A stretch of 64,000 nucleotides of DNA. It comes from Companilactobacillus heilongjiangensis. GTDB lineage: Bacteria; Bacillota; Bacilli; Lactobacillales; Lactobacillaceae. Under the pieces are notes generated by a model. It made no database searches and had not been told where the DNA came from. It worked only from the letters and a program-made list of their open reading frames with translations. A program made the position numbers and the translations under genes. The stretch spans positions 248,001-312,000 of the forward strand of contig NZ_CP012559.1 in assembly GCF_000831645.3 (NCBI RefSeq), given 5' to 3'. Positions 1 to 64,000 of this stretch are shown here, one piece after another; the stretch's first letter is position 1; each line of letters starts with the position of its first letter.

Positions 1-147
1 TTAATTGTAAGCAACATCGATTACAATATCCGTGATGTCTTATATAATGTGTTAAATGGTATTTTGCTTAGTTATATCTCAATCATTTTCATGGTCTTTA
101 TTGTTAGTTTGTTGGATTGGGGTAGTACTACCAAGTATAAGTATTAA
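1..147 (+). CDS. C-terminal fragment of an unidentified membrane protein
   Basis: Frame 1 is open from the first base to a TAA at 145-147 and encodes 48 residues, so this is the tail of a gene that starts before the window. The fragment is hydrophobic in the middle (GILLSYISIIFMVFIVSLL) and ends in a short charged tail, LDWGSTTKYKY, which suggests a last membrane helix with a cytoplasmic end. The family cannot be recognised from so little. A CLR begins only 3 bases after the stop, as is usual for genes in this window, which supports this being a real gene end. Confidence 0.6.
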   Translation, partial: LIVSNIDYNIRDVLYNVLNGILLSYISIIFMVFIVSLLDWGSTTKYKY

Positions 148-150
148 TAT

Positions 151-338
151 GCCGCCGCCTCCGGTCGACAGTGATATTAGTTCTGCTATGGGGACCGGTC
201 CGAGCCAAAATACGGTCTCGAACCTCGACTTGAGGCCTTGCAAAAACCGCAAGTCTCCAAGCTCGTCCCGTGGTGTAATGGCTAAAGCCATAACGCCACC
301 TCCATTGCAGACTAATATCACTGTCGACCTCCGGCTAG
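151..338 (-). repeat. CLR-1, cloverleaf repeat, minus orientation
   Basis: Full-length copy of the CCGGAGG-ended subgroup. P1 pairs GGTCGACAGTGATATTAGT with ACTAATATCACTGTCGACC almost perfectly. P2 is the GGTGTAATGGC type, P3 has CCTTGC/GCAAG arms, and P4 contains the GGTCTCGAACCTCG arm. It follows the upstream stop codon by 3 bases, and its left end faces CLR-2. Confidence 0.9.
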
Positions 339-374
339 TTTATTTTTTGAGTTTCTGTACTAAGACTAAATAAC

Positions 375-458
375 GCATAGTGCTAGTTTATTGCAGATGT
401 CCGCATAGATTGTATTTCAGCATATAAAATTGGTTGAACATAAAAGTAATTGAATACT
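375..458 (-). repeat. Module S copy 1 (CLR-flanking AT-rich repeat)
   Basis: The reverse complement contains TTCAATTACTTTTATGTTC, then TATGCTGAAATACAATCTATG, then a CTAGCACTATGCG block. The same ordered blocks recur at 20671-20750, 44490-44590 and, in reverse, 60610-60692. It lies next to the left end of CLR-2. No reading frame or hairpin explains it. Confidence 0.7.
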
Positions 459-485
459 TCTTATGTTCAATTAATATAGATTAAT

Positions 486-679
486 TAGTCGGAAGAGCTG
501 GGAAATATTTGTGTGCCGTGGTAGTGGTATAAGTACGGGAGGCATCTCCCGTACTTATACCACCGGGCGTGTTTGGAGCCTTGACGAACTGTGTCAAGGC
601 TTCAAACCGAGGTTCGAGACCGCTCTTTGGCTCGGACCGTTCCGCACAGCTTGAGAATATTTCCCAGCTCTGGAGACGG
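486..679 (+). repeat. CLR-2, cloverleaf repeat, plus orientation
   Basis: Full-length copy of the most homogeneous subgroup (left end TAGTCGGAAGAGCTGGG). P1 is GAGCTGGGAAATATT with AATATTTCCCAGCTC. P2 is a perfect 18-bp hairpin, GTGGTATAAGTACGGGAG with its complement. P3 is CTTGAC/GTCAAG, and P4 pairs TTCGAG with CTCGGA. The right end is 60 bases before the next start codon. Confidence 0.93.
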
Positions 680-739
680 GATATTTAATTAGCACTACAA
701 GCTAAATACCAACTATATAAAAGTCGAAGTAAATTATTT

Positions 740-1087
740 ATGAAAATTGAAGTTACTGAACAAGCACAAGCTAAATTGGAAAAATATGTTGAAGCTGATA
801 AAAAGATTCTTTTGGATCTTGATGATGGTTTTGGCCGATATTCCGATGAGGGTACTTGTGCTTTGTTAACTAAGTTTCGGATTCTTGTGCTCGATGAGGG
901 TGCTGATTTGAGTGATTATTCGGTTCATTTGGAAAGTCCAATTGGTACTATTTATTTTAAGGATAGCGCTAAAGCCTTTTTGGATGATGGGATGTCGTTG
1001 AAGGTTGATCCTAAAACACAATTATTGGTCTTCTCTAACACAAAGGAAATTATCGATAAGAGTGTTAATATAATTGATGCTAAATAG
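740..1087 (+). CDS. YqkB/HesB-like iron-sulfur biosynthesis family protein
   Basis: This 115-residue protein looks like the lactic acid bacterial branch of the FeS-biogenesis fold (YqkB-like). The fold is visible as an MKIEVTEQAQAKLEKY start, a LLDLDDG strand, an SPIGTIYFKDSAKAFLDDGMSLKVD stretch and a LVFSN strand. Genuine A-type Fe-S carriers have three conserved cysteines. Here I see only one (GTCALL), so cluster carriage is doubtful and the role is open. No strong ribosome site precedes the ATG. CLR-2 ends 60 bases upstream, so the element or its flank must form the 5' leader. Family call fairly firm, function uncertain. Confidence 0.75.
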   Translation: MKIEVTEQAQAKLEKYVEADKKILLDLDDGFGRYSDEGTCALLTKFRILVLDEGADLSDYSVHLESPIGTIYFKDSAKAFLDDGMSLKVDPKTQLLVFSNTKEIIDKSVNIIDAK

Positions 1088-1100
1088 TTAATCTTGAATG

Positions 1101-1140
1101 TATGCCAGCTGTGGTTTTGAGGAATAAGCTGGTATGTTTT
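1101..1140 (+). terminator. Weak hairpin after the YqkB-like gene
   Basis: ATGCCAGCT at 1102-1110 pairs with AGCTGGTAT at 1127-1135 and is followed by GTTTT. It could end transcription of the preceding gene. Confidence 0.45.
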
Positions 1141-1158
1141 GTAAATGTAAAATATTGA

Positions 1159-1195
1159 GGGAGCTTGGAGACGTTTGTCTTCGGGCTCCCTTTTT
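1159..1195 (+). terminator. Terminator or attenuator hairpin just before a start codon
   Basis: GGGAGC pairs with GCTCCC around an inner GGAGAC/GTCTTC stem, and TTTTT follows directly. It ends 20 bases before the ATG at 1215. That leaves no room for a promoter after it, so it may act as a leader attenuator for the next gene rather than as a simple gene end. Confidence 0.65.
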
Positions 1196-1214
1196 CCGTC
1201 AAGGTAGGGAAATT

Positions 1215-2885
1215 ATGAAAAAATTATTTTCTCAACATAAATTATTGTTTACTTTATTGTTATTTGCCTTTGTCAGTGTTGCCTCAATTTACCTGACTGA
1301 TTTGAACGGTCATATCTGGGCTTTTTTGGGAATGAACGATGATGGTCGGTTTCACGTCATGCGGATTGAAGGATTATATCAATCATTGAAACGTGGTGTT
1401 TATTTCCCAAGTGTGAATATGTCATTTATGGATGGATTTGGATATATTGCCAATATTTTTTATTCTGATTTGTGGCTCTATCCAGCGGCATTCTTGAGAT
1501 TATTAGGATTTACGACTGTTCAGGCTTTTGTCAGTTTTTACGTTATTTTAAATTTTTGCACACTAGTAATTTCGTTTTGGTCATTTTATCAAGTTAGTCG
1601 TAAGTACGATAAAAGTTTAGTTTTCAGTCTGCTTTATACTGTCTCGTTTTATCGTATTTTTGATATGGTAAGGCGGTTTGATATTGGTGAAGCATTGACG
1701 TTGGCGTTTTTACCTTTGGTCGTATTGGGAGTTTATGAAATTTTCTACGGCGATTGGCATCGCTGGCTGTATTTGACGTTTGGGATGGTTGCGGTGATTT
1801 ATTCACATGCGTTGTCGCCGGTTTTGATTGTCATTTTTATTTGTTTGGTAATTATTTTTAGAGTTAAAAAATTGATTCAAGAACCTGGAAGAATCTTGTC
1901 GCTATTAAAAGCGGCTTTTTGGTCAGTGATGTTGACGTTAGCGTACTTTTTGCCGATGGTCGAACAATTACGGCGGACTCAATTTAAGTTGACTCATGCA
2001 CCGTTAATTTACGTATCACAGAGTGGAATGACGTTATATGATTTGATTCATGGTAGCGTGACGGATGATTTATTCAATCAAAATATTGGCTTGTTGATGT
2101 TAATTATTGCCGTTTTGATTCCGGTGACTATTTGGTTCGTGAAAAATCCAGCGCTACGTGATTTTGCCATTATCGGTGAAATTCTGTTGTTTATGACGAC
2201 TAAATTTTTTCCATGGCAATATTTTGACCACACGCCACTTAACATGATTCAGTTTCCTTGGCGCTTTGATTTGTTGGTGACCATTTTATTCACAATTTTT
2301 CTGGCCAGTGATCCGTTGAATTGGTTCGGTTCCTGGTGGAAAAAAGGGCTGTTGGTCAGTTTGTCTTTGGGATTGATTGTTGGAGCGGAACAGAAAATGA
2401 TTATTGATTATCCCCAAGAATATAGTTCGTATCAGTCATTCAATAAGTTGGACAGCTACAGTATTGGTAGTGGTGAGGAATACTTGCCGATGAATGCTGA
2501 TTTGAGTGTATTAATGTCAACACCACATATGCCAAAATTGGAGAGTGGTACGGCCGTTATAACGGACTTTTCTCAACAAGGTTCGCATCTTAGTTTTAAT
2601 TTCCAAAATGCCAACAATGGAGAAATTGATGTTCCGGTGATTGGTTACTATGGTTATTCAGCCAAGGATTCGACTGGGGAAGTTTCTAAATTTAAGATGG
2701 ATCTCAATAATAATGGCTTGGGACAAGTGATTGTCAATGGAACTGGGACTGTGAGAATTAATTATTATGAGACCGCCATTCAAAGATATAGTCGGTTAAT
2801 TTCAATTTTTAGTTTATTGATTCTGATAGTTGCAATTATTTTTCAGAAAAGAATGCGAAATAGAGTATCTTTATTTGAGAAGTAG
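1215..2885 (+). CDS. PTPS-related / YfhO-like polytopic membrane protein, copy 1
   Basis: This protein of 556 residues resembles the membrane family once named 6-pyruvoyl-tetrahydropterin synthase-related, close to YfhO. Members are thought to be GT-C-like glycosyltransferases or envelope assembly proteins; the substrate is unknown. The N-terminal loop after helix 1 carries DDGRFHVMRIEGLYQSL and the GFGYIANIFYSDLWLYPAAF stretch typical of the family. About ten hydrophobic segments follow to residue ~410, then an extracytoplasmic beta-rich domain and a final helix. The ATG at 1215 was chosen because AAGGTAGGG precedes it; the frame runs open upstream from 1134 through the hairpin region. The paralogue follows 49 bases downstream. 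Confidence 0.8.
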   Translation: MKKLFSQHKLLFTLLLFAFVSVASIYLTDLNGHIWAFLGMNDDGRFHVMRIEGLYQSLKRGVYFPSVNMSFMDGFGYIANIFYSDLWLYPAAFLRLLGFTTVQAFVSFYVILNFCTLVISFWSFYQVSRKYDKSLVFSLLYTVSFYRIFDMVRRFDIGEALTLAFLPLVVLGVYEIFYGDWHRWLYLTFGMVAVIYSHALSPVLIVIFICLVIIFRVKKLIQEPGRILSLLKAAFWSVMLTLAYFLPMVEQLRRTQFKLTHAPLIYVSQSGMTLYDLIHGSVTDDLFNQNIGLLMLIIAVLIPVTIWFVKNPALRDFAIIGEILLFMTTKFFPWQYFDHTPLNMIQFPWRFDLLVTILFTIFLASDPLNWFGSWWKKGLLVSLSLGLIVGAEQKMIIDYPQEYSSYQSFNKLDSYSIGSGEEYLPMNADLSVLMSTPHMPKLESGTAVITDFSQQGSHLSFNFQNANNGEIDVPVIGYYGYSAKDSTGEVSKFKMDLNNNGLGQVIVNGTGTVRINYYETAIQRYSRLISIFSLLILIVAIIFQKRMRNRVSLFEK

Positions 2886-2934
2886 TTAGTATAATAAGGT
2901 TTATTGCATGTTACAAAGGAAGGTATCAATATTT

Positions 2935-4644
2935 ATGCAATTAACTTTTTTGAAAAATCAGAAAACAAAGAAAATTGCTGCAGTTATCTTTACCATTGCA
3001 CTATTTGCCCTCGTTAGTTTTTTAGCAATTTATCAAACGGAGGTTTCTCACGGTAAAATCTGGGCTTTTCTAGGAAGCAGCGACAATCGTTTCCACATGA
3101 TGAGAATTGAAGGATTGTACCATTCGATACAACGGCACCAATTTTTTCCGTTTATTAATATGTCATTTATGAACGGATTTGGCTATATCGTTAATATTTT
3201 CTACTCAGATTTCTTGCTCTATCCAGCAGCATTCTTACGTCTGTTAGGGCTCTCCAGTGCTCAGACAGTTGTATATTACTTCTGGTTCTTGAACTTCTTA
3301 ACTTTTGGCGTATCATTTCTTTGCTTTTACAAAGTCATGCCTAAATACCTCAATAGTTTAGTTTTCAGTTTTGTTTACACCTTATCGACATATCGCTTGC
3401 ATGACATGCTTTTTCGCCAAGATATTGGTGAGGTGGGAGCGTTTATTTTTCTACCAATTGCGGTGTTAGGAATTTATGAAATTTTCTACGGTGAGCGCAA
3501 ACACTGGTTATATCTAGTTTTTGGTATGACGGGGATTATATATTCTCACGCTATCTCGCCAATTTTAGTTGCTGTCTTGATTATTTTGATAGCAATCGCA
3601 CAAATTCCAGAGTTGAAAGCTAATCCGAAACGTTTGGTGTCACTATTGTGGGCAACGTTATGTTCAGGACTTTTGAGCTTAGCCTATTTTGTCCCAATGA
3701 TGGAGCAGATGCGTCATACTAAATTTATTTTGACTCAGACCAAGAGCCTTTTGCCAAATGGGGCGACTGACTTTGCCGATATGGTAACGTTTAGTTTGAA
3801 TAACGGAATCGGTCAGCCAAGTATTGGTTTGGTGATGATTGTAGCAGCGTTTATTCTGCTAGTTTTGATTACTAAAATTAAGAATCCGATTCTGAAACAA
3901 TTTTCTGTCATCGGAATTTTGATGTTATTGTGTACGACGAAAGTTATGCCTTGGGTGATTTTCAACCACACGCCGTTCAAGATGATTCAATATCCTTGGC
4001 GTTTTGATATGATTGCCACAATTCTGTTAGCCATCGTTATAGCGGCTGATCCATTAGGATTTCTTTCAAGTAAATATGCCAAAATTGGCTTGATGAGTTT
4101 AGTTTTCCTATTTGCCATTTCAAGCAGCTATCGTTTGGTCAACGGTTCGCAGATACAACTGAACGACTATGCCACTTATAATCAGCAGGAGCCCTTCAGT
4201 ATTGGTGCTGGACAAGAATATTTGCCGGTTGATACAAGTGTCAGTGAACTGCAACGAACGGCTCATAAGCCTGAAATTCAGAGCGGTAAGGTTAAGATTA
4301 ACAACTTCAAGCAGTACGGTACTAGACTGAGTTTTGACTTTGAAGATGCCAAAAACGCGAAAGTTGATTTGCCAATTATTGCTTATTATGGATTCCAGTC
4401 AACCCAATCCAAAGGAAAAGTTTCTAAGTTGACAATGGATAAAGATAACAACAATTTAGCGCAAGTTACGATCAATGGTGACGGTAAAGTAACGGTCGAT
4501 TATTTTGAAACGATGTTACAAAAAGTCAGCCGTCGCATCTCGTTCTTGACGTTATTAGTTATTATCGCAATTAGTTTCATTCATAAATTGAATCTCGTTG
4601 ATTTTAATAAAATTGAAGGTTTAAGAAGTAATAAAACTCGTTAG
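2935..4644 (+). CDS. PTPS-related / YfhO-like polytopic membrane protein, copy 2
   Basis: Tandem paralogue of the preceding gene, 569 residues, with the same order of parts: helix 1, a NRFHMMRIEGLYHSI loop, GFGYIVNIFYSDFLLYPAAF, many membrane segments, a soluble beta-rich domain and a last helix. The two proteins are clearly homologous end to end yet have many substitutions, so the duplication is old. The start at 2935 sits 11 bases after AAGGAAGG; the upstream in-frame ATG at 2908 lies before that ribosome site and is unlikely. Cotranscription with copy 1 is likely, since the gap holds no terminator. Function is inferred only at family level (envelope glycan assembly). Confidence 0.8.
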   Translation: MQLTFLKNQKTKKIAAVIFTIALFALVSFLAIYQTEVSHGKIWAFLGSSDNRFHMMRIEGLYHSIQRHQFFPFINMSFMNGFGYIVNIFYSDFLLYPAAFLRLLGLSSAQTVVYYFWFLNFLTFGVSFLCFYKVMPKYLNSLVFSFVYTLSTYRLHDMLFRQDIGEVGAFIFLPIAVLGIYEIFYGERKHWLYLVFGMTGIIYSHAISPILVAVLIILIAIAQIPELKANPKRLVSLLWATLCSGLLSLAYFVPMMEQMRHTKFILTQTKSLLPNGATDFADMVTFSLNNGIGQPSIGLVMIVAAFILLVLITKIKNPILKQFSVIGILMLLCTTKVMPWVIFNHTPFKMIQYPWRFDMIATILLAIVIAADPLGFLSSKYAKIGLMSLVFLFAISSSYRLVNGSQIQLNDYATYNQQEPFSIGAGQEYLPVDTSVSELQRTAHKPEIQSGKVKINNFKQYGTRLSFDFEDAKNAKVDLPIIAYYGFQSTQSKGKVSKLTMDKDNNNLAQVTINGDGKVTVDYFETMLQKVSRRISFLTLLVIIAISFIHKLNLVDFNKIEGLRSNKTR

Positions 4645-4646
4645 AA

Positions 4647-4687
4647 ATAGGCTGAATTCTCATTTGAGAGTTCAGCCTATTTTTTAC
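4647..4687 (+). terminator. Rho-independent terminator after the YfhO-like pair
   Basis: AATAGGCTGAATTCTC pairs with GAGAGTTCAGCCTATT and runs into TTTTTT, 2 bases after the stop codon. Confidence 0.9.
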
Positions 4688-4709
4688 GGATACTAATCAT
4701 AAAAAAATT

Positions 4710-4884
4710 GGTTGGAAGAGCTGAGAGTATTCATCCGCAGCGAAGGTGGTGTAATGGCTTTAGCCATTACACCACCGGACGTGTTGGAGACTTGCCGGTT
4801 TTGCAAGGCTTCAACCGAGGACCGAGACCGTCCTTTGGCTCGGTCCGTCCGCGCAGCAGATGAATACTCTCAGCTCTGGAAACG
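4710..4884 (+). repeat. CLR-3, cloverleaf repeat, plus orientation
   Basis: Full-length copy of the GTTGGAAGAGCTGAGAG subgroup. P1 pairs GAGCTGAGAGTATTCAT with ATGAATACTCTCAGCTC. P2 is GGTGGTGTAATGGC with a TTTA loop. P4 shows a covarying pair: ACCGAG with CTCGGT instead of the commoner TTCGAG with CTCGGA. The right end is 61 bases before the next ATG. Confidence 0.93.
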
Positions 4885-4945
4885 CCAAAGACCCATTAAT
4901 TGGAGTATAATTGTTGGAAATTTTGTATCGAAAAGAGGATTAATA

Positions 4946-5701
4946 ATGAAAGACTATACAGATTACAACGCTAAGATTGTCGATAGTTGGGTCGAAGAAG
5001 GCTGGGAATGGGGTAAGCCAGTTAGTCATGAGGAATATGTGGCTGCTACTAAAGGTGACTTTAAACTGGTTTTAACTCCTAATATTGCTATACCTGATGA
5101 TTGGTATCCTAATCCTATTAAGGGCAAAAAGATTCTGGGATTAGCTTCTGGTGGTGGGCAACAAATGCCTATTCTGACCGCTTTAGGTGGAATTTGTACT
5201 GTCTTTGATTACTCTCAAAAGCAGTTGGATGCTGAAAAGTTGGTTGCTGAAAGGGAAGGCTACGATATTGATATTGTCCGTGGTGATATGACTAAGCCAT
5301 TACCTTTTGTGGATAATGGTTTCGATATGATTATTCAACCTGTTGCCAACTGTTATATTGAAGATGTTCAGCCGGTTTGGAACGAATGCTATCGTATTTT
5401 AAAGCCGGGTGGTCGGATGATTACTGGTTTGGATAATGGTATTAATTATATTTTTGACAAAGCTGAAACTAAGCTCTTTCAAAAATTGCCTTATAATCCT
5501 TTGAAGGATCCTTCGGTTAACAAGGAATTTCCAATTGAAGAAGAGGGCGTTCAGTTCTCACATACTTTGAATGAACAGTTGCGTGGTCAGATTAAGGCTG
5601 GTTTCCAGATTGTTGATTTGTATGAGGATACTAATAGCGAGGGTAGACTGCATGATTTTAATGTCCCTACGTTCTGGGCTAGTTATGTTGTTAAGAGATA
5701 A
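4946..5701 (+). CDS. Class I SAM-dependent methyltransferase
   Basis: 251 residues. A Rossmann methyltransferase core is visible: KILGLASGGGQQMPIL is motif I (glycine-rich SAM loop), TVFDYSQKQLDAE is motif II, IVRGDMTKPLPF holds the acidic residue of motif III, and YRILKPGGRMITG is the post-core strand. The N-terminus (YNAKIVDSWVEEGWEWGKP) is typical of a methyltransferase common in Firmicutes whose substrate is unknown. The ATG at 4946 follows AAAGAGGA; the open frame extends upstream into CLR-3 but that part is repeat sequence, not protein. It is a single-gene transcript with its own terminator. Confidence 0.85.
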   Translation: MKDYTDYNAKIVDSWVEEGWEWGKPVSHEEYVAATKGDFKLVLTPNIAIPDDWYPNPIKGKKILGLASGGGQQMPILTALGGICTVFDYSQKQLDAEKLVAEREGYDIDIVRGDMTKPLPFVDNGFDMIIQPVANCYIEDVQPVWNECYRILKPGGRMITGLDNGINYIFDKAETKLFQKLPYNPLKDPSVNKEFPIEEEGVQFSHTLNEQLRGQIKAGFQIVDLYEDTNSEGRLHDFNVPTFWASYVVKR

Positions 5702-5706
5702 AAAAT

Positions 5707-5752
5707 AGAGCCAGTAATCAGATTATGGAAAATTTGATTACTGGCTCTTTTG
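5707..5752 (+). terminator. Rho-independent terminator after the methyltransferase
   Basis: GAGCCAGTAATCA pairs exactly with TGATTACTGGCTC, followed by TTTTGTTTG. Confidence 0.9.
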
Positions 5753-5770
5753 TTTGTGTTTTTTTATATA

Positions 5771-5907
5771 GGCAGTGGCTCTAAAACGAGTTCCGCAGGC
5801 CAATCCCTTCCGCTTTGCCTAACTTCACAAATCATCCGCAAAAAGCGCGGATAATTCGTGAAGTCATGCAAATGCTCGGGGATTCCCAGGCCTGCTCCAC
5901 TCTCTGC
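5771..5907 (-). repeat. Unidentified folded intergenic element, distinct from CLR
   Basis: Nested inverted repeats: GCAGGCC (5795-5801) with GGCCTGC (5889-5895), AATCCC with GGGATT just inside, and a central hairpin of 18-base arms (5822-5839 with 5847-5864, near perfect) around a short loop. It shares no sequence with CLRs and occurs once here. On the minus strand it begins directly after the stop of the CorC-like gene, so it may form that gene's 3' UTR. The GC-rich patches contrast with the surroundings. Confidence 0.6.
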
Positions 5908-5913
5908 TTTGCT

Positions 5914-7302
5914 CTATTCCTTTAAATCATCAACATCCGTCAATGAAGCTAAATTATCTTGTTTCGTAACGGCTTTTTTATCAACTGAAACTTTAAACCA
6001 GTTAACAAACCCGTGATCGAATTCGGCTACTACAAATCTGAAGTTGCCCATTGTGATTTCGGAATCTTTGTGTAGGTCAGGGTACTTCTCAATCAAATAG
6101 CCACCAACGGTGATAATATCTGATTTTTGGAATTCCTTGACGTCGGTTCTGAAGTATCGCTCAAAGTCGTATAACGTCGTTTTACCTGAAACGTTATATG
6201 AACCGTCATCGTTTTTAACGATATATTCATCGGAAACATCATCGATTTCATCTTTAACAGTTCCGAATAATTCTTCGTAAATATCTTTATCTGTAACGAT
6301 ACCACTGGTACCACCGTATTCATCAACGACTACAACGATAGGTGTTTGTTTCTTAATCATCTTATCCAAAATATCTTGGATAGGCATTGTTTCAGGAACG
6401 GTATTGACTGATCTTAAAATTCGGCTGATGCCAACGTCGCCGTCTACTTGATTCTGACGAACGATATCGTAAGCATAAACATAACCTAAAACTTTATCTT
6501 TATCATTATCTGCAACAACTGGGAATCTTGAAAAGCCTTGTTGTAAGTAATCTTTAATGACATCTTTGACTTTGTCAGTGATATCAACAACGTAAAGACT
6601 TGTCCGGTCGACCATGATATCCTTAGCAACCTTATCGTTTAACTCGAATGCACGTTGCATGAAGATAACATCGTCAGGTTCCATATCGCCACCTTTAATT
6701 GACGATTTGGAAAGTCTGAGAATTTCTGACTGTGAAAAGACTTCATTTTCTGAGTCGGCTGGTTTCATACCTAGCAAACGAACGATACCGGATGCTGAAA
6801 CGTTTAACAACCAAACGAACGGATAAACAGCTAAATGGAAGAAACGTAATGGTGTAACGACTAACATCAATGTTGTCATTGGCATGTCAATCGCGATATT
6901 CTTAGGTACGATTTCCGTTAAAACAACTTCTAAGTAAGTTAGAAGAAGAACACCAATAATGGAACTCAGTGCGTGTAGACCGCCACTACTACTGGCTGAG
7001 AGGTGAACGAGACCGAAAACTTCTACTAAAAGATATTCGATTGTACCTTCACCAATCCAACCTAAGATGATACCAGCGATACTAGTACCGACCTGTGTTG
7101 TAGACAAGTATTCGTTCAAGTTATTAACCATCATGAGTGCTCGTTGTAATTTCTTTTTGTTACCTGTACCTTTTTGAATTGCATCTTCCAATTGACTGGA
7201 CCTAGTTTGCACGAGGGCAAATTCAGCAGCCACGAAGAAGAAGGCAAAGATAAAGGTTATCAAAATGATGATAAAATTAGTTGTAATTGTAGAACTAGAC
7301 AA
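5914..7302 (-). CDS. CorC/HlyC family (CNNM-DUF21) membrane transporter
   Basis: 462 residues. The order is an N-terminal DUF21 membrane domain with about four hydrophobic segments (residues ~5-180), a CBS pair (~200-330, including DIMVDRTSLYVVD and TPIVVVVDEYGGTSGIVTDKDIYEELFG), and a C-terminal CorC_HlyC domain (~360-445). The family has been linked to magnesium or cobalt export and to membrane-protein folding quality. I chose the TTG at 7302 because AGGGGA precedes it by 9 bases; an upstream in-frame ATG at 7347 would place a TATAAT box (7335-7340, minus strand) inside the coding region. Confidence 0.87.
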   Translation of the reverse strand: MSSSTITTNFIIILITFIFAFFFVAAEFALVQTRSSQLEDAIQKGTGNKKKLQRALMMVNNLNEYLSTTQVGTSIAGIILGWIGEGTIEYLLVEVFGLVHLSASSSGGLHALSSIIGVLLLTYLEVVLTEIVPKNIAIDMPMTTLMLVVTPLRFFHLAVYPFVWLLNVSASGIVRLLGMKPADSENEVFSQSEILRLSKSSIKGGDMEPDDVIFMQRAFELNDKVAKDIMVDRTSLYVVDITDKVKDVIKDYLQQGFSRFPVVADNDKDKVLGYVYAYDIVRQNQVDGDVGISRILRSVNTVPETMPIQDILDKMIKKQTPIVVVVDEYGGTSGIVTDKDIYEELFGTVKDEIDDVSDEYIVKNDDGSYNVSGKTTLYDFERYFRTDVKEFQKSDIITVGGYLIEKYPDLHKDSEITMGNFRFVVAEFDHGFVNWFKVSVDKKAVTKQDNLASLTDVDDLKE

Positions 7303-7334
7303 TATATGATTTCCCCTTCTATTCTTGTAAGACG

Positions 7335-7340
7335 AATTAT
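7335..7340 (-). promoter_or_regulatory. Minus-strand -10 box for the CorC-like gene
   Basis: TATAAT on the minus strand, 33 bases before the TTG start at 7302, preceded by a small GCCGAC/GTCGGT hairpin. No clear -35 box is visible. Confidence 0.4.
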
Positions 7341-7526
7341 ACACCAAAGAAAAACCGACTGCGTCGGCTGAGAGTAAATATTTTATTTTTACATCTTTAG
7401 TATATCCAATTTTATGGTTAAAATGTAGTTATGACGATTTTAATTTGGAACGCTACAATTTTGTAGTTGAACTTACCAATCATTATTTTTATAATGAAGA
7501 GAATGAACAACCTTGGGGGAATCCTT

Positions 7527-8090
7527 TTGAGTAAAGTAAAAACGAACAATTTATTAACTCCTGCACAAGCTGCTAAGGACTTAGGAATCAGCGTTGCAAC
7601 GCTACGTAAATACTCTTTGATAGTAGAGAGAACAACCGAGAATAGCCAATATTTTGAGCGTAACACTCAAAACAATCGCCTATATACTCAAAAAAATATC
7701 GAAGACTTCAAAGAAATGGTTAAGTTGAGTCATGGTCCAAAGATGACTCTAGAAACTGCTGCCGTGCAAATTTATCCCGCTGCCGATGTTAAAACTGACA
7801 CCGATACAACGAAACAAAGCGATGAAGTTGCTGAATTGCAGACAACAGTCGCTAAATTGGAATCTGAGAATAAGAAACGCGAATTGACGATCAAAGATCT
7901 TCAGCAAGAGTTAGCTGATGCTCAAAAAGCAAAGGAACAACTCCAAGCTGAGTTGGATACTTTGAAACAACAAGCTGCTGAAAAAGCTGAAAAGAATGAC
8001 GTCAAAGTTGATGAAAACATCAAAGAACGTGTAAATGAAAAAGTTAATGACGACAAAAAAGGTCACTGGTGGAACAGATTTAAAGGCTAG
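7527..8090 (+). CDS. MerR-like helix-turn-helix protein with coiled-coil tail
   Basis: 187 residues. The N-terminus LLTPAQAAKDLGISVATLRKYS is a MerR-type DNA-binding helix-turn-helix, followed by a wing-like NNRLYTQKNIEDFKEM. Residues ~95-165 form a heptad-rich coiled coil (TVAKLESENKKRELTIKDLQ and onward), and the end is basic and aromatic (KKGHWWNRFKG). The layout resembles chromosome- or plasmid-associated MerR-like proteins rather than a metal sensor, since no ligand domain is present. The TTG start at 7527 lies 6-7 bases after GGGGGA; upstream ATGs in frame lack a ribosome site. It is a single gene with its own terminator; target unknown. Confidence 0.75.
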   Translation: MSKVKTNNLLTPAQAAKDLGISVATLRKYSLIVERTTENSQYFERNTQNNRLYTQKNIEDFKEMVKLSHGPKMTLETAAVQIYPAADVKTDTDTTKQSDEVAELQTTVAKLESENKKRELTIKDLQQELADAQKAKEQLQAELDTLKQQAAEKAEKNDVKVDENIKERVNEKVNDDKKGHWWNRFKG

Positions 8091-8132
8091 TCAGCCAATT
8101 AATCCTATGATATCAACCTCTTACGTAATCGG

Positions 8133-8168
8133 GTCGTACCAAAATGTTAGTTTTGGCGCGGCTTTTTT
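8133..8168 (+). terminator. Rho-independent terminator after the MerR-like gene
   Basis: GTCGTACCAAAA pairs with TTTTGGCGCGGC (one mismatch and wobbles), then TTTTTT. Confidence 0.85.
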
Positions 8169-8213
8169 ATGTATAATTAGAACTTGTGATAGGACAAATT
8201 AGGAGGATTAATT

Positions 8214-9116
8214 TTGAAATTAGCAATGATTGGGCTCGGTAAGATGGGAATCAATTTAACCGAGAATTTGATTCGTAACGGTAATGAAGTGGTTGCTTTT
8301 GATTTAAGCGATGGCGCTAGAAATGATGCTTCAACACTTGGGGCACAGGTTAAAGAGAGCTTACAAGAAGCTGTTGAGACTTTGAGTGCACCACGAATTG
8401 TTTGGGTAATGTTGCCTGCTGGGGATCCAACTAATCAAACAATTGATACCTTGAGTGAAATTCTTGATGAAAATGACATCGTAATTGACGGTGGAAATTC
8501 ATTTTACAAAGATTCATTGCAACACAACAAAATTTTGACTGCCAAAAATATTAAGTTCTTCGATGTTGGTACATCAGGCGGTATGAGCGGTGCTAATCGT
8601 GATGGTAACTTCATGATTGGTGGAGATGATGAAAAAACTTTTGAATATATTGAACCTATTTTCAAAGGTATTGCACAAACTGATGGTTACTTATATACCG
8701 GAAAAGCTGGTAGCGGTCACTACTTGAAGATGGTTCATAACGGTATCGAATACGGAATGATGCAAGCAATTGCTGAAGGATTCGACGTTTTGGAACACAG
8801 CCAATTCGATTATGATAACGAAGCTGTTGCGAAGGTTTGGGAACATGGTTCCGTTATTCGTGGATGGTTGATGGAGTTAACACAATCAGCATTTTCAAAA
8901 GATCCTAAATTAGATGAAATTAAAGGCGTTATGCATTCATCAGGTGAAGGTAAGTGGACTTTGGACGAAGCCTTGAAACTTCAAGTTCCAACACCCGTTA
9001 TTGCTGCCTCATTGATGATGCGTTATCGTTCGCTAGAAGACGATACATTCACTGGTAAAGTTGTTGCAGCCTTACGAAATGAATTCGGTGGACACGCTGT
9101 TGATAGTAAAAAATAA
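8214..9116 (+). CDS. gnd: 6-phosphogluconate dehydrogenase, decarboxylating (short form)
   Basis: This enzyme of 300 residues oxidises 6-phosphogluconate to ribulose 5-phosphate and CO2, in the pentose phosphate or gluconate route. MIGLGKMGINL is the dinucleotide-binding loop, VIDGGNSFYKDS and DVGTSGGMSGA are substrate-site motifs, and GSGHYLKMVHNGIEYGMMQ holds the catalytic lysine and asparagine. The length matches the short GntZ/YqeC type (often NAD-dependent) rather than the ~470-residue GndA. It starts with TTG at 8214, 7 bases after AGGAGG. A TATAAT at 8172-8177 may be its -10 box. No gluconate genes are adjacent. Confidence 0.9.
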   Translation: MKLAMIGLGKMGINLTENLIRNGNEVVAFDLSDGARNDASTLGAQVKESLQEAVETLSAPRIVWVMLPAGDPTNQTIDTLSEILDENDIVIDGGNSFYKDSLQHNKILTAKNIKFFDVGTSGGMSGANRDGNFMIGGDDEKTFEYIEPIFKGIAQTDGYLYTGKAGSGHYLKMVHNGIEYGMMQAIAEGFDVLEHSQFDYDNEAVAKVWEHGSVIRGWLMELTQSAFSKDPKLDEIKGVMHSSGEGKWTLDEALKLQVPTPVIAASLMMRYRSLEDDTFTGKVVAALRNEFGGHAVDSKK

Positions 9117-9121
9117 TTTGT

Positions 9122-9150
9122 AAAAAAACTTGTCGATGACAAGTTTTTTT
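9122..9150 (+). terminator. Rho-independent terminator after gnd
   Basis: AAAAAAACTTGTC pairs with GACAAGTTTTTTT across a three-base loop. Confidence 0.9.
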
Positions 9151-9175
9151 GTTTTTAGAGGAGAATTATTGAATT

Positions 9176-9595
9176 ATGAAAAAAAGAGGCGAAATATTCG
9201 TATTTTTGTTTATTGGTGCTTTTATCGGGAGCGACTTACGTTATTTGGAAAGTTTAAATTTTAAAACTAGTCATGGATTTCCTTTAGGAACGCTGATTGC
9301 TAACTTGAGTGGGGCCTTATTTTTGCCATTTTTGATTCATTATTTACAAGATCGATTTAACTTGTCATCCAAAATGATTTTGACGTTGAGTACTGGAATG
9401 TTGGGTTCATATACAACTTTTTCCACGTTCACGGCAGATGCATATCGGTTATATATCAACGGTCAGTGGTGGTCGTTGTTGATTTATATGACTATAACGA
9501 TGTTTGGCGGCTTTTTTGTCGCATTACTCGGTAATTATTGGGCAGCATCCAGTGCATTCAATGATTATTTTAAAGAAAAGGGGTCGCACAAATGA
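9176..9595 (+). CDS. crcB: Fluoride efflux channel subunit CrcB/FluC, copy 1
   Basis: 139 residues, four predicted membrane helices. Fluc channels are dual-topology dimers exporting fluoride passively. Seen here are FPLGTLIANLSGALFLPFL (the GT-x-x-x-N motif of helix 2) and STGMLGSYTTFSTFTADAY (the helix 3 break with the Phe-box and Thr-Ser track). The usual arginine in helix 1 is present as SDLRYLE. It overlaps the second copy by 4 bases (ATGA), the classic arrangement of heterodimeric Fluc pairs in Firmicutes. No fluoride riboswitch fits in the 59 bases before it. Confidence 0.88.
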   Translation: MKKRGEIFVFLFIGAFIGSDLRYLESLNFKTSHGFPLGTLIANLSGALFLPFLIHYLQDRFNLSSKMILTLSTGMLGSYTTFSTFTADAYRLYINGQWWSLLIYMTITMFGGFFVALLGNYWAASSAFNDYFKEKGSHK

Positions 9596-9936
9596 TGAAT
9601 TTTCTAATTGTTGGTTGTGGCGCCGCAGTGGGGGCATTCTTACGCAACGAGTTGACGCTGATACAATCTAAAATTAAAATTGATTTCCCCGTCATAACGC
9701 TGTTGATAAATATCACTGGTGCGATTGCTCTGGGTATTTTCACTGCACAAATTCAGAATGGTGCGATATTATTATTGCTAGGCACTGGATTCTGTGGAGG
9801 ATTTACCACGTACGGAACATTCAATATGGAATTGAGTCAACTATGGTTTCAACGCCAAGGTTGGCGCTGTTTCTGGTATTTTACTTTGACGTACATATTC
9901 GGAATTTTGGGATTCGTCGTTGGTATCCACATTTAG
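9592..9936 (+). CDS. crcB: Fluoride efflux channel subunit CrcB/FluC, copy 2
   Basis: 114 residues, the second half of the Fluc pair. It shows GAAVGAFLRNEL (helix 1 with its arginine), PVITLLINITGAIALGIF (helix 2 Asn) and GTGFCGGFTTYGTFNMEL (helix 3 break, TTYGTF in place of the usual TTFSTF). Translational coupling through the ATGA overlap should keep the two subunits equal in amount, as expected for a heterodimer of opposite topology. The DUF805 gene follows 12 bases later, so the three probably share a transcript. Confidence 0.88.
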   Translation: MMNFLIVGCGAAVGAFLRNELTLIQSKIKIDFPVITLLINITGAIALGIFTAQIQNGAILLLLGTGFCGGFTTYGTFNMELSQLWFQRQGWRCFWYFTLTYIFGILGFVVGIHI

Positions 9937-9948
9937 GAGAAATTTAAA

Positions 9949-10371
9949 ATGCAAATGAGAGAATCAGTATGGAATGAAAGTTTTCGCCCAGGAATAATTT
10001 CTTCAACAAGGTTGTATTTCCAAGATTTATTCGTTGGTGCAAAACGTATGAGCCGCAAAGATTTTTGGTGGGGATTCTTAGGAATGACCATCGTTGCGGG
10101 CGTTATAGTTAGTTTGTTAGCGTGGATAATTACCAAGATGCCGGTCGATGATTTCTACTGGAGTTCAATCGTAGGCGTGGCTTTGGCAATTACGGCAGGT
10201 TACTATTGGATCTCAGTTTTCACAGCCACAATCAGACGTTTACATGACCGAAAATTGCATGGTTGGTGGGTATTGATTGGATTGGTACCGTTCGTTGGTG
10301 AGATTGGTCTGATAGTCTTACTTTGCTTGCCACAACATGATTTTGGAAATAGATGGCCTAAGCAAATATAA
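9949..10371 (+). CDS. DUF805 family small membrane protein
   Basis: 140 residues. YFQDLFVGAKRMSRKDFWWGFL is the amphipathic lead-in of DUF805 proteins. Three or four hydrophobic segments follow, and the signature TIRRLHDRKLHGWWVLIGLVP and the end LPQHDFGNRWP are diagnostic of the family. Function is unknown; members are inner-membrane proteins sometimes near phage or transport genes. An alternative start is the ATG two codons downstream (9955). A ribosome site GGAGAA lies upstream. Probably the last gene of the crcB transcript. Confidence 0.82.
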   Translation: MQMRESVWNESFRPGIISSTRLYFQDLFVGAKRMSRKDFWWGFLGMTIVAGVIVSLLAWIITKMPVDDFYWSSIVGVALAITAGYYWISVFTATIRRLHDRKLHGWWVLIGLVPFVGEIGLIVLLCLPQHDFGNRWPKQI

Positions 10372-10390
10372 TTTTTTTCGTTTAAAACAA

Positions 10391-10428
10391 ATAGAGACCG
10401 TAATCCAAAATCGGATTACGGTCTCTAT
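10391..10428 (+). terminator. Rho-independent terminator after DUF805 gene
   Basis: AGAGACCGTAATCC pairs with GGATTACGGTCTCT and ends in ATTCG. The poly-T tract is short, but a closely similar hairpin recurs at 11980-12018. Confidence 0.75.
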
Positions 10429-10521
10429 TCGCATTAATGCTCAAAATTTGGTCATGTTTTGTCGCACTCTTATTTGTTTTAAGCAGATAAATTATGTAAT
10501 AATTTTAATGAGGTGAAGGCT

Positions 10522-11088
10522 ATGTGCGGACGTTATATGTTTCAACCAGATAAGAATCCTGAGATTAAACGAATTTATCAATTGGCTGTTGATGCTGGTT
10601 ATAGTCCTAAAACTGGTGAAGTGTTTCCGACTGATGAAACGGCGCTGATTGTAGCAGGAGAGCGACAAGTTAAAGTAGTTGCGATGAAGTGGGGCTTTCC
10701 TGGCTTTAAAGCTGGTCAATCGATTATCAATGCTCGTTCAGAAACGGTTCAACAAAAATCCATGTTTGCGGACTCTTTTTTGAAACGCCGTTGCGTCTAT
10801 CCAACGACTGGGTTCTTTGAGTGGAGTAAAGCTAAACAGAAATATAAATTCAATTTTAGTAACGATCCGCAAACTTTATTCATCGCAGGTTGTTATAATT
10901 ATTTTGATGATGTGGCACAGAGCATTTTATTTACCACCCAGCCCAATGAGTCGATGATTGAAATTCACGACCGTATGCCTTTAATATTGGCTAAAAATCA
11001 AATTAATGCTTGGATATATAACGATGACTTTGCAAAGAATTTTTTGAATAGTGCAATGCCACAGTTGATATCGCAAGCAGAAGAATAG
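10522..11088 (+). CDS. SOS-response-associated peptidase (SRAP, YedK/HMCES type)
   Basis: 188 residues. SRAP proteins crosslink through Cys2 to abasic sites in single-stranded DNA and protect replication forks. All active-site parts are visible: Cys2 in MCGRYMF, Asn in INARSE, Glu in TTGFFEW and His in EIHDRMPLIL. The catalytic cysteine must follow the initiator Met, which fixes the start at ATG 10522 (AGGTGAAGG ribosome site) rather than the in-frame GTG at 10513. The next gene starts 6 bases after the stop, so the two form an operon. No LexA box was recognised. Confidence 0.9.
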   Translation: MCGRYMFQPDKNPEIKRIYQLAVDAGYSPKTGEVFPTDETALIVAGERQVKVVAMKWGFPGFKAGQSIINARSETVQQKSMFADSFLKRRCVYPTTGFFEWSKAKQKYKFNFSNDPQTLFIAGCYNYFDDVAQSILFTTQPNESMIEIHDRMPLILAKNQINAWIYNDDFAKNFLNSAMPQLISQAEE

Positions 11089-11094
11089 GTGCAC

Positions 11095-11928
11095 ATGAAT
11101 AGTAAAATTCAAAAGTTTAGTAATAGTAACAAGTATTTTCAATGCCCAATTTGTGGAGAAAGACTAGTTCTCGTGGGCAATAGCTTGGTTTGTGAGCAAA
11201 ATCATAATTTTGATATTTCCAAAAAGGGCTTTGTCGATTTTGTTTTGAATAATAAGCAACAGAAAAATTATGATTTGGCTTCTTTTGAGAATCGTCATCT
11301 GATTTTGGAACACGGTATGTACGACCATATTGCTGAAAAGATGCTGGCTTTGATTGAAAAGTTAAATCTGAAGAGTATTTTAGATGTCGGTTGTGGCGAA
11401 GGTTACTACTCAAAAAAAATCGCTGAATTAGCTGACCGTAAAGTGTTAGCTTTCGATATTTCAAAGGATTCAATTCAGCTAGCTGCCAAAGGCCCCAACA
11501 CTCCAGTTGAGTGGTTCATTGGCGATTTAGCTCACTTGCCAATTCAAAAACAGAGTATTGACGGGATCATCGATATTTTTTCACCAGCCAACTATCAAGA
11601 ATTCAATCGAATTTTGCAACCAGGTGGTTATGTCTTAAAAGTTATTCCCAATGAATTTCATGTGCAGGAATTGCGTGAACAAGCTAAAAACCAGTTGCAA
11701 CAAGAAAAATATTCCAATAAGAAAGTTTTGGATTACTTTGGGGAACATTACGATTTGGTTGATCAAATCGATGCAACCAAGACGTATGATGTTTCTGATG
11801 AAGAGCGGACAGCATTTATCAATATGACGCCGTTATTATTCAGTGTTGATAACAGTTTGATCGATTGGAATAAAGTTAAGCAAATCACTGTTGGTTCAAC
11901 AATCTTAGTAGGTAAGATTAAAGCATAA
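11095..11928 (+). CDS. RlmA-type 23S rRNA (guanine-N1)-methyltransferase
   Basis: 278 residues. An N-terminal zinc site is visible (FQCPICGERL, then LVCEQNHNFD: Cys, Cys, Cys, His), as in RlmA(I)/(II) and TlrB, which methylate N1 of G745 or G748 in 23S rRNA. The SAM-binding motif is ILDVGCGEGYYS, followed by VLAFDISKDSI and the post-core RILQPGGYVLKVIPNEFHV. Gram-positive members usually are RlmA(II), G748-specific, and affect tylosin and telithromycin binding; that specificity is inference. ATG 11095 was chosen over the overlapping GTG at 11089 since AGGTG sits before it. Confidence 0.85.
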   Translation: MNSKIQKFSNSNKYFQCPICGERLVLVGNSLVCEQNHNFDISKKGFVDFVLNNKQQKNYDLASFENRHLILEHGMYDHIAEKMLALIEKLNLKSILDVGCGEGYYSKKIAELADRKVLAFDISKDSIQLAAKGPNTPVEWFIGDLAHLPIQKQSIDGIIDIFSPANYQEFNRILQPGGYVLKVIPNEFHVQELREQAKNQLQQEKYSNKKVLDYFGEHYDLVDQIDATKTYDVSDEERTAFINMTPLLFSVDNSLIDWNKVKQITVGSTILVGKIKA

Positions 11929-11979
11929 CGGTGTTATGAAAGAGTTATGGGATTCGTTAAATTTGTGTCAATAACCCAA

Positions 11980-12018
11980 ACAGGGACCGTAATCAAAATC
12001 GGATTACGGTCCCTGTTT
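11980..12018 (+). terminator. Rho-independent terminator after rlmA-like gene
   Basis: ACAGGGACCGTAATC pairs with GATTACGGTCCCTGT, then TT. It is nearly the same hairpin as 10391-10428. Confidence 0.8.
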
Positions 12019-12057
12019 AGCGTGCATTTGGAAGTTGATTGTTTTTGTCCAACTCGT

Positions 12058-12612
12058 TTATTTTGCGTATTTTGTTAGAGCTTTCTGAAAATCCCCTTGA
12101 ACTAAAACGGCCAGTTCATTAACAATATCTTGCGGATCTTCTTTCATATCGTTGTTAACCCACTCAAAAATAAGCGAGATAAAAGCTAGAGTATAAAAGT
12201 GGGCAATGAAATTTTTATGCTTTTGGTCAACATTCATACCAATAGCCTGTTTTTCCACAATTTCGATGATGTATTTGTAGATAACCTCATAGATATACTT
12301 GTGCATAACGTCGCGATAAACTGAAAGATAAACGTTCTTTGCTAAACGATGGTTATCTTTGATCAGAACCATGACCTGATAAAAGCCTTCTTGCCAATTA
12401 TCGTAGTCGGATTTGTTATCCAGAGCTTCCTTGGCAACTAGACTGGCCGAGTATTCGACTAAGTCATAAATGTCTGAAAAATGATTATAAAAAGTTTGTC
12501 GAGTTAAATTACATTCACTAACAACGTCTTTAATTGTAATTTTATCAATAGGTTTGTGATGTAGAGCGGCACAAAGAGAAGCACGTAAGACGTTTTTAGT
12601 ATCAGATGACAT
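12058..12612 (-). CDS. TetR/AcrR family transcriptional regulator
   Basis: 184 residues. The N-terminal helix-turn-helix reads ITIKDVVSECNLTRQTFYNHFSDIYDLV, the standard TetR signature. The C-terminal part is all-helical and looks like the DhaS/TetR_C_8 branch, with the helix KNFIAHFYTLAFISLIFEWVNN. Inducer and targets are unknown. ATG 12612 was chosen because GGGGGGAATT precedes it; the frame extends 18 codons upstream without a better site. CLR-5 lies 130 bases upstream, and no divergent partner lies next to it, so self-regulation is the simplest guess. Confidence 0.82.
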   Translation of the reverse strand: MSSDTKNVLRASLCAALHHKPIDKITIKDVVSECNLTRQTFYNHFSDIYDLVEYSASLVAKEALDNKSDYDNWQEGFYQVMVLIKDNHRLAKNVYLSVYRDVMHKYIYEVIYKYIIEIVEKQAIGMNVDQKHKNFIAHFYTLAFISLIFEWVNNDMKEDPQDIVNELAVLVQGDFQKALTKYAK

Positions 12613-12743
12613 TGAATTTAATTCCCCCCAAGTAGTTAAGTGCCTTTTATTATATATTTTTTTCATGAAAACGTCATTGGAAAAAAATGTTTAAAGACAA
12701 AAACGAACACATGTTTTACAATGATATTTAGTTGTTTGGGTTT

Positions 12744-12931
12744 GCCGCCACGGGTTGCGAGGAATGGAGCCTGCTGTGGGATCGGCTCGAGCCAAAGAGC
12801 GGTCTCGACCCTCGATTTTGAGCTTTGCAAAACCAGCAAGTCTCAAAATACGTCCTGTGCTGTGAGGCCGGGAGTTCACCAGCCTATCACCACTTTCACT
12901 GCAGTCTCCATTCCTCGCAACCCGTGGCTAG
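12744..12931 (-). repeat. CLR-5, divergent cloverleaf repeat, minus orientation
   Basis: A singleton variant. P1 is GGGTTGCGAGGAATGGAG with CTCCATTCCTCGCAACCC, unlike any other copy yet fully paired. P2 is rebuilt as GTGATAGGCTGGTGAACTCC with its partner. P3 shows TTTTGAG arms, and the P4 core GGTCTCGACCCTCG is kept. It lies 131 bases upstream of the TetR gene in the same orientation, and pairs with CLR-6. Confidence 0.85.
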
Positions 12932-13068
12932 TGTTTTTGTTGGATGTTTTGAGATTGAATAAGTAATATTATTTTGTTATTTAACTATGAGTTAATTGAA
13001 AAAAATTAAAGATGAAAATTACAAGAACAGATTATTAGTAGAATTAAATCAATAGAAGATGAAATAAA

Positions 13069-13252
13069 TTAGTCGGAAGGGCTGGGAATATTTGCCAGCT
13101 GTGGGTGTGGCGTTATGGCTTTAGCCATTACACCACCGGGCGAGTTTGGAGACTTACCGGGCTTTGGTAAGGCTTCAAACCGAGGTTCGAGACCGGACTT
13201 TGGCTCGGTCCGGTCCGCATAGCAGGTAAATGTTCTCAGCTCTGTAGACGGC
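13069..13252 (+). repeat. CLR-6, cloverleaf repeat abutting a start codon
   Basis: Full-length copy with a P2 of GTGGCGTTATGGC type and P3 arms CTTACC/GGTAAG. The P1 match is looser (GAGCTGGGAATATTT-like with AAATGTTCTCAGCTC). The right end is only 25 bases from the helicase ATG at 13278, leaving room for the ribosome site but no promoter, so it must be in the 5' UTR or contain the promoter. Confidence 0.9.
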
Positions 13253-13277
13253 TAACTTAATGCAAGGGAGAAAGTAT

Positions 13278-15653
13278 ATGACGACTAAGATTGGGATTCG
13301 CCAGTTGGTAGAGTTCGTTTTACGTAGTGGAGATTTAGTTGAAACAAAAAATAGTCAGAATACGGCTCTGAATGGTGCCCGAATCCATCGTCGACTCCAA
13401 AAAGTACGTTCGAAGAATGATGATTATGAAAGTGAAGTTTATTTAAAAACTGATGTCACGATGAATGATAATCAGTATGTTATTTCTGGTCGAGCGGATG
13501 GGATAACTTTGACCAAGGATAAAGCTTTGATTGAAGAAATTAAAACGTCTGATCAACCTTACGATGAGTTGAGTGACAACACCTTGGAGTTATATTGGGG
13601 TCAGGTGAAAGTCTATGGCTACATCCTGTTGCAAGAACACCCTGAATTAAAGCATGTAACGTTACAGCTGACGTACTTTCAGGTTAGCAATGAAGAAGTC
13701 ACCATAGATGAACAAACACTTGGACACGAGGAATTAGACAAGTTTTTCGAAGACTTGATTACTGAATATGAATATTGGATTACTCTACGAGCCAAATTAC
13801 GTAAAACTAGAAATGATTCGATAAAAAAGATGCCGTTTCCTTTTGATAAATTTCGAGCTGGTCAACACGAGATGGCTGCGGCTGTGTATAAGTCAATTTT
13901 GTTGGAGAAAAGGCTCTTTGTTGAAGCGCCAACTGGAACTGGTAAAACTATTTCCACACTCTTTCCCGCAATCAAGGCTATGGGTGAGGAAAAGGTTCAA
14001 CGATTGTTTTATTTAACCGCCAAGCAGAGTACCCGGCATGTTGCTGAAGAAACGGTTGAATTGATGGCTGGCAAAGGTTTGAAATTGAAGAGCATTACTT
14101 TGACCGCCAAAGATAAGATTCGTTTTCCGGAAGAACAGGATGTTCCACCTGAAGAAAATCCTTATATGATAGGTTATTATGACCGACTAAAACCGGCATT
14201 GTCAGATTTATTGACTAATGAAGATGCCATAACTAGGTCGGTAATTGAAAAATATGCCAAAAAACATACGGTTGACCCGTTCGAGTTTTCGCTTGATGCT
14301 TCATTATTCTGTGATTTAATTATTTGCGATTACAATTATTTATTCGATCCATTAGTGTATTTACAACGATTCTTTGTGGAAAAGGATACGGATAATTTCT
14401 TCCTGATTGATGAAGTCCACAATTTGGTCAGCCGCTCTCGAGATATGTATTCGGCCGAAATCCCTGAAGCTCCGATTGCTAAATTGTTGAAGGAAGCTAG
14501 GGCTATTGATACTAAAGCGAGTGAAGATTTTCAGAAACAATTGAAAAAAGTTCGCCGAGTTTTTACACAGATGAAAAAAGTTTTGAAGGAAGATGACCAG
14601 GAGGAGAAGATCACCTCAGACGCTCCAGAGAAATTGATTAATACTTTGGGTAAATTCAATGATTTCATGGGTGATTGGATGGCTGAACAAAAGCCGTCAG
14701 ACTTTTTAGATGATACGAAAGACTATTTCTTCAATTCACTGACATTTGTAAAAATCGGTGCACTATTTGATGACAGTTATAAAACTAGAATCGTTTTGGA
14801 TGGCAAGAATTTGGTTGTAAAAGAGCTCTGTCTTGATCCGAGCCACTTTATTAATGAGTCGCTGAATCTCGGTTTGGGTGCAGTGTTGTTCTCCGCTACA
14901 TTGTCGCCAATGGACTACTATCGCAGTGTTTTAGGGGGAATCGATAATAGTTTGGCTTATCAACTGCCATCGCCGTTTCCTGTGCAAAACCAAGAAATTT
15001 TAATAACGCAATATATACAGACGACATATCGACAAAGACAATTTAGTCAGGACAGCATTGTGCAAAGTTTGAATACGATGATTACTAGTAAAACCGGCAA
15101 TTATCTGTGCTTTTTCCCGTCATATAGCTATTTGAAACAAGTTAAGGATGCCTTTGAAATTGCTCACCCCGAGGTAGATGTGATTGCTCAACAAGGTGAG
15201 ATGGAAAATCAAGCACGACAAGAGTTTCTAGATCAATTTACGGAAAACCCGGATCATACGTTGGTCGCCTTTTGTGTGCTCGGAGGAATTTTCTCTGAAG
15301 GAATTGATTTGCGGGGTGACCGGCTAATTGGTGTAGCAGTTGTCAGCGTTGGTTTGCCCGGATTGAGTGCTGAGAATAACTTGATTCGTGATTATTATGA
15401 TGCCGAAAATGGTCGTGGATTTGAATATGCTTATCAAATGCCCGGATTTAATAATGTTTTACAGGCAGCAGGTCGCTTGATTCGGAGTAGTCATGATGCC
15501 GGGATAATTTTATTATTGGACCAACGGTTCGGCAGTGCCAGATATACCCAACTTTTTCCACAGCACTGGCGAAATTACCGCAGGGTTAGTTCATTGCCAC
15601 AATTAGATGCTGATGTGCATAACTTTTGGAGGGGAAGACAAGATGAAAACTAA
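13278..15653 (+). CDS. RecB-like nuclease fused to DinG/XPD-type DNA helicase
   Basis: 791 residues. Residues ~1-170 form a PD-(D/E)XK nuclease-like domain (SGRADGITLTKDKALIEEIKT holds the Asp and ExK). From ~190 follows an SF2 XPD/DinG helicase: FVEAPTGTGKTIS is the Walker A loop, FLIDEVHNLVSR is a DEVH box, FSATLSP is motif III, and GIFSEGIDLRGD and QAAGRLIRS are motifs V and VI. In relatives I remember, four cysteines bind an Fe-S cluster; at the matching stretch (KDKIRFPEEQDVPPEENPYM and KHTVDPFEF) they are absent. ATG 13278 follows AGGGAG. It is the first gene of a three-gene operon, overlapping the second by 11 bases. Confidence 0.85.
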   Translation: MTTKIGIRQLVEFVLRSGDLVETKNSQNTALNGARIHRRLQKVRSKNDDYESEVYLKTDVTMNDNQYVISGRADGITLTKDKALIEEIKTSDQPYDELSDNTLELYWGQVKVYGYILLQEHPELKHVTLQLTYFQVSNEEVTIDEQTLGHEELDKFFEDLITEYEYWITLRAKLRKTRNDSIKKMPFPFDKFRAGQHEMAAAVYKSILLEKRLFVEAPTGTGKTISTLFPAIKAMGEEKVQRLFYLTAKQSTRHVAEETVELMAGKGLKLKSITLTAKDKIRFPEEQDVPPEENPYMIGYYDRLKPALSDLLTNEDAITRSVIEKYAKKHTVDPFEFSLDASLFCDLIICDYNYLFDPLVYLQRFFVEKDTDNFFLIDEVHNLVSRSRDMYSAEIPEAPIAKLLKEARAIDTKASEDFQKQLKKVRRVFTQMKKVLKEDDQEEKITSDAPEKLINTLGKFNDFMGDWMAEQKPSDFLDDTKDYFFNSLTFVKIGALFDDSYKTRIVLDGKNLVVKELCLDPSHFINESLNLGLGAVLFSATLSPMDYYRSVLGGIDNSLAYQLPSPFPVQNQEILITQYIQTTYRQRQFSQDSIVQSLNTMITSKTGNYLCFFPSYSYLKQVKDAFEIAHPEVDVIAQQGEMENQARQEFLDQFTENPDHTLVAFCVLGGIFSEGIDLRGDRLIGVAVVSVGLPGLSAENNLIRDYYDAENGRGFEYAYQMPGFNNVLQAAGRLIRSSHDAGIILLLDQRFGSARYTQLFPQHWRNYRRVSSLPQLDADVHNFWRGRQDEN

Positions 15654-16359
15654 GTTAACGAAAGAGCTAGAAAGTACGCTCTATCAGTATTGCTTTGAGC
15701 AAGGTTCATATGTGGTCGAAGAAGTTTCCATGCCTGATAAAAAGGGAATTGTCGACACTTTGAGTTATCAACAGTTGGCTGATAATCAGATTGAATGGCG
15801 TTGTTATGAACTGAAGGTTACTAAGTCCGATTTCCATTCCAAAGCTAAGCTGTCATTTATTGGAAATTATAATTACTTTGTTTTACCACAGAAATTATAC
15901 GATGAAGTTGAAGATGAGATTCCCAGTCATATCGGCGTTTTAATTTATCGGGCGTTTGATAAGAAAGCTATGGAGGCGTCACCTCAAACGTTACGGGCCC
16001 CAGGCTTTTTAACAGTTGCTAAGAAAGCACAATATCAAGATTTACAAGTTGATGAAAAGCAATTGACTAGTCACTTTGTAGCGTCGTTATTCCGTGAAGT
16101 CGATAAAGCCAAGCGGGTTGAAAAGGGCTTGCAACTTTATAGTGATGACCAATTATTTAAAGAATTAAAGAAGCGTGCCAAAGCAGGCTATGATGTCTAT
16201 ACGCCAGATCATAATATTTATGACCGTTTTGTGGACGATTTACAAGATGATGCCGTAACGGCGTTACAAGAAGAACTTGATGCTAGAAATGCGGAGTATC
16301 AAGAGTTGAAAATGCAATTGCAGCAATTACAACAGCCAAATTTGGAGGATAAGATATGA
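15643..16359 (+). CDS. MmcB-like PD-(D/E)XK nuclease-fold protein with coiled-coil tail
   Basis: 238 residues. Residues ~15-110 have the pattern of an MmcB-like restriction-endonuclease fold: KGIVDTLSYQ supplies the Asp, WRCYELKVTKSDF the ExK, and GNYNYFVLPQKLYDEVED and GVLIYR the following strands. The last ~40 residues are a heptad-rich coiled coil. No homologue of known function comes to mind, so nuclease activity is inference. ATG 15643 is preceded by GGAGGGGAAG inside the helicase gene. It overlaps both neighbours (11 and 4 bases), so it is translationally coupled and likely acts with them. Confidence 0.7.
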   Translation: MKTKLTKELESTLYQYCFEQGSYVVEEVSMPDKKGIVDTLSYQQLADNQIEWRCYELKVTKSDFHSKAKLSFIGNYNYFVLPQKLYDEVEDEIPSHIGVLIYRAFDKKAMEASPQTLRAPGFLTVAKKAQYQDLQVDEKQLTSHFVASLFREVDKAKRVEKGLQLYSDDQLFKELKKRAKAGYDVYTPDHNIYDRFVDDLQDDAVTALQEELDARNAEYQELKMQLQQLQQPNLEDKI

Positions 16360-17279
16360 TTTATTTTCCATATTTTCGCGGTCGAATGTATGATTTACTG
16401 GCTCTAAAGGAATTATGCGAACAGAAGCAATTGAGTTCCAAAATTGTGCCGATTATTGAGCCAGTCCGTGATTCCAAGGAATTGCAGCAGACGGTCCAGA
16501 CGTTCATTGACCATGAGCAGCCATTTAGCGTGATAGCTAATCCCCAAGTTAGTGTGTATGGATTAAACGATACGAAACTTTATCCACTGCCAGATGTTAA
16601 TAACTTGGATTTTTATTATCCGAGTGCCATTTTGGCAGCTGATTTCAGCAGTGATTTTGTTAAAACTGGGAAAAACCAACAATCATTGTTGATAGCTAAG
16701 AATTATGAACTGTTGAAAGCATATAAAGGTACACCTGTTTTGAAAGCTGTGGATAAGGTGTTGATACCAGACGTAGCGCGGATTCATAAGATAGTTGGAC
16801 AGCAGGCAGCGTCGTTGACTGATCCGTTGACGTTCGTTCGTCATGTGGAAGATTATGCCGACTTAGATGATGAGTTCTTCGAACCGGCCGATTGGTACCA
16901 TCAAATTGGAAATTATAATGGATTCGGTGATTACTCGATGGTTGGACACGTTTATTTTGATAAGGGTATGCCGTCACGCGCCATTGCGTTGCATTTAATT
17001 TATGTCACCAAAGATGGCACGTTGCGAATCCACCATTTTGTTTCGGATAGTAATGAGAAAATGAGTGGTCAAAAGGATAAGTTTTTCGAAGCGTTACGAA
17101 AGATGATTGCTTGGTGTTCAGAGAATATTAAAGGATTGAACGCGACGCCAGCTTTGGCAGAATTATTGGAGTACGGTAATCACGATAAATTTCCCGGTCT
17201 AGGGATGGTCAAAAAGTTATCATTGATGCATCATTTAGAACTAATGAATCGATTATTGAATTTAGACAAAAAAAGCTGA
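16356..17279 (+). CDS. sce7725-like protein (beta-protein family), unknown function
   Basis: 307 residues, starting MIYFPYFRGRMYDLLALKEL, the hallmark start of sce7725-family proteins (FPYFRG, ELLAL). The middle (KIVPIIEPVRDSKELQQTVQ, VIANPQVSVYG) also matches the phage-type beta-protein family. Function is unknown. Relatives elsewhere are often next to the nuclease-like sce7726; here the neighbour is a different nuclease-fold protein, with which it shares an ATGA overlap. The tight coupling in a helicase-nuclease operon suggests a DNA-processing or defence role, which is inference. No membrane segments or signal peptide. Confidence 0.75.
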   Translation: MIYFPYFRGRMYDLLALKELCEQKQLSSKIVPIIEPVRDSKELQQTVQTFIDHEQPFSVIANPQVSVYGLNDTKLYPLPDVNNLDFYYPSAILAADFSSDFVKTGKNQQSLLIAKNYELLKAYKGTPVLKAVDKVLIPDVARIHKIVGQQAASLTDPLTFVRHVEDYADLDDEFFEPADWYHQIGNYNGFGDYSMVGHVYFDKGMPSRAIALHLIYVTKDGTLRIHHFVSDSNEKMSGQKDKFFEALRKMIAWCSENIKGLNATPALAELLEYGNHDKFPGLGMVKKLSLMHHLELMNRLLNLDKKS

Positions 17280-17310
17280 TAACCACGAATTGTGATTACC
17301 AGTTTTTTTT
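17276..17310 (+). terminator. Rho-independent terminator ending the helicase operon
   Basis: CTGATAACCAC pairs with GTGATTACCAG (two mismatches), then eight T. It overlaps the final codons of the convergent dehydrogenase gene. Confidence 0.85.
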
Positions 17311-18172
17311 ACCACCATAATTTAATTAATGCTTGAGTACCATCATCACCGAGTTTTTGTTCATCGACTAATGTTTCGTAAAGTTTCTTAGCTTGTTTAG
17401 TTGATGGAAGGTCAAGACCCATTTTTTCACTTTCATCGAGCGCAATACGCAAGTCCTTCAAGAAATGTTTGGAATAAAATCCCGGTTTGAAATCATTATT
17501 TAGAATTCTGGGACCATAATTTTCCAAACTCCAGTTGTCGCCACCGCCGCCTTCAACAGTTTCTAAGACTGCTGAAAGATCAAGTCCAGCGGCTTTAGCA
17601 TAAACAAACATTTCAGTTAAACCAGTCATAGTTCCAGCAATCATAATCTGGTTAGCCATTTTCGCATGTTGACCGGCACCGTAAGAACCGAAGTAGTGAT
17701 TAGTTTTACCAATAATATTGAAGATTGGTTGAAGTGTTTCGAAAGCCTTTTTGGAACCACCAACCATGATAGTTAATTTTCCATCACGAGCACCGACATC
17801 GCCACCAGAAACAGGAGCGTCAATACATTCAACGCCAATGGATTGAGCTTTCTCACCGATTTTTTTAGCCAAGGTAGGTGTACTTGTTGTCATATCAACG
17901 ACAATTTTGCCCTCACTTAGGCCAGCGATGATACCATTGTCCTTGAAGTAAACATCTTCAACGTCCTTGGGAAAACCGACCATTGAAAAAATAATGTCAG
18001 CATTTTCGGCAACGTCCTTAGGATTAGCAAACCATTTGGCACCTTCATTGATCAAAGGTTCAGCCCGAGACTTCGTTCGAGTATAAATATCAACATCATA
18101 ATGGGCCTTGAGCAGATTATTAATAATACCGCTACCCATAACACCAGTACCAATAAATCCGATTTTTTGCAT
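17309..18172 (-). CDS. NAD(P)-dependent beta-hydroxyacid dehydrogenase
   Basis: 287 residues of the 3-hydroxyisobutyrate / tartronate semialdehyde reductase family. GFIGTGVMGSGIINNL is the dinucleotide-binding loop, DAPVSGGDVGARDGKLTIMVGG is the substrate signature, GAGQHAKMANQIMIAGTM holds the catalytic lysine, and KDLRIALDESEKMGLDLP is the C-terminal signature. Which acid it uses (hydroxyisobutyrate, glyoxylate, succinic semialdehyde) cannot be told. The start ATG at 18172 is preceded by GGAGGT on the minus strand. It is a lone gene, convergent with the helicase operon; CLR-7 lies 52 bases upstream in the same orientation. Confidence 0.87.
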   Translation of the reverse strand: MQKIGFIGTGVMGSGIINNLLKAHYDVDIYTRTKSRAEPLINEGAKWFANPKDVAENADIIFSMVGFPKDVEDVYFKDNGIIAGLSEGKIVVDMTTSTPTLAKKIGEKAQSIGVECIDAPVSGGDVGARDGKLTIMVGGSKKAFETLQPIFNIIGKTNHYFGSYGAGQHAKMANQIMIAGTMTGLTEMFVYAKAAGLDLSAVLETVEGGGGDNWSLENYGPRILNNDFKPGFYSKHFLKDLRIALDESEKMGLDLPSTKQAKKLYETLVDEQKLGDDGTQALIKLWW

Positions 18173-18224
18173 TGTATATGACCTCCATTGGAATATTCAA
18201 AGTTTGAAAGATTATTGAAGTATA

Positions 18225-18404
18225 CCGTTTCCAGAGTTGAGAGTATTCATTCTGCTGCGCGGCACGGCTCGAGCCAAAGTGCGGTCTCGAACCTCGGTTG
18301 AAGCCTTTCCAAAATACGGAAAGTCTCCAACACGTCCGGTGGCGTAAGAGCTAAAGCTCTAACGCCACTTTCGCTGCAGATGAATACTCTCAGCTCTTCC
18401 AACT
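18225..18404 (-). repeat. CLR-7, cloverleaf repeat, minus orientation
   Basis: Full-length copy of the GTTGGAAGAGCTGAGAG subgroup. P1 pairs GAGTTGAGAGTATTCAT with ATGAATACTCTCAGCTC. P2 is GGCGTAAGAGC with a TAAA loop, a covarying form of the ATGGC version. The right end faces the dehydrogenase start, and the left end faces CLR-8 about 200 bases away. Confidence 0.92.
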
Positions 18405-18600
18405 CATTTATCTTTGTGAATGATAATCAAATAATGATTTTGTATTACTTAATAAATCGTTACTATAACTGTAGCAACAGTATTTATGTGTGATTTTCGT
18501 CCTTCAATCTTTAACTATCTCTATTATAAATGATGAGAGCGTGGAATTTTCTTGAGTTAGAAAATTTGTATAATGTAACCTTCAATTATTACTGACTGAC

Positions 18601-18794
18601 TAGTCGGAAGAGCTGGGAAATATTTGTGTGCCGTGGTAGTGGTATAAGAACGGGAGATTCCTCCCGTTCTTATACCACCGGACGTGTTTGGAGACTTGAC
18701 GAACTTTGTCAAGGCTTCAAACCGAGGTTCGAGACCGCTCTTTGGCTCGGACCGTTCCGCACAGCTTGAGAATATTTCCCAGCTCTGGAGACGG
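18601..18794 (+). repeat. CLR-8, cloverleaf repeat, plus orientation
   Basis: Near-identical to CLR-2. P2 reads GTGGTATAAGAACGGGAG with a full complement: relative to CLR-2 the fifth stem pair T-A became A-T on both arms. It lies 133 bases before the YitT start. Confidence 0.93.
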
Positions 18795-18927
18795 AATATT
18801 TAGACTAATTATAGAGTGCAAAAAAACTTATCAACAATAATCTGCTTAAGGTATTTTTTCAGGTGCCTTGTTTGCTATAATTCAGGTGATGTGTAATCAA
18901 ATCTAAATAGATGTGGGAGGGGATTTC

Positions 18928-19779
18928 ATGACATTTGTGAAGAACTATTATAAAAGTATTTTAGCAGCTTTATTTTATGGAATAACCTCGGCTTTAGGTA
19001 TTCAATTACTTCTACAGCCGGCCAAGCTTTATACCAGTGGTGTTACTGGTGCATCACAGTTGATTGTCAACTTGTTAAATGAATTTGCTCATATGGATAC
19101 ACCAGTTTATCTGTGGTATGCATTGTTGAATTTGCCACTTATATTGTTGGCATGGTTCAAATTAGGTAGAAAGTTTACGATTTTATCAATAATATCCGTT
19201 GTTTCAGCATCACTCTTCATCTTGATTGTTCCACTATATCCATTAACAAAAGATCCACTTTTATCAGCAGTCTTTGGTGGAATCCTTTCTGGAGCAGGGA
19301 TTGGACTGTGTTTCCGTTACGGATTCTCAACAGGTGGGACCGATATTATCGCCTTGATTGTTCAAAAGAGTACCGGTCGTTCAGTTGGTCAAGTTAGTTT
19401 TGCTATTAATGCAATCATTATTACAATCGCTGGTTTTGCTTTTGGTTGGGAATTAGCTTTGTATACAATTATTTCAATTTACATTACAAATGTAGTGATT
19501 GATAAAATGTATATTCAACAACAAAAAATTACCGTTACGATCTATTCACACAAAGTCGATGATATTTCAAAAGAATTATTAAAGTCGTTAAATCGTGGAT
19601 TAACGTTGGATTATCACTTACGTGGTGCTTATTCTGGCGAAGAAATCGGATCAATTACAACTGTTTTAACAAAGTATCAGCTATTCTTTGCAAAGAAAAT
19701 TATTATGAACGTCGATCCAGATGCATTTATCAATATTCAACCAACAATGTCTATCTCTGGAAAGTTCAGCGATAACTAA
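18928..19779 (+). CDS. YitT family membrane protein (DUF161-DUF2179)
   Basis: 283 residues. Five or six hydrophobic segments fill residues ~5-185, including the family motifs GVTGASQLIVNL and LCFRYGFSTGGTDIIALI. The cytoplasmic C-terminal DUF2179 domain follows (VTIYSHKVDDISKELLKSLNRGLT). YitT proteins are widespread in Firmicutes; substrate unknown, probably a transporter with a ligand-sensing tail. The ATG at 18928 was chosen since GGGAGGGG precedes it by 7 bases; the in-frame ATG at 18913 precedes that site. Single-gene transcript with a terminator after it. Confidence 0.88.
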   Translation: MTFVKNYYKSILAALFYGITSALGIQLLLQPAKLYTSGVTGASQLIVNLLNEFAHMDTPVYLWYALLNLPLILLAWFKLGRKFTILSIISVVSASLFILIVPLYPLTKDPLLSAVFGGILSGAGIGLCFRYGFSTGGTDIIALIVQKSTGRSVGQVSFAINAIIITIAGFAFGWELALYTIISIYITNVVIDKMYIQQQKITVTIYSHKVDDISKELLKSLNRGLTLDYHLRGAYSGEEIGSITTVLTKYQLFFAKKIIMNVDPDAFINIQPTMSISGKFSDN

Positions 19780-19807
19780 AGAAGCCGCTTATGGCTAATA
19801 ACTTTAT

Positions 19808-19851
19808 AAGTCGAGTAATTCCAATTTATCTTGGAAGAACTCGACTTTTTT
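19808..19851 (+). terminator. Rho-independent terminator after yitT-like gene
   Basis: AAGTCGAGT and ATTCCAA pair with TTGGAA and ACTCGACTT, followed by TTTT. Confidence 0.9.
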
Positions 19852-19865
19852 ACTGTGCAAAATTA

Positions 19866-19880
19866 AATTAGTCGGAAGAA
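19866..19880 (+). repeat. Solitary CLR left-end fragment
   Basis: AATTAGTCGGAAGA matches the CLR left end and then stops; the following sequence is unique. It may be a decayed insertion. Confidence 0.5.
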
Positions 19881-19988
19881 ATGATATACCAAAGTCAAAT
19901 TAGAATATAAAAATCACCCTTTATTGAATCCGGTAACCGCTCAAAAGATAATATACTGTATGCAAGAAGTGACAAGGAGATTTTGAAT

Positions 19989-20579
19989 ATGAAAACAATT
20001 ATTTATACTCATCCATATGCGGGTAGCTTTAACCATGAGATTTTAAATAGATTGTCGAATTCTTTTTCAAAAAATGATGAAGAGTTTGAAATAATCAATC
20101 CTTATGCCGACAACTTCAATCCAACTTTGACCGATGCAGAATTAAAGCTTTACAGTCAGGGCAAAACAGATGACGAATTAGTTAGAAGGTATCAACGCAG
20201 AATTGCGGCCTCTGATGAGTTGATTTTTATTTTCCCAATTTGGTGGCAAGGTACACCCGCAATGCTAAAGGGATTTTTAGATAAAACGATGTTAAAAGGC
20301 TTTGCCTATAACGAAGATAATGGTTGGAAAGGCTTATTAACGTACATTAAGCGGGTTACCGTTATAACGACATCAACCGTGCCCGAGTCATATTTAGAAA
20401 AGAATTGTGGCAATCCAATCAAAGATGTTTTCATTAATAGAACCTTAGCCGATTTAGGAATTGATCCAAAGACGGTTAACTGGATACATTTTGGTGAAGC
20501 CAATGTAACAACAGACGAAAAAAGAGAAAAGTTTTTAGATGAAGTACCGCAGCTTTATGCCAAGAATATTAAAGGATAA
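19989..20579 (+). CDS. Flavodoxin-fold NAD(P)H oxidoreductase (quinone reductase/KefF type)
   Basis: 196 residues. The protein has the Flavodoxin_2 pattern: TIIYTHPYAGSFNHEIL with the FMN/FAD phosphate-binding region, ELIFIFPIWWQGTPAMLKGFLD (the flavin-ring-binding PIWW motif common to NQO-like proteins), and VTVITTSTVPESYL. It likely transfers a hydride from NAD(P)H to quinones or similar acceptors. The start ATG at 19989 is 8 bases after AAGGAGA; an in-frame TTG at 19983 is too close to that site. Lone gene; CLR-9 remnant follows 35 bases after the stop. Confidence 0.85.
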   Translation: MKTIIYTHPYAGSFNHEILNRLSNSFSKNDEEFEIINPYADNFNPTLTDAELKLYSQGKTDDELVRRYQRRIAASDELIFIFPIWWQGTPAMLKGFLDKTMLKGFAYNEDNGWKGLLTYIKRVTVITTSTVPESYLEKNCGNPIKDVFINRTLADLGIDPKTVNWIHFGEANVTTDEKREKFLDEVPQLYAKNIKG

Positions 20580-20614
20580 AAGATTTACATTAACGTGTAG
20601 TATCAGTAAATATT

Positions 20615-20657
20615 CTGTCTACAGAGCTGGGAAATATTTCCCAGTTCCTCCGACTAG
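20615..20657 (-). repeat. CLR-9, internal-deletion derivative
   Basis: Only 43 bases remain: the right end (TGTCTACAGAGCTGGG), a single P1 hairpin and the left end (CCTCCGACTAG). Everything from P2 to P4 is gone, so the two arms of P1 now form a short stem-loop, GAGCTGGGAAATATTTCCCAG-like. Position and orientation match full copies placed after gene ends. Confidence 0.85.
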
Positions 20658-20670
20658 TTAATCCATATTA

Positions 20671-20750
20671 ATTGAATCTAAAAGTATTCAATTGTTTTTG
20701 TTCTCAGCTAATTTTATATACTGAAATATAATCTATGCGAATATATATAA
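20671..20750 (+). repeat. Module S copy 2
   Basis: Contains GTATTCAATTGTTTTTGTTC, then TATATACTGAAATATAATC, then TATGCGAATAT. It matches copy 1 (reverse strand) block by block and lies next to the left end of CLR-9. Confidence 0.7.
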
Positions 20751-20763
20751 CTGAATGAAAGTT

Positions 20764-20815
20764 AAAAAAGTACAACCATAACTGTTTTCGCAACAATTAT
20801 AGTTGTACTTTATTA
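20764..20815 (+). terminator. Bidirectional terminator-like hairpin
   Basis: AAAGTACAACCATAA pairs with TTATAGTTGTACTTT, A-rich before and T-rich after. It lies 185 bases past the oxidoreductase stop, so it may end that transcript after the CLR-9 remnant and module S. Confidence 0.75.
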
Positions 20816-20980
20816 TTTATTTTAAAAATTGAATTAGTTGGAAGAGCTTAGAATATTCATATGCCGCGAAAGTGGCGTTATGGCTTTAACCATTACACCA
20901 CCGGGCGTGTTGGAGGCTTGCCGGGTTTGCAAGGCTTCAACCGAGGTACGAGACCGTACTTTGGCTCGGACCGTACCGCG

Positions 20981-22866
20981 GTGCGCCTGGCATGGGCGTT
21001 AACTTAGAGGTGAAAGTCCTCTGTGAACCGTAGTAGTCGGAATCACTAGCTTAGGACAAGGGTGTCCATCGTGAGGTGGAATCTGAAGGAAGTCCAAGGC
21101 AAAGTACCGAGCTGATGTACAAGAAGTGGCTATAAGGCTGGATTTGCAGGATAAGGGTGCCGCGGAATTCAAATCCGATCACTACTGCAAGGGCAAATCA
21201 AGTAGAGCCAACAGCTACATGGTACGAAAGTTAACGTTCTTACCCAGGGAGGTCTGTATCGAATGTCTGGCAAGGACTCGAAATGAGTCCTACAGACAAA
21301 TTAGGCCGTGATGTCTAACTGAACGATGCAGAAGTCAGCAGAGGTCATAGTAGTCGCTTTGCGACGAAGGACTGAACATTAATAATTCTTTTCGATATTG
21401 GAGGTGGAAGCGATGCGACAATCGCAGAAAATAGAATGTAAATTCGACCATTTTAATGCTCACATATGTGAACAAATGATGGTACGTAGCGCCGCTTCTG
21501 GCGAAAATACGAATAAGAATGGCATTTCATTTAAGCAACTAGTTTTAGATGAAAATAATCTCAATAGAGCCTATAAGCGAGTCAAGGAAAACAAGGGTGG
21601 AGCTGGCATAGATGGAATGACTGTCTATGACTTGTTCGACTATATTCGTAAGAACAAGGAAGCACTACTTAAGTCCTTAAGTGATTCAACTTATAAACCT
21701 AGCCCCGTCAAAAGGGTAGAAATACCTAAGCCAAATGGGACTATGCGTAAGCTTGGTATACCAACAGTCTTCGACCGTGTGGTACAACAAGCAGTGGCGC
21801 AGGTTATGAGCCCTATCTTTGAGAAAATCTTCTCTAACAACAGCTTTGGATTTAGACCAAATCGAAGTGCCCATGACGCAGTAAAACAGGTTGTGAGTTT
21901 TTACAAGCAAGGCTATCACGTTGTGATAGACCTTGACCTAAAGTCTTACTTCGACACGGTGAACCATGATTTACTTATCAAGTTCATCAAGCAATATACT
22001 GATGATGAATGGTTGTTAAATCTAATTCGTAAGTTCCTAACCAGTGGCGTAATGGATGGAAAACTATTTCAAGAAATGGAAAAAGGTACGCCTCAAGGCG
22101 GTAACCTTTCTCCACTCTTGGCCAACATATATTTAAATGAGCTGGACAAGTTATTGACCACCCGTGGTCATAAATTCGTCCGCTACGCTGATGACTGTAA
22201 TATTTATGTCAAAAGTAAACGAGCAGGAAGAAGAGTCCTGAATAGTATTTCAAGGTTCCTAGAAAGTGGTTTAAAGCTAACTTTAAACCAAGAAAAGACC
22301 AAAATTACAGTGCCAACAAAGTCAAAGTTTTTAGGATTCTCTTTAGGCTTTACCAACAAGGGCGTATGTTTACGCCCGAGCTATCAAGCCGAAAAGAGGG
22401 TCAAGCAATCGCTAAGAAAACTCACAAAGAGGAATCGAGGTCGAAAGCTTGAAGTTATCCTGAAAGAAATAAGACAAAAGATGGTTGGATGGCTCAATTA
22501 CTATGGAATTGGTGCGATGAAGGATTTTATCAGAAAACTTGATTCTTGGTTGCGAGCACGTATTAGACAATATATTTGGAAGTCATGGAAAAGACCCAAA
22601 GCAAAGTATAGGAAGTTGGTTAAATTAGGCGTGACACGGCGTCAAGCGTTTATCTGTGCAAACTCCAGTAAAGGATACTGGCGAACAGCGCACAGCAGTG
22701 TGGTGCAACACGCCCTAAGCAAGAAAAAGCTAGAATCTTTTGGCCTAATAGACATGACCAAAAGACTCCAGTCTTTGCAAAATGCTTAAATTAATGAACC
22801 GCCGTATACGGAACCGTACGTACGGTGGTGTGAGAGGTCGGTATCGTGAGATACCTCCTACTCGAT
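20981..22866 (+). mobile_element. Complete group II intron inserted in CLR-10
   Basis: 1886 bases. The 5' end GTGCGCC fits the GUGYG consensus, and the 3' end is CTCGAT. An ORF for the maturase lies in domain IV. Domain V (22797-22830) has the expected hairpin with a CGC triad at 22800-22802 facing GTG at 22825-22827. A domain VI stem (GGTATC/GATACC region) follows, with a candidate branch A at 22860. The CGC triad and insertion beside a stem-loop resemble group IIC introns, but the protein (YADDCNIYV) may belong to another bacterial class. Boundaries are fixed by comparison with intact CLRs. Confidence 0.93.
21413..22789 (+). CDS. ltrA: Group II intron reverse transcriptase/maturase
   Basis: 458 residues. 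Reverse transcriptase motifs in order: GIDGMTVYD, PVKRVEIPKPNGTMRKLGIPT, VVQQAVAQV, FGFRPNRSAHDAV, VIDLDLKSYFDTVNHD, GTPQGGNLSPLLANIYLNELD, FVRYADDCNIYVKS (catalytic YADD) and LNQEKTKI. A maturase X domain with GWLNYYGIGAM follows. I see no HNH endonuclease domain (no Cys-Cys pairs at the C-terminus), so integration would rely on nicked or single-stranded targets. ATG 21413 follows GGAGGTGGA. The frame is intact, so the intron may be active. The codon use is close to that of its neighbours. Confidence 0.93.
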   Translation: MRQSQKIECKFDHFNAHICEQMMVRSAASGENTNKNGISFKQLVLDENNLNRAYKRVKENKGGAGIDGMTVYDLFDYIRKNKEALLKSLSDSTYKPSPVKRVEIPKPNGTMRKLGIPTVFDRVVQQAVAQVMSPIFEKIFSNNSFGFRPNRSAHDAVKQVVSFYKQGYHVVIDLDLKSYFDTVNHDLLIKFIKQYTDDEWLLNLIRKFLTSGVMDGKLFQEMEKGTPQGGNLSPLLANIYLNELDKLLTTRGHKFVRYADDCNIYVKSKRAGRRVLNSISRFLESGLKLTLNQEKTKITVPTKSKFLGFSLGFTNKGVCLRPSYQAEKRVKQSLRKLTKRNRGRKLEVILKEIRQKMVGWLNYYGIGAMKDFIRKLDSWLRARIRQYIWKSWKRPKAKYRKLVKLGVTRRQAFICANSSKGYWRTAHSSVVQHALSKKKLESFGLIDMTKRLQSLQNA

Positions 22867-23032
22867 CAGCAGATGAATATTCTAAGCTCTGGAAACGGAA
22901 AACGGCAATAAACTCAATATAACGCCAACCAATGTTGCTATTATTTGATGGTCGTTATAATATTTCCCTAGATATTAAAAATAAATGGTTTAAAATACAT
23001 ATTATGATTATAAGATGAGGATGTTTTATTTA

Positions 23033-24916
23033 ATGCATAAAAAAATTAATGTCTTAGGAATTTTGCAGATACTATTTATGATAGCATCGTCTTTCGCTGT
23101 GGGGATTGTTTTAAACTACGCTCAAACTAATGATTTTCTATTTACAATGTCAATCGTACTGTTAAGTAATTTGAATACGTATTTATTAACCGTCTTGATT
23201 TTATTTATAATTTATTTGGGGTTATATGGATTATTCAATCGATTTTTCTATGCTTCAGCGTTCTACTTTATCTTCTTTTTGATTTACGCTGTGGCCGATC
23301 GTTTGAAAGTTACTTATCGTTCCGAACCCGTTTTGCCAAGTGATCTCTTACTATTGAAGAACATCAAGAGTTTGATGTCAATGGTAACGGCGAAGCTAAT
23401 TGTTGCGATGATTGTCGTATTTATCGTGGCAGTTGGCTTGTTTATCTTGTTAGAACGTCATTTTGGAAAGTTAACAATGCGTTTTAGACCCGTTACAAGA
23501 CTGATCTTTATTGCGTTGACTGCTTTCAGTATCGGGATATTTTATACAGCCAGTGATACTAATTCAGCAACTTATAAAATCTTAGCTGCAACGGGTTACA
23601 CAAATTTGGACTCAAATATTAATAAATCAGCTAATACTAATGGTCCAATGCTGACGTTTTTGGGCAATATTCACGTCGATATTATGGATAAACCGAAAGG
23701 TTACAACAAACAAGCGATGGAAGATATTGTTAAGGAATATCGCAGAGAAGCTAAGAGTATCAATAAAGACCGTGATAACAACAATTTGAGCAAGCAAACA
23801 TTAATTTTTGTGTTAAGTGAAAGTTTCTCTGACCCAAATCGTGTGCCTAATATTAAGATGAATCAAGATCCAATGCCTAATATTAGAAACATCAAGGACA
23901 ATACAACTTCAGGATTGATGATGAGTTCTGGCTACGGCGGTGGGACTGCCAACATGGAGTACATGGCTTTGACCGGTTTGGCGATGAATCAATTTTCCGA
24001 TACCTTGCAATCGCCTTATACACAAGTTGTTAACAAACAAGATGATCCTATCAATATTTCTAATAACTTTAAGACTTCTGCGGCTATTCATCCTTATCAC
24101 GGTAACTTTTATAATAGAAATTCAGTCTATAGAAGTTTTGGAATCCAATCCTTTAGAAACCTTGATACTAAAGGGGATTTAGCACTTAAATACACCAACA
24201 CAATTCCGGGAATGGAATATATTAGTGATGATTCAGCCTACAAAGATGCGCTTTGGCAAATCAATCAAACAAGTGGCGGTCAATTTATCAATTTGATAAC
24301 GATGCAAAATCACATGCCATATTTGAACCAATATGCAAAAAATGACTTTAAGAATACTGGCTCAGGTGTGCTGGATAAGACGCGTGATCAAGTTAATAAT
24401 TATGCTAAAGGCGTCAGCATCACCGATACCGAAACCAAAGATTTTTTGGCTAAACTGGACAATATTAAAAAGCCAATTACGATTGTCTGGTACGGCGATC
24501 ATTTGCCAGGTATTTACGATAATGACAATATGTATGAATACAATGTTCCTGAACATGAGACGGACTATTTTATTTACAGTAATAAGTATGCTCGAGACCA
24601 CAATTACGGAACAACTAAACTAACTGATGCGACTGAAGTAACTGATCCGAACGGGTTTATTCCATTAGCATTGAAACAAATGAATCAAAAAGTCACACCT
24701 TATTATGCTTTATTGACTAAAGTACAAGAAGAAGTACCTGCGATGGCTAAAAACGTTGCCGAGGGTAGCAATTCATTGTACGTCAACAAGGATAGTAAGG
24801 AAGTAACTACGAAGGATATGACGGCTAAGCAAAAGAAATTGATTCGTGATTATGAATTGGTTCAATATGATTTAACAGCCGGCAAGAATTATTCAAAGGC
24901 CACTATCAACAAGTAG
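23033..24916 (+). CDS. LtaS-like phosphoglycerol transferase (sulfatase fold), copy 1
   Basis: 627 residues. Five N-terminal membrane helices (to ~residue 190) precede an extracellular alkaline-phosphatase-like domain. Active-site parts: LIFVLSESFSDP (metal-binding Glu), SSGYGGGTANMEYMALTG (nucleophilic Thr), HPYHGNFYNR, and VWYGDHLPG (metal-binding Asp-His). The family moves glycerol-phosphate units onto glycans or teichoic acids. ATG 23033 is favoured by alignment with copy 2 and by GAGGA 11 bases upstream; in-frame ATGs at 23015 and 23021 exist. CLR-11 starts at the base after the stop. With dltXABCD in the same window, a lipoteichoic acid theme is plausible. Confidence 0.87.
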   Translation: MHKKINVLGILQILFMIASSFAVGIVLNYAQTNDFLFTMSIVLLSNLNTYLLTVLILFIIYLGLYGLFNRFFYASAFYFIFFLIYAVADRLKVTYRSEPVLPSDLLLLKNIKSLMSMVTAKLIVAMIVVFIVAVGLFILLERHFGKLTMRFRPVTRLIFIALTAFSIGIFYTASDTNSATYKILAATGYTNLDSNINKSANTNGPMLTFLGNIHVDIMDKPKGYNKQAMEDIVKEYRREAKSINKDRDNNNLSKQTLIFVLSESFSDPNRVPNIKMNQDPMPNIRNIKDNTTSGLMMSSGYGGGTANMEYMALTGLAMNQFSDTLQSPYTQVVNKQDDPINISNNFKTSAAIHPYHGNFYNRNSVYRSFGIQSFRNLDTKGDLALKYTNTIPGMEYISDDSAYKDALWQINQTSGGQFINLITMQNHMPYLNQYAKNDFKNTGSGVLDKTRDQVNNYAKGVSITDTETKDFLAKLDNIKKPITIVWYGDHLPGIYDNDNMYEYNVPEHETDYFIYSNKYARDHNYGTTKLTDATEVTDPNGFIPLALKQMNQKVTPYYALLTKVQEEVPAMAKNVAEGSNSLYVNKDSKEVTTKDMTAKQKKLIRDYELVQYDLTAGKNYSKATINK

Positions 24917-25101
24917 GTTGCTTCCGGTTGGCAGTGATTTTTTACCAGCTATGAGGACCGGCTCGAGCCAAAGTGCGGTCTCGACCCTCGATTTGAAGCC
25001 TTGCAAAACCGGCAAGTCTCCAAAGTCGTCCTGTGGTGTAAGAGCTAAAGCTCTAACGCCACTTTCACAGCAGGTAAAAATCACTGCCAACCTCCAGCTA
25101 A
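24917..25101 (-). repeat. CLR-11, cloverleaf repeat touching a stop codon
   Basis: Full-length copy. P1 pairs GGTTGGCAGTGATTTTTTACC with GGTAAAAATCACTGCCAACC (arms of about 20). P4 shows GGCTCGAGCC. It starts immediately after the TAG of the LtaS-like gene, whose terminator comes only at 25174, so it is transcribed in that 3' UTR. Confidence 0.93.
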
Positions 25102-25173
25102 ATGTGTTTCTTAATCAAGAAGTTTTAGTATACATAATTATCGTATTCTAGAAGAAAACATCATCAACATATT

Positions 25174-25213
25174 AAAAATGTGAATTTCATTTATTGGAAT
25201 TCACATTTTTTTA
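25174..25213 (+). terminator. Rho-independent terminator downstream of CLR-11
   Basis: AAAAATGTGAATT pairs with AATTCACATTTTT, then TT. It ends the first LtaS-like transcript beyond the element. Confidence 0.9.
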
Positions 25214-25290
25214 TTACATTAATTTTAGAGTACCGTTGAAAATGGGTTACTATATAAGTTATTGAATTAATAAATAAGGGTGTTTTTATT

Positions 25291-27177
25291 ATGCATAAAA
25301 ATAAATCTAATATCTTCTTACATTGTCTGCAAATATTCTTTATTATTCTATCGGCGTTTATTGTCGGTTATCTACTGAACTATTCGCAGACTGGAATCTT
25401 CGAAATGACTAACGGTATTTTGTTCAAAACAAATGTCGTTCCATATTTAATAACGGCCTTGATTTTAACGTTACTGTATTTAGGTGTGTACGGATTGTTT
25501 AATCGCTTTTTCTATGCGACTGCCGTATTTTACGTATTCTTTGCGATTTATATTGTGGCAAATAAATTAAAAGTTATGTACCGCTCAGAGCCAGTGTTAC
25601 CAAGTGATTTGGGATTTCTGTCCAACGCTAAAGAAATGCTCTCAATGATCAGTGGCAAAGTGGTTTTGATTGTCGTTTCCGTCATTTTACTGGTCGTTAC
25701 AGCTTGTGTAATTTTGGAGAAGATTTTCTCGAATAAGTTATGGCGTTTTAACATCGTTACAAGAGTTGTCCTAGTGGTTTTGGCAATTTCAAGTATTGGT
25801 GTCTTTTATAACGTTAATAAAGAGGGCTCAACCATTAATAAGTTGATGACGAAAGCTGGCTACTCTAATTTCACGCCAAATATCAGTATGACGGCCACAA
25901 CTAATGGACCGCTGTTAACCTTTTTAGGCAATATGCATGTCGATATTATGGATCAACCAAGTGGCTATAATAAGACAGCTATGAAAAATCTTGTTACTAA
26001 ATATCAAAATGTTGCTGATAATATTAATCAAGATCGTCCCAATAATAATTTGAGCGACCAAACATTGATCTTTGTTTTGAGTGAAAGTTTTGCTGATCCA
26101 AGTCGAGTACCAAATATTAAAATTAGTTCAGAAGCTGCACCCAAGATTATGAATATCAAAAAGGAAAATACTTCTGGATTGATGCTCAGTTCGGGTTATG
26201 GCGGGGGAACTGCCAATATGGAATACATGACTTTCACCGGCTTGGCATACAATCAATTTTCGAAATCGTTACAATCTCCATATACGCAGCTGGTTACGAA
26301 ACAAGATCACCCAGTCAATATCGTCAATAGTTTCAAGAAGTCGGCGGCCATTCACCCATTCCACGGAAACTTTTACGACCGTCAGACGGTATATCCAAAA
26401 TTTGGTTTCCAAAGTTTTCGCAATATTGATTCTAAAGGAAAACTAGCACTCAAATATACCGATACAATCGGCAATAATCCTTATGTCAGCGATGAAGCCT
26501 CTTACAAAAATACTTTGTGGCAAGTTAATCAAAATAAAGGGGGTCAATTTATAAGTTTGGTCACGATGCAAAATCACATGCCTTATAACGTTATGTATGA
26601 CAATAATCAATTTACCGTAACGAATGGTAAAGGTGCTGAGATTCCACTGCAAGTAGGAAATTATGCTAAAAGTATTAATTTTACTGATAATTCAACCCAA
26701 GATTTCTTGGATAAGTTAGATACAATCAAGAAACCAATTACTGTTGTTTGGTACGGCGACCACTTGCCAGGCTTGTACGCTAAGAATTCAATGAATGATT
26801 ATAACGTCATTCAGCACGAAACAGATTACTTTATATATAGTAATAAATATGCGATTGACCATAATTATGGAACCAAGAAGTTAACTGATTCAACCAAAAT
26901 AACCGATCCAAACGGTTTCATTCCGTTGGCGTTGAAACAGATGAATCAACAAGTAACACCTTACTATGCTCTATTAACAAAGGTTCAAGAGAAGATACCA
27001 GCAATGGCGAAAAACAGTGTTGGAGAGAATGAGAATCTCTATGTGGATTCCAATAGTAAGCAAGTTTCAACAAAGGATTTAACAGAATCACAGAAGAAAT
27101 TGTTGCATGATTACAAACTAGTCCAATACGATTTAACAGTCGGCAAAGATTATAGTAAAGCAACAATTAATAAGTAA
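25291..27177 (+). CDS. LtaS-like phosphoglycerol transferase (sulfatase fold), copy 2
   Basis: 628 residues, paralogous to the gene at 23033 along its whole length and with the same last residues (YSKATINK). It has five N-terminal helices, then the extracellular catalytic domain with LIFVLSESFADPSRVPNIK, SSGYGGGTANMEYMTFTG (Thr nucleophile), HPFHGNFYDR and VWYGDHLPG. A start at 25291 fits AAGGG placed 12 bases upstream, as in copy 1. The two copies are separated by CLR-11 and a terminator, so each has its own transcript. A division of labour (primase and polymerase, or two different polymers) is possible but unproven. Confidence 0.87.
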   Translation: MHKNKSNIFLHCLQIFFIILSAFIVGYLLNYSQTGIFEMTNGILFKTNVVPYLITALILTLLYLGVYGLFNRFFYATAVFYVFFAIYIVANKLKVMYRSEPVLPSDLGFLSNAKEMLSMISGKVVLIVVSVILLVVTACVILEKIFSNKLWRFNIVTRVVLVVLAISSIGVFYNVNKEGSTINKLMTKAGYSNFTPNISMTATTNGPLLTFLGNMHVDIMDQPSGYNKTAMKNLVTKYQNVADNINQDRPNNNLSDQTLIFVLSESFADPSRVPNIKISSEAAPKIMNIKKENTSGLMLSSGYGGGTANMEYMTFTGLAYNQFSKSLQSPYTQLVTKQDHPVNIVNSFKKSAAIHPFHGNFYDRQTVYPKFGFQSFRNIDSKGKLALKYTDTIGNNPYVSDEASYKNTLWQVNQNKGGQFISLVTMQNHMPYNVMYDNNQFTVTNGKGAEIPLQVGNYAKSINFTDNSTQDFLDKLDTIKKPITVVWYGDHLPGLYAKNSMNDYNVIQHETDYFIYSNKYAIDHNYGTKKLTDSTKITDPNGFIPLALKQMNQQVTPYYALLTKVQEKIPAMAKNSVGENENLYVDSNSKQVSTKDLTESQKKLLHDYKLVQYDLTVGKDYSKATINK

Positions 27178-27186
27178 GTAATATTG

Positions 27187-27232
27187 AATAGACTACAGTT
27201 TTTCCATAATAGGATAAACTGTAGTCTATTTA
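27187..27232 (+). terminator. Rho-independent terminator after LtaS-like copy 2
   Basis: AATAGACTACAGTTT pairs with AAACTGTAGTCTATT, then T-rich sequence. Confidence 0.9.
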
Positions 27233-27285
27233 TATACGAAAATGATTCTTAAATATTCTTATTATTATTAATTAAAAAGATAAAT

Positions 27286-27476
27286 TAGTCGGAGGAGCTG
27301 AGAGCGAGTATTCACGTGCAGTGAAAGTGGCGTTACGGCTTTAGCCGTTACACCACCGGGCGAGTTTGGAGACTTACCGGTCTTTGGTAAGGCTTCAAAC
27401 CGAGGTCTGAGACCGTACTTTGGCTCAGGCCAGTCCGCACAGCAGGCGAAATACTCGCTCTCAACTCCGGAGACGG
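27286..27476 (+). repeat. CLR-12, cloverleaf repeat, plus orientation
   Basis: Full-length copy of the GAGCTGAGAGCGAGTATTC subgroup. P1 pairs with ATACTCGCTCTCAACTC. P4 is a strong covariation case: GTCTGAG with CTCAGGC, where most copies have CGAG with CTCG. P2 is ACGGC/GCCGT. It lies 98 bases before the exporter start. Confidence 0.93.
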
Positions 27477-27574
27477 AATAATTTAAGACATGGAAACACT
27501 TACATTTTTTGCGACCCAAAAATGAGAGTACACTGAAGATATTCACTTACAAAAAATGGGGATGACATTAAGTT

Positions 27575-28684
27575 TTGAATTTAAAGGGTTTTCTATACAT
27601 ATTGATACCAACATTCTTGTTCAGCTCAATGGAAATTGCGTTGAAGATTGCTGGAGGACAATTTAATCCAATCGAATTGAATTTCATTAGATTCTTGATT
27701 GGTGGATTGGCTTTGTTACCATTTACTATTCTTTACCTAAAGAAGAATAATGTTCGAATCAACAGATCAGGTTGGGGAAAAATTGCTCTAACTGGATTTG
27801 TTATCGTAGTTTTGAGTATGACACTTTATCAACTATCAATTGGAATGACTAAAGCTTCTGTCATTGCCATCATGTTGAGTGCCAACCCAATTTTCGGTTT
27901 GATCATTGGCTTCGTGTTCCTAAAAGAAAAATTATCCAGAACTAACGTCTTGGCTTTGATCCTAACATTAGTTGGTCTCTTGATTATCATCAATCCATTC
28001 CACCTTTCCGGGGCAATGGGGATCGTCTTAGGTCTTTTGTCATCAATTATCTTTGGTATTTATGGAGTTATGTCACGTGTCTATGGCGGCAAGTTAGGCT
28101 TGAACGGTCTTTCAATGACTTGTTTAGCTTTCTTGTTTGGTGCTACAGAGCTTGGTATTTTAATGGGTATTACTCATATTCCAGCAGTTGCTAACGCTAT
28201 TCCTAGTGGCTTTTCAGAATTTGCTAGAATTCCATATTTCCAAGGTATCAGTCTTCAAACATTGCCATTGATTCTTTACATTTCCGTACTTGTCACTGGT
28301 GTGGCTTTCGGTTTGTACTTCGTATCAATGGAAAAAGTTGGTATTCTACAAGCATCATTGATTTTCCTCGTTAAACCAGCTTTGGCTCCCGTTCTAGCTT
28401 TGTTCGTTCTTGGTGAATCGATGAATGCCAATACTATTTTCGGTATTGTCGTAATCTTACTTGGTTCATTGATCACACTTATGGGCGAAAAGATTGCTTA
28501 CGGAGTTATGGCTATCTTCAGACGTAATAATCCTGAAGCACATCCACAAGTTGACGAATTGGAAGTTGTTAAAGATAAAATTGAAAATAGCGAACTTGCT
28601 AAACGCCGTAAAGCTACGGAAGAGGCTGTTCGTAACTCCTTGGAGGAGAAACGTGAAAGTCGCGAATTACCTTCTGAAGACTAA
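27575..28684 (+). CDS. DMT superfamily (EamA) transporter with long basic-acidic tail
   Basis: 369 residues. Ten hydrophobic segments form two EamA repeats (residues ~1-140 and ~150-305), with the typical NPIELNFIRFLIGGLALLP and ASVIAIMLSANPIFGLIIGF stretches and a second-half ASLIFLVKPALAPVLALFVLGE. About 60 charged residues follow the last helix (ELAKRRKATEEAVRNSLEEK), longer than usual in the family, probably cytoplasmic. The substrate is unknown (metabolite or amino acid export). It starts with TTG at 27575; GGGGA lies 13 bases upstream, a rather long spacing, so the start is less sure than the frame. Confidence 0.85.
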   Translation: MNLKGFLYILIPTFLFSSMEIALKIAGGQFNPIELNFIRFLIGGLALLPFTILYLKKNNVRINRSGWGKIALTGFVIVVLSMTLYQLSIGMTKASVIAIMLSANPIFGLIIGFVFLKEKLSRTNVLALILTLVGLLIIINPFHLSGAMGIVLGLLSSIIFGIYGVMSRVYGGKLGLNGLSMTCLAFLFGATELGILMGITHIPAVANAIPSGFSEFARIPYFQGISLQTLPLILYISVLVTGVAFGLYFVSMEKVGILQASLIFLVKPALAPVLALFVLGESMNANTIFGIVVILLGSLITLMGEKIAYGVMAIFRRNNPEAHPQVDELEVVKDKIENSELAKRRKATEEAVRNSLEEKRESRELPSED

Positions 28685-28690
28685 AATATA

Positions 28691-28731
28691 AAAATAAGAT
28701 TATGCTAATTATGCATAATCTTATTTTTTTT
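28691..28731 (+). terminator. Rho-independent terminator after the DMT gene
   Basis: AATAAGATTATG pairs with CATAATCTTATT, followed by TTTTTT. Confidence 0.9.
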
Positions 28732-28801
28732 GTTTTCATTGAGCTATTATAAAGGTAACGGTTTCAAAACAACCCGATTGTAATGAGGAGGTGCGTTGCT
28801 A

Positions 28802-29722
28802 ATGGAGAATTTGATTAGAATTGGTAACACAGATGTGACAAGTAAGAAAATCGGCCTTGGTACTAACAAGGTTGGAGGACATAATCTCTTCCCGAATTTG
28901 AAAGATGAGGACGGTTATGCAGTCGTTAAAGAAGCAATTGAGAGTGGCATTACGACTTTGGATACGGCTTACATGTATGGCTTGGGGCGTTCCGAAGAGA
29001 TTATTGGTGATGTGATTCAAAACTATGATCGGAGTAAGTTAGTGATTGCCACTAAGGCTGCTCAAGATGCAAACAATGATTTAAAGAATAATAATGATCC
29101 AAAATTTTTAAAGAATGCTGTTGATGAGGCTTTAAAACGTCTCAAGACAGATTATATTGATATCTTTTACATTCATTTTCCAGATGAACAAACACCAAAG
29201 AATGAGGCTGTCGCTGCTTTGAATGAACTTAAGCAAGCTGGCAAAATCAAGGCCATTGGTGTTTCGAATTTCTCATTGGCTCAAATTAAGGAAGCTAATA
29301 AGGATGGTTTGGTCGACATCGTTGAGGATAATTACAGTCTGCTACATCGGGATGCAGAAAAGGAATTGTTCCCATACTTGCGTCAAAATAATATTTCATT
29401 TGTACCATATTTCCCATTAGCATCAGGTTTGTTGACGGGAAAGTACAGTGCGGCTGATGCTAAAAAATTTAGTCAGTATACACCGGCACAATTCAATCAA
29501 GTGTTGGCAGCGATTGACCAAGTTCGCAAGTTGGCTAAAAAGTACGATGCTACCGTTGCACAAGTTATCTTGGCTTGGTACATGAAGAACCCTGATATTT
29601 CGATCGTTATACCAGGAGCTAGAAAACCAGCACAAGTTGAACAAAATGTTAACGCATTAAACGTGGATCTAGGAAATACCGACTATCATGCAATTGACGA
29701 AGCATTTTCCGATTTCGAATAG
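28802..29722 (+). CDS. Aldo/keto reductase
   Basis: 306 residues, a TIM-barrel oxidoreductase using NADPH. The catalytic tetrad is visible: Asp and Tyr in TLDTAYMYGLGRSEE, Lys in LVIATKAAQ and His in IDIFYIHFPDE. KIKAIGVSNFSLAQI and VIPGARKPAQVEQN are the family signatures that line the cofactor site. Substrate unknown; the plant/fungal Kv-beta-like and YccK/IolS branches are possible. The ATG at 28802 lies 9 bases after GAGGAGGTG; the in-frame TTG at 28796 is closer than needed. A Rossmann protein follows after 28 bases, so the two form an operon. Confidence 0.9.
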   Translation: MENLIRIGNTDVTSKKIGLGTNKVGGHNLFPNLKDEDGYAVVKEAIESGITTLDTAYMYGLGRSEEIIGDVIQNYDRSKLVIATKAAQDANNDLKNNNDPKFLKNAVDEALKRLKTDYIDIFYIHFPDEQTPKNEAVAALNELKQAGKIKAIGVSNFSLAQIKEANKDGLVDIVEDNYSLLHRDAEKELFPYLRQNNISFVPYFPLASGLLTGKYSAADAKKFSQYTPAQFNQVLAAIDQVRKLAKKYDATVAQVILAWYMKNPDISIVIPGARKPAQVEQNVNALNVDLGNTDYHAIDEAFSDFE

Positions 29723-29750
29723 AACTTAGAATAAGGGAGAAATAGTAATT

Positions 29751-30359
29751 ATGGCAAAAAAAGTAGTAATCTTTGGTGCAAATGGATTTGTTGGTAGTGA
29801 GTTTGCCAAGGCATTTATCGAAAATGGAGATTCAGTAACTAGCGTTTCCAGAACAGGTGAGCCACTAGGCAATGATGCATGGCACAAACAAGTTGATTGG
29901 AAAATCGGCAATGCTTTGTCAAAGGGATTCTGGAGTGAAAATTTGAAAGACGCTGACGTTGTAGTAGATACAATTGGTGAATATAAGGAACAACCAAACG
30001 AGAATTTAACTTTCGAAAAAGTTAATTATCAAAGTGCTTTGAATATTGCGGACGCTGCTGAAGCAAATAAAGTTCCCGTCTTCGTTTATATTTCAGCCGA
30101 AGACATTCCTGGAGCTAACAAGCGTTATATCCAAACCAAACGTGATGCTGAAGATAACTTGAACAAACGCAGTTTCAGAACAGTTGTCATCCGTCCAACA
30201 ACCATGGTAACAAGTGATGATAAAGTTGATGCAAGCGAGAAGTATCACAGTATTACAGTTGATATGGTAGCTTTAGTCGGAATTGATGCTGTAGAAAACT
30301 CTAAGAAGAACGTTACATTAGGAATTGAAGAATTAGATAACGATGAAGTAAATGAATAG
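29751..30359 (+). CDS. NAD(P)-binding Rossmann-fold (atypical SDR/NmrA-like) protein
   Basis: 202 residues. VVIFGANGFVGSEFAKAFIENG is the glycine-rich nucleotide loop of atypical short-chain dehydrogenases, ADVVVDTIGEYKEQPNENLTF is the next segment, and VYISAEDIPGANKRYIQTKRDAE carries a YxxxK-like element (RYIQTK). The RTVVIRPTTMV segment matches NmrA/YwnB-like proteins. It is shorter than full SDR enzymes, so it may be a redox sensor or small oxidoreductase. GGGAGA precedes the ATG. It shares a transcript with the aldo/keto reductase, which hints at a linked carbonyl detoxification job (inference). Confidence 0.8.
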   Translation: MAKKVVIFGANGFVGSEFAKAFIENGDSVTSVSRTGEPLGNDAWHKQVDWKIGNALSKGFWSENLKDADVVVDTIGEYKEQPNENLTFEKVNYQSALNIADAAEANKVPVFVYISAEDIPGANKRYIQTKRDAEDNLNKRSFRTVVIRPTTMVTSDDKVDASEKYHSITVDMVALVGIDAVENSKKNVTLGIEELDNDEVNE

Positions 30360-30370
30360 ATTTTGAAAGC

Positions 30371-30399
30371 GGGTATCTCATAATTGAGATGCCTTTTTT
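30371..30399 (+). terminator. Rho-independent terminator of the reductase operon
   Basis: GGTATCTCA pairs with TGAGATGCC, followed by TTTTTT. CLR-13 begins 5 bases after it. Confidence 0.9.
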
Positions 30400-30403
30400 A
30401 TTT

Positions 30404-30586
30404 GGTCCGCTCCGGTCGTCAGTAATATAGTCCTGTTATGGGACTGGCTCGAGCCAGAGAGCGGTCTCGACCCTCGATTTTGAGCTTCGCAAAGTGCGCG
30501 AATCTCAAAATTCGTCCTGTGGTGTAACGGCTAAAGCCGTAACGCCACCTTCACAGCTGGACTATATTACTGACGACCTCCGCTTA
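30404..30586 (-). repeat. CLR-13, cloverleaf repeat, minus orientation
   Basis: Full-length copy. P1 pairs GGTCGTCAGTAATATAGTCC with GGACTATATTACTGACGACC exactly over 20 bases. P3 has TTTTGAG/CTCAAAA arms with a GCG/CGC tip. P2 is ACGGC/GCCGT. It pairs with CLR-14. Confidence 0.93.
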
Positions 30587-30748
30587 TGGTATTGCTTTAA
30601 TTTCTTTGTTTTCGAATTAACTTGGGTTCTAAATGGAATAATGACCAGTTCCAAATTTATGTCCTGCTTGTTTAGTGCTTAAAGCAATTTTTGATATTGG
30701 TTGTCATTATATATAGTCAGTATCATTTAACAAATGGTAAAAGACAGA

Positions 30749-30940
30749 TTAGTCGGAAGAGCTGAGAGCGAGTATCACATGCTGTGGGTGTGGCGTTACG
30801 GCTTTAGCCGTTACACCACCGGGCGAGTTTGGAGACTTTCCGAACTTTGGTAAGGCTTCAAACCGAGGTACGAGACCGCACCCCAGGTTCGGACCGGTCC
30901 GCATAGCAGGCGAATACTCGCTCTCAGCTCTGGAGACGGC
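30749..30940 (+). repeat. CLR-14, cloverleaf repeat, plus orientation
   Basis: Full-length, GAGCTGAGAGCGAGTAT subgroup, P1 closed by ATACTCGCTCTCAGCTC. P4 is partly decayed (GCACCCCAGGTTCGG replaces the usual loop). The right end is 106 bases before the permease start. Confidence 0.92.
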
Positions 30941-31046
30941 AAATAAAATCAGAAGTAAGTGTTTTCATCCCTATTGTTGTAATTTAATAAGTTGTAAAAT
31001 ATAAACTTGTGTTTTATATATAAATATTTTATCGGGGAGATTATTT

Positions 31047-32669
31047 ATGGAAGATTTGGAACCAAAAAAGAGCTATATTAGTTGGCCAATTCTTGCCTTA
31101 ATGGATTTTGTTACCGTAATCGGTTTTGATGATTTAACGTATAACTTTCAAAACCAAGGTATGGGTGTTATTACTTCATGGATTATCATGCTATTTTTAT
31201 ATGTTATCCCATATTCATTAATGGTTGGTCAATTAGGATCAGTTTTCAATCACGAAGGTGGTGGGCTGACTTCATGGGTCCGCGGAACTAGTGGGGAGTT
31301 TTTAGGATATTTTACTGCGTGGACTTACTGGGCAGCGTCAATTCCTTACGTTGTTGATACAGCCAACTCAATTGTTGTTGGTTTAGGCTGGGCTTATTAT
31401 GGTAATGCTCATTTACAAAGCCATATGTCGAACGGCTGGTTTGCCTTTTGGACTTTAATAACTTTTATCGTCTTTATTTTTGTTCAGTCTCGTTTCAAAC
31501 GTTCACTGGAAGTATTGAGTACGATTGGTGGAATTGCGATGTTCGGAATGACCGTATTATTCGTTCTGATGACATTCACTGCTTTATCAATGGGCGGTCA
31601 CATCGCAACGCAACCAATGAATATTCATACAATTGTTCCGAAATTTGATTTACATTATTTAACAACTATCGGTTTATTGATTTATGCCGTTAATGGTGCT
31701 GAATTGATTGCACCGTTCGTTACGAAAATGCGCCATCCAAAACGTGAATTTCCTAAAGCTATGATTATGTTAGCCGTTATGACGGCCTTTTTAACTATCT
31801 TTGGATCATTCTCATTGGGTGTATTCTTTGACGCTTATCATTTACCAAATGATTTGAAAATGAATGGTTCATACTATGCATTCCAAGCCTTGGGTGAACA
31901 ATATCATCTAGGTAATTTGTTAATGTATATCTTTGCTTGGACAGAAGTTTTCTATTTAGCAGCGTTGTTGGCAGTCTTGTTGGATGCGATGACAAGAATG
32001 TTGATTTCAGATACTGGTGCTAAATATATGCCAAAAGTTTTGCGTAAAACCAATGGTAATGGATTGCCAGTTAATGGTTACTTATTAACTTGTGGTTTGA
32101 GTGCATTCATCATGTTACTGGGTATTTTCTTGCCAAGTATGAATGATATTTTCAACTGGCTATTAAACTTGAACGGAATCATTTCGCCAGGTGTTACTTG
32201 CTGGATTTTCTTTGCATTTATTAAAATTCGTCAAGATAGTAAGAAGTTCCCATCTGATTATGTTTATATCAAAAATGATAAATTGGCATTGTCAGTTGGT
32301 TGGTGGTGCTTAATTATCACTGCCGTAGCGACAATTTTTGGTATCGGACCTCAAGATGTTACCTTTGGTGGATCAACTTGGTGGTACGAATTAATTATTA
32401 ACTTTGTATCTCTGATTGTCTTGATTGGATTAGGGGCATTGTTGCCATACGTTACTCGTCGTGAGACACGTAGTACAACAGGTTCAGCGTTTACACGTCT
32501 ACAATGGACTGGTATCTTAGCTGCATTGTTCTTAACAATTGTTGGTGATTTATACTTGGGTGGTTCTAATTACGAGCACAACATCGTTTCAATTGTTATG
32601 TTAAGTATTTTGGGAATTGCACTTGTAATTGCATTTGGCTGGAAAGAATATAATTTAGCTGAAAAATAA
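31047..32669 (+). CDS. APC-family amino acid permease, copy 1
   Basis: 540 residues with about 12-14 membrane helices. The N-terminus SWPILALMDFVTVIGFDDL and the motif EGGGLTSWVRGTSGEFLGYFTAWTYW are characteristic of the glutamate:GABA antiporter-like branch of the APC superfamily. The unwound helix-6 region is visible as LIYAVNGAELIAPFV. Substrate cannot be named. GGGGAGA precedes the ATG. The paralogue is 587 bases downstream, separated by CLR-15, a terminator and a promoter region, so the two are separately transcribed. Confidence 0.87.
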   Translation: MEDLEPKKSYISWPILALMDFVTVIGFDDLTYNFQNQGMGVITSWIIMLFLYVIPYSLMVGQLGSVFNHEGGGLTSWVRGTSGEFLGYFTAWTYWAASIPYVVDTANSIVVGLGWAYYGNAHLQSHMSNGWFAFWTLITFIVFIFVQSRFKRSLEVLSTIGGIAMFGMTVLFVLMTFTALSMGGHIATQPMNIHTIVPKFDLHYLTTIGLLIYAVNGAELIAPFVTKMRHPKREFPKAMIMLAVMTAFLTIFGSFSLGVFFDAYHLPNDLKMNGSYYAFQALGEQYHLGNLLMYIFAWTEVFYLAALLAVLLDAMTRMLISDTGAKYMPKVLRKTNGNGLPVNGYLLTCGLSAFIMLLGIFLPSMNDIFNWLLNLNGIISPGVTCWIFFAFIKIRQDSKKFPSDYVYIKNDKLALSVGWWCLIITAVATIFGIGPQDVTFGGSTWWYELIINFVSLIVLIGLGALLPYVTRRETRSTTGSAFTRLQWTGILAALFLTIVGDLYLGGSNYEHNIVSIVMLSILGIALVIAFGWKEYNLAEK

Positions 32670-32686
32670 TTTGTTTTTTTAGGTAT

Positions 32687-32871
32687 GCCGCCGAAGGTGA
32701 TCAGTAATGTAGTTCTGCTATGGGGACCGGCCCGAGCCAAAGAGCGGTCTCGAACCTCGATTTGAAGACTTACTAAAGTTCGGTAAGTCTCCAAACTCGT
32801 CCCGTGGTGTAATGGCTAAAGCCATAACGCCACCTCCATTGCAGACTGCATTACTGAACACCTCCGGCTAG
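32687..32871 (-). repeat. CLR-15, cloverleaf repeat in a 3' UTR
   Basis: Full-length copy, 17 bases after the permease stop and upstream of its terminator at 32947. P1 pairs GTGATCAGTAATGTAGT with ACTGCATTACTGAACAC, with two mismatches. P3 arms are GACTTAC with GTAAGTC. Confidence 0.92.
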
Positions 32872-32946
32872 GATATTAGTTTGACTTATATGTAGTTGAA
32901 TATTTCAAGCTGAATAATTTGATAAATTAAATTTAATAGAATTCAA

Positions 32947-32987
32947 AAAGAACGTGGTAAATTAACTTTTATCACGTTCTTTTTTTA
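32947..32987 (+). terminator. Rho-independent terminator after CLR-15
   Basis: AAAGAACGTG and TAA pair with TTA and CACGTTCTTT, then TTTTT. It closes the first permease transcript. Confidence 0.9.
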
Positions 32988-33125
32988 ATGGTATCGTCAA
33001 GAAAAGGTTACATAAAATATTTCTGTATGCTAGCTAGTTTTTTTATGGTAAAATATTTCGAGTTGCTTAACTTTCCATAATGTATACCAAAAGGTCAATC
33101 TTTGCGATTGCGGTCATGTCGGGGA

Positions 33126-33139
33126 AGTAAGCGCTTAAT
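33126..33139 (+). promoter_or_regulatory. cre-like (CcpA) palindrome upstream of permease copy 2
   Basis: AGTAAGCGCTTAAT is a near palindrome that matches the core of catabolite-responsive elements (TGWAANCGNTNWCA) except in the last two bases. It lies 118 bases before the permease start, in a 270-base leader that otherwise holds only a small CAATC/GATTG hairpin. Confidence 0.4.
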
Positions 33140-33256
33140 TTTTTTGATATTTTTAAATCATTTTTCTACTATTTATTTTTAAATATTGTATATTTGAAGT
33201 AACCGTTAGGTGAATAAATTTGGAAGAATGATTTATTTTCACTTGAGGAAAACGCC

Positions 33257-34885
33257 ATGACAGAATTAGATACAAAGAAGAAGTATATCAGCTGGCCAGT
33301 GTTGGCCCTGATGGATTTTGTGACAGTTGTTGGGTTCGATGACCTGACTTACAACTTCCAAAACCAAGGTATGGGCGTTATAACGTCCTGGATCATTATG
33401 ATTCTCCTTTATGTTATTCCGTACTCGTTGATGGTGGGCCAGTTGGGGTCCACGTTCGATGACGACGGTGGTGGATTAACATCTTGGGTAAGAGAAACTA
33501 GTGGAGAGTTCTTAGGCTATTTCGCAGCTTGGACGTATTGGGCTGCCTCGATTCCTTATGTTGTAGATACCGCAAATACTATCGCGGTAGCATTGGGATG
33601 GGTCGTTAACGGTAACGCTAAGCTACAGACACAGATGTCAAACAGTCATTTCGCACTATTTACATTGTTGATCTTTATCTTTTTCATAATCATCCAATCC
33701 CGTTTCGAGCGATCGCTTGAAATATTGAGTACTATTGGTGGAATCGCCATGTTTGGGATGACGGTCTTATTCGTTTTGATGACCGTAACAGCTCTTTCGA
33801 TGGGTGGTCATATTGCGACCAAGCCGTTGACCGTCCACACGATTGTACCAACATTTAATTTGCATTATCTGACGACTTTAGGATTTTTGATCTTTGCCAT
33901 TAATGGTGCTGAAAGAATTGCGCCATTTGTAACGAAGATGCGTAATCCTAATCGTGACTTTCCTAAAGCCATGATTATGTTGTCTATAATGACTGGATTC
34001 TTAACGATTTTTGGATCATTCTCATTAGGTGTCTTTTTCAACGCCTATCATTTGCCAGATGATTTGAAAATCAACGGATCCTATTATGCGTTCCAAGCTT
34101 TAGGCGAGCGATTCCATATGGGAAATACGCTGATGTATTTCTTTGCCTTTACCGAAATTTTCTACTTAGCTGCTTTGTTGGCCGTCTTGTTAAATGCGAT
34201 GACGAGAATGTTGATTTCTGATACAGGTAATAAATATATGCCAAAGTTTTTGCGCAAAACTAATTCCGCAGGATTACCTATCAATGGGTATTTATTAACA
34301 GTTGGTTTGAGTGCCTTTATCATGTTCTTAGGTATTTTGTTGCCAAACATGAAAGATATCTTCAACTGGCTGCTAAACTTGAACGGAATTATTTCACCCG
34401 GTGTAACTTGTTGGATCTTCTGGTCCTTTATTAAAGTCAGATGGCATGATGACAAGTTCAGTTCGGGATACGTTTATATTAAAAATAAAAAATTATCATT
34501 AATTGTCGGTTGGTGGTGTTTGTTACTCACAGGAGTAGCTACAGTCGCTGCCGTAGGGCCACAAGATGTCCCATTCGGTTCATCAATGTGGTGGTATGAA
34601 TTGGTTATTAATTTTGTAGCCATTATTGTTTTAATTGGATTAGGTTTTGTATTACCATATATTACGAAGAGAGAAAGACGGAGCCAAACTGGGACAGCCT
34701 TTACAAGAGTTCAACGCGTTGGAATCTGGGTAGCCGTGATGGCAACTTTACTAGGCGATTTGTATTTAGGCGATACCAATTTCGGCCGTAATATTGGTTA
34801 TATTATTTTATTGACAGCTGCGGGCCTTGTGCTAGTAATAGCGATGGGTTGGCGTGAACATGATTTGAAGGAAAGTCTTGAATAA
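33257..34885 (+). CDS. APC-family amino acid permease, copy 2
   Basis: 542 residues, collinear with the permease at 31047: YISWPVLALMDFVTVVGFDDL, DDGGGLTSWVRETSGEFLGYF, LIFAINGAERIAPFV. The helix-6 region reads GAER where copy 1 has GAEL, a difference in the probable substrate site that may alter specificity. It likewise has about 12-14 helices and ends in a short charged tail. GAGGAA lies 10 bases before the ATG. The leader has a cre-like site, so sugar-dependent control is possible. A terminator overlaps its stop codon. Confidence 0.87.
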   Translation: MTELDTKKKYISWPVLALMDFVTVVGFDDLTYNFQNQGMGVITSWIIMILLYVIPYSLMVGQLGSTFDDDGGGLTSWVRETSGEFLGYFAAWTYWAASIPYVVDTANTIAVALGWVVNGNAKLQTQMSNSHFALFTLLIFIFFIIIQSRFERSLEILSTIGGIAMFGMTVLFVLMTVTALSMGGHIATKPLTVHTIVPTFNLHYLTTLGFLIFAINGAERIAPFVTKMRNPNRDFPKAMIMLSIMTGFLTIFGSFSLGVFFNAYHLPDDLKINGSYYAFQALGERFHMGNTLMYFFAFTEIFYLAALLAVLLNAMTRMLISDTGNKYMPKFLRKTNSAGLPINGYLLTVGLSAFIMFLGILLPNMKDIFNWLLNLNGIISPGVTCWIFWSFIKVRWHDDKFSSGYVYIKNKKLSLIVGWWCLLLTGVATVAAVGPQDVPFGSSMWWYELVINFVAIIVLIGLGFVLPYITKRERRSQTGTAFTRVQRVGIWVAVMATLLGDLYLGDTNFGRNIGYIILLTAAGLVLVIAMGWREHDLKESLE

Positions 34886-34904
34886 AGTATTCAGGGCTTT
34901 TTTT
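34873..34904 (+). terminator. Rho-independent terminator overlapping the permease stop
   Basis: AGTCTTGAATA pairs with TATTCAGGGCT (with G-U pairs), then TTTTTT. The stop codon lies inside the stem. Confidence 0.85.
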
Positions 34905-34909
34905 GCTTT

Positions 34910-34995
34910 CCGTCTCCAGGACAGAGAATATTCGTTATTTGAAATTTTATGGTTTTGAAAGCTTCAAGTTGGGTTCGAATTTACACCTTTTGATC
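34910..34995 (-). repeat. CLR-16, degenerate remnant
   Basis: Begins like a right end (CCGTCTCCAGGACAGAGAATATTC) and then loses similarity, with a vague AAGCTTCAAG and GGGTTCGAA echo of P3 and P4. It sits after the permease terminator, minus orientation, facing CLR-17. Confidence 0.55.
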
Positions 34996-35103
34996 TATTG
35001 AAATTTGAAAGATTTGAATTGGATATGAGCATCGCCATTAAAACAGATGGTTTAATTTACCATATCTTAAGTATTCGGTGATTAAATATCCTAAATAAAA
35101 AAT

Positions 35104-35284
35104 TAGTTGGAAGAGCTGAGAGTATTCATCTGCAGCGAAAGTGGCGTTAGAGCTTCAGCTCTTACACCACCGGACGTGTTGGAGACTTTCCGCCTTTTGG
35201 AAAGGCTTCAACCGAGGTTCGAGACCGTCCTTTGGCTCGAGCCGTGCCGCGCAGCAGAATGAATACTCTCAGCTCTGGAAACGG
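35104..35284 (+). repeat. CLR-17, cloverleaf repeat, plus orientation
   Basis: Full-length GTTGGAAGAGCTGAGAG subgroup copy. P1 pairs GAGCTGAGAGTATTCATCTG with the ATGAATACTCTCAGCTC arm. P2 is GTTAGAGC with loop TTCA, and P3 is GACTTTCC with GGAAAGGC. It shows the uninterrupted CCGCGCAGCAG site that the intron splits in CLR-10. Confidence 0.93.
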
Positions 35285-35390
35285 CAGACACATATATAAT
35301 ATTTTTACACCTAGTTTTAGAAACTAGATTGAATAGTTAGAATAACTATGATAAATTATAATGGTAATTACAAAAGGAGAGCGGTTACTT

Positions 35391-35924
35391 ATGGATGAAT
35401 TGCAAACATGGTTAGATAATATGGAAAACTATCACTTGCCAAGATTTGAGGAACTACCTGAATTGGACTTGTATCGTGATCAATTATTAACACTAGTTGA
35501 TAAATATATTGGCCCAGTTTGGTTGGAGAATAGTCCAGTTGTCACAACCTCAATGGTTAATAACTATGTTAAAAATGGCTTGTTGCCACATCCTGAGAAG
35601 AAACGGTATACTCGTGAACATTTAGCCTATTTGATTGCCATTACTTTTTTGAAACAAGTTGTTTCTATCAATGACATTCAAGAGGGACTTGAAGTTCAGA
35701 CGAGATCAAAAGGCGGTATTGCTAAAGCATATGACTTTTTCTGTGACAAACAGGAATTGGCATTGAAGATGCTCAATCATCGTGAAGAAGGCCAAGTGCT
35801 TTCCGAAAAAGACCAATCATCAGCCTATTTGTTGGTGGAAATGGTCACGATGGCCTTTGCTACGAAATTAATTACGAAAAAAATATTAATGATTGAAACG
35901 AATAATTTAGACGAAAAGAGTTAA
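35391..35924 (+). CDS. DUF1836 domain protein
   Basis: 177 residues. DUF1836 proteins have a MerR-like winged helix; here TTSMVNNYVKNGLLPHPEKKRYTREHLAYLIAITFLKQV is the family core, consistent with DNA binding. The N-terminal 45 residues carry ELPELDLYRDQLLTLVDKYI. The ATG at 35391 is preceded by AAGGAGAG; the in-frame ATG at 35361 is before it. The degV gene follows after only 5 bases, so they are cotranscribed. This pairing is common in lactobacilli, though its meaning is unknown. Confidence 0.82.
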   Translation: MDELQTWLDNMENYHLPRFEELPELDLYRDQLLTLVDKYIGPVWLENSPVVTTSMVNNYVKNGLLPHPEKKRYTREHLAYLIAITFLKQVVSINDIQEGLEVQTRSKGGIAKAYDFFCDKQELALKMLNHREEGQVLSEKDQSSAYLLVEMVTMAFATKLITKKILMIETNNLDEKS

Positions 35925-35929
35925 TTATA

Positions 35930-36778
35930 ATGGAAAAGATTGCTGTATTGGTAGATTCCTGTTGCGATTTACCGAAAGAATATCTCGAAAAGCCTGGTAT
36001 TTATGAATTACCAATGCAAATTGCTTACCATGACCGAACATACCTTGATCGTGTCGAAATTTCGGCTGAAAAAGTTTACCAAGATTTACCAGTTGAAATT
36101 CCTAAGACTTCATTGCCTTCAGGTGAGTCGATTCAAGAGACGCTCGATAAAATTGCTGCGGATGGATATGATCACATTGTCTCAATCTCGGTTTCATCCA
36201 GTTTGAGCGGAACATTTAATTTCTTGAAAGTCTTTCTTGATGATGACGATAGATTCACTTCAGCTTATTTTGATACGAAGCAAGTTGCTGTAGCGGCAGG
36301 TTTGATTGCTGTTGGAGCCAAGAATATGATTGACGATGGCAAAGAATTCGCTGACGTTACAGCTAAAGTTGCTGAAATGATTACCAAAACGGTTGTTTAC
36401 TTCTGCATTCCAACATTGGAATACTTGCGTGCTGGTGGACGAATCAGTGCTGCCGCCGCTGCAGTTGGTGGAATGTTAAGATTGGCACCAATTATTACAT
36501 GTAAAACCGATGGCTCATATACGATTGCTGCTAAGGCACGTGGTATGAAGAAAGGTCAGAAGATGTTGTTGAACTTTGCTCAGGAATTCTTGAGTGATGG
36601 CAGTGATTGTCTTTTGGCAGTTGGACATGGTGCTGACGAACCTGGTGGTCAAAAGATGCTGGATTTATTGCATGATAATGGAATTAAGGGTAAGCAAGAA
36701 TTCTTAGGTCAAGTTGGACCTGCTTTGGGAGTTCATACCGGACCTGGTTTGATTGGAATTGGAATCGTTAAAATTTAG
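35930..36778 (+). CDS. DegV family fatty-acid-binding protein
   Basis: 282 residues. DegV/FakB proteins bind a fatty acid and, with FakA kinase, deliver acyl phosphate for phospholipid synthesis. Seen here: VLVDSCCDLPKEYLEKPGIYELPMQI (start of the fold; the usual DSSCD appears as DSCCD), KTSLPSGESIQETL (the TSQPS-like loop), ISVSSSLSGTFN (ligand-carboxyl-binding serine loop) and LEYLRAGGRIS (typical). No fakA is in the window, so whether it is a true FakB is inference. It is coupled to the DUF1836 gene and ends in a bidirectional terminator. Confidence 0.9.
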   Translation: MEKIAVLVDSCCDLPKEYLEKPGIYELPMQIAYHDRTYLDRVEISAEKVYQDLPVEIPKTSLPSGESIQETLDKIAADGYDHIVSISVSSSLSGTFNFLKVFLDDDDRFTSAYFDTKQVAVAAGLIAVGAKNMIDDGKEFADVTAKVAEMITKTVVYFCIPTLEYLRAGGRISAAAAAVGGMLRLAPIITCKTDGSYTIAAKARGMKKGQKMLLNFAQEFLSDGSDCLLAVGHGADEPGGQKMLDLLHDNGIKGKQEFLGQVGPALGVHTGPGLIGIGIVKI

Positions 36779-36786
36779 AAAAAAAT

Positions 36787-36828
36787 AATAGCGTTGTTAA
36801 TCACTTTCGTGATTAGCAACGCTATTTT
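36787..36828. terminator. Bidirectional terminator between degV-like and padR genes
   Basis: AATAGCGTTG and TAATCAC pair with GTGATTA and CAACGCTATT, A-rich on one side and T-rich on the other. Confidence 0.9.
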
Positions 36829-36841
36829 AATGACCAAAATA

Positions 36842-37366
36842 TTATTTTAGTTCTTTTTTCCAAAGCTTAACATCGGACTTCTTATTAGTTAGTTCTTTTT
36901 TGATAATGAGTTCACGTCCGTACTGTTCCGGATGATTGACGACCTCAGCTAATTCAAATTCTAATTGGGCAATTTCAAGATTGAGTGTTTTAACTCGTAA
37001 AGCTAATAACTGCTTCAAAAAGGTTGGATCCGTATCTCCTAGAAAGTGCAATCGCAGAATAAAGTTGTCGTTATCTAAAGTGGATTCAGGCGAAGATAGT
37101 GGCAATTTCAACCATTCCTCAAAAGTATCGCGACCATGCTCAGTTAATTGGTAAGTTTTCTTACGAGTATTGATATCAGTAGGAGGCAAGAGACTGATTA
37201 AATCGTTATTCAGCATTCGATTTAATTCGGGATATATTTGGCTGAAAGGTGCTGTCCAAAATTCTGCTTTTTCTTTGTCGAAGGTTTGCTTAATGTCATA
37301 ACCGGTTAATGGATTACGCGTCAGTAAGCCTAGAATTATGTATTGTAGCGTGTTAGAACGTGCCAT
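36842..37366 (-). CDS. PadR family transcriptional regulator
   Basis: 174 residues. The N-terminal winged helix is typical: SNTLQYIILGLLTRNPLTGYDIKQTFDKEKAEFWTAPFSQIYPELNRML. A C-terminal PadR dimerisation helix bundle follows (LHFLGDTDPTFLKQLLALRVKTLNLEIAQLE). PadR repressors usually control a divergent gene that detoxifies the inducer; here the divergent neighbour is a drug-efflux-type MFS protein, 71 bases away, with an inverted repeat between. GGAGATT precedes the ATG on the minus strand. Confidence 0.9.
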   Translation of the reverse strand: MARSNTLQYIILGLLTRNPLTGYDIKQTFDKEKAEFWTAPFSQIYPELNRMLNNDLISLLPPTDINTRKKTYQLTEHGRDTFEEWLKLPLSSPESTLDNDNFILRLHFLGDTDPTFLKQLLALRVKTLNLEIAQLEFELAEVVNHPEQYGRELIIKKELTNKKSDVKLWKKELK

Positions 37367-37402
37367 ATAGAATCTCCTTTACAATTCTAAACTATGTATT
37401 AA

Positions 37403-37424
37403 ACTATATATATTAATATATAGT
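37403..37424. promoter_or_regulatory. Inverted repeat, likely PadR operator
   Basis: ACTATATA at 37403-37410 is mirrored by TATATAGT at 37417-37424, within the 71-base divergent promoter between padR and the MFS gene. Its size and place fit a PadR operator, and it would overlap the -10 region of the MFS promoter. Binding is inferred. Confidence 0.55.
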
Positions 37425-37437
37425 ATCGAGGGGAATT

Positions 37438-38856
37438 ATGAAACAAGTTGAGAATAAAAATTTAACGATGATTTTGCTTGGTATCGGCATTGTGATATTC
37501 ATGTCTACTCTAGATAGTAGCATTGTCACCGTGGCGCTACCAGTCTTGAGTAAGGCATTGAGTACCAATATGAGTTTGATTAACTGGGTCGTGACGATGT
37601 ATCTAATCGTGATGAGCAGTACGCTGATGATATTTGGAAAATTAGGTGACAAGTATGGCAAGATAAAATTTTTCAAATTAGGAACAGTGATTTTCGTTAT
37701 CAGTTCAGCTCTGTGTGCCTTGTCTGTGAATTGGCTATCGTTGATTTTGTCACGAAGTCTGCAGGCAATTGGGGCCGCAATGACGATGGCTACTTCAAAT
37801 GGGATTATTGTAGAAGTCTTTCCAGACAATCGTCGCGGTCAAGCGTTGGGGTGGATGGGTTCATTCGTTTCACTCGGTGGTATTATTGGACCAAGTTTGG
37901 GTGGAATTTTATTGAACTTTTTCCCATGGCACATTATTTTCTGGTTGAATGTTCCAATAGGATTTATCGCAACGTATATTTTAGTTAAATATTTACCTAG
38001 TAAATTGGATAAAACCTTTGCCAATGATGGATTTGACCTGGCTGGTTCAGTTTTATTATTAGTCGGATTTACCAGTATGTTTATCGGAATTCTCTTGAGT
38101 CAACAGTGGGGCTGGGCTGATTGGCGTATTCTCAGTTTGACGATTGTCGGTTTAATCCTGTTAGTTATTCTTTATCGTTATGAGTCCAAGCAAGCTGAAC
38201 CGATTCTACCAGTTGCGTTATTTAAAAATAAATGGTTTACGATGCAATTGTTAGCTTGTTTCATGGTCTTTATCGTTGATTTCTTCTTCGATGTTTTGGC
38301 ACCATTTTATCTACAAAATGCACGTGGCTTCAGTCCACTATTCAGTGGCTTTTTCTTGTTGATATTCCCAGTTGTGCAATTGTTTATTGCTCCAATGTCA
38401 GGTTCGTTAGCTGACCGTCACGATCCATTTAAAATTACGTTAGTTGGTTTAGCAATTATCAGTTTTGGACAGATTTTCTACGTCATTAGTGGACTCCATA
38501 ATCCAATCTGGATTTTTGCCATCGGAGCAGCTTTTGCAGGTTTAGGTAATGGATTATTCCATTCGCCAAATAATGTTTTAGTTATGGAAAATGTCGATGA
38601 GAAGGACTATGGTTCAGCAGGCAGTGTTTACAGTTTAGCCAGAACAGTCGGGATGGTAGTTGGTTCAGCAATGTCGACAACATTATTATTCGGTTCAATG
38701 TCAATTTTGGATGGCAGCCGAGTTAAATCATATATCCCAAGTAAACCGCAACTATTTATTGATGGGATGCACATGACATTTGGCTTATCGTGCCTGATCA
38801 GTGTGATATTGTTGTTAGGAATTTTCTTGTGGCATCGTAAGGCTACTCAGAAATAA
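37438..38856 (+). CDS. MFS drug-efflux transporter, DHA2 (14-helix) family
   Basis: 472 residues with about 14 membrane helices. FMSTLDSSIVTVALPVLSKAL is the helix-1 motif (motif D1) of the EmrB/QacA branch, GKLGDKYGKIKFFKLG is motif A, and WLNVPIGFIATYILVKYLP is the linker typical of 14-helix exporters. It probably exports toxic compounds by proton antiport; substrate unknown. GAGGGGA precedes the ATG. Control by the divergent PadR repressor is likely. The CLR-18 derivative follows the stop. Confidence 0.9.
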   Translation: MKQVENKNLTMILLGIGIVIFMSTLDSSIVTVALPVLSKALSTNMSLINWVVTMYLIVMSSTLMIFGKLGDKYGKIKFFKLGTVIFVISSALCALSVNWLSLILSRSLQAIGAAMTMATSNGIIVEVFPDNRRGQALGWMGSFVSLGGIIGPSLGGILLNFFPWHIIFWLNVPIGFIATYILVKYLPSKLDKTFANDGFDLAGSVLLLVGFTSMFIGILLSQQWGWADWRILSLTIVGLILLVILYRYESKQAEPILPVALFKNKWFTMQLLACFMVFIVDFFFDVLAPFYLQNARGFSPLFSGFFLLIFPVVQLFIAPMSGSLADRHDPFKITLVGLAIISFGQIFYVISGLHNPIWIFAIGAAFAGLGNGLFHSPNNVLVMENVDEKDYGSAGSVYSLARTVGMVVGSAMSTTLLFGSMSILDGSRVKSYIPSKPQLFIDGMHMTFGLSCLISVILLLGIFLWHRKATQK

Positions 38857-38869
38857 TTTGTTTTTTTTA

Positions 38870-38958
38870 GAACTGAGATTATTTATCTGCCGTGCGGAGC
38901 TGACCGAGTTCAAGAGCAGCCTCGAAACTTGGTTGAATACTCTCAATTCTTCCAACTA
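38870..38958 (-). repeat. CLR-18, internal-deletion derivative
   Basis: About 89 bases. The right P1 arm (GAACTGAGATTATTTATCTG), a shrunken P4 (CCGAGTTCAAGAGC) and the left P1 arm (GAATACTCTCAATTCTTCC) are present; P2 and P3 are missing. It faces CLR-19. Confidence 0.8.
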
Positions 38959-39032
38959 ATTTATTTTTTTGATGAAGTGTAGTGTTAAGCAATAATTTAT
39001 TTAAAGATTTATATCAATTATTACAGATTAAT

Positions 39033-39226
39033 TAGTCGGAAGAGCTGGGAAATATTTGTGTGCCGTGGTAGTGGTATGAGTACGGGAGGAATCTCCCGTA
39101 CTCATACCACCGGACGTGTTTGGAGACTTGACGAACTGTGTCAAGGCTTCAAACCGAGGTTCGAGACCGAACTTTGGCTCGGACCGTTCCGCACAGCTTG
39201 AGAATATTTCCCAGCTCTGTAGACGG
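39033..39226 (+). repeat. CLR-19, cloverleaf repeat, plus orientation
   Basis: Full-length, nearly the same as CLR-2 and CLR-8. P2 is GTGGTATGAGTACGGGAG with CTCCCGTACTCATACCAC: compared with CLR-2, A-T became G-C on both arms. The right end faces the 3' end of codB. Confidence 0.93.
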
Positions 39227-39288
39227 GATGTTTAAAGTCAGATTTACTAAATTTTTACATTAAATTAACCGTTAATTAATACAAAAAT

Positions 39289-39336
39289 AATAGACTAATA
39301 CTTATAACGAGTAATCATAAGTATTAGTCTATTTTT
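39289..39336 (-). terminator. Terminator after codB
   Basis: TAGACTAATACTTAT pairs with ATAAGTATTAGTCTA. On the minus strand it follows the codB stop and runs into a T-rich tract. Confidence 0.88.
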
Positions 39337-40690
39337 AGTTTTGTTTACTATTAACCATTTTGTTAGCAACTAAGTAACAGATTGCTGTGATGAACATTGC
39401 TGGGAAAGTTGCTCCGGTTGTAGCGATGATGAATCCCAGTTTATTCAAGATAAGGTAACTGATTACACCGATTGCCCATGTGACGATGGCGATTGGATTG
39501 ACGCCTTTGGTATACCAGTAACTACCGTTGACTTTAGAGAATTCGGAAACTTGATAGTTCTTTTGTTTAATGACGAAGAAGTCAATTAAGAAGATTGCAA
39601 TTTCTGGTCCCAAGAACATACCAATCCCATCCAAGAAGGTTTCAAAAGTTGTTAGGAAACTTGCGATGTAAACGGGGATGAATGTCATTACTGTTGCGAC
39701 TAATGTAACAATCCAAAGTGCAGGTGTTAATTTTAAGCGATGGAAAATATTTGTTAAAGCTGAGCCTGCAGCCATCAAGTTAACGGCGTTGGCAGTTGTA
39801 CTAGTGATAACGATGACCAACATAGCCAGGATTCCTAAGCCAAGTTTGGCAGCGATTGTACTAGGATCGGCATTATTAGGATCAAACTTATTGATGGTGA
39901 TGGCTGTGGCAATAGTGGCAATCAGACCGATGAAAGCAAACCAGAATAAACCAACGTTAGCACCTAAGAATGAAGCTGTTGTTGCAGCATGCTTATCTTT
40001 TGTAAAACGGCTGAAGTCTGCGGCAGCTGTTACCCAAGCTAAGTTAAAGGCAGCTAAGATATCAACGATTTTTCCACTAGGCAATTGGAACTTAGCAGCT
40101 GGTTCATATTTAACGATTTCGTGGAATGGAACAGTCTTCAAAACGACGATTGATTCCCAAGTAACTAGAATAATAACAAGAATAATTCCGACACGTTCGA
40201 TCCATTTAACAGATTTTTCACCTAATGAAATCGAGATTAGATGTAGAATGGACATAACGACAATGCCGATGATAATACTGAATTGATTGTGGAAGGAAGA
40301 ACTGTTCCAACCGAGGATATCTTTGAGGATGATACTGATTGATGTTGCGGCGATAAAAGTATTGATAGCTGCCCAACCAATAAATTGGACAACGTTGACG
40401 ATTGACGGAATAATTGAACCTTTGATACCAAAGGATGGTCGAGTTAGTACCATAGCTGGTAAGCCCGTTTTATAACCCATGTATGATGCGAAGCCTAGTA
40501 AAATGTACGAAAGTGAACCAACTACTACTAACAGAGAAGATGCTTTGATTAAACCGACAGCTGCGATAACGCCTCCAATATACCAAGTACCATTATTGGC
40601 GTTAGCACCGATCCAAGTCGCAAACATGTCCCATCTGGACATCGCCCGCTGATCTGGTGTAGTTGCTTCAATATGTTCTTTTTTTGTCAT
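39335..40690 (-). CDS. codB: Cytosine/purine permease, NCS1 family
   Basis: 451 residues, 12 predicted helices. The N-terminal DMFATWIGANANNGTWYIGGV and GYKTGLPAMVLTRPSFGIKGS segments are NCS1 signatures shared with E. coli CodB, and AAFNLAWVTAAADFSRF is the helix-6 substrate region. Import of cytosine is inferred from the divergent codA gene and from the pyrimidine-type attenuator in its leader. The start ATG at 40690 follows GGGGGTAG on the minus strand. Transcription starts near 40813, giving a ~120-base leader with alternative hairpins. Confidence 0.9.
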   Translation of the reverse strand: MTKKEHIEATTPDQRAMSRWDMFATWIGANANNGTWYIGGVIAAVGLIKASSLLVVVGSLSYILLGFASYMGYKTGLPAMVLTRPSFGIKGSIIPSIVNVVQFIGWAAINTFIAATSISIILKDILGWNSSSFHNQFSIIIGIVVMSILHLISISLGEKSVKWIERVGIILVIILVTWESIVVLKTVPFHEIVKYEPAAKFQLPSGKIVDILAAFNLAWVTAAADFSRFTKDKHAATTASFLGANVGLFWFAFIGLIATIATAITINKFDPNNADPSTIAAKLGLGILAMLVIVITSTTANAVNLMAAGSALTNIFHRLKLTPALWIVTLVATVMTFIPVYIASFLTTFETFLDGIGMFLGPEIAIFLIDFFVIKQKNYQVSEFSKVNGSYWYTKGVNPIAIVTWAIGVISYLILNKLGFIIATTGATFPAMFITAICYLVANKMVNSKQN

Positions 40691-40715
40691 TTTTCTACCC
40701 CCATATGTGAGCAGT

Positions 40716-40800
40716 AAAAAAAGGGACTGCTTGGATGAGCAGTCCCCTCGATTGTCAAAATTTACCGCTCTTTTGTCAGCCTCGCTGGACTGCCCTTAAA
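40716..40800 (-). promoter_or_regulatory. PyrR-type attenuator in the codB leader
   Basis: On the minus strand, GGGCAGTCCAGCGAGGCTGAC (40795-40775) matches the PyrR binding-loop consensus (TCCAGAGAGGCT). GGCAGTCC at its start can pair with GGGGACTGC, which is also the first arm of the terminator GGGACTGCTcatccaAGCAGTCCC (40748-40722) followed by seven T. So two structures exclude each other. With UMP-bound PyrR holding the binding loop, the terminator would form and codB would be switched off. The reading of PyrR is from motif recall. Confidence 0.75.
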
Positions 40801-40819
40801 AAGATCTATATTGCTGTAA

Positions 40820-40848
40820 AGTCTAAAGTAGAAATTTGGCATTGTCAA
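40820..40848 (-). promoter_or_regulatory. codB promoter (minus strand)
   Basis: TTGACA (40848-40843), a 17-base spacer and TAGACT (40825-40820) on the minus strand. It overlaps the codA promoter on the other strand, so the two may compete for polymerase. Confidence 0.7.
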
Positions 40849-40864
40849 CTCAAAAATGTATACT
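40836..40864 (+). promoter_or_regulatory. codA promoter (plus strand)
   Basis: TTGGCA (40836-40841), a 17-base spacer and TATACT (40859-40864). The start point would be near 40871, just before the ribosome site, leaving no room for an attenuator on this side. Confidence 0.65.
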
Positions 40865-40893
40865 ATATCAAAAATTCGAAGGAGTGTATCGCA

Positions 40894-42126
40894 ATGTTAT
40901 TACAACAAGTCAAAATCGAAAATCAGCCGGCTCAAGATATCAGAATTGAAGATGGCAAATTTGCCGAAATTGCTGATCATCTAACCCCTAAAGATGACGA
41001 AGAAGTTATTGTTGGTCACGAAAAATTACTTTTACCACCGTTCGTTGATCCACATGTTCACTTGGACAGTACTTTGACTGCCGGTCAACCAGAATGGAAT
41101 GAAAATGGAACTTTATTTGACGGTATCCGTATTTGGTCTGAACGTAAAAAAGACCTGACTTATCAAGATGTCAAAAAACGTGCTACGTTAGCTTTGAAGA
41201 TGCAGGCTAGTCACGGAATTCAGTTCGTTCGTTCACATGTTGATGTAACTGACCCCAGCTTGAAAGCTCTCAAGGCTTTGATTGATGTGCGTGAGTCTGT
41301 TAAAGACTGGATGACATTGCAATTGGTTGCTTTTCCACAAGAGGGGATTCTTTCTTATCCGAATGGCAAGCAATTGATGGAAAAAGCTGTCGACTTAGGA
41401 GTTGACGTTGTCGGTGCCATTCCACATTTTGAGTTCAATCGTGAATATTCAGTTGAATCACTCCACTTTGCTTTTGACTTAGCACAAAAAAATGACTTGT
41501 TGTTCGATGCACACTGTGATGAAATAGATGATCCAAGTTCTAGAAGTCTTGAAACCCTTGCAACACTTGCTTATGAAAGTGGTATGGGCGAAAGAGTAAC
41601 GGCGTCACACACTACCGCTATGGGTTCGTATAACGATGCTTATATGTACAAATTGATGCGCCTTTTGAAGATGTCAAACATGAACTTTATCTCAAATCCA
41701 TTAGTTAATATGTATCTTGGCGGACGTTTTGATACATATCCAAAGCGCCGTGGCCTAACACGCGTTAAGGAACTAAATGCAAATGGTATCAACGTAGCCT
41801 TTGGTGAAGATGATATTAAAGATCCTTGGTATCCAATGGGTAACGGTAATATGTACGATGTTTTGGCAGAAGGCTTGCACGCTACACAAATGATGGGTCA
41901 CCAACAAATTATGGATTCATACAAATTCATTACAACTAACAGTGCCCGTGCCATGCATGTTCAAGATCAGTATGGAATTGAAGTCGGCAAACCAGCTAAC
42001 TTTGTCTTGATCAATGCTCATAACTTCTATGATGCTTTGAACAAACGAGCTTCAGTCTTATTGTCAGTTCATAACGGTAAAATTATTGGCAAGACTAAGC
42101 CAGCTGAAACAGAATTATATATTTAA
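40894..42126 (+). CDS. codA: Cytosine deaminase (amidohydrolase)
   Basis: 410 residues. It hydrolyses cytosine to uracil and ammonia with a metal ion. Metal and active-site residues are visible: FVDPHVHLDSTL (His-x-His), FDAHCDEIDDP (His, Glu), TASHTTAMG (His) and NVAFGEDDIKDPWYPMGNGNMYD (Asp; closely like the E. coli CodA FGHDDVFDPW segment). Together with divergent codB this makes a cytosine salvage unit feeding uracil to UMP. The ATG at 40894 follows AAGGAG; the open frame upstream to 40735 crosses the codB leader and is not coding. Confidence 0.92.
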   Translation: MLLQQVKIENQPAQDIRIEDGKFAEIADHLTPKDDEEVIVGHEKLLLPPFVDPHVHLDSTLTAGQPEWNENGTLFDGIRIWSERKKDLTYQDVKKRATLALKMQASHGIQFVRSHVDVTDPSLKALKALIDVRESVKDWMTLQLVAFPQEGILSYPNGKQLMEKAVDLGVDVVGAIPHFEFNREYSVESLHFAFDLAQKNDLLFDAHCDEIDDPSSRSLETLATLAYESGMGERVTASHTTAMGSYNDAYMYKLMRLLKMSNMNFISNPLVNMYLGGRFDTYPKRRGLTRVKELNANGINVAFGEDDIKDPWYPMGNGNMYDVLAEGLHATQMMGHQQIMDSYKFITTNSARAMHVQDQYGIEVGKPANFVLINAHNFYDALNKRASVLLSVHNGKIIGKTKPAETELYI

Positions 42127-42144
42127 ACTAAATAAGTATAGAAT

Positions 42145-42178
42145 AAAGACAACCGAGTTGAGGTTGTCTTTTTGTTTT
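42145..42178 (+). terminator. Rho-independent terminator after codA
   Basis: AAAGACAACC pairs with GGTTGTCTTT, followed by TTGTTTT. Confidence 0.9.
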
Positions 42179-42254
42179 AACGGGGAACGAAAAAAATCGA
42201 AATTATTAAATAAGGGCAAGTATATATTATTTACGTGTGGTGTTAGTTAAATAT

Positions 42255-42362
42255 GCCGTCTCCAGAGCTGGGAAATATTCTCAAGCTGTGCGGAACGGCC
42301 CGAGCCAAAGTGCGGTCTCAGACTACCACGGCACACAAATATTTCCTAGCTCTTCCGACTAA
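42255..42362 (-). repeat. CLR-20, internal-deletion derivative
   Basis: 108 bases. Both ends and all of P1 (AGCTGGGAAATATT with AATATTTCCTAGCT) remain, plus half of P4 (GGCCCGAGCCAAAGTGCGGTC). P3 and P2 have been lost by one deletion joining P4 to the CTACCACGGC segment near the left end. Confidence 0.9.
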
Positions 42363-42371
42363 TTAATCGTT

Positions 42372-42452
42372 ATTATTAGAGTGTAAAAGTATTCAAGCAA
42401 TTTTAGGCTATGAAATGTCTGTAGTAGGTTATCAACTAGCACCATGCGTATA
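42372..42452 (+). repeat. Module S, partial copy
   Basis: AAAAGTATTCAAGCAATTTT and, later, TTATCAACTAGCACCATGCG match parts of the module at 44490-44590. It lies next to the left end of CLR-20. Confidence 0.5.
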
Positions 42453-42496
42453 TATTGTTAAATTAGAAAATTAGAATATAAATTCAAGAAATAAAT

Positions 42497-42683
42497 TAGC
42501 CGGAGAGTTCGAGGAAAAAAGGTGCCAGCAGTGGCAGTGGTGTTATGGCTTTAGCCATTACAGCACAGGACGTCTTTTGAAATTCGCGGTTTTTGCGAAG
42601 TTCAAAAACGAGGGTCGAGACCGTATTTTGGCTCGAGCCGGTCCCACAGCAGGCAACTTTTCTCCCTCGAACTCGGAGGCGGA
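42497..42683 (+). repeat. CLR-21, divergent cloverleaf repeat, plus orientation
   Basis: Singleton. P1 is GAGTTCGAGG with CCTCGAACTC, P3 is TTTTGAAATTCGC with GCGAAGTTCAAAA, and P4 is GGGTCGAG with CTCGAGCC. None of these stems shares sequence with other subgroups, yet all pair. It ends 31 bases before the alarmone synthetase start, so it forms the leader or supplies the promoter. Confidence 0.9.
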
Positions 42684-42714
42684 ACTCACAATAACTCTAA
42701 CAAAGGAAAAATGT

Positions 42715-43398
42715 ATGATACTAGAAAGATCGAATTCTATTAATTTAAATAAACTTCAAACTCAATTGAGTGGTGTCGCCAATCGACCAGATATTGAGGA
42801 ACTTTCTAAAATGATTAAGATGTATCAGCTTTATCAGGCTGGTCAAAGAGAAATCAGTACTAAATTGGAAAATTTGGATGCCGAATTTCAAGTTAATTAT
42901 GATTACAATCCCATTCATCATATGGAATCACGTATGAAGGATGTCCAAAGTTTGGTACAGAAAGCTGAACGTAAAGGTTATGAATTGACGGCTGACAGTA
43001 TTCAAGCAAATATTTATGATATTGCAGGTATTCGTGTGATTACCAATTACATGGATGATATTTATAATGTTGAAAAGCTTTTGACACATCAGACCGATGT
43101 CACGTTGTTGCGTCGTAAGGATTATATTAAACATCCGAAGGAAAGTGGCTACCGTAGTTTGCATATCGTTGTTAAAGTACCAGTTTTTCAAGCTAAAGGA
43201 CCGATTGATGTTCCAGTAGAAATTCAGATTAGAACCGTTGGAATGGATATGTGGGCTAGTTTGGAACATAAATTACGTTATAAAACTGATACCAATCAAG
43301 AATTAGTTGATAAGTATGGTGACCAATTGAAAGGTTACGCTGATGAACTAGAACAGATTGAACGTGGCATGCAGGGCATTCACAAGGAGTTAATTTAA
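42715..43398 (+). CDS. Small alarmone synthetase (RelP/RelQ-type GTP pyrophosphokinase)
   Basis: 227 residues, synthetase domain only, with no hydrolase, TGS or ACT domain. It makes (p)ppGpp from ATP and GTP or GDP. Seen: DIAGIRVITNYMDDIYNV (the Mg-binding Asp and G-loop Arg), DYIKHPKESGYRSLHIVV (nucleotide-binding), VEIQIRTVGMDMWASLEHKLRYK (catalytic Glu-x-Gln and signature). RelP and RelQ are hard to tell apart here. The ATG at 42715 follows AAAGGA. The frame open upstream to 42577 is CLR-21 sequence. The element directly before it could affect expression of this stress enzyme. Confidence 0.88.
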   Translation: MILERSNSINLNKLQTQLSGVANRPDIEELSKMIKMYQLYQAGQREISTKLENLDAEFQVNYDYNPIHHMESRMKDVQSLVQKAERKGYELTADSIQANIYDIAGIRVITNYMDDIYNVEKLLTHQTDVTLLRRKDYIKHPKESGYRSLHIVVKVPVFQAKGPIDVPVEIQIRTVGMDMWASLEHKLRYKTDTNQELVDKYGDQLKGYADELEQIERGMQGIHKELI

Positions 43399-43404
43399 AA
43401 ATCA

Positions 43405-43450
43405 AAAAAGCTCTCTGTAATAATCATTTGATTATCACAGAGAGCTTTTT
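43405..43450. terminator. Bidirectional terminator between convergent genes
   Basis: AAAAAGCTCTCTGT and ATAATC pair with GATTAT and ACAGAGAGCTTTTT. Confidence 0.92.
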
Positions 43451-43453
43451 CAT

Positions 43454-43996
43454 CTAGACTGCTTCTACTTGTTGGTTATCCATAATCCAGTCGGCTTTTT
43501 TGAGTTCATAAGCCATAACCTGACGGATTTCTCCAGTGTGTGGTGAAGGGAAAGTGCCCATGGAACCAAGATCGCGCATGCCCATTTTTTGCATAACTTT
43601 GCCAGAACGTGGATTGGTGCTGGCGTAGTGAGCTTCAATTCTTTCAAAATTCAAAACGTTAAAGCCGTAGGCCATCATAGCACTGCCCACTTCAGCGACG
43701 TAGCCTTTGCCCCAAGCACTTTGTGCTAGAGCGTAAGTTAAAATGCCAGTGGCATCTTCAGGATGGAATTCATAGAAACCGATCAACTTATGTTCATCTT
43801 TTGTTTCTATTCCAAATGTATAAGCCGTATTCAAAAAATGGCTTTCAAAAATAGCAGTGAAATTAGTTGGCGTTTTGACGTCACGATACCTTGTATACCG
43901 AACGACTGCTGGATCCAACAAAATCGCTTCTAATTCATCATGGTCCACCATGTGAAGCGGACGAATGATTAATCTCTCTGTTGTAATTTGACGCAT
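43454..43996 (-). CDS. GNAT family N-acetyltransferase (RimJ/RimL-like)
   Basis: 180 residues. The fold starts ITTERLIIRPLHMVDHDELEAI, typical of RimJ/RimL-like enzymes. GILTYALAQSAWGKGYVAEVGSAMMAYGF is motif A that binds the acetyl-CoA pyrophosphate (Q-x-x-x-G-K-G-Y). RIEAHYASTNPRSGKVMQKMGM is motif B, with the Asn that binds CoA. The substrate is unknown; ribosomal proteins or small amines are options. ATG 43996 is used; an in-frame TTG at 44011 lies upstream, but GGAGATAAGAAGG fits the ATG. Lone gene; CLR-22 lies 277 bases upstream in the same orientation. Confidence 0.87.
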   Translation of the reverse strand: MRQITTERLIIRPLHMVDHDELEAILLDPAVVRYTRYRDVKTPTNFTAIFESHFLNTAYTFGIETKDEHKLIGFYEFHPEDATGILTYALAQSAWGKGYVAEVGSAMMAYGFNVLNFERIEAHYASTNPRSGKVMQKMGMRDLGSMGTFPSPHTGEIRQVMAYELKKADWIMDNQQVEAV

Positions 43997-44011
43997 CCTT
44001 CTTATCTCCAA

Positions 44012-44273
44012 ATCATAAATTAGAATTTGAATATAAACTATTATTTGGCCGCTGTAAACAATTTTATTTCGAAAAAAATCAGCCTCAAATTTTAGAAAAA
44101 ATGACGGAAGTTAAGTTTTGCCCTCAGATAGTCTTAGCAGTCAATATAGCTCGTTCTAACAGAGGTTATAGTGTCATACGGACAATTAATCAGAATAGGA
44201 ATAATTGATGTTATAACGCTTTATATATGATTTGATTAAAAAAATTTAATTAACGAAAATGCTGGTTAAATAT
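44012..44273. other. Noncoding gap, no recognisable feature
   Basis: 262 AT-rich bases between the GNAT gene and CLR-22. I see no plausible reading frame, terminator or promoter beyond generic AT boxes. Confidence 0.5.
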
Positions 44274-44468
44274 GCCGTCTAGAGAGCTGGGAAATATTCT
44301 CAAGCTGTGCGGAACGGCCCGAGCCAAAGAGCGGTCTCGGGCCTCGGTTTGAAGTCTTACCACAGACCGGTAAGTCTCCAAACTCGTCCGGTGGAATAAG
44401 TACGGGAGGAATCTCCCGTACTTATTCCACTACCACGGCACACAAATATTTCCCAGCTCTTCCGACTA
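44274..44468 (-). repeat. CLR-22, cloverleaf repeat, minus orientation
   Basis: Full-length member of the CLR-2 subgroup. P2 has GGAATAAGTACGGGAG with CTCCCGTACTTATTCC: the usual GTAT/ATAC pairs became GAAT/ATTC on both arms. P3 is CTTACC with GGTAAG. Confidence 0.93.
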
Positions 44469-44489
44469 ATTAAGCGATATTAGCTTGAC

Positions 44490-44590
44490 GTACGAATATT
44501 CAATTGCTTTTATGTTCAACCAAATTTGTATACTGAAATATTATCTATGAGAATATCTGCAATAAATTATCGACTAGCACTGTGTGGTAA
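44490..44590 (+). repeat. Module S copy 3
   Basis: Contains ATTCAATTGCTTTTATGTTC, then TGTATACTGAAATATTATC, TATGAGAATAT, CTGCAATAAATTATCG and ACTAGCACTGTGTGG in order. It is the best-preserved copy, adjacent to the left end of CLR-22. Confidence 0.75.
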
Positions 44591-44604
44591 CTAACTAAAA
44601 TACT

Positions 44605-44820
44605 GGCTGAATATTCCAAGCCAAAGAGTAAGCTTGACCCTTGGTATGCAAGCACTTTCCGGATTATTATAGTGAATACGAAAAATATTCAAATTTTTTT
44701 GTATTAAGTTTATTTTAGATATTAAAATATAACTGATACGAATATTTACGCGTTATGTGGATTGGATCAAGACAAGAGTGAGCTTAAATCCTTACTCTCA
44801 GCACTGGAGATGGAAAACTT
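44605..44820. repeat. Decayed CLR and module S remnants
   Basis: GCCAAAGAGTAAGCTTGACC at 44614-44633 resembles a P4 arm. AATACGAAAAATATTCAAAT and TAAAATATAACTGATACGA near 44677-44740 resemble module S. TTACTCTCAGCACTGGAGAT at 44792-44811 resembles a right end. All are degraded. A 60-codon frame across 44762-44944 looks accidental. Confidence 0.45.
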
Positions 44821-44940
44821 AGTGAAATTTACCTTTTTTAGAGAATTTCAAAAAAAAATTTCACGTGCTAAATCTCAACAAAATAGCTATTATAATACTA
44901 ATGGAAGTGCTTTTTTGGAAAATTTAAAATTATCAAACGA

Positions 44941-44970
44941 TTGACAGGTGTATAAACATATTATAAACTG
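44941..44970 (+). promoter_or_regulatory. Candidate treA promoter
   Basis: TTGACA at 44943-44948 is followed by GGTGTATAAACATAT and then TATAAA, a 15-base spacer (or 17 to a weaker TAAACT). The spacer holds a TGTATAAACATA near-palindrome that could serve as a repressor site. Confidence 0.5.
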
Positions 44971-45023
44971 TTACGCGTCAAGTAGACTTAAATTAATATT
45001 TAAAATGAGGAGTACCGACTTTT

Positions 45024-46682
45024 ATGAAGGAATGGCAAAAAGAAACTGTGTATCAGATTTATCCGCGCAGCTTTCAAGATTCTAACGGCGATGGCGTCGG
45101 TGATATCAACGGTATCATTTCTCGATTAGATTATTTGCAAGAATTAGGTATCGGGCTAATCTGGCTAACACCTATGTATCGCTCACCGGGGAATGATAAT
45201 GGGTATGATATTGCTGATTATTATCAAATCGATCCAATTTTTGGAACGATGGATGACTTTGAAAAGTTATTAAGTGAAGCACATAAGCGTGGCATCAAGA
45301 TCATCATGGATATGGTTTTGAATCATACTTCAAATGAGAATAAATGGTTTCAAGAAGCGTTGAAATCAAAAGACAATCCTTATCATGACTACTATATTTG
45401 GCGTGATCCGGTTGATGGACATGAACCAAATAATTGGGTTTCAAAATTCAGTGGCAGCGCTTGGAAATATGTTCCTGAATTAAATCAGTATTATTTACAT
45501 TTGTATGATGTAACGATGCCGGATCTAAATTGGCGTAATGAAAAATTACGTGCTGAGATTTTCAAAATGCTGACATATTGGGCTAAGAAAGGTATCGATG
45601 GCTTCCGTTTGGACGTTATCAATAATATTTCTAAGGATAAGAATTTACCTAATGATTCTTTCGATACACCGTTAGATGATGGTCGTAATTTCTATACCAA
45701 TGGTCCACACGTGCACGAATATATTCATGAAATGTACGAGAAAGTCTTTGGACCTAATAAGTTCATTACTGTTGGTGAGCTGTCATCTACACCGATTTCT
45801 GAAGCTGTTAAGTATACCAATCCTAAACGTCAGGAACTTTCCATGGCATTCACTTTCCACCACGTTAAAGTCGATTATACTGGTGGCAACAAATGGACTT
45901 TGGGACATTATAAATTGACAGATTTGACTAAAATCTTGAGCGATTGGCAAATTAAAATGAATCATCAAGGTGGCTGGAACGCATTATTCTGGAATAATCA
46001 CGATCAACCACGGGCAATTTCTCGTTTTACTGACGATGACAAATATCGTGATCAATCGGCTAAGTTGTTGGCCATGGTTGAATTCGGTTTGCAAGGAACG
46101 CCATATATTTATCAGGGTGACGAAATTGCAATGAAGAATGCCTATTTCACTGATATTAGTCAGTATAAGGACCACGAATCAATCAATGCTTATAATGATT
46201 TGATTAAGAATGGTGTCGATAAGAAGTTAGCTATCAAGATTTTACAACAGAAATCGCGTGAGAATTCTCGTTTGCCTATGCAATGGGATTCAAGTAAATA
46301 TTACGGATTTACCACGGGTAAGCCATGGTTGGAACCACTTTATCATGACGATTATTCAGTTGAAAAAGTCTTAAAAATGAAAAACAATGTCTTTAATTTC
46401 TATCGTGCTTTGATTTTCTTACGTAAAAATAAGGTATTATTAGCAGATGGGGAATATAAATTATTAAATGCCCAAGATAATAGCGTTTATAGCTATGAAA
46501 GATATGATGACAAGGGTAAAATTTTAGTAATGGCTAATTTTACTGATAAAACCCAAAAGAGGGAAATTTCTGATGGCTTCGATTTATTGTTGGGGAACTA
46601 TGAAGGCATCGAAATGAGCAATGGGACAGTAACTTTACGACCATATGAATCTGTAATGTTGGAAAATAAAAAACGTTTGTGA
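45024..46682 (+). CDS. treA: Trehalose-6-phosphate hydrolase (GH13)
   Basis: 552 residues. This glycosidase splits trehalose 6-phosphate into glucose and glucose 6-phosphate. GH13 motifs: DMVLNHTS (region I), GFRLDVINNIS (nucleophile Asp, region II), TVGELSS (acid Glu, region III) and FWNNHDQPR (region IV). The segments MPDLNWRN, DGRNFYTNGPHVHEYIHEMY and HHVKVDYTGGNKW match TreA/TreC rather than oligo-1,6-glucosidase. The GntR/UTRA gene downstream fits TreR. No trehalose PTS gene is adjacent; the importer must be elsewhere. GAGGAG precedes the ATG. Confidence 0.9.
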   Translation: MKEWQKETVYQIYPRSFQDSNGDGVGDINGIISRLDYLQELGIGLIWLTPMYRSPGNDNGYDIADYYQIDPIFGTMDDFEKLLSEAHKRGIKIIMDMVLNHTSNENKWFQEALKSKDNPYHDYYIWRDPVDGHEPNNWVSKFSGSAWKYVPELNQYYLHLYDVTMPDLNWRNEKLRAEIFKMLTYWAKKGIDGFRLDVINNISKDKNLPNDSFDTPLDDGRNFYTNGPHVHEYIHEMYEKVFGPNKFITVGELSSTPISEAVKYTNPKRQELSMAFTFHHVKVDYTGGNKWTLGHYKLTDLTKILSDWQIKMNHQGGWNALFWNNHDQPRAISRFTDDDKYRDQSAKLLAMVEFGLQGTPYIYQGDEIAMKNAYFTDISQYKDHESINAYNDLIKNGVDKKLAIKILQQKSRENSRLPMQWDSSKYYGFTTGKPWLEPLYHDDYSVEKVLKMKNNVFNFYRALIFLRKNKVLLADGEYKLLNAQDNSVYSYERYDDKGKILVMANFTDKTQKREISDGFDLLLGNYEGIEMSNGTVTLRPYESVMLENKKRL

Positions 46683-46750
46683 GGGGCGTTTTAAAATTTT
46701 TTCATTAGAGGGTAATTTATTTAAACTGCAGAACCAATTGAGGAGACATT

Positions 46751-47482
46751 ATGCCAAAAAATTTATATTCAGATATATACCATATATTAAAAGGCGAAAT
46801 TGACAGCGACGTTTATCCACCAAAATCAATTTTACCTGGTGAAGAAGATTTGTCGTCACGTTTTAGCGTTACGAGAAATACGATTCGCCGTGCCCTAAAG
46901 AAGTTACAAGCCGATGGACTAGTTTATACCGTTAAAGGCCGTGGCGTAGTCGTTTTGGAGCCAATTGTTGACAACCGAGTTATCTTTTCAGCTGCCAATC
47001 ATTTTGGATTCCAAGATTTGATGAGTTTTCCACAAAATAAATTCATCAAAAAACTAACAACTAAGGTCCTAGAATTTAAAGAAATTGAAATTGACGATAC
47101 ACTTTCAAAGCACACATCTTTTACCGTTGGCGACAAAGCTTACTATATTGAGCGTTTAAGAATGGTCAATGGAAAAGCAATGGCTATTGATACAAGTTAT
47201 TTCAGAAAAGAAAGTATTCCTAACTTATCAATCGTGGATGCTGAAGGCTCAGTTTATCAATATATTCGTGATGAAAATCTTTTCAAAATTGCTGCTGCAC
47301 GTTCAATCGCATCAGTAGAATCAGCTACTAAGAAAGAATTCGACAATTTGGATCTTGATGACGCTAACTGTGTTGGTGTATTGAAGAAGTATGTTTACAC
47401 TGACTTGGGTAGTCTCTTTGAATGCACTGAAACAAAATACATTCCTAATCATTATTCATTGGTGGGATTTGAATCTTATTAA
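46751..47482 (+). CDS. treR: GntR/UTRA trehalose operon regulator
   Basis: 243 residues. An N-terminal GntR winged helix (LPGEEDLSSRFSVTRNTIRRALKKLQADGLVYTVKGRGVVV) is followed by a UTRA sensor domain from ~residue 85 (FKEIEIDDTLSKHTSFTVGDKAYYIERLRMVNGKAMAIDTSYF). TreR represses treA until trehalose 6-phosphate binds. Placement 68 bases after treA supports this role, though the ligand is inferred. GAGGAGA precedes the ATG. CLR-24 begins at the base after its stop. Confidence 0.87.
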   Translation: MPKNLYSDIYHILKGEIDSDVYPPKSILPGEEDLSSRFSVTRNTIRRALKKLQADGLVYTVKGRGVVVLEPIVDNRVIFSAANHFGFQDLMSFPQNKFIKKLTTKVLEFKEIEIDDTLSKHTSFTVGDKAYYIERLRMVNGKAMAIDTSYFRKESIPNLSIVDAEGSVYQYIRDENLFKIAAARSIASVESATKKEFDNLDLDDANCVGVLKKYVYTDLGSLFECTETKYIPNHYSLVGFESY

Positions 47483-47667
47483 CCGCCTCCGGTTGGAAGT
47501 GATTTTTTGCCAGCTATGGGGACCGGTTCGAGCCAGAGTACGGTCTCGAACCTCGCTTTGAAGCCTTTCCACAGACCGGAAAGTCTCCAAAGTCGTCCCG
47601 TGGAGTAAGGACTAAAGTCCTAACTCCACCTCCACAGCAGGCAAAAATCACTTCCAACCTCCGGCTA
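47483..47667 (-). repeat. CLR-24, cloverleaf repeat touching the treR stop
   Basis: Full-length. P1 pairs GGTTGGAAGTGATTTTTTGCC with GGCAAAAATCACTTCCAACC. P2 is GGAGTTAGGAC/GTCCTAACTCC-like, changed on both arms from the common form. P4 pairs GGTTCGAG with CTCGAACC perfectly. It lies between the stop and the treR terminator. Confidence 0.94.
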
Positions 47668-47714
47668 AATTTATATATTTTTGTAATATGTAGTTATTTT
47701 TAAATTTAAAAATG

Positions 47715-47763
47715 AAAAGAGTAGTACTGGTAATCTAATTTGATTACTTGTACTACTCTTTTT
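47715..47763 (+). terminator. Rho-independent terminator after treR and CLR-24
   Basis: AAAAGAGTAGTAC and GTAATC pair with GATTAC and GTACTACTCTTTT. Confidence 0.92.
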
Positions 47764-47786
47764 GATATTCATTTTATTTTTGAAAT

Positions 47787-47837
47787 TAAAAAAAGTGTTT
47801 TGACTGATGATAGATGAGTATCAACAATCAAAGCACC
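47787..47837 (-). terminator. Terminator of the second UTRA regulator
   Basis: On the minus strand GTGCTTTGA and TTGATA pair with TATCA and TCAAAACAC, followed by seven T. It lies beyond CLR-25, so that element is in the 3' UTR. Confidence 0.8.
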
Positions 47838-47921
47838 TCAGATTTATTTTTCATAATTTGCAGCCATTTTCTCAATAAATATATTCGATATATTTAATTA
47901 ACTATGAAGCAGATTATACGC

Positions 47922-48095
47922 TAGCCGGAGGTTGTCAGAAATATAGTCTGCAGTGAGGGTGGTGTTATGGCTTTAGCCATTACACCACGGGGCGAGTTTG
48001 GAGACTTGCGGTTTTTGCAAGGCTTCAAATCGAGGCGCGAGACCTTGGCTCGTGCCGGTCCCCACCGCAGAACTATATTTCTGACAACCGTAGGC
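47922..48095 (+). repeat. CLR-25, cloverleaf repeat facing a gene end
   Basis: Full-length. P1 pairs GGTTGTCAGAAATATAGTCTGC with GCAGAACTATATTTCTGACAACC. P4 is shortened but covaries: GCGCGAG with CTCGTGC. The right end lies 1 base from the stop codon of the minus-strand regulator. Confidence 0.94.
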
Positions 48096-48096
48096 C

Positions 48097-48819
48097 CTAG
48101 AACTTGATAATCTGGTTAAAAATAAAGTTGTCTGGTATGAAATGTGATTCAGTGTATTCAAATTGTTTTCCATCATCATTGAAGGCAAAACTGATCATAT
48201 TTCCCACACAATTGTTAATACCCAAATTCAAATGTTCATAATCAACTTGTTCGGCATGTTCGATTCGCAACTGACGTTTAACAACGGCAATTTTCATTTG
48301 CAATGTGTTTTTAATATATGAATAAATTGATCCTTTGGCAATTTCTGATGTTATATCAGGCACAATTTGAGCGTTAAAGTAATTGAGATCTAAGACGGCA
48401 TTCTTATTGTTGATTCGGCGAACACGCTTGATGGCGTAGACGGGAATACCGACGGCAAAGGAAGTCTTGTGACTGAGCTTTTCATCGACGATGATTTGTT
48501 GAAAGTCAGCAATAATAGTCGTGCGATTGATGTCTTCAGAGTTGTTTAAGGCGTGAAGACTGTCAATTTCTTTGAGGCTCAAATTGATTTCTTGAGTTTG
48601 AGGTGTATGTTCCAAAACAACGACACCTTTTCCTTTAACACTGTAAACTAGGCCTTCATCGGATAATTGCTTGATAGCTTTACGGATAGCGTAACGACTA
48701 ACATTAAATTCGGCAATTAGTGCTTCTTCTGTTGGCAGGCGCATTTTGATATTATATTTTCCATTGATGACACGTGATTTGAGTTCTTGATAAATATCCT
48801 TGTTAGTAGTTTCAGCCAT
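48097..48819 (-). CDS. GntR/UTRA family transcriptional regulator
   Basis: 240 residues with a GntR winged helix (LPTEEALIAEFNVSRYAIRKAIKQLSDEGLVYSVKGKGVVV) and a UTRA domain (KLSHKTSFAVGIPVYAIKRVRRINNKNAVLDLNYF). It is a paralogue of the treR product, convergent with it across a CLR pair. It may sense another sugar phosphate. ATG 48819 fits GGAG 9 bases upstream; an in-frame TTG at 48834 is the alternative. Possible targets are its own promoter and the SGNH hydrolase gene upstream on the same strand. Confidence 0.85.
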   Translation of the reverse strand: MAETTNKDIYQELKSRVINGKYNIKMRLPTEEALIAEFNVSRYAIRKAIKQLSDEGLVYSVKGKGVVVLEHTPQTQEINLSLKEIDSLHALNNSEDINRTTIIADFQQIIVDEKLSHKTSFAVGIPVYAIKRVRRINNKNAVLDLNYFNAQIVPDITSEIAKGSIYSYIKNTLQMKIAVVKRQLRIEHAEQVDYEHLNLGINNCVGNMISFAFNDDGKQFEYTESHFIPDNFIFNQIIKF

Positions 48820-48837
48820 ATTTCGACGCTCCAATAC

Positions 48838-48862
48838 AATTGTTTGTATATACTATTCAATA
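48838..48862 (-). promoter_or_regulatory. Possible operator of the UTRA regulator
   Basis: TTTGTATATACTA (plus-strand reading) lies about 30 bases upstream of the start and resembles the TreR operator TTGTATATACAA. An adjacent CAATTG is also palindromic. Confidence 0.4.
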
Positions 48863-49034
48863 ATATATTATATTGAAAATGATTTAAACATAATAATGGG
48901 ATATTGTAATTTAAAATAAAATTAATAAACGTATATTCCATTATCACAAATTAATGGTGAATTCTAGGAATATTTTAAACTTCATCTCGTCCAACTAGTT
49001 TATTTTTTTAATGATTCTTCTAATTTTGGATTGA

Positions 49035-50096
49035 TTAAATCATTTTCTTTCTAATTAACTGTTCCTTGATATAATCGGCGATAATTTTGCCACCGTTTGC
49101 GGAAAAATGAACGTGATCACCACAATCGAATTCAGGCAATAGCTGATTATCTTTGCCTACCAATGCCGATATGTCGAGAATGTGAGGCATTTTTAGTAGT
49201 TCAGAATTGATTTTTTGACGTATTTCTTCTTTTTCAGGTGTCCAACCGTCTGAGTTACCAAAGGGTGAGATGGTCATTGGTACAAATTTAGCGTCATGTT
49301 TACGACATTTAGCTTTCAAAATATAAATTGCTTTAACGATTGCTTCGGCTGTTGGCAGTTCGTTTATTGGTGTTCCTGTACCTGGGTGTAGCAGGTCATT
49401 AAGCCCTTCCATAAAGATAACTAGGTTAGGCTGATAATTAGTCAGCATATGGTCAAATCGAGTAAACCCGGCTTCGCCAAAGCTTGCGGACCACTGTGAG
49501 GTGCTATGGCCGGGACGAAGTAATCGATTGCCTGAGATTCCGTAATTAGCGGTCATGATGTGAAAGTTAGTTTCGAGATCCAAAGATAGAGGAGCTGAAT
49601 AGTTGCCTTGGTTAGTTAAGGAGTCCCCGAAGAATGCAATCTTTTTGTGCGTTGATTTTGCTTCTACTTGAATAGCTGAGAGACCAAAGAAATACTTTGG
49701 ATTGGCTGGATCAGTTTCAACGGTTTTGATTAGGTCATTAGAAACAGTCAATCCAGCAGTGTGGATGGTCTTATTTGATGAAAAAATATCAATCGACAAG
49801 AAGGCATTTGCTGGTAGAGAAATATCGATCCAATCTGACCACTCGATCAGTCGAGGTTCGATAGTAAATTGTGAAGAACCATCTAAGGTAACGACTTTCT
49901 TGGTAGATGTATCCGAATAAATTTCCATCTTTGATATTTCTAACGGAATTTCATCGTACAAATTATTAAGCTGTATTCGGATTTTATCAGTGGCCAATGG
50001 CTGGAAAATCTCAAGATGCTGAAGTCCTGAGTTGTTGATGTTTTCGATGTTTTGATAATTAGTTAAGTTGTGTTTCCAAGTTGTAGTTGCAATCAT
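49035..50096 (-). CDS. Two-domain SGNH/GDSL hydrolase
   Basis: 353 residues. Residues ~1-145 form a beta-rich N-terminal domain. The SGNH domain follows: IAFFGDSLTNQG (block I Ser), YGISGNRLL (block II Gly), FMEGLNDLLHPG (block III Asn) and DCGDHVHFSANGG (block V Asp-x-x-His). There is no signal peptide, so it is cytoplasmic. Such proteins deacetylate or de-esterify glycans; the substrate is unknown. It shares the strand with the UTRA regulator, 200 bases upstream of it, so sugar-related control is plausible. A 20-base perfect palindrome lies in its promoter. Confidence 0.85.
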   Translation of the reverse strand: MIATTTWKHNLTNYQNIENINNSGLQHLEIFQPLATDKIRIQLNNLYDEIPLEISKMEIYSDTSTKKVVTLDGSSQFTIEPRLIEWSDWIDISLPANAFLSIDIFSSNKTIHTAGLTVSNDLIKTVETDPANPKYFFGLSAIQVEAKSTHKKIAFFGDSLTNQGNYSAPLSLDLETNFHIMTANYGISGNRLLRPGHSTSQWSASFGEAGFTRFDHMLTNYQPNLVIFMEGLNDLLHPGTGTPINELPTAEAIVKAIYILKAKCRKHDAKFVPMTISPFGNSDGWTPEKEEIRQKINSELLKMPHILDISALVGKDNQLLPEFDCGDHVHFSANGGKIIADYIKEQLIRKKMI

Positions 50097-50146
50097 AATT
50101 GTTTCCTCACTTTAACTTTCAAGCCAATGAGCTTCTATCGTTATAG

Positions 50147-50166
50147 TATCATGTTTAAACATGATA
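50147..50166. promoter_or_regulatory. Perfect 20-bp palindromic operator
   Basis: TATCATGTTTAAACATGATA is a perfect palindrome, 51 bases upstream of the SGNH hydrolase start. On the minus strand it is followed by TATAAC, a likely -10 box, so a bound protein would block the promoter. Its TGTTTAAACA core recurs at the dlt promoter (52171-52186). Confidence 0.75.
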
Positions 50167-50204
50167 TATTGACTTTGCGATTAAATTATTAAAATTTTTT
50201 TGTT

Positions 50205-50249
50205 AAAAAATAACCCATAAAATTCTGATTTAGAATTCTGTGGGTTATT
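50205..50249 (-). terminator. Terminator after the WxL gene
   Basis: On the minus strand AATAACCCA and AGAATT pair with AATTCT and TGGGTTATT, followed by TTTT. Confidence 0.88.
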
Positions 50250-50250
50250 G

Positions 50251-51102
50251 TTAATCTGTTTTGGCTGGTGCAGCATTCAAAGTCCAAGTAACAACGGCGT
50301 TCATTTTCTTAGAAGAAACCTTTGTATTATTACCTGTACCAGGAATTTCTAAGCTGGCAGAATCAGGTGTGTTGAAAGTGGCTTTGATGAGACCACCGTT
50401 ATATGAACCGGCTCTCATATTCATAATGGGAACGGTGTTTCCTGCAGCACTACTGATAGAAGCTTTGTCAGTCTTTAAATCTGTACCAGTAGTTGAAACG
50501 TTATTGTTTTCATCATCCAAAAGTGGAACTGCACTTAAATGTAAAATCGCATCAAGTGGGGAGTCGATATCTTTATTGAGCATAGTAGGATTTAATTGTC
50601 CCATTGAAGCGGAAAGAGTAAATCCAGGCATCTCTGAAAGACTGTTACGTGAATCAACAACCTCAAGTGTACCATCAGCATTACCATCACGGCCTGCGGT
50701 TGCATCTGCTGTATTTGTTCCATTATCTAGCATGAAGCCATCTGTACTAACAGTATTGCTCTTTAATTTACCAATTGATCCGACTGTCATAGTACCAAAG
50801 TTGAAATCAGGGACAGCTTCCAATGTAAGGATACCTGAAAGAACATTTACACTAACAGTTGAACTTACGGGTGTATCGGCTGCGGCTGTCGTGGTTGTAC
50901 CAGTAGTTCCACTATCTGTAGAAGTACTTTCAGTTTCTGGTAGTGCACTGTAAGTCATTCTAAGTTTAGAATTAGCAGTTGATGCTGTTGTTTCATTTTT
51001 GACTTGAATAGCATCAACTGCCTTAGCTGTAGTCAAGGGTGTGAAAGACAGACTAAGACTTGTTAATACTAGTAATCTAACGATGTTTTTAAACATTTTC
51101 AT
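50251..51102 (-). CDS. WxL-domain cell-surface protein
   Basis: 283 residues. A signal peptide is visible (MKMFKNIVRLLVLTSLSLSF, cleavage near TAKA), then a Ser/Thr-rich linker (~residues 55-80), then a WxL domain that binds peptidoglycan. The C-terminal motif AVVTWTLNAAP is the second WxL motif. The first, usually Gly-Trp-x-Leu, reads PGFTLSASM, so Trp is replaced by Phe. WxL proteins normally sit in clusters with DUF916 and LPXTG partners; here it stands alone. GGGGGACAG precedes the ATG. Non-covalent wall attachment is inferred from the family. Confidence 0.85.
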   Translation of the reverse strand: MKMFKNIVRLLVLTSLSLSFTPLTTAKAVDAIQVKNETTASTANSKLRMTYSALPETESTSTDSGTTGTTTTAAADTPVSSTVSVNVLSGILTLEAVPDFNFGTMTVGSIGKLKSNTVSTDGFMLDNGTNTADATAGRDGNADGTLEVVDSRNSLSEMPGFTLSASMGQLNPTMLNKDIDSPLDAILHLSAVPLLDDENNNVSTTGTDLKTDKASISSAAGNTVPIMNMRAGSYNGGLIKATFNTPDSASLEIPGTGNNTKVSSKKMNAVVTWTLNAAPAKTD

Positions 51103-52139
51103 TATCTGTCCCCCTTAACTTTAATTAATGCGAATCCATAACGGACCCGCTCCATGGTTAAAGTTTAGCAAAATAATACAGACAGATTGTATCGTAATTT
51201 ATAAATGTTTTTTATCTAAACTGAAATAAGTCTAGAATATCAAAGGCTATAAATAATTTGGCTGATATTTAAAATAATAATTTTGATCGATAATCACATT
51301 TTGGCAATATTTCTTCCAGAATCTAAAAAATGAATCGATTATTTTCTATTAAGTAATTTGACCGCAAATTATTGTTAATTGTAAAAATAAAAGTTTACCG
51401 TAAAAATCCAATCGATAATAGCAGCGGAATCATTATTTAGGGAATTATTTCTGTTGTTGGGAACGTTACTGAATCACACTTCTGGCTAGAAATGTATTCC
51501 AAAGTAATATCTGTTTATAAACTTCTCTCGTTGATGAAGTATCAGTCGTCTTGCAATCAATTTATTTCCACGAGCTGATACGAAAATCGAAAAAATAGTG
51601 AAACCTGTTTGTGGATTTAACTTGCTTTATTTTTAGTGACTTGAAATTCAATTAAGTAACCAGAGAATTTAGATCATTAGTATAAGAAAGAATCTATGTC
51701 TGGAATATCAATTTGCTCTGAACTTAAGCAGGGATGAAACTTTCAATCAAATATTAAATACTGAATATCAAATAAAAAATACGTAGACTTGGAGGGCGGA
51801 GATGTCCATCCGTTAATAAGCAATTATAAAAAATAGATTTCCTTTTGGAAGTCTATTTTTTTATACAGCAAATATTAAAACAATAATTGTTCATCAAACT
51901 AGTTATATTCATTATTGTTGATAAATAATTGGGGTCAAGTATCGGTTGATGTAAGCGTATTATCTTACAAAACTGTCACATGAGACTAACACTTTGGTCA
52001 TTGTAATGATTACTTATTTACTTTTAAATGTCGGGGAACAATAATGAAAAACGGTAATGAGGTCGAGGTTATTTTCGATTTGATTGTCCATTTGGCATAT
52101 TAGTCGAGTATTAATGAGATCTAATACGGTGCGTATACT
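51103..52139. other. Long noncoding stretch before the dlt operon
   Basis: About 1.0 kb, AT-rich, no convincing gene and no CLR. It contains one clear terminator (51829-51863) with no gene before it, so a small RNA or a lost gene is possible. A 19-codon frame with a GGGGA site (52044-52103) is present but too short to claim. Confidence 0.5.
51829..51863 (+). terminator. Orphan Rho-independent terminator
   Basis: AAATAGATTTCC pairs with GGAAGTCTATTT across TTTT, then TTTT. There is no upstream plus-strand gene within 2 kb that it could serve. Confidence 0.8.
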
Positions 52140-52186
52140 TTGAAAAATGCGAAACAATTTCTTATAATGAATTTGTTTAAACAAAT
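52140..52186 (+). promoter_or_regulatory. dlt promoter P1 with palindromic operator
   Basis: TTGAAA (52140-52145), a 17-base spacer and TATAAT (52163-52168) form a strong promoter. The perfect palindrome ATTTGTTTAAACAAAT (52171-52186) covers the start point. The leader to dltX would be about 230 bases. Confidence 0.65.
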
Positions 52187-52339
52187 AGCTTCAAACCCCG
52201 CATTAATACTGTATTTCATTAAAAAAGACAAAATATTTTTACGAAATATGCCGATTAGTCCTACTCAATTTTTTATTATAATGTTTATACAGGTTATATA
52301 GAAATAACTATATTTAATAATTTTGATTCATTTTTGGGT

Positions 52340-52368
52340 TTGACACCATTTATTGACAATGGTTAGAT
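52340..52368 (+). promoter_or_regulatory. dlt promoter P2
   Basis: TTGACA (52340-52345), a 17-base spacer and TTAGAT (52363-52368), 41 bases before dltX. A perfect -35 box with a weaker -10 box. Confidence 0.65.
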
Positions 52369-52408
52369 AGTTTCCGCATAAGCAAACTCTTTCAGTGAGG
52401 TGTAGATT

Positions 52409-52558
52409 ATGAAAAATAATTTGCTGACTTTTTTAAAGAAACCAGTAACATTTTTTATTATTAAAACAGTTGTATTTTTCGCTATTTTCTTAGTGCTCTT
52501 ATATATTTACGGATATAACGGCGTGGGAAGTGCCAAATTTATTTATAACGAATTTTAG
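52409..52558 (+). CDS. dltX: DltX, teichoic acid D-alanylation microprotein
   Basis: 49 residues, starting MKNNLLTFLKKPVTFFIIK, with one membrane helix and the C-terminal motif GYNGVGSAKFIYNEF. FIYNEF is the conserved DltX end; in other Gram-positives this C-terminal peptide carries an acyl D-alanyl group across the membrane with DltB and DltD. The tyrosine is present. GTGAGGTG precedes the ATG at 52409. It is the first gene of dltXABCD, 20 bases before dltA, and is easily missed because of its size. Confidence 0.92.
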   Translation: MKNNLLTFLKKPVTFFIIKTVVFFAIFLVLLYIYGYNGVGSAKFIYNEF

Positions 52559-52578
52559 CAGGAAGAAGGGAAAAATAT

Positions 52579-54099
52579 ATGAACTCAATTATTGAAAAAA
52601 TTACCACCACTGCATTGCAAGCACCTGAAAAGATTTGCTACAAGAACGGTGAAGAAACACATACATATCAGGAGCTATTGCAAAAATCTGATCGTATAGC
52701 CAGCTTTTTACAAGATAAATTTTTGCCTGCTAAAAGTCCAATTATCATTTTTGGCGGACAACAATTTGAAATGTTAGTTATGTTCCTCGGTGCTATTAAG
52801 GCCGGACATGCTTATATTCCAGTTGATGATGGTTCTGATCCATCACGTGTTATCCAAATCAATGAAGTTGCTAAGCCAGCTTTGATTTTAAACTGGAGCA
52901 ATATTACAGACTTTGGCGTTGATACTCCACAAGTTACTAAAGAAGAGTTAACGCAAGTCTTGGCATCTGATAACAATATTTATGATAGCAATCGCAGTGT
53001 TGGTCCTGATGACAACTTTTATATCATCTTTACATCAGGTACAACCGGAACACCAAAGGGTGTTCAAATTAGTACTAACAATATCTTAGATTTCGCAAAC
53101 TGGGCCGAAAATGAATTCGACTATTCCGGTGAAATGAAGATGTTGCTGCAAGCACCATTCTCATTCGACTTGTCAGTTTTCGATATTTATCCAGGTTTGA
53201 TGAGCGGTGTGACACTCAATATTGTTGATAAGGATACGACTAAGAACTTCGGTAAATTACAGGAAGCTATTATCAACTCTGATTTCAACACTTGGGTATC
53301 AACACCATCATTCTTCGAAATGTGTCTCTTATTTAGAGGTTTTGATGCTGAGCACATGCCACAATTGAACAAATTTATCTTCTGTGGTGAAGAATTAACT
53401 CATGCAACAGCCAAGAAGTTATTGAAGAAGTTCCCTGATGCCGAGCTTTACAACACTTATGGTCCTACAGAAAATACTGTTGCCATTACTTCAATCAGAA
53501 TTGATCAAGATTCTCTAGAGAAATTTGATCGTTTACCAATCGGTTATTTGAAATCCAATATGGATTACCGTATTAACGGATTGGTCGATGAAACTACTGG
53601 TCAATTGACAGGTGAATTGTTGGTCAGTGGACCAGATGTTTCCAAAGGATATTTGAACAATCCTACTCAAACCGAAAAGGCTTTTGAAATGATTGATGGT
53701 CAAATGTTCTATCACACAGGGGACATGATCAGTGTTGCCGACGACGGACTCTTGTTCTATCACGGTAGAACTGATTTCCAAATCAAGATGCACGGATACC
53801 GAATTGAGCTTGAAGAAGTAGATTCAATGTTGGGTAATCTTGAGCAAATTAAGCAATCATGTACCGTTCCTTTGTACAACAACAAGAAGCAAGTCAGCAA
53901 AATGATTGCTTGCATCGTACTTGAAAATGACTTTATCGACGACGACGAAAAAGATTTAGCAGCAGATATTAAAGATTCATTAAAGGCGACAACGATGGAA
54001 TATATGATTCCTAACGTGTTGAAGTTTGTAAAGCAACTACCAATTAGTAAAAATGGCAAAATTGATAGAAAGACTTTAATAGGCGAGATTAATGAATAA
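52579..54099 (+). CDS. dltA: D-alanine--carrier protein ligase DltA
   Basis: 506 residues, an adenylation enzyme that activates D-alanine with ATP and loads it on DltC. YIIFTSGTTGTPKGVQIS is the P-loop (A3), FIFCGEELTHATAKK and LYNTYGPTENTVAITS (A5) line the active site, FYHTGDM is A7, YHGRTDFQIKMHGYRIELEE is the hinge region (A8), and KNGKIDRK supplies the catalytic lysine (A10). Length is normal. AGGAAGAAGGG precedes the ATG. The 3' end overlaps dltB by 8 bases, which implies translational coupling. Confidence 0.95.
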   Translation: MNSIIEKITTTALQAPEKICYKNGEETHTYQELLQKSDRIASFLQDKFLPAKSPIIIFGGQQFEMLVMFLGAIKAGHAYIPVDDGSDPSRVIQINEVAKPALILNWSNITDFGVDTPQVTKEELTQVLASDNNIYDSNRSVGPDDNFYIIFTSGTTGTPKGVQISTNNILDFANWAENEFDYSGEMKMLLQAPFSFDLSVFDIYPGLMSGVTLNIVDKDTTKNFGKLQEAIINSDFNTWVSTPSFFEMCLLFRGFDAEHMPQLNKFIFCGEELTHATAKKLLKKFPDAELYNTYGPTENTVAITSIRIDQDSLEKFDRLPIGYLKSNMDYRINGLVDETTGQLTGELLVSGPDVSKGYLNNPTQTEKAFEMIDGQMFYHTGDMISVADDGLLFYHGRTDFQIKMHGYRIELEEVDSMLGNLEQIKQSCTVPLYNNKKQVSKMIACIVLENDFIDDDEKDLAADIKDSLKATTMEYMIPNVLKFVKQLPISKNGKIDRKTLIGEINE

Positions 54100-55303
54100 C
54101 ATTACGCCTTACAGTAGTCCGCACTACTTTATCTATCTATTACTACTTTTACTACCAATAATCATCGGATTATGGTTTGGTAAACGCTTTAGAACATATG
54201 ACTTCTTCGCAACGGTTGTCATTCTAATCACTGCTTTCTTTGGTGGAAATATGTCGCAGGGGATATCGCTACTATGCTACGTCCTCTTAGAAATAATTCT
54301 AGTTTCCATCTACCTGTCGTATCGTAAGAAACACAATAGTTTCTGGGTCTTTACGATGTTCGTCTTGCTGGCAATCATACCGCTGGTTTTCGTCAAACTG
54401 GATCCATTGCTACAAAACCCAACCATTTCACTATTTGGCTTCATGGGTATCAGTTATTTAACTTTCAAGTCAGTTGAAATCATCATGGAAATTCGTGATG
54501 GCGTGATCAAAGAAATTTCACCATATGAGTTTGGTCGTTTCTTGCTATTCTTCCCAACCATCACTTCCGGACCAATTGACCGTTTCAAACGTTTCCAAAA
54601 AGATGTTAACAATGTTCCTAGCCGTGAAGAGTATGTTGAACTCTTGCATAGCGGTGTCGATAAGCTGATGAAGGGTCTTCTTTATAAGTTTATTATCGGG
54701 TACTTCTTTGGAACATTATTATTGCCAAAGGTTCAAATTTTGGCAATGTCTTACCGGAATCAAGCTCCACTGGGATTATCTTGGTGGGTGCTAGCCTATA
54801 TGTACGTTTATAGTATGTATTTGTTCTTTGACTTTGCTGGTTACTCGCTATTTGCTGTAGCAATCAGTAATTTCATGGGTGTCAAAACACCAATGAACTT
54901 CAATGCGCCATTCAAGGCCAAGAATATTAAAGATTTTTGGAACAGATGGCACATGACACTTTCATTCTGGTTCCGTGATTTTATCTACATGCGTTTGATG
55001 TTTACGATTATTAAACATAAGTGGATGAAGAACCGTATTGCAATTGCCAATGTCGGCTATGTAGCACTCTTTCTAATCATGGGATTCTGGCACGGTGAAA
55101 CTTGGTACTACATTGTTTATGGTATTTTCCACGCCATCGCAATGATCACCAACGATGCTTGGCTAAGATACAAGAAGAAGCATCGTGAAAGTATTCCTAG
55201 CAACAAATTTACACATGCGTTTGCCGTCTTCTTGACGTTTAATATCGTATGTTTCAGTTTCTTAATCTTCTCAGGATTTTTAAATACATTATGGTTTAGT
55301 TAG
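54092..55303 (+). CDS. dltB: DltB, MBOAT acyltransferase for D-alanine export
   Basis: 403 residues, about 11-12 membrane segments. Features of the MBOAT fold are visible: FDFAGYSLFAVAISNFMGVKTPMNFNAPFKAKNIKDFWNRWHMTLSFWFRDFIY, whose His lies in the funnel region, and IMGFWHGETWYYIVYG with the catalytic His. DltB receives D-alanine from DltC and passes it outward to DltX and DltD. It sits between dltA (8-base overlap) and dltC (11-base gap). Confidence 0.95.
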   Translation: MNNITPYSSPHYFIYLLLLLLPIIIGLWFGKRFRTYDFFATVVILITAFFGGNMSQGISLLCYVLLEIILVSIYLSYRKKHNSFWVFTMFVLLAIIPLVFVKLDPLLQNPTISLFGFMGISYLTFKSVEIIMEIRDGVIKEISPYEFGRFLLFFPTITSGPIDRFKRFQKDVNNVPSREEYVELLHSGVDKLMKGLLYKFIIGYFFGTLLLPKVQILAMSYRNQAPLGLSWWVLAYMYVYSMYLFFDFAGYSLFAVAISNFMGVKTPMNFNAPFKAKNIKDFWNRWHMTLSFWFRDFIYMRLMFTIIKHKWMKNRIAIANVGYVALFLIMGFWHGETWYYIVYGIFHAIAMITNDAWLRYKKKHRESIPSNKFTHAFAVFLTFNIVCFSFLIFSGFLNTLWFS

Positions 55304-55314
55304 GAGAATTTATT

Positions 55315-55554
55315 ATGGATGAAATTACAACAAAGATCGTAGATATTTTACAAGATGTAACAGGTTTGGATGACGCTGGTCAAGATAAAGATCAAGACTT
55401 ATTCAAAGATGGCGTTCTTGATTCAATGGCAACAGTAGAAGTTTTGGTTAACTTACAGGATGAATTTGATATTACCGTACCAGTTTCAGAATTCGACCGT
55501 TCACAATGGTCAACAGTTAACAAAATTGCTCAACAAGTACAAGAATTGGAATAG
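55315..55554 (+). CDS. dltC: D-alanyl carrier protein DltC
   Basis: 79 residues, an acyl-carrier-type four-helix protein. The phosphopantetheine attachment serine is in KDGVLDSMATVEVLVNLQDE (DSMATV), as in other DltC proteins. The surface is acidic. AGGAGAA lies before the ATG. The gene is followed after 3 bases by dltD. Confidence 0.95.
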   Translation: MDEITTKIVDILQDVTGLDDAGQDKDQDLFKDGVLDSMATVEVLVNLQDEFDITVPVSEFDRSQWSTVNKIAQQVQELE

Positions 55555-55557
55555 ATT

Positions 55558-56826
55558 ATGAAAAAAAAGTTATGGATGATTTTTGGACCTGTTATAGTTG
55601 CTATTGCTGCCTTGTTAATTCTTCTCTGGGCTCCAATCAACTTTAAAACGGTGACTCCACAAAAAGTACAACAAGCTTCGACCTCGTTGGATGTCCGTGT
55701 TTTAAAGGGTGAAAGCGTCAAAAACGCTGCCGAGAAGGAGAATTATATTCCTATCATTGGTTCATCGGAACTTTCTAGAATGGATCCGTTCCATCCATCT
55801 TCCATGGCGCAGAAATATCATTGGAAGAATAAGCCATTTTTGCAAGGTAATCCCGGAACGGCTTCATTGACACAAGCAATGAATGTCGGTGGGATGACTA
55901 GTCTAAAGGGAAATAAGGCTGTTTTCATTATTTCTCCACAATGGTTTACCAAATCCGGTGTCCAATCTGATGCATTTAAATATTTCTTATCACCATTACA
56001 ATTGACTGGATTTATCTTAAATTCCAGTCATGGCGATAAGGCAATGAATAAGTACATTGCCAACAGAATTCTCGATTTAGGTGTCGACAAGGGACCTATT
56101 GAAGATAATGCACTTCAACGTATTTCTGAAGGCAAACAGATTACTGATTTCCAACGTTTCTACATTAAGAGAGTATCTCGTGCCAGTCTCCAAAGTCAGG
56201 ATGATTTGTTCGGTTCGATTTCGATGAATGATCACGAAAAGCAAATTGACCATGCGGCTGACCAATTGCCTGATACTTATAATTACAAAAACTTGAATAA
56301 ACTAGCTACTAAACTAGCAGCTAAGCATTCAACTGATAATGATATGCAAATTGGTAATTCCTTCTATAGAAAGCAATTGAAGAAACGTATCGTTAAGTAT
56401 AAGAATACTCACCGTCACGTTACTTACACGCATTCACCAGAATACAATGATTTCCAAGCTTTGCTTTACATGTTTGCTCAAAACAAAACTGAAGTAATGT
56501 TTGTAATTCAACCAGTTAATCCACATTGGATCAAATATACTGGTATGCCAATGAGCACAATCACTAACTTTGATACAAAGATTAAGTACCAATTGAAGTC
56601 ACAAGGTTTCAACAATATTGTTGACCTGTCGCACGTTAAAGACCCTAATTATATTGCTGAAGATACAATTCACATGGGCTGGCGTGGTTGGTTAATGCTT
56701 GATCATCATTTGAAGAATTATTACAAAGATAAGAAAGCCAATCCTAAGAATACTCAGTATAAGATGGACAGTTATTTCTTAACTGACACTTGGGCTAACA
56801 ATACTGATTTTTCAAACAATAAATAA
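55558..56826 (+). CDS. dltD: DltD, D-alanyl transfer protein
   Basis: 422 residues. One N-terminal membrane anchor (residues ~5-25) precedes an extracellular SGNH-like domain: IIGSSELSRMDPFHPS carries the catalytic Ser, and DTIHMGWRGWLMLDHHL carries the Asp and His. DltD hands D-alanine to lipoteichoic acid, lowering envelope negative charge and raising resistance to cationic peptides. It is the last gene of dltXABCD, with a terminator 2 bases after the stop and CLR-27 just beyond. Confidence 0.94.
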   Translation: MKKKLWMIFGPVIVAIAALLILLWAPINFKTVTPQKVQQASTSLDVRVLKGESVKNAAEKENYIPIIGSSELSRMDPFHPSSMAQKYHWKNKPFLQGNPGTASLTQAMNVGGMTSLKGNKAVFIISPQWFTKSGVQSDAFKYFLSPLQLTGFILNSSHGDKAMNKYIANRILDLGVDKGPIEDNALQRISEGKQITDFQRFYIKRVSRASLQSQDDLFGSISMNDHEKQIDHAADQLPDTYNYKNLNKLATKLAAKHSTDNDMQIGNSFYRKQLKKRIVKYKNTHRHVTYTHSPEYNDFQALLYMFAQNKTEVMFVIQPVNPHWIKYTGMPMSTITNFDTKIKYQLKSQGFNNIVDLSHVKDPNYIAEDTIHMGWRGWLMLDHHLKNYYKDKKANPKNTQYKMDSYFLTDTWANNTDFSNNK

Positions 56827-56827
56827 C

Positions 56828-56862
56828 AAAAAGCTGACAAATTAAAGTTTGTCAGCTTTTTT
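56828..56862 (+). terminator. Rho-independent terminator of the dlt operon
   Basis: AAAAGCTGACAAA pairs with TTTGTCAGCTTTT, then TT. Confidence 0.92.
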
Positions 56863-56867
56863 GTGCG

Positions 56868-57048
56868 GCCGTCTCCAGAACCGTGAATATCCACCTGCTA
56901 TGCGGACCGGTCCGAGCCGAAGTGCGGTCTCGAACCTCGATTTTGAGCTTCGCAAAGTACGCGAATCTCAAAACTCGCCCGGTGGTGTAATGGCTAAAGC
57001 CATAACGCCACACCCACAGCGGGTGGATATTTACGGTTCTTCCGACTG
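56868..57048 (-). repeat. CLR-27, cloverleaf repeat, minus orientation
   Basis: Full-length singleton. P1 pairs GAACCGTGAATATCCACCTGC with the GGGTGGATATTTACGGTTC arm. P3 is TTTTGAGCTTCGC with GCGAATCTCAAAA. P4 contains GGTCCGAGCC. It faces CLR-28. Confidence 0.93.
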
Positions 57049-57214
57049 GTTTGTTTTTTAATAATCTGGTTACTTATGTCTACCAAGTATATTAGAAGAA
57101 AGGTGTTGTAGAACTTTCAATATCTGACTAGAAATCGACTTATCGTTTTTATCTTTTAATAATGTATTAAAGGATTGAGGAAATACGGCAATACAAAATT
57201 TTATAACAACCAAT

Positions 57215-57395
57215 TAGTCGGAAGAGTTGAGAGTATTCATATGCCGCGAAAGTGGCGTTAGAGCTTTAGCTCTTACACCACCGGGCGTGTTGGAGACTTT
57301 CCGGTCTGTGGAAAGGCTTCAACCGAGGTTCGAGACCGTACTGTGGCTCGGACCGTACCGTGCAGCAGATGAATACTCTCAGCTCTGGAGATGGC
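57215..57395 (+). repeat. CLR-28, cloverleaf repeat, plus orientation
   Basis: Full-length. P1 pairs GAGTTGAGAGTATTCAT with ATGAATACTCTCAGCTC, P2 is GGCGTTAGAGC with a TTTA loop, and P3 is CTTTCC/GGAAAG. Right end 161 bases before the acyl-CoA dehydrogenase. Confidence 0.93.
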
Positions 57396-57555
57396 AAGCA
57401 AACACCACACATTATATATGCAAGTTATCGCCGATATATAATATAATTATATTTACAACTAACCATAAATGCTTTATGATGAAATCATCAAAAATATCGG
57501 TTGGATATTTTTTTGCACTTATATGTGAAAAAATTAACATACAAGGAGAATTCTG

Positions 57556-58680
57556 ATGGATCAAAAACAAACTAGTAAAGAAATCCTTTTAAGAATGGTT
57601 AAATCATTTACGGAAAATGAAGTGGCCCCATATGATATGGAAATTGACCAGACTCGTTCTTACGTCAATGATTTATTAAATAAAATCAAGAAGTATGATT
57701 TTCTAAGCACAATGTTGCCAGAAGAATATGGTGGTGCAGGTTTTGATGGTGAGACTACGGCCGCTATGATTAACGAAATTGCACGTGGTAATGCCAGTTT
57801 AGGTGTAACTTTGGAAGGTCATTTCAAGTCAATTGACCAAATTGTTAAATATGGTAATCAATCTTTGAAGGATGAATATTTGCCACAAGCCAAGTCACGT
57901 ATCATTGCTTTTTCTATGACTGAACCAAGTGGTGGTTCAAATCCATTGGGAATTACTTCGCACGCTGAAAAGAAGGGTGACAAATGGATTATCAATGGTG
58001 ACAAAATCATGATTACTAATGGTGGTCTAGCTGAAATTTATTGTGTCATGGTTAAAACTGCTCCGAAGGAATTGTCATTCTTTGTGGTTGATAAGGATAT
58101 GGATGGTTTCGAATTTGGTAAGCAAGAAAACTTCCTTGGCTTAACTGGGGTTCCGGTTGGTGAAATTGTCATGAATAATATTGAAGTTGACGAAAATCAT
58201 TTGCTCGGAAAAGTTGGTATGGGTAAGGAAATCGGTGATAGTGCTCACAATGATGCTCGTGTTTTAATGGGTGCCGTTTTGACCGGAATTATGGAACATG
58301 AATTGAATATCGTAACTGACTACGCAACACACAGAAAAGCAATGGATACACCAATTATTCAGATGCAAGGTATTCAAAGAAAGATTGCTGATATTGCTGT
58401 GGCTAAGGAAACAACCAAGTTACTTTATCAAAAAGCTGCTTGGCTAAAAGATCACCGTCAAGATTATGAAGAAGAAGCTGCGATGGCGAAAGCATATGGT
58501 AGTAGAAGTGCGGTTAAATCAGGTGATGATGCTCTTCAAATTTTAGGTGGTTACGGATACAGTTTGGATTATCCAGTGGAACATTTGATCAGGGATGCCA
58601 GAGCTATGGAAATTGCTGAAGGAACCGTTGAGAAGATGCGGACAGCTATTGCTTTAATTGAAGCAAAGAATCGGGCCTAG
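57556..58680 (+). CDS. Acyl-CoA dehydrogenase family flavoprotein
   Basis: 374 residues. The layout is standard: helical N-terminal domain, central beta domain with SMTEPSGGSNPLGITSHAEK (FAD and substrate loop), and a C-terminal helical domain ending ILGGYGYSLDYPVEHLIRDARAMEIAEGTVEKMR, where the IAEGT glutamate is the usual catalytic base. FAD would be reduced by an acyl-CoA and reoxidised by ETF, whose two genes follow 9 bases later. Such a cassette is unusual for fermentative lactobacilli, so it may run as a reductase or feed an electron sink. AAGGAGAA precedes the ATG. Confidence 0.88.
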   Translation: MDQKQTSKEILLRMVKSFTENEVAPYDMEIDQTRSYVNDLLNKIKKYDFLSTMLPEEYGGAGFDGETTAAMINEIARGNASLGVTLEGHFKSIDQIVKYGNQSLKDEYLPQAKSRIIAFSMTEPSGGSNPLGITSHAEKKGDKWIINGDKIMITNGGLAEIYCVMVKTAPKELSFFVVDKDMDGFEFGKQENFLGLTGVPVGEIVMNNIEVDENHLLGKVGMGKEIGDSAHNDARVLMGAVLTGIMEHELNIVTDYATHRKAMDTPIIQMQGIQRKIADIAVAKETTKLLYQKAAWLKDHRQDYEEEAAMAKAYGSRSAVKSGDDALQILGGYGYSLDYPVEHLIRDARAMEIAEGTVEKMRTAIALIEAKNRA

Positions 58681-58689
58681 GAGGATATT

Positions 58690-59487
58690 ATGAAAATTGT
58701 CGTTTGTATTAAACAAGTACCAGAAACTACTAATGTGAAGATTAATGAGAAAACTAAGAATATCGATCGTCGTGGTTTAGGTGGCGTAATCAATTCCTAT
58801 GACCTACATGCTTTGGAAACCGCTTTGGAAATTAAACGTAATGTCGGTGGTGAAGTTATCACAATGACTATGGGTCCAGATGACTTTGCTGTTTCATTGC
58901 GTGAGACTTTGGCTTTGGGTGCTGACAGTTCAGTATTATTGTCCGACCGTGCCTTTGCCGGAGCAGATACTTTGGCAACTGGTTATGTACTTGGAAAAGC
59001 CATTAAAAAAATTGGCGATGTCGATTTAGTTTTGCTAGGTCAACAGTCAGTCGATGCCGATACGGGACAAGTGGGACCAATTATGGCCGAGCTATTACAA
59101 GTACCTCAAGTAACTTATGCTAATGAAGTTGTCGCCGAAAATAATCAATTATTGATCAAACGTAACTTGGATAATATGGCTCAAGAAATTACTGCACAGT
59201 TGCCATTATTGCTGACGGTTACTGATACTATCAACCAACCACAGTATACGAATGTCGTTGAAATTACTAAGAGTTTTGCAAAACCAATTACAACTTGGCA
59301 TGCCAGTGATCTGCAACTTGATGACAGTCGTGTAGGTCAAGCCGGTTCACCAACAATTGTTCGTTCAATCTCTTCACCAGAGAAAACAGCTAAGGTTGGA
59401 CATAAATTGGCCGACAATCCGAGAGAAGCTGCCGCCGAATTAGTAGCTGCTTTGAAGAAACAAAATATATTAGCGGAGGAAGATTAA
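58690..59487 (+). CDS. etfB: Electron transfer flavoprotein, beta subunit
   Basis: 265 residues. KIVVCIKQVPETTNVKINEK is the classic start, LETALEIKRNVGGEVITMTMGP and ALALGADSSVLLSD-like stretches follow, and DLVLLGQQSVDADTGQVGPIMAELL is the signature with the nucleotide site (GQQSxDxDTGQVGP). The QS/DTGQVGP loop binds AMP in simple ETFs and FAD in bifurcating ones; which applies here cannot be settled by eye. Ribosome site AGGAGG. Stop overlaps nothing; etfA starts 1 base later. Confidence 0.93.
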   Translation: MKIVVCIKQVPETTNVKINEKTKNIDRRGLGGVINSYDLHALETALEIKRNVGGEVITMTMGPDDFAVSLRETLALGADSSVLLSDRAFAGADTLATGYVLGKAIKKIGDVDLVLLGQQSVDADTGQVGPIMAELLQVPQVTYANEVVAENNQLLIKRNLDNMAQEITAQLPLLLTVTDTINQPQYTNVVEITKSFAKPITTWHASDLQLDDSRVGQAGSPTIVRSISSPEKTAKVGHKLADNPREAAAELVAALKKQNILAEED

Positions 59488-59488
59488 G

Positions 59489-60457
59489 ATGACAGTGATT
59501 AAGGAAAACTGGGTTTTTGTGGAAACTGATTTACATAAGATTAATCCGGTTAGTTATCAATTGATTACAAAAATGAAACAAATCAGTCATGACCCTGTCG
59601 TAGCAGTCTTGATTGAAAATAACGATGCTAATTTAGAGACAGAATTATCTGAATATGGTCCTGATAAGATTTTGCTGATTAAAGATGATGAATTAGAAGC
59701 CGGTGACGATCTAGAATTAACCGACGCTTTGAACAAGTTGATCCAAAAACAAGGCACTCCAAATACTTTTATCTTTCCAGCTACAGTGGTGGGACGTTCA
59801 GTGGCACCAAGATTACAAGCAAGATTGAGAACTGGTTTGACAGCTGACTGTTTGGACCTCAAGTTTGAAGACGACTTGTTAGTTCAAACGAAACCATCTT
59901 ACGGTGACAACATTATGTGTGAAATAACGATTCCAAATCACCATCCACAGATGGCCACAGCCCGTCCCAATGTCTTTACAGCTGAGAAGGAAAACAATCC
60001 TGCCCTTAAAGTAGAAGAAATAAGTAATCTTGACTGGGAAAAAGACACTAAATTACAAATTAAGAGCCAGATTTTGCCACCAAAAACAAGTAATGATATT
60101 ACTCAAGCTCAAAGAATCGTTGCTTTAGGACGAGGGGATAAAACAGATGCTGGAATTGATATGGCTAATAGCTTAGCTAAAAAGCTTCATGCAACAGTTG
60201 GTGTAACCCGTCCATTGACAGACTTAGATCAGTACACAATTACTGAACAAATTGGTCAAAGTGGTCAAACAGTGGCTCCAGATTTATTGATTAATTTAGG
60301 AGTTTCTGGAGCAGTCCAATATACAGCCGGAATTGCGAACGCTAAAACGGTTGTTTCAGTCAATACTGATGAAAATGCTCAAATCTTCAAATATTCCGAT
60401 TATTACTTCGTAGGGAATGCTTTGGAATTTTCAAAAGCACTCGAAGCAATACTATAG
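59489..60457 (+). CDS. etfA: Electron transfer flavoprotein, alpha subunit
   Basis: 322 residues. The N-terminal half has the ETF alpha fold (TFIFPATVVGRSVAPRLQARLRTGLTADC), and the C-terminal FAD domain shows VALGRGDKTDAGIDMANSLAKKL, IGQSGQTVAPDLLINLGVSGAVQYTAGI and VVSVNTDENAQIFKYSDYYFVGN, the standard FAD-binding signatures. With EtfB it carries electrons from the dehydrogenase encoded upstream. No ETF-quinone oxidoreductase lies nearby. A terminator follows the stop. Confidence 0.93.
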   Translation: MTVIKENWVFVETDLHKINPVSYQLITKMKQISHDPVVAVLIENNDANLETELSEYGPDKILLIKDDELEAGDDLELTDALNKLIQKQGTPNTFIFPATVVGRSVAPRLQARLRTGLTADCLDLKFEDDLLVQTKPSYGDNIMCEITIPNHHPQMATARPNVFTAEKENNPALKVEEISNLDWEKDTKLQIKSQILPPKTSNDITQAQRIVALGRGDKTDAGIDMANSLAKKLHATVGVTRPLTDLDQYTITEQIGQSGQTVAPDLLINLGVSGAVQYTAGIANAKTVVSVNTDENAQIFKYSDYYFVGNALEFSKALEAIL

Positions 60458-60483
60458 AAAAACTGAAATTCAATGTGTAATCA

Positions 60484-60518
60484 AAAAGCTGACAACTAAA
60501 AATTGTCAGTTTTTTTTG
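60484..60518 (+). terminator. Rho-independent terminator after etfA
   Basis: AAAAGCTGACAA pairs with TTGTCAGTTTT, followed by TTTT. Confidence 0.9.
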
Positions 60519-60609
60519 TGCATATGGGTTTAACACATTATAGGAAGTTTTAGGGGGTTAGATATTATTGATACGAATGTATAAAATGCGGAGATCGACC
60601 TGAATTTAA

Positions 60610-60692
60610 ATTACAGATAACATTAGCATCAATTATATTTCAGTATTTAAAATGGTCTGAGTACAAAAGCATTAGAATATTTTTATATTCAC
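60610..60692 (-). repeat. Module S copy 4
   Basis: The reverse complement contains TATTCTAATGCTTTTGTAC, TAAATACTGAAATATAATTG and ATGCTAATG, matching copies 1-3 in order. It lies next to the left end of CLR-29. Confidence 0.65.
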
Positions 60693-60708
60693 TTAATAAC
60701 AAATAATT

Positions 60709-60902
60709 AGTCGGAAGAGCTGGGAAATATTTGTGTGCCGTGGTAGTGGTATGAGTACGGGAGAAGCCTCCCGTACTCATACCACCGGACGTGTTTGGAG
60801 ACTTGACGAACCGTGTCAAGGCTTCAAACCGAGGCCCGAGACCGTATTTTGGCTCGGACCGTTCCGCACAGCTAGTGAATATTTCCCAGCTCTGTAGACG
60901 GC
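60709..60902 (+). repeat. CLR-29, cloverleaf repeat, plus orientation
   Basis: Full-length, CLR-2 subgroup. P2 is GTGGTATGAGTACGGGAG with a full complement. P1 is broken by one change at right (GCTAGTGAATATTTCCC). Right end 291 bases upstream of opuAA. Confidence 0.92.
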
Positions 60903-61193
60903 ATATTTAATTAGCCCTATATGATAAATTAAAAAATAAATAAAATTTTTTTATCCAAAAATGATAAAACTCGTGACCGTATACTGCTATTGCCATTGAG
61001 CAATAAAAAAATATGTCAATATTGTCAATTAAACTGCTTACAATAAATCTGATAATTTGCATAAGAAAATTATATTTGTTAGGGTTATATAGGTCGCTGT
61101 TATTTACATAGGTTAAATAATAGCTTTTTTATTTCCATATAATGCATGCCCAGTAAGAGGTATGCATTTTCAATTCCAAGAATGGGGGATTTA
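60903..61193. other. AT-rich leader of the opuA operon
   Basis: 291 bases with the operon promoter presumably inside. TTGTCAATTAAACTGCTTACAATAAAT-like AT boxes occur near 61020-61050, but no single promoter stands out. No riboswitch or terminator seen. Confidence 0.4.
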
Positions 61194-62405
61194 ATGAGTA
61201 CTCAAAAAAGTACAAAAGTAGAAGTCAAAAACTTAACAAAAATCTTTGGTAAACGTATTAATAAAGCCAAGGAGTTAAGCCGTCAAGGAAAAGATAAAAC
61301 ACAAATACTTAAAGAGACGGGTGCCACAATCGGTGTTGACCAAGCAAGTTTCAAAATTTATGATGGTGAAATTTTCGTTATCATGGGTCTATCCGGTAGT
61401 GGTAAGTCAACTTTAGTTAGAATGATTAACCGTTTGATTGAGCCTACTGAAGGTGAGGTTCTGATCGACGGTGAGAACTTAATGAAGATTGATAAGAAAG
61501 AGCTTCGTGAAGTTCGTCGTAAGAAAATGAGTATGGTTTTCCAAAATTTCGGATTATTACCTAATCGAACTGTTTTGGAAAATACAGAATATGGTTTGGA
61601 AATTCAGGGTGTCGATAAAGCCACTCGCGAACAAAAAGCCAATGAGGCACTTGAAACGGTTGGAATTACTGGTTATAACGAGGAATATCCCGACCAATTA
61701 TCAGGTGGTATGCAACAACGTGTGGGATTGGCTCGTGCTTTAGCTAATGATCCCGAAATTTTATTGATGGATGAGGCCTTTTCAGCCCTTGATCCATTGA
61801 ACAGAACTGATATGCAAGATCAGTTATTGGATATTCAAGAAAGATTACACAAGACAATCATCTTTATCAGTCATGATTTGAATGAAGCCTTAAAAATTGG
61901 TGATAGAATCATGATTATGAAGGATGCCAAGGTAATTCAAACTGGTACTCCAGAAGACATTTTGACACACCCAGCTAATGAATATGTCGAACAATTTATT
62001 GAAAATGTTGATCGTAGTAAGGTTCTTACTGCTGGAAATGTTATGATTCGTCCAACTATCGTTAACATTGAAAAAGCTGGTCCACGTTTAGCCTTGAAGA
62101 TGATGAAAGATACTGAAGTTTCAACTGCTTATGTTGTTGATGGCCGTCGTAATCTAGTCGGAATCGTTGATGCTAATGATGTTATCAAGCTTGTTCGAGA
62201 AAAGAATGGCGATTTAACATCGATCGTTCAAACTAAAGTTCCAACGACTACAGAAGATACACCTATCTCTGACTTGATGGATGATATTTCACAAACAGGG
62301 ATTCCATTTGCTGTTATCAATGATAAGAAGCAATTATTGGGAATTATCGTGCGTGGTGCCGTACTTGGCGCTTTAGCCGGAAATGAGGTGAGCGATTTTG
62401 AATAG
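61194..62405 (+). CDS. opuAA: Glycine betaine/proline ABC transporter ATPase
   Basis: 403 residues. IMGLSGSGKSTLVRMINRL is the Walker A loop, LSGGMQQRVGLARALA the ABC signature, ILLMDEAFSALDP Walker B, and IIFISHDLNEAL the H-loop. A tandem CBS pair occupies ~270-400 (PTIVNIEKAGPRLALKMM, FAVINDKKQLLGIIVRG), the ionic-strength sensor of OpuA-type importers. The N-terminal linker KAKELSRQGKDKTQILKETGATIGV is typical of OpuAA/ProV. ATG 61194 follows GGGGGAT. It overlaps opuAB by 8 bases. Confidence 0.93.
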   Translation: MSTQKSTKVEVKNLTKIFGKRINKAKELSRQGKDKTQILKETGATIGVDQASFKIYDGEIFVIMGLSGSGKSTLVRMINRLIEPTEGEVLIDGENLMKIDKKELREVRRKKMSMVFQNFGLLPNRTVLENTEYGLEIQGVDKATREQKANEALETVGITGYNEEYPDQLSGGMQQRVGLARALANDPEILLMDEAFSALDPLNRTDMQDQLLDIQERLHKTIIFISHDLNEALKIGDRIMIMKDAKVIQTGTPEDILTHPANEYVEQFIENVDRSKVLTAGNVMIRPTIVNIEKAGPRLALKMMKDTEVSTAYVVDGRRNLVGIVDANDVIKLVREKNGDLTSIVQTKVPTTTEDTPISDLMDDISQTGIPFAVINDKKQLLGIIVRGAVLGALAGNEVSDFE

Positions 62406-63258
62406 TTTAATTTTAGAAAGTATTCCACAACTTCCATTAGCTCACTGGATCGACGGTTTTGTCGACTGGTTAGTTCAATTTACAGGATTTTTCAACGCTA
62501 TAACTAATTTTATTGGTTCAATCAACAATGCCTTTCAATGGGTATTCGACTTGATTCCAATCTGGTTATTTATCATTTTAGTTTTAGCTCTAACATATTA
62601 TGTTAATCGTGATAAACAAAACTGGGGCTTGCTGATATTTGAATTCCTAGGTCTATTGATGATTTGGAACTTAGATTTCTGGCGTGATATGACCCAAACA
62701 TTAACGTTAGTTTTAACAGCTAGTTTGATTGCTTTAGTAATCGGGATTCCATTGGGTATCTTGATGGCTAAGAGTCACACAGCTGAAGTTATTTTGAAAC
62801 CAATCCTTGATTTCATGCAGACAATGCCAGCTTTTGTTTACTTGATTCCAGCTGTAGCATTGTTTGGTATCGGAATGGTGCCAGGTATCGTCGCATCAGT
62901 TATTTTCGCCATGCCTCCAACAGTTAGAATGACTAACATGGGTATTCGTGAAGTGCCTGATGAATTGATTGAAGCTGCTGATTCATTTGGTTCAACTGAA
63001 TGGCAAAAGTTATTCAAGGTTGAACTTCCAATTGCTAAAACAAGTTTGATGGCCGGTGTCAACCAAAGCATGATGCTTTCATTATCAATGGTTGTTATCG
63101 CCTCAATGATTGGTGCCATGGGCTTGGGAACAAAAGTTTACTTTGCCGTTGGTAGAAATGATGCTGGTAATGGATTTGCCGCTGGTTTGGCTATCGTTAT
63201 CTTAGCTATCATTTTGGACCGTTTAACACAATCATTAACGAGATCACACAGAAAATAA
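62398..63258 (+). CDS. opuAB: Glycine betaine/proline ABC transporter permease
   Basis: 286 residues with about six to seven membrane helices. PDELIEAADSFGSTEWQKLFKVELP is the EAA loop that docks on the ATPase. The TTG or nearby start overlaps the opuAA end; the coding frame begins at 62398 with MNSLILESIPQLP. The N-terminal amphipathic stretch (WIDGFVDWLVQFTGFF) is typical of OpuAB. It is followed after 13 bases by the binding-protein gene. Confidence 0.92.
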   Translation: MNSLILESIPQLPLAHWIDGFVDWLVQFTGFFNAITNFIGSINNAFQWVFDLIPIWLFIILVLALTYYVNRDKQNWGLLIFEFLGLLMIWNLDFWRDMTQTLTLVLTASLIALVIGIPLGILMAKSHTAEVILKPILDFMQTMPAFVYLIPAVALFGIGMVPGIVASVIFAMPPTVRMTNMGIREVPDELIEAADSFGSTEWQKLFKVELPIAKTSLMAGVNQSMMLSLSMVVIASMIGAMGLGTKVYFAVGRNDAGNGFAAGLAIVILAIILDRLTQSLTRSHRK

Positions 63259-63271
63259 TAGGAGGGATTAT

Positions 63272-64000
63272 TTGAAGAAACAAAAGTTTATTAAACTTTT
63301 CTTACTAGCTTTATTGATTATCCCAATTATTTCCGCCTGCAGTTCTCAGACTGCTCCATTCAACAGCAAAGAAAAATTGGGTTCACAGGTCAACTATACA
63401 ATCACTGGTATCGATGCCGGTGCTGGTATTATGTCATCAACTCAAACTGCTTTGAAGTCATATGGTTTGGAAAAGAACAATTGGCAGCTACAGACAAGTT
63501 CAACCGCTGCGATGACTAGTACTTTGGACAAAGCTATTCAAGACAAGCGTCCAATCGTCGTAACAGGTTGGCAACCGCACTGGATGTTTACTAAATATCC
63601 AATCAAATTCTTGAAAGATCCAAAGAACGTCTATGGTAAAGCTGAACATATCAATACCGTTGTTCGTAAAGGTTTGAAGACTGATAAGCCGGAAGCCTAC
63701 ACAATTTTGGACCGTTTCCACTGGAATCCTACTCAGATGTCTAAGGTTATGTTAAAGGTCAATGACGGAATGGACCCTAATAAAGCTGCTAAGCAGTGGA
63801 TTAAGGCCAATCCAAAATTGGTTAATGAATGGACTAAGGGTGTTAAAAAGGTTCATGGTCAATCATTGAAGATGACTTATGTGGCTTGGGATTCTGAAAT
63901 TGCTTCAACTAATGTGATTGCTCAAGTCTTGAGAAATCAGGGTTATAAGGTCACAATTCAAGCAATGGAAATTCAACCCGTTTGGGCTTCAATTGCCACA
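63272..64000 (+). CDS. opuAC: Glycine betaine-binding lipoprotein, truncated by window edge
   Basis: 243 codons are open from TTG 63272 (9 bases after GGAGGG) to the window end, with no stop. MKKQKFIKLFLLALLIIPII with lipobox ISAC marks a lipoprotein. The first domain has VTGWQPHWMFTKYPIKFL, with the aromatic betaine-cage residues. A second-domain segment, YVAWDSEIASTNVIAQVL, follows: the same domain order as B. subtilis OpuAC. It binds betaine outside the cell for OpuAA-OpuAB. Confidence 0.92.
   Translation, partial: MKKQKFIKLFLLALLIIPIISACSSQTAPFNSKEKLGSQVNYTITGIDAGAGIMSSTQTALKSYGLEKNNWQLQTSSTAAMTSTLDKAIQDKRPIVVTGWQPHWMFTKYPIKFLKDPKNVYGKAEHINTVVRKGLKTDKPEAYTILDRFHWNPTQMSKVMLKVNDGMDPNKAAKQWIKANPKLVNEWTKGVKKVHGQSLKMTYVAWDSEIASTNVIAQVLRNQGYKVTIQAMEIQPVWASIAT

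What the first reader, a model, noticed from the sequence alone, without database searches (positions are those of the whole stretch)
151..60902. A dispersed family of cloverleaf-folding intergenic elements with strong covariation
About 22 full-length copies of 175-195 bp share an architecture: P1 closing stem, then hairpins P2, P3 and P4. The paired sequences differ widely between copies, but the pairing is kept. P1 includes GAGCTGGGAAATATT, GGTCGTCAGTAATATAG, GAACCGTGAATATCC and GGTTGTCAGAAATATAG, each with its own complement. P2 tips include ATGGC/GCCAT, AGAGC/GCTCT, ACGGC/GCCGT and AGGAC/GTCCT. P3 tips include CTTGAC/GTCAAG, CTTACC/GGTAAG, CTTTCC/GGAAAG and TTCGC/GCGAA. P4 includes ACCGAG/CTCGGT, GTCTGAG/CTCAGGC and GCGCGAG/CTCGTGC. 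Compensatory change on this scale points to selection for a folded RNA or single-stranded DNA. I know of no described family of this shape in lactobacilli.
Basis: partly seen in the sequence, partly recalled or inferred. Interest (0 to 1): 0.93.

Follow-up and report, generated by a model that had tools for sequence, protein, structure and literature searches.

The report
Paired cloverleaf mobile repeats in lactobacilli
Hundreds of short, elaborately folded, gene-less DNA elements have spread through the spaces between genes of a Companilactobacillus and its relatives; young copies carry the marks of a jumping element, and much of the matched change in their closing stem looks like one arm of a hairpin copied from the other rather than selection alone.

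Summary
In detail: 21 full copies plus partial ones in the window, with very strong covariation, also in an alignment made without the structure. The P4 core matches 467 times in the genome. A covariance model finds the family in 67 of 301 family genomes, 9 of 40 genera, and in no other genome of a 398-genome class sample. Rfam has no match to it in the window.

Young copies are MITE-like mobile units, mostly 290-405 bp: TIRs, 8-9-bp target duplications (25 of 33 TIR pairs; 2% by chance), an AT-rich 5' extension, the cloverleaf. One TIR type also bounds three IS982-family insertion sequences; a second type carries the same cloverleaf.

Covariation has two sources. P1 arms change together as blocks, as if one arm were copied from the other. 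The inner core favours G-T over A-C, so its sense strand is constrained, though private changes show no bias. Close neighbours are head-to-head in 113 of 125 cases, unexplained. Function is inferred: element propagation.

The parts
157..335 (-). full cloverleaf copy (GCC.GGA P1 type)
373..702 (+). mobile unit around copy 488-677: left TIR ACGCATAGTGCTAGTT at 373-388, 5' extension, cloverleaf, degenerate right TIR to about 702
488..677 (+). full cloverleaf copy (GAGCTGGGAAATATT type, long P2)
4711..4883 (+). full cloverleaf copy
12747..12928 (-). full copy whose outer P1 arms are perfect complements (no GGA/GGA loop)
13072..13249 (+). full cloverleaf copy, mate of 12747-12928
18227..18403 (-). 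full cloverleaf copy
18603..18792 (+). full cloverleaf copy, mate of 18227-18403
20617..20656 (-). P1-only remnant (internal deletion between the P1 arms)
   Evidence: read directly
20837..20980 (+). 5' part of a copy interrupted by a group II intron
20981..22866 (+). group II intron with ORF 21398-22789 (not searched against protein families) inserted in the cloverleaf; boundaries approximate
   Evidence: Rfam RF02001, RF01998, RF00029
22867..22896 (+). 3' end of the interrupted copy (approximate start)
   Evidence: read directly
24920..25098 (-). full cloverleaf copy
27288..27474 (+). full cloverleaf copy
30409..30584 (-). full cloverleaf copy
30752..30937 (+). full cloverleaf copy, mate of 30409-30584
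32690..32868 (-). full cloverleaf copy
35106..35282 (+). full cloverleaf copy
38869..38948 (-). truncated copy
39035..39224 (+). full cloverleaf copy, mate of 38869-38948
42233..42449 (-). mobile unit with both TIRs around a truncated cloverleaf (42258-42359); 9-mer AATATATAC at both ends
42499..42680 (+). full cloverleaf copy, mate of the unit above
44277..44466 (-). full cloverleaf copy
47485..47665 (-). full copy starting 3 nt after a stop codon (47482)
47924..48095 (+). full copy, mate of 47485-47665
56871..57046 (-). full copy downstream of dltD
57217..57392 (+). full copy, mate of 56871-57046
60710..60899 (+). full cloverleaf copy

Best explanation
A family of MITE-like, non-autonomous mobile elements of Lactobacillaceae. 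Shown: young units have terminal inverted repeats, 8-9-bp target duplications, a 5' extension and a conserved cloverleaf with sense-strand bias; one TIR type is shared with IS982-family insertion sequences of relatives, another TIR type carries the same cloverleaf. Inferred: such transposases move the units in trans into non-functional space between stop codon or terminator and the next promoter; the cloverleaf is kept because it helps the element propagate (as single-stranded DNA or as an element RNA), not because it regulates neighbours. P1 arms are largely homogenised by template switching within hairpins formed in vivo, which creates much of the compensation; constraint on the sense strand of inner stems supplies the rest. 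Head-to-head pairing probably reflects which double insertions survive: tandem copies collapse, and tail-to-tail copies would form a long palindrome with a short spacer.
For: TIR pairs and target duplications: 25 of 33 TIR pairs match at 8 or 9 of 9 flanking bases, null 2.0%. Second TIR type around the same cloverleaf: of 11 units checked, 5 have exact 8-9-bp duplications, 2 exact 7-mers, 4 none. IS982-family elements with type A TIRs and no cloverleaf inside: L. brevis CD0817 (1046 bp, NF033520 E=2.9e-60) and, by homology to it, G201 and C. nantensis G275. Turnover: of 238 conserved gene adjacencies between own and G320, 22 are occupied only in own, 12 only in G320, 33 in both. Arm copying: copies with >=90% core identity but different, matched P1 arms (13 of 163 copy pairs); P1 has the highest pair-type diversity and only 2.8% wobble; 34 of 141 copies have a fully complementary loop triplet, 16.5 expected: GGA/TCC in either direction 21 vs 16.0, other triplets 13 vs 0.5. 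Sense strand: G-T 431 vs A-C 70 in own, 196 vs 26 in relatives. Mobility-stage selection: one-copy variants 17 vs 15; single copies lie + 16 and - 15 relative to transcription in co-directional gaps.
Against: Recognisable TIRs remain in few copies: 19 hits of type A and 19 of type B among 432 copies, none among 51 L. brevis and L. suantsaiihabitans copies, so mobility of the rest is extrapolated. No IS982 homologue was found in the own genome. Some sites counted as empty in G320 hold visible remnants, so part of the turnover is decay. At one orthologous site in five Secundilactobacillus genomes pairing is kept through double changes, and in the closest pair the element is more alike (91.5%) than its flanks, which suggests constraint, or gene conversion, after insertion. 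The excess of GGA/TCC loops alone is small (21 vs 16.0). Collapse of tandem copies as the reason for pairing is a guess: mates are only about 58% alike.
Confidence: 0.7

Rival explanations
1. Host-beneficial structured RNA or DNA at transcription-unit borders (boundary, supercoil sink, protein site), spread by mobility but kept by the host.
For: 3' end nearer the flanking ORF in 129 of 140 copies; head-to-head in 113 of 125 close neighbours in many genomes; pairing kept at an orthologous site; structure intact where TIRs are not recognisable.
Against: The 3'-nearer bias is largely what the long 5' extension and short 3' tail of the unit would give; singles are oriented at random relative to transcription (16 vs 15); private variants show no strand bias; occupancy differs between related species.
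Confidence: 0.15
2. Unidirectional terminator or insulator: the antisense strand forms a hairpin followed by a T-rich tract.
For: T enrichment just outside the 5' end in antisense (about 6.6 per 12 vs 4.4 background).
Against: The T tract is the same in copies downstream of stops and upstream of starts; 17 of 30 copies lying within 20 nt of a stop still have a terminator-like hairpin beyond the element, vs 11 of 74 copies upstream of starts; where there is room (30 nt or more), 18 of 28 have one before it. The wobble excess is on the sense strand.
Confidence: 0.05
3. Purely mutational palindromes: all covariation comes from hairpin-arm copying, no selection on structure at all.
For: Block changes of P1, conversion of the loop to complements, few wobble intermediates in P1; template switching is reported to homogenise inverted-repeat arms (PMC8604942, abstract in search listing).
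Against: Inner stems keep specific mismatches across copies (A.G in P3, bulged A in P4) and have a strong G-T over A-C excess, which symmetric arm copying cannot give; the model matches in 9 genera.
Confidence: 0.1

Closest known systems
BOX elements of Streptococcus pneumoniae and S. suis (PMC3049150, passages read)
   Same: Interspersed, mostly intergenic, strongly folded; TIRs and target duplications reported; proposed mobilisation by an IS with similar TIRs (ISSpn2); repeats found in clusters.
   Different: BOX is modular (A-B-C); here one cloverleaf core, hundreds of copies, at least two TIR types, head-to-head pairs, spread in Lactobacillaceae. Sequence relation to BOX was not tested.
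Bacterial MITEs in general, e.g. QMITE2 of Coxiella burnetii (PMC10969869, passages read)
   Same: TIRs, short direct repeats (7-9 bp for QMITE2), folded transcript predicted, intergenic.
   Different: Here the core is structurally conserved over 9 genera and rides on at least two TIR types; the core is GC-richer than the genome.
IS982-family insertion sequences
   Same: Type A TIRs (ACGCGTGGTGCTAGTT) bound IS982-family elements in three genomes.
   Different: The units have no transposase gene; the cloverleaf is absent from these three insertion sequences.
SSRC8 small RNA of Streptococcus (Rfam RF02616; PMC3675131, passages read)
   Same: About 60 nt resembling the P3 region; two genomes of the same order carry a structure, matched once in each, between genes read as infB and rbfA (recalled) that matches both our model and RF02616.
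   Different: Below Rfam's gathering score (33.5 of 72); no match of RF02616 in the window.
REP/BIME elements
   Same: Extragenic palindromes in alternating orientation (abstracts in search listings).
   Different: REPs are 20-40 bp with GTAG/CGTC tags (PMC3733652, abstract in search listing); here about 180 nt, TIRs with target duplications; RAYT genes not searched.

Membership tests
MITE | terminal inverted repeats | tested here: met
   33 TIR pairs in 31 of 40 loci fetched because of TIR matches; in an unselected set 19 type A and 19 type B hits in 432 copies, controls 0 and 2
MITE | target-site duplication on insertion | tested here: met
   25 of 33 TIR pairs with 8-9 of 9 matching bases; 2.0% when flanks of different units are combined
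MITE | short and without transposase | tested here: met
   TIR pairs 101-422 bp apart, the shortest too short to hold the core
MITE | TIRs shared with an IS that could mobilise it | tested here: met
   IS982-family elements in L. brevis, G201 and C. nantensis; none found in the own genome
MITE | AT-rich | tested here: not met
   cloverleaf core mostly 0.47-0.60 GC in a window of 0.35-0.39; spacers 0.25 GC. Named as typical, not as essential, in PMC10969869 and PMC3049150 (passages)
MITE | actual transposition | not testable with these tools
   -
BOX element | boxA/boxB/boxC modules | not tested
Rfam SSRC8_2 (RF02616) | score at or above the gathering threshold | tested here: not met
   no hit in the window; 33.5 bits against 72 at locus L273
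REP/BIME | 20-40-bp palindrome with tag tetranucleotide and RAYT transposase | tested here: not met
   core 172-190 nt, with TIRs and target duplications; RAYT not searched

The most novel reading that the evidence does not exclude
The cloverleaf itself is the selfish unit: a strand-specific folded DNA (or RNA) module that is captured by different transposase ends, spreads to hundreds of copies per genome, re-makes its closing stem by copying one arm from the other, and settles head-to-head at the borders of transcription units.
Probability: 0.25. Interest if true: 0.85.

Novelty: new variant of a known kind. Interest (0 to 1): 0.64.

Why it matters
It is a very abundant repeat family in lactic acid bacteria: 467 matches to its P4 core in one 2.79-Mb genome. 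It suggests that textbook-looking covariation can come largely from hairpin-arm copying, a caution for RNA discovery by covariation, and gives two tests that help to separate the causes (wobble strand bias split by how many copies share a variant; conversion of a mismatched loop to complements). It also offers a natural system to study IS982-type trans-mobilisation and the stability of inverted repeats in bacteria.

Tried and rejected
Pair as one composite transposon: rejected as the usual case, because spacers of 42 pairs are mostly not homologous, mates are no more alike than random (0.580 vs 0.597) and single units with their own TIRs and target duplications exist. One pair (genome 407010-407638) does look like a single insertion against G320, and a pair present in G175 is absent in G288.

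Terminator/insulator: not supported. Avoidance of sense transcription: not supported, singles + 16 / - 15. 3'-end-toward-gene rule: real as a count (129 of 140; gene borders from my own ORF script) but largely explained by unit asymmetry. Reuse of sites: 22 of 40 same-orientation comparisons between own and G320 have homologous 3' flanks, yet the elements are only 0.68 alike (background 0.65), so conversion and re-insertion cannot be told apart. L. reuteri plasmid copy next to an IS30 transposase: not pursued. TIR search in plasmids gave only short matches with best E-values of about 2 to 7 in the rows listed. One search was a badly designed pattern search (nothing learned). A TIR scan of 2.38 Mb of fetched DNA gave 13 candidate pairs 700-4000 bp apart: L092 and L247 are the IS982 elements, the ORFs tested in five others (L015, L034, L068, L115, L120) are host-type or without family, the rest were not pursued. 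A hunt for more vertically inherited copies in G175/G288 gave a presence/absence case but no orthologous copies that I analysed.
Full report

Scale and range. The window is part of a 2,790,548-bp chromosome. The pattern CGAGACCGNNCTTTGGCTCG with up to 3 mismatches matches 467 times, control 1. R1 finds 141 distinct copies in 444 kb of the own chromosome. R1 matches 67 of 301 genomes of the family, own included, 9 of 40 genera; 19 of 395 of an order sample, two of them in another family with one match each; and 1 of 398, the own genome, of a class sample. These large searches use stricter filters that lose weak matches. A capped list of named records holding the P4 pattern has Companilactobacillus, Levilactobacillus, Lactiplantibacillus, Secundilactobacillus, Lacticaseibacillus, one unclassified Lactobacillus sp., and six records of other bacteria; the four of these six that I tested (L046, L059, L082, L086) do not match R1. 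The species name C. heilongjiangensis is recalled from genome size and not verified (one search did not help).

Mobility. The closest complete relative that I used, G320 (median protein identity 92.7%), shares 238 gene adjacencies with the own stretch: 171 empty in both, 22 occupied only in own, 12 only in G320, 33 in both; some of the 'empty' sites hold remnants that R1 does not find. Young subfamilies show the cloverleaf inside a longer unit: left TIR ACGCRTGGTGCTAGTTRA, an AT-rich extension of roughly 90-170 nt, the cloverleaf, and GGCATATTTAACTAGCACCACGCGT. In 40 loci fetched around TIR matches, 33 TIR pairs (31 loci; two loci counted twice) are 101-422 bp long, the shortest without room for a cloverleaf; 25 have 8 or 9 of 9 matching flanking bases, against 2.0% when flanks of different units are combined. 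A different TIR (CTAAAGGTTGAAAG...) bounds units in which R1 finds the same cloverleaf. Of 11 such units checked, five have exact duplications of 8-9 bp (C. huachuanensis L057 and L101, C. nantensis L091, L. angrenensis L103, L. mudanjiangensis L080), two exact 7-mers (L011, L098), four none. Only a minority of copies keep recognisable TIRs: 19 type A and 19 type B hits among 432 copies, none among 51 of L. brevis and L. suantsaiihabitans.

Transposase. Scanning 2.38 Mb of fetched DNA for TIR pairs 700-4000 bp apart gave 13 candidates. One in L. brevis CD0817 (1046 bp) holds a 298-aa IS982-family transposase (PF13612 1.1e-24; NF033520 2.9e-60). Of 13 genomes searched with that protein two match: G201 (66%), whose ends carry the TIR at 14 of 16 on both sides, and C. 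nantensis G275 (31%), where it lies inside a 961-bp TIR pair with one in-frame stop; the own genome does not. None of the three has a cloverleaf inside. So type A units are probably moved by an IS982-family enzyme in trans; in the own genome that enzyme may be lost or too distant.

Where the covariation comes from. On 141 own copies the non-Watson-Crick pairs are G-T 431, A-C 70 and other 181; on 68 copies of relatives G-T 196, A-C 26; on the window's MAFFT alignment 66 and 13. Point mutation of double-stranded DNA would give equal numbers of G-T and A-C, so the sense strand is constrained. But variants present in only one copy are 17 and 15, in up to two copies 33 and 41, in up to four 83 and 47: the bias sits in variants shared by several copies, as if selection acted on the propagating lineages. 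It is present in copies upstream (194:29) and downstream (158:41) of genes, somewhat less in the latter (p 0.049), so it does not depend on being co-transcribed in one orientation.

P1 behaves differently. It has the highest Watson-Crick type diversity (0.46; other helices 0.13-0.28) but only 2.8% wobble (P2 1.4%, P3 7.7%, P1b 9.2%). Among 163 copy pairs with at least 90% core identity, 13 have 5' P1 arms under 70% identical; the identities of the two arms go together (correlation 0.82), and in the 12 examples printed the arms are still essentially complementary. The internal loop, usually GGA opposite GGA (72 of 141), is an exact complement in 34 against 16.5 expected by independence: TCC/GGA 10 (8.0), GGA/TCC 11 (8.0), other triplets 13 (0.5). 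In G320 20 of 87, in the other relatives 4 of 68, in the named loci 24 of 142 are complements. A triple change of GGA to TCC, and matched changes to other triplets, are most simply explained by copying the other arm. This is template switching at quasi-palindromes; published work reports homogenisation of inverted-repeat arms (PMC8604942 and PMC7202029, abstracts in the listing). It implies that the P1 hairpin forms in DNA in vivo, and that covariation of P1 alone does not prove selection.

After insertion. Downstream of one gene, 5 of 11 Secundilactobacillus loci carry the element (G139, G162, G268, G115, G237). G162 and G268 are 91.5% identical in the element, 88.9% in the gene, and 73.7% and 67.1% in the two flanks counting gaps (84.8% and 86.9% without). 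Between them two pairs are compensated, one kept by wobble, four broken; both-side changes exceed independence (3 vs 0.35, p=0.0016), and so in 9 of 10 comparisons at p<0.05. This is one site; arm copying and gene conversion also produce such a pattern.

Arrangement. Of neighbours closer than 500 bp, 42 of 44 in own, 16 of 18 in G320 and 55 of 63 in other genomes after removing one double count are head-to-head with 5' ends facing; 11 are tandem, 1 tail-to-tail. Singles are random relative to transcription (16 vs 15 in co-directional gaps; pairs there 25 -+, 1 ++). Copies sit just after stop codons (median 24 nt) or about 111 nt before start codons (gene borders from my own ORF script), within the non-functional part of the gap; 17 of 30 copies within 20 nt of a stop have a terminator-like hairpin beyond them, 11 of 74 controls. 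My preferred reading is survivorship: tandem copies collapse, tail-to-tail copies make a long palindrome with a short spacer. This is not tested, and mates are only about 58% alike.

Known relatives. BOX repeats of pneumococcus are the closest in kind (PMC3049150, passages). The two order-level matches outside the family lie in the same gene context and match both R1 and, below threshold, Rfam SSRC8_2; SSRC8 was seen on Northern blots in S. pyogenes (PMC3675131, passages), so a relative of the P3 region may be transcribed in another genus. Literature searches found no description of this family in lactobacilli; the library is open-licence PMC only.

Verdict. Real, widespread, apparently undescribed; a new variant of the MITE/BOX kind. 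Mobility is well supported for young units; the role of the cloverleaf and the reason for head-to-head pairing are open.

Noticed in passing
window 20837-22896: A group II intron with an ORF of 463 aa is inserted in a cloverleaf copy, 3' of the P4 hairpin.
   Followed up: partly
L263 3501-3546, L265 1327-1372, L266 3501-3546 (plasmids of L. fermentum, L. salivarius, E. hirae): A 46-nt match to the 3' arm of P1 plus tail lies just after a group II intron maturase fragment and near vat(E) on these three plasmids; the same 46 nt match 11 further plasmid records of Enterococcus and Ligilactobacillus. This segment carries a Lactobacillaceae-type element end.
   Followed up: partly
L273 1008-1155, L274 987-1095: Cloverleaf-like structure, one match per genome, in two genomes of the same order, between genes I read as infB and rbfA, matching Rfam SSRC8_2 below threshold.
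   Followed up: partly
L275, L276, L279, L280: A subfamily of about 150 nt without P4 but with the GGA/GGA loop, P1, P2 and P3; the two G128 copies read have identical cores.
   Followed up: no
G320 intergenic regions: Another palindromic repeat family (GTGGAACAAAACATG...GCCAGTAATCC...GGATTGCTGGC) in gaps of this relative.
   Followed up: no
L247 197-1157 (C. nantensis): IS982-family element with the same TIRs whose transposase frame holds one in-frame stop.
   Followed up: partly
window 23015-27177 and 31047-34885: Two tandem gene duplications (about 70-73% identical) with cloverleaf copies between and around the paralogues.
   Followed up: no
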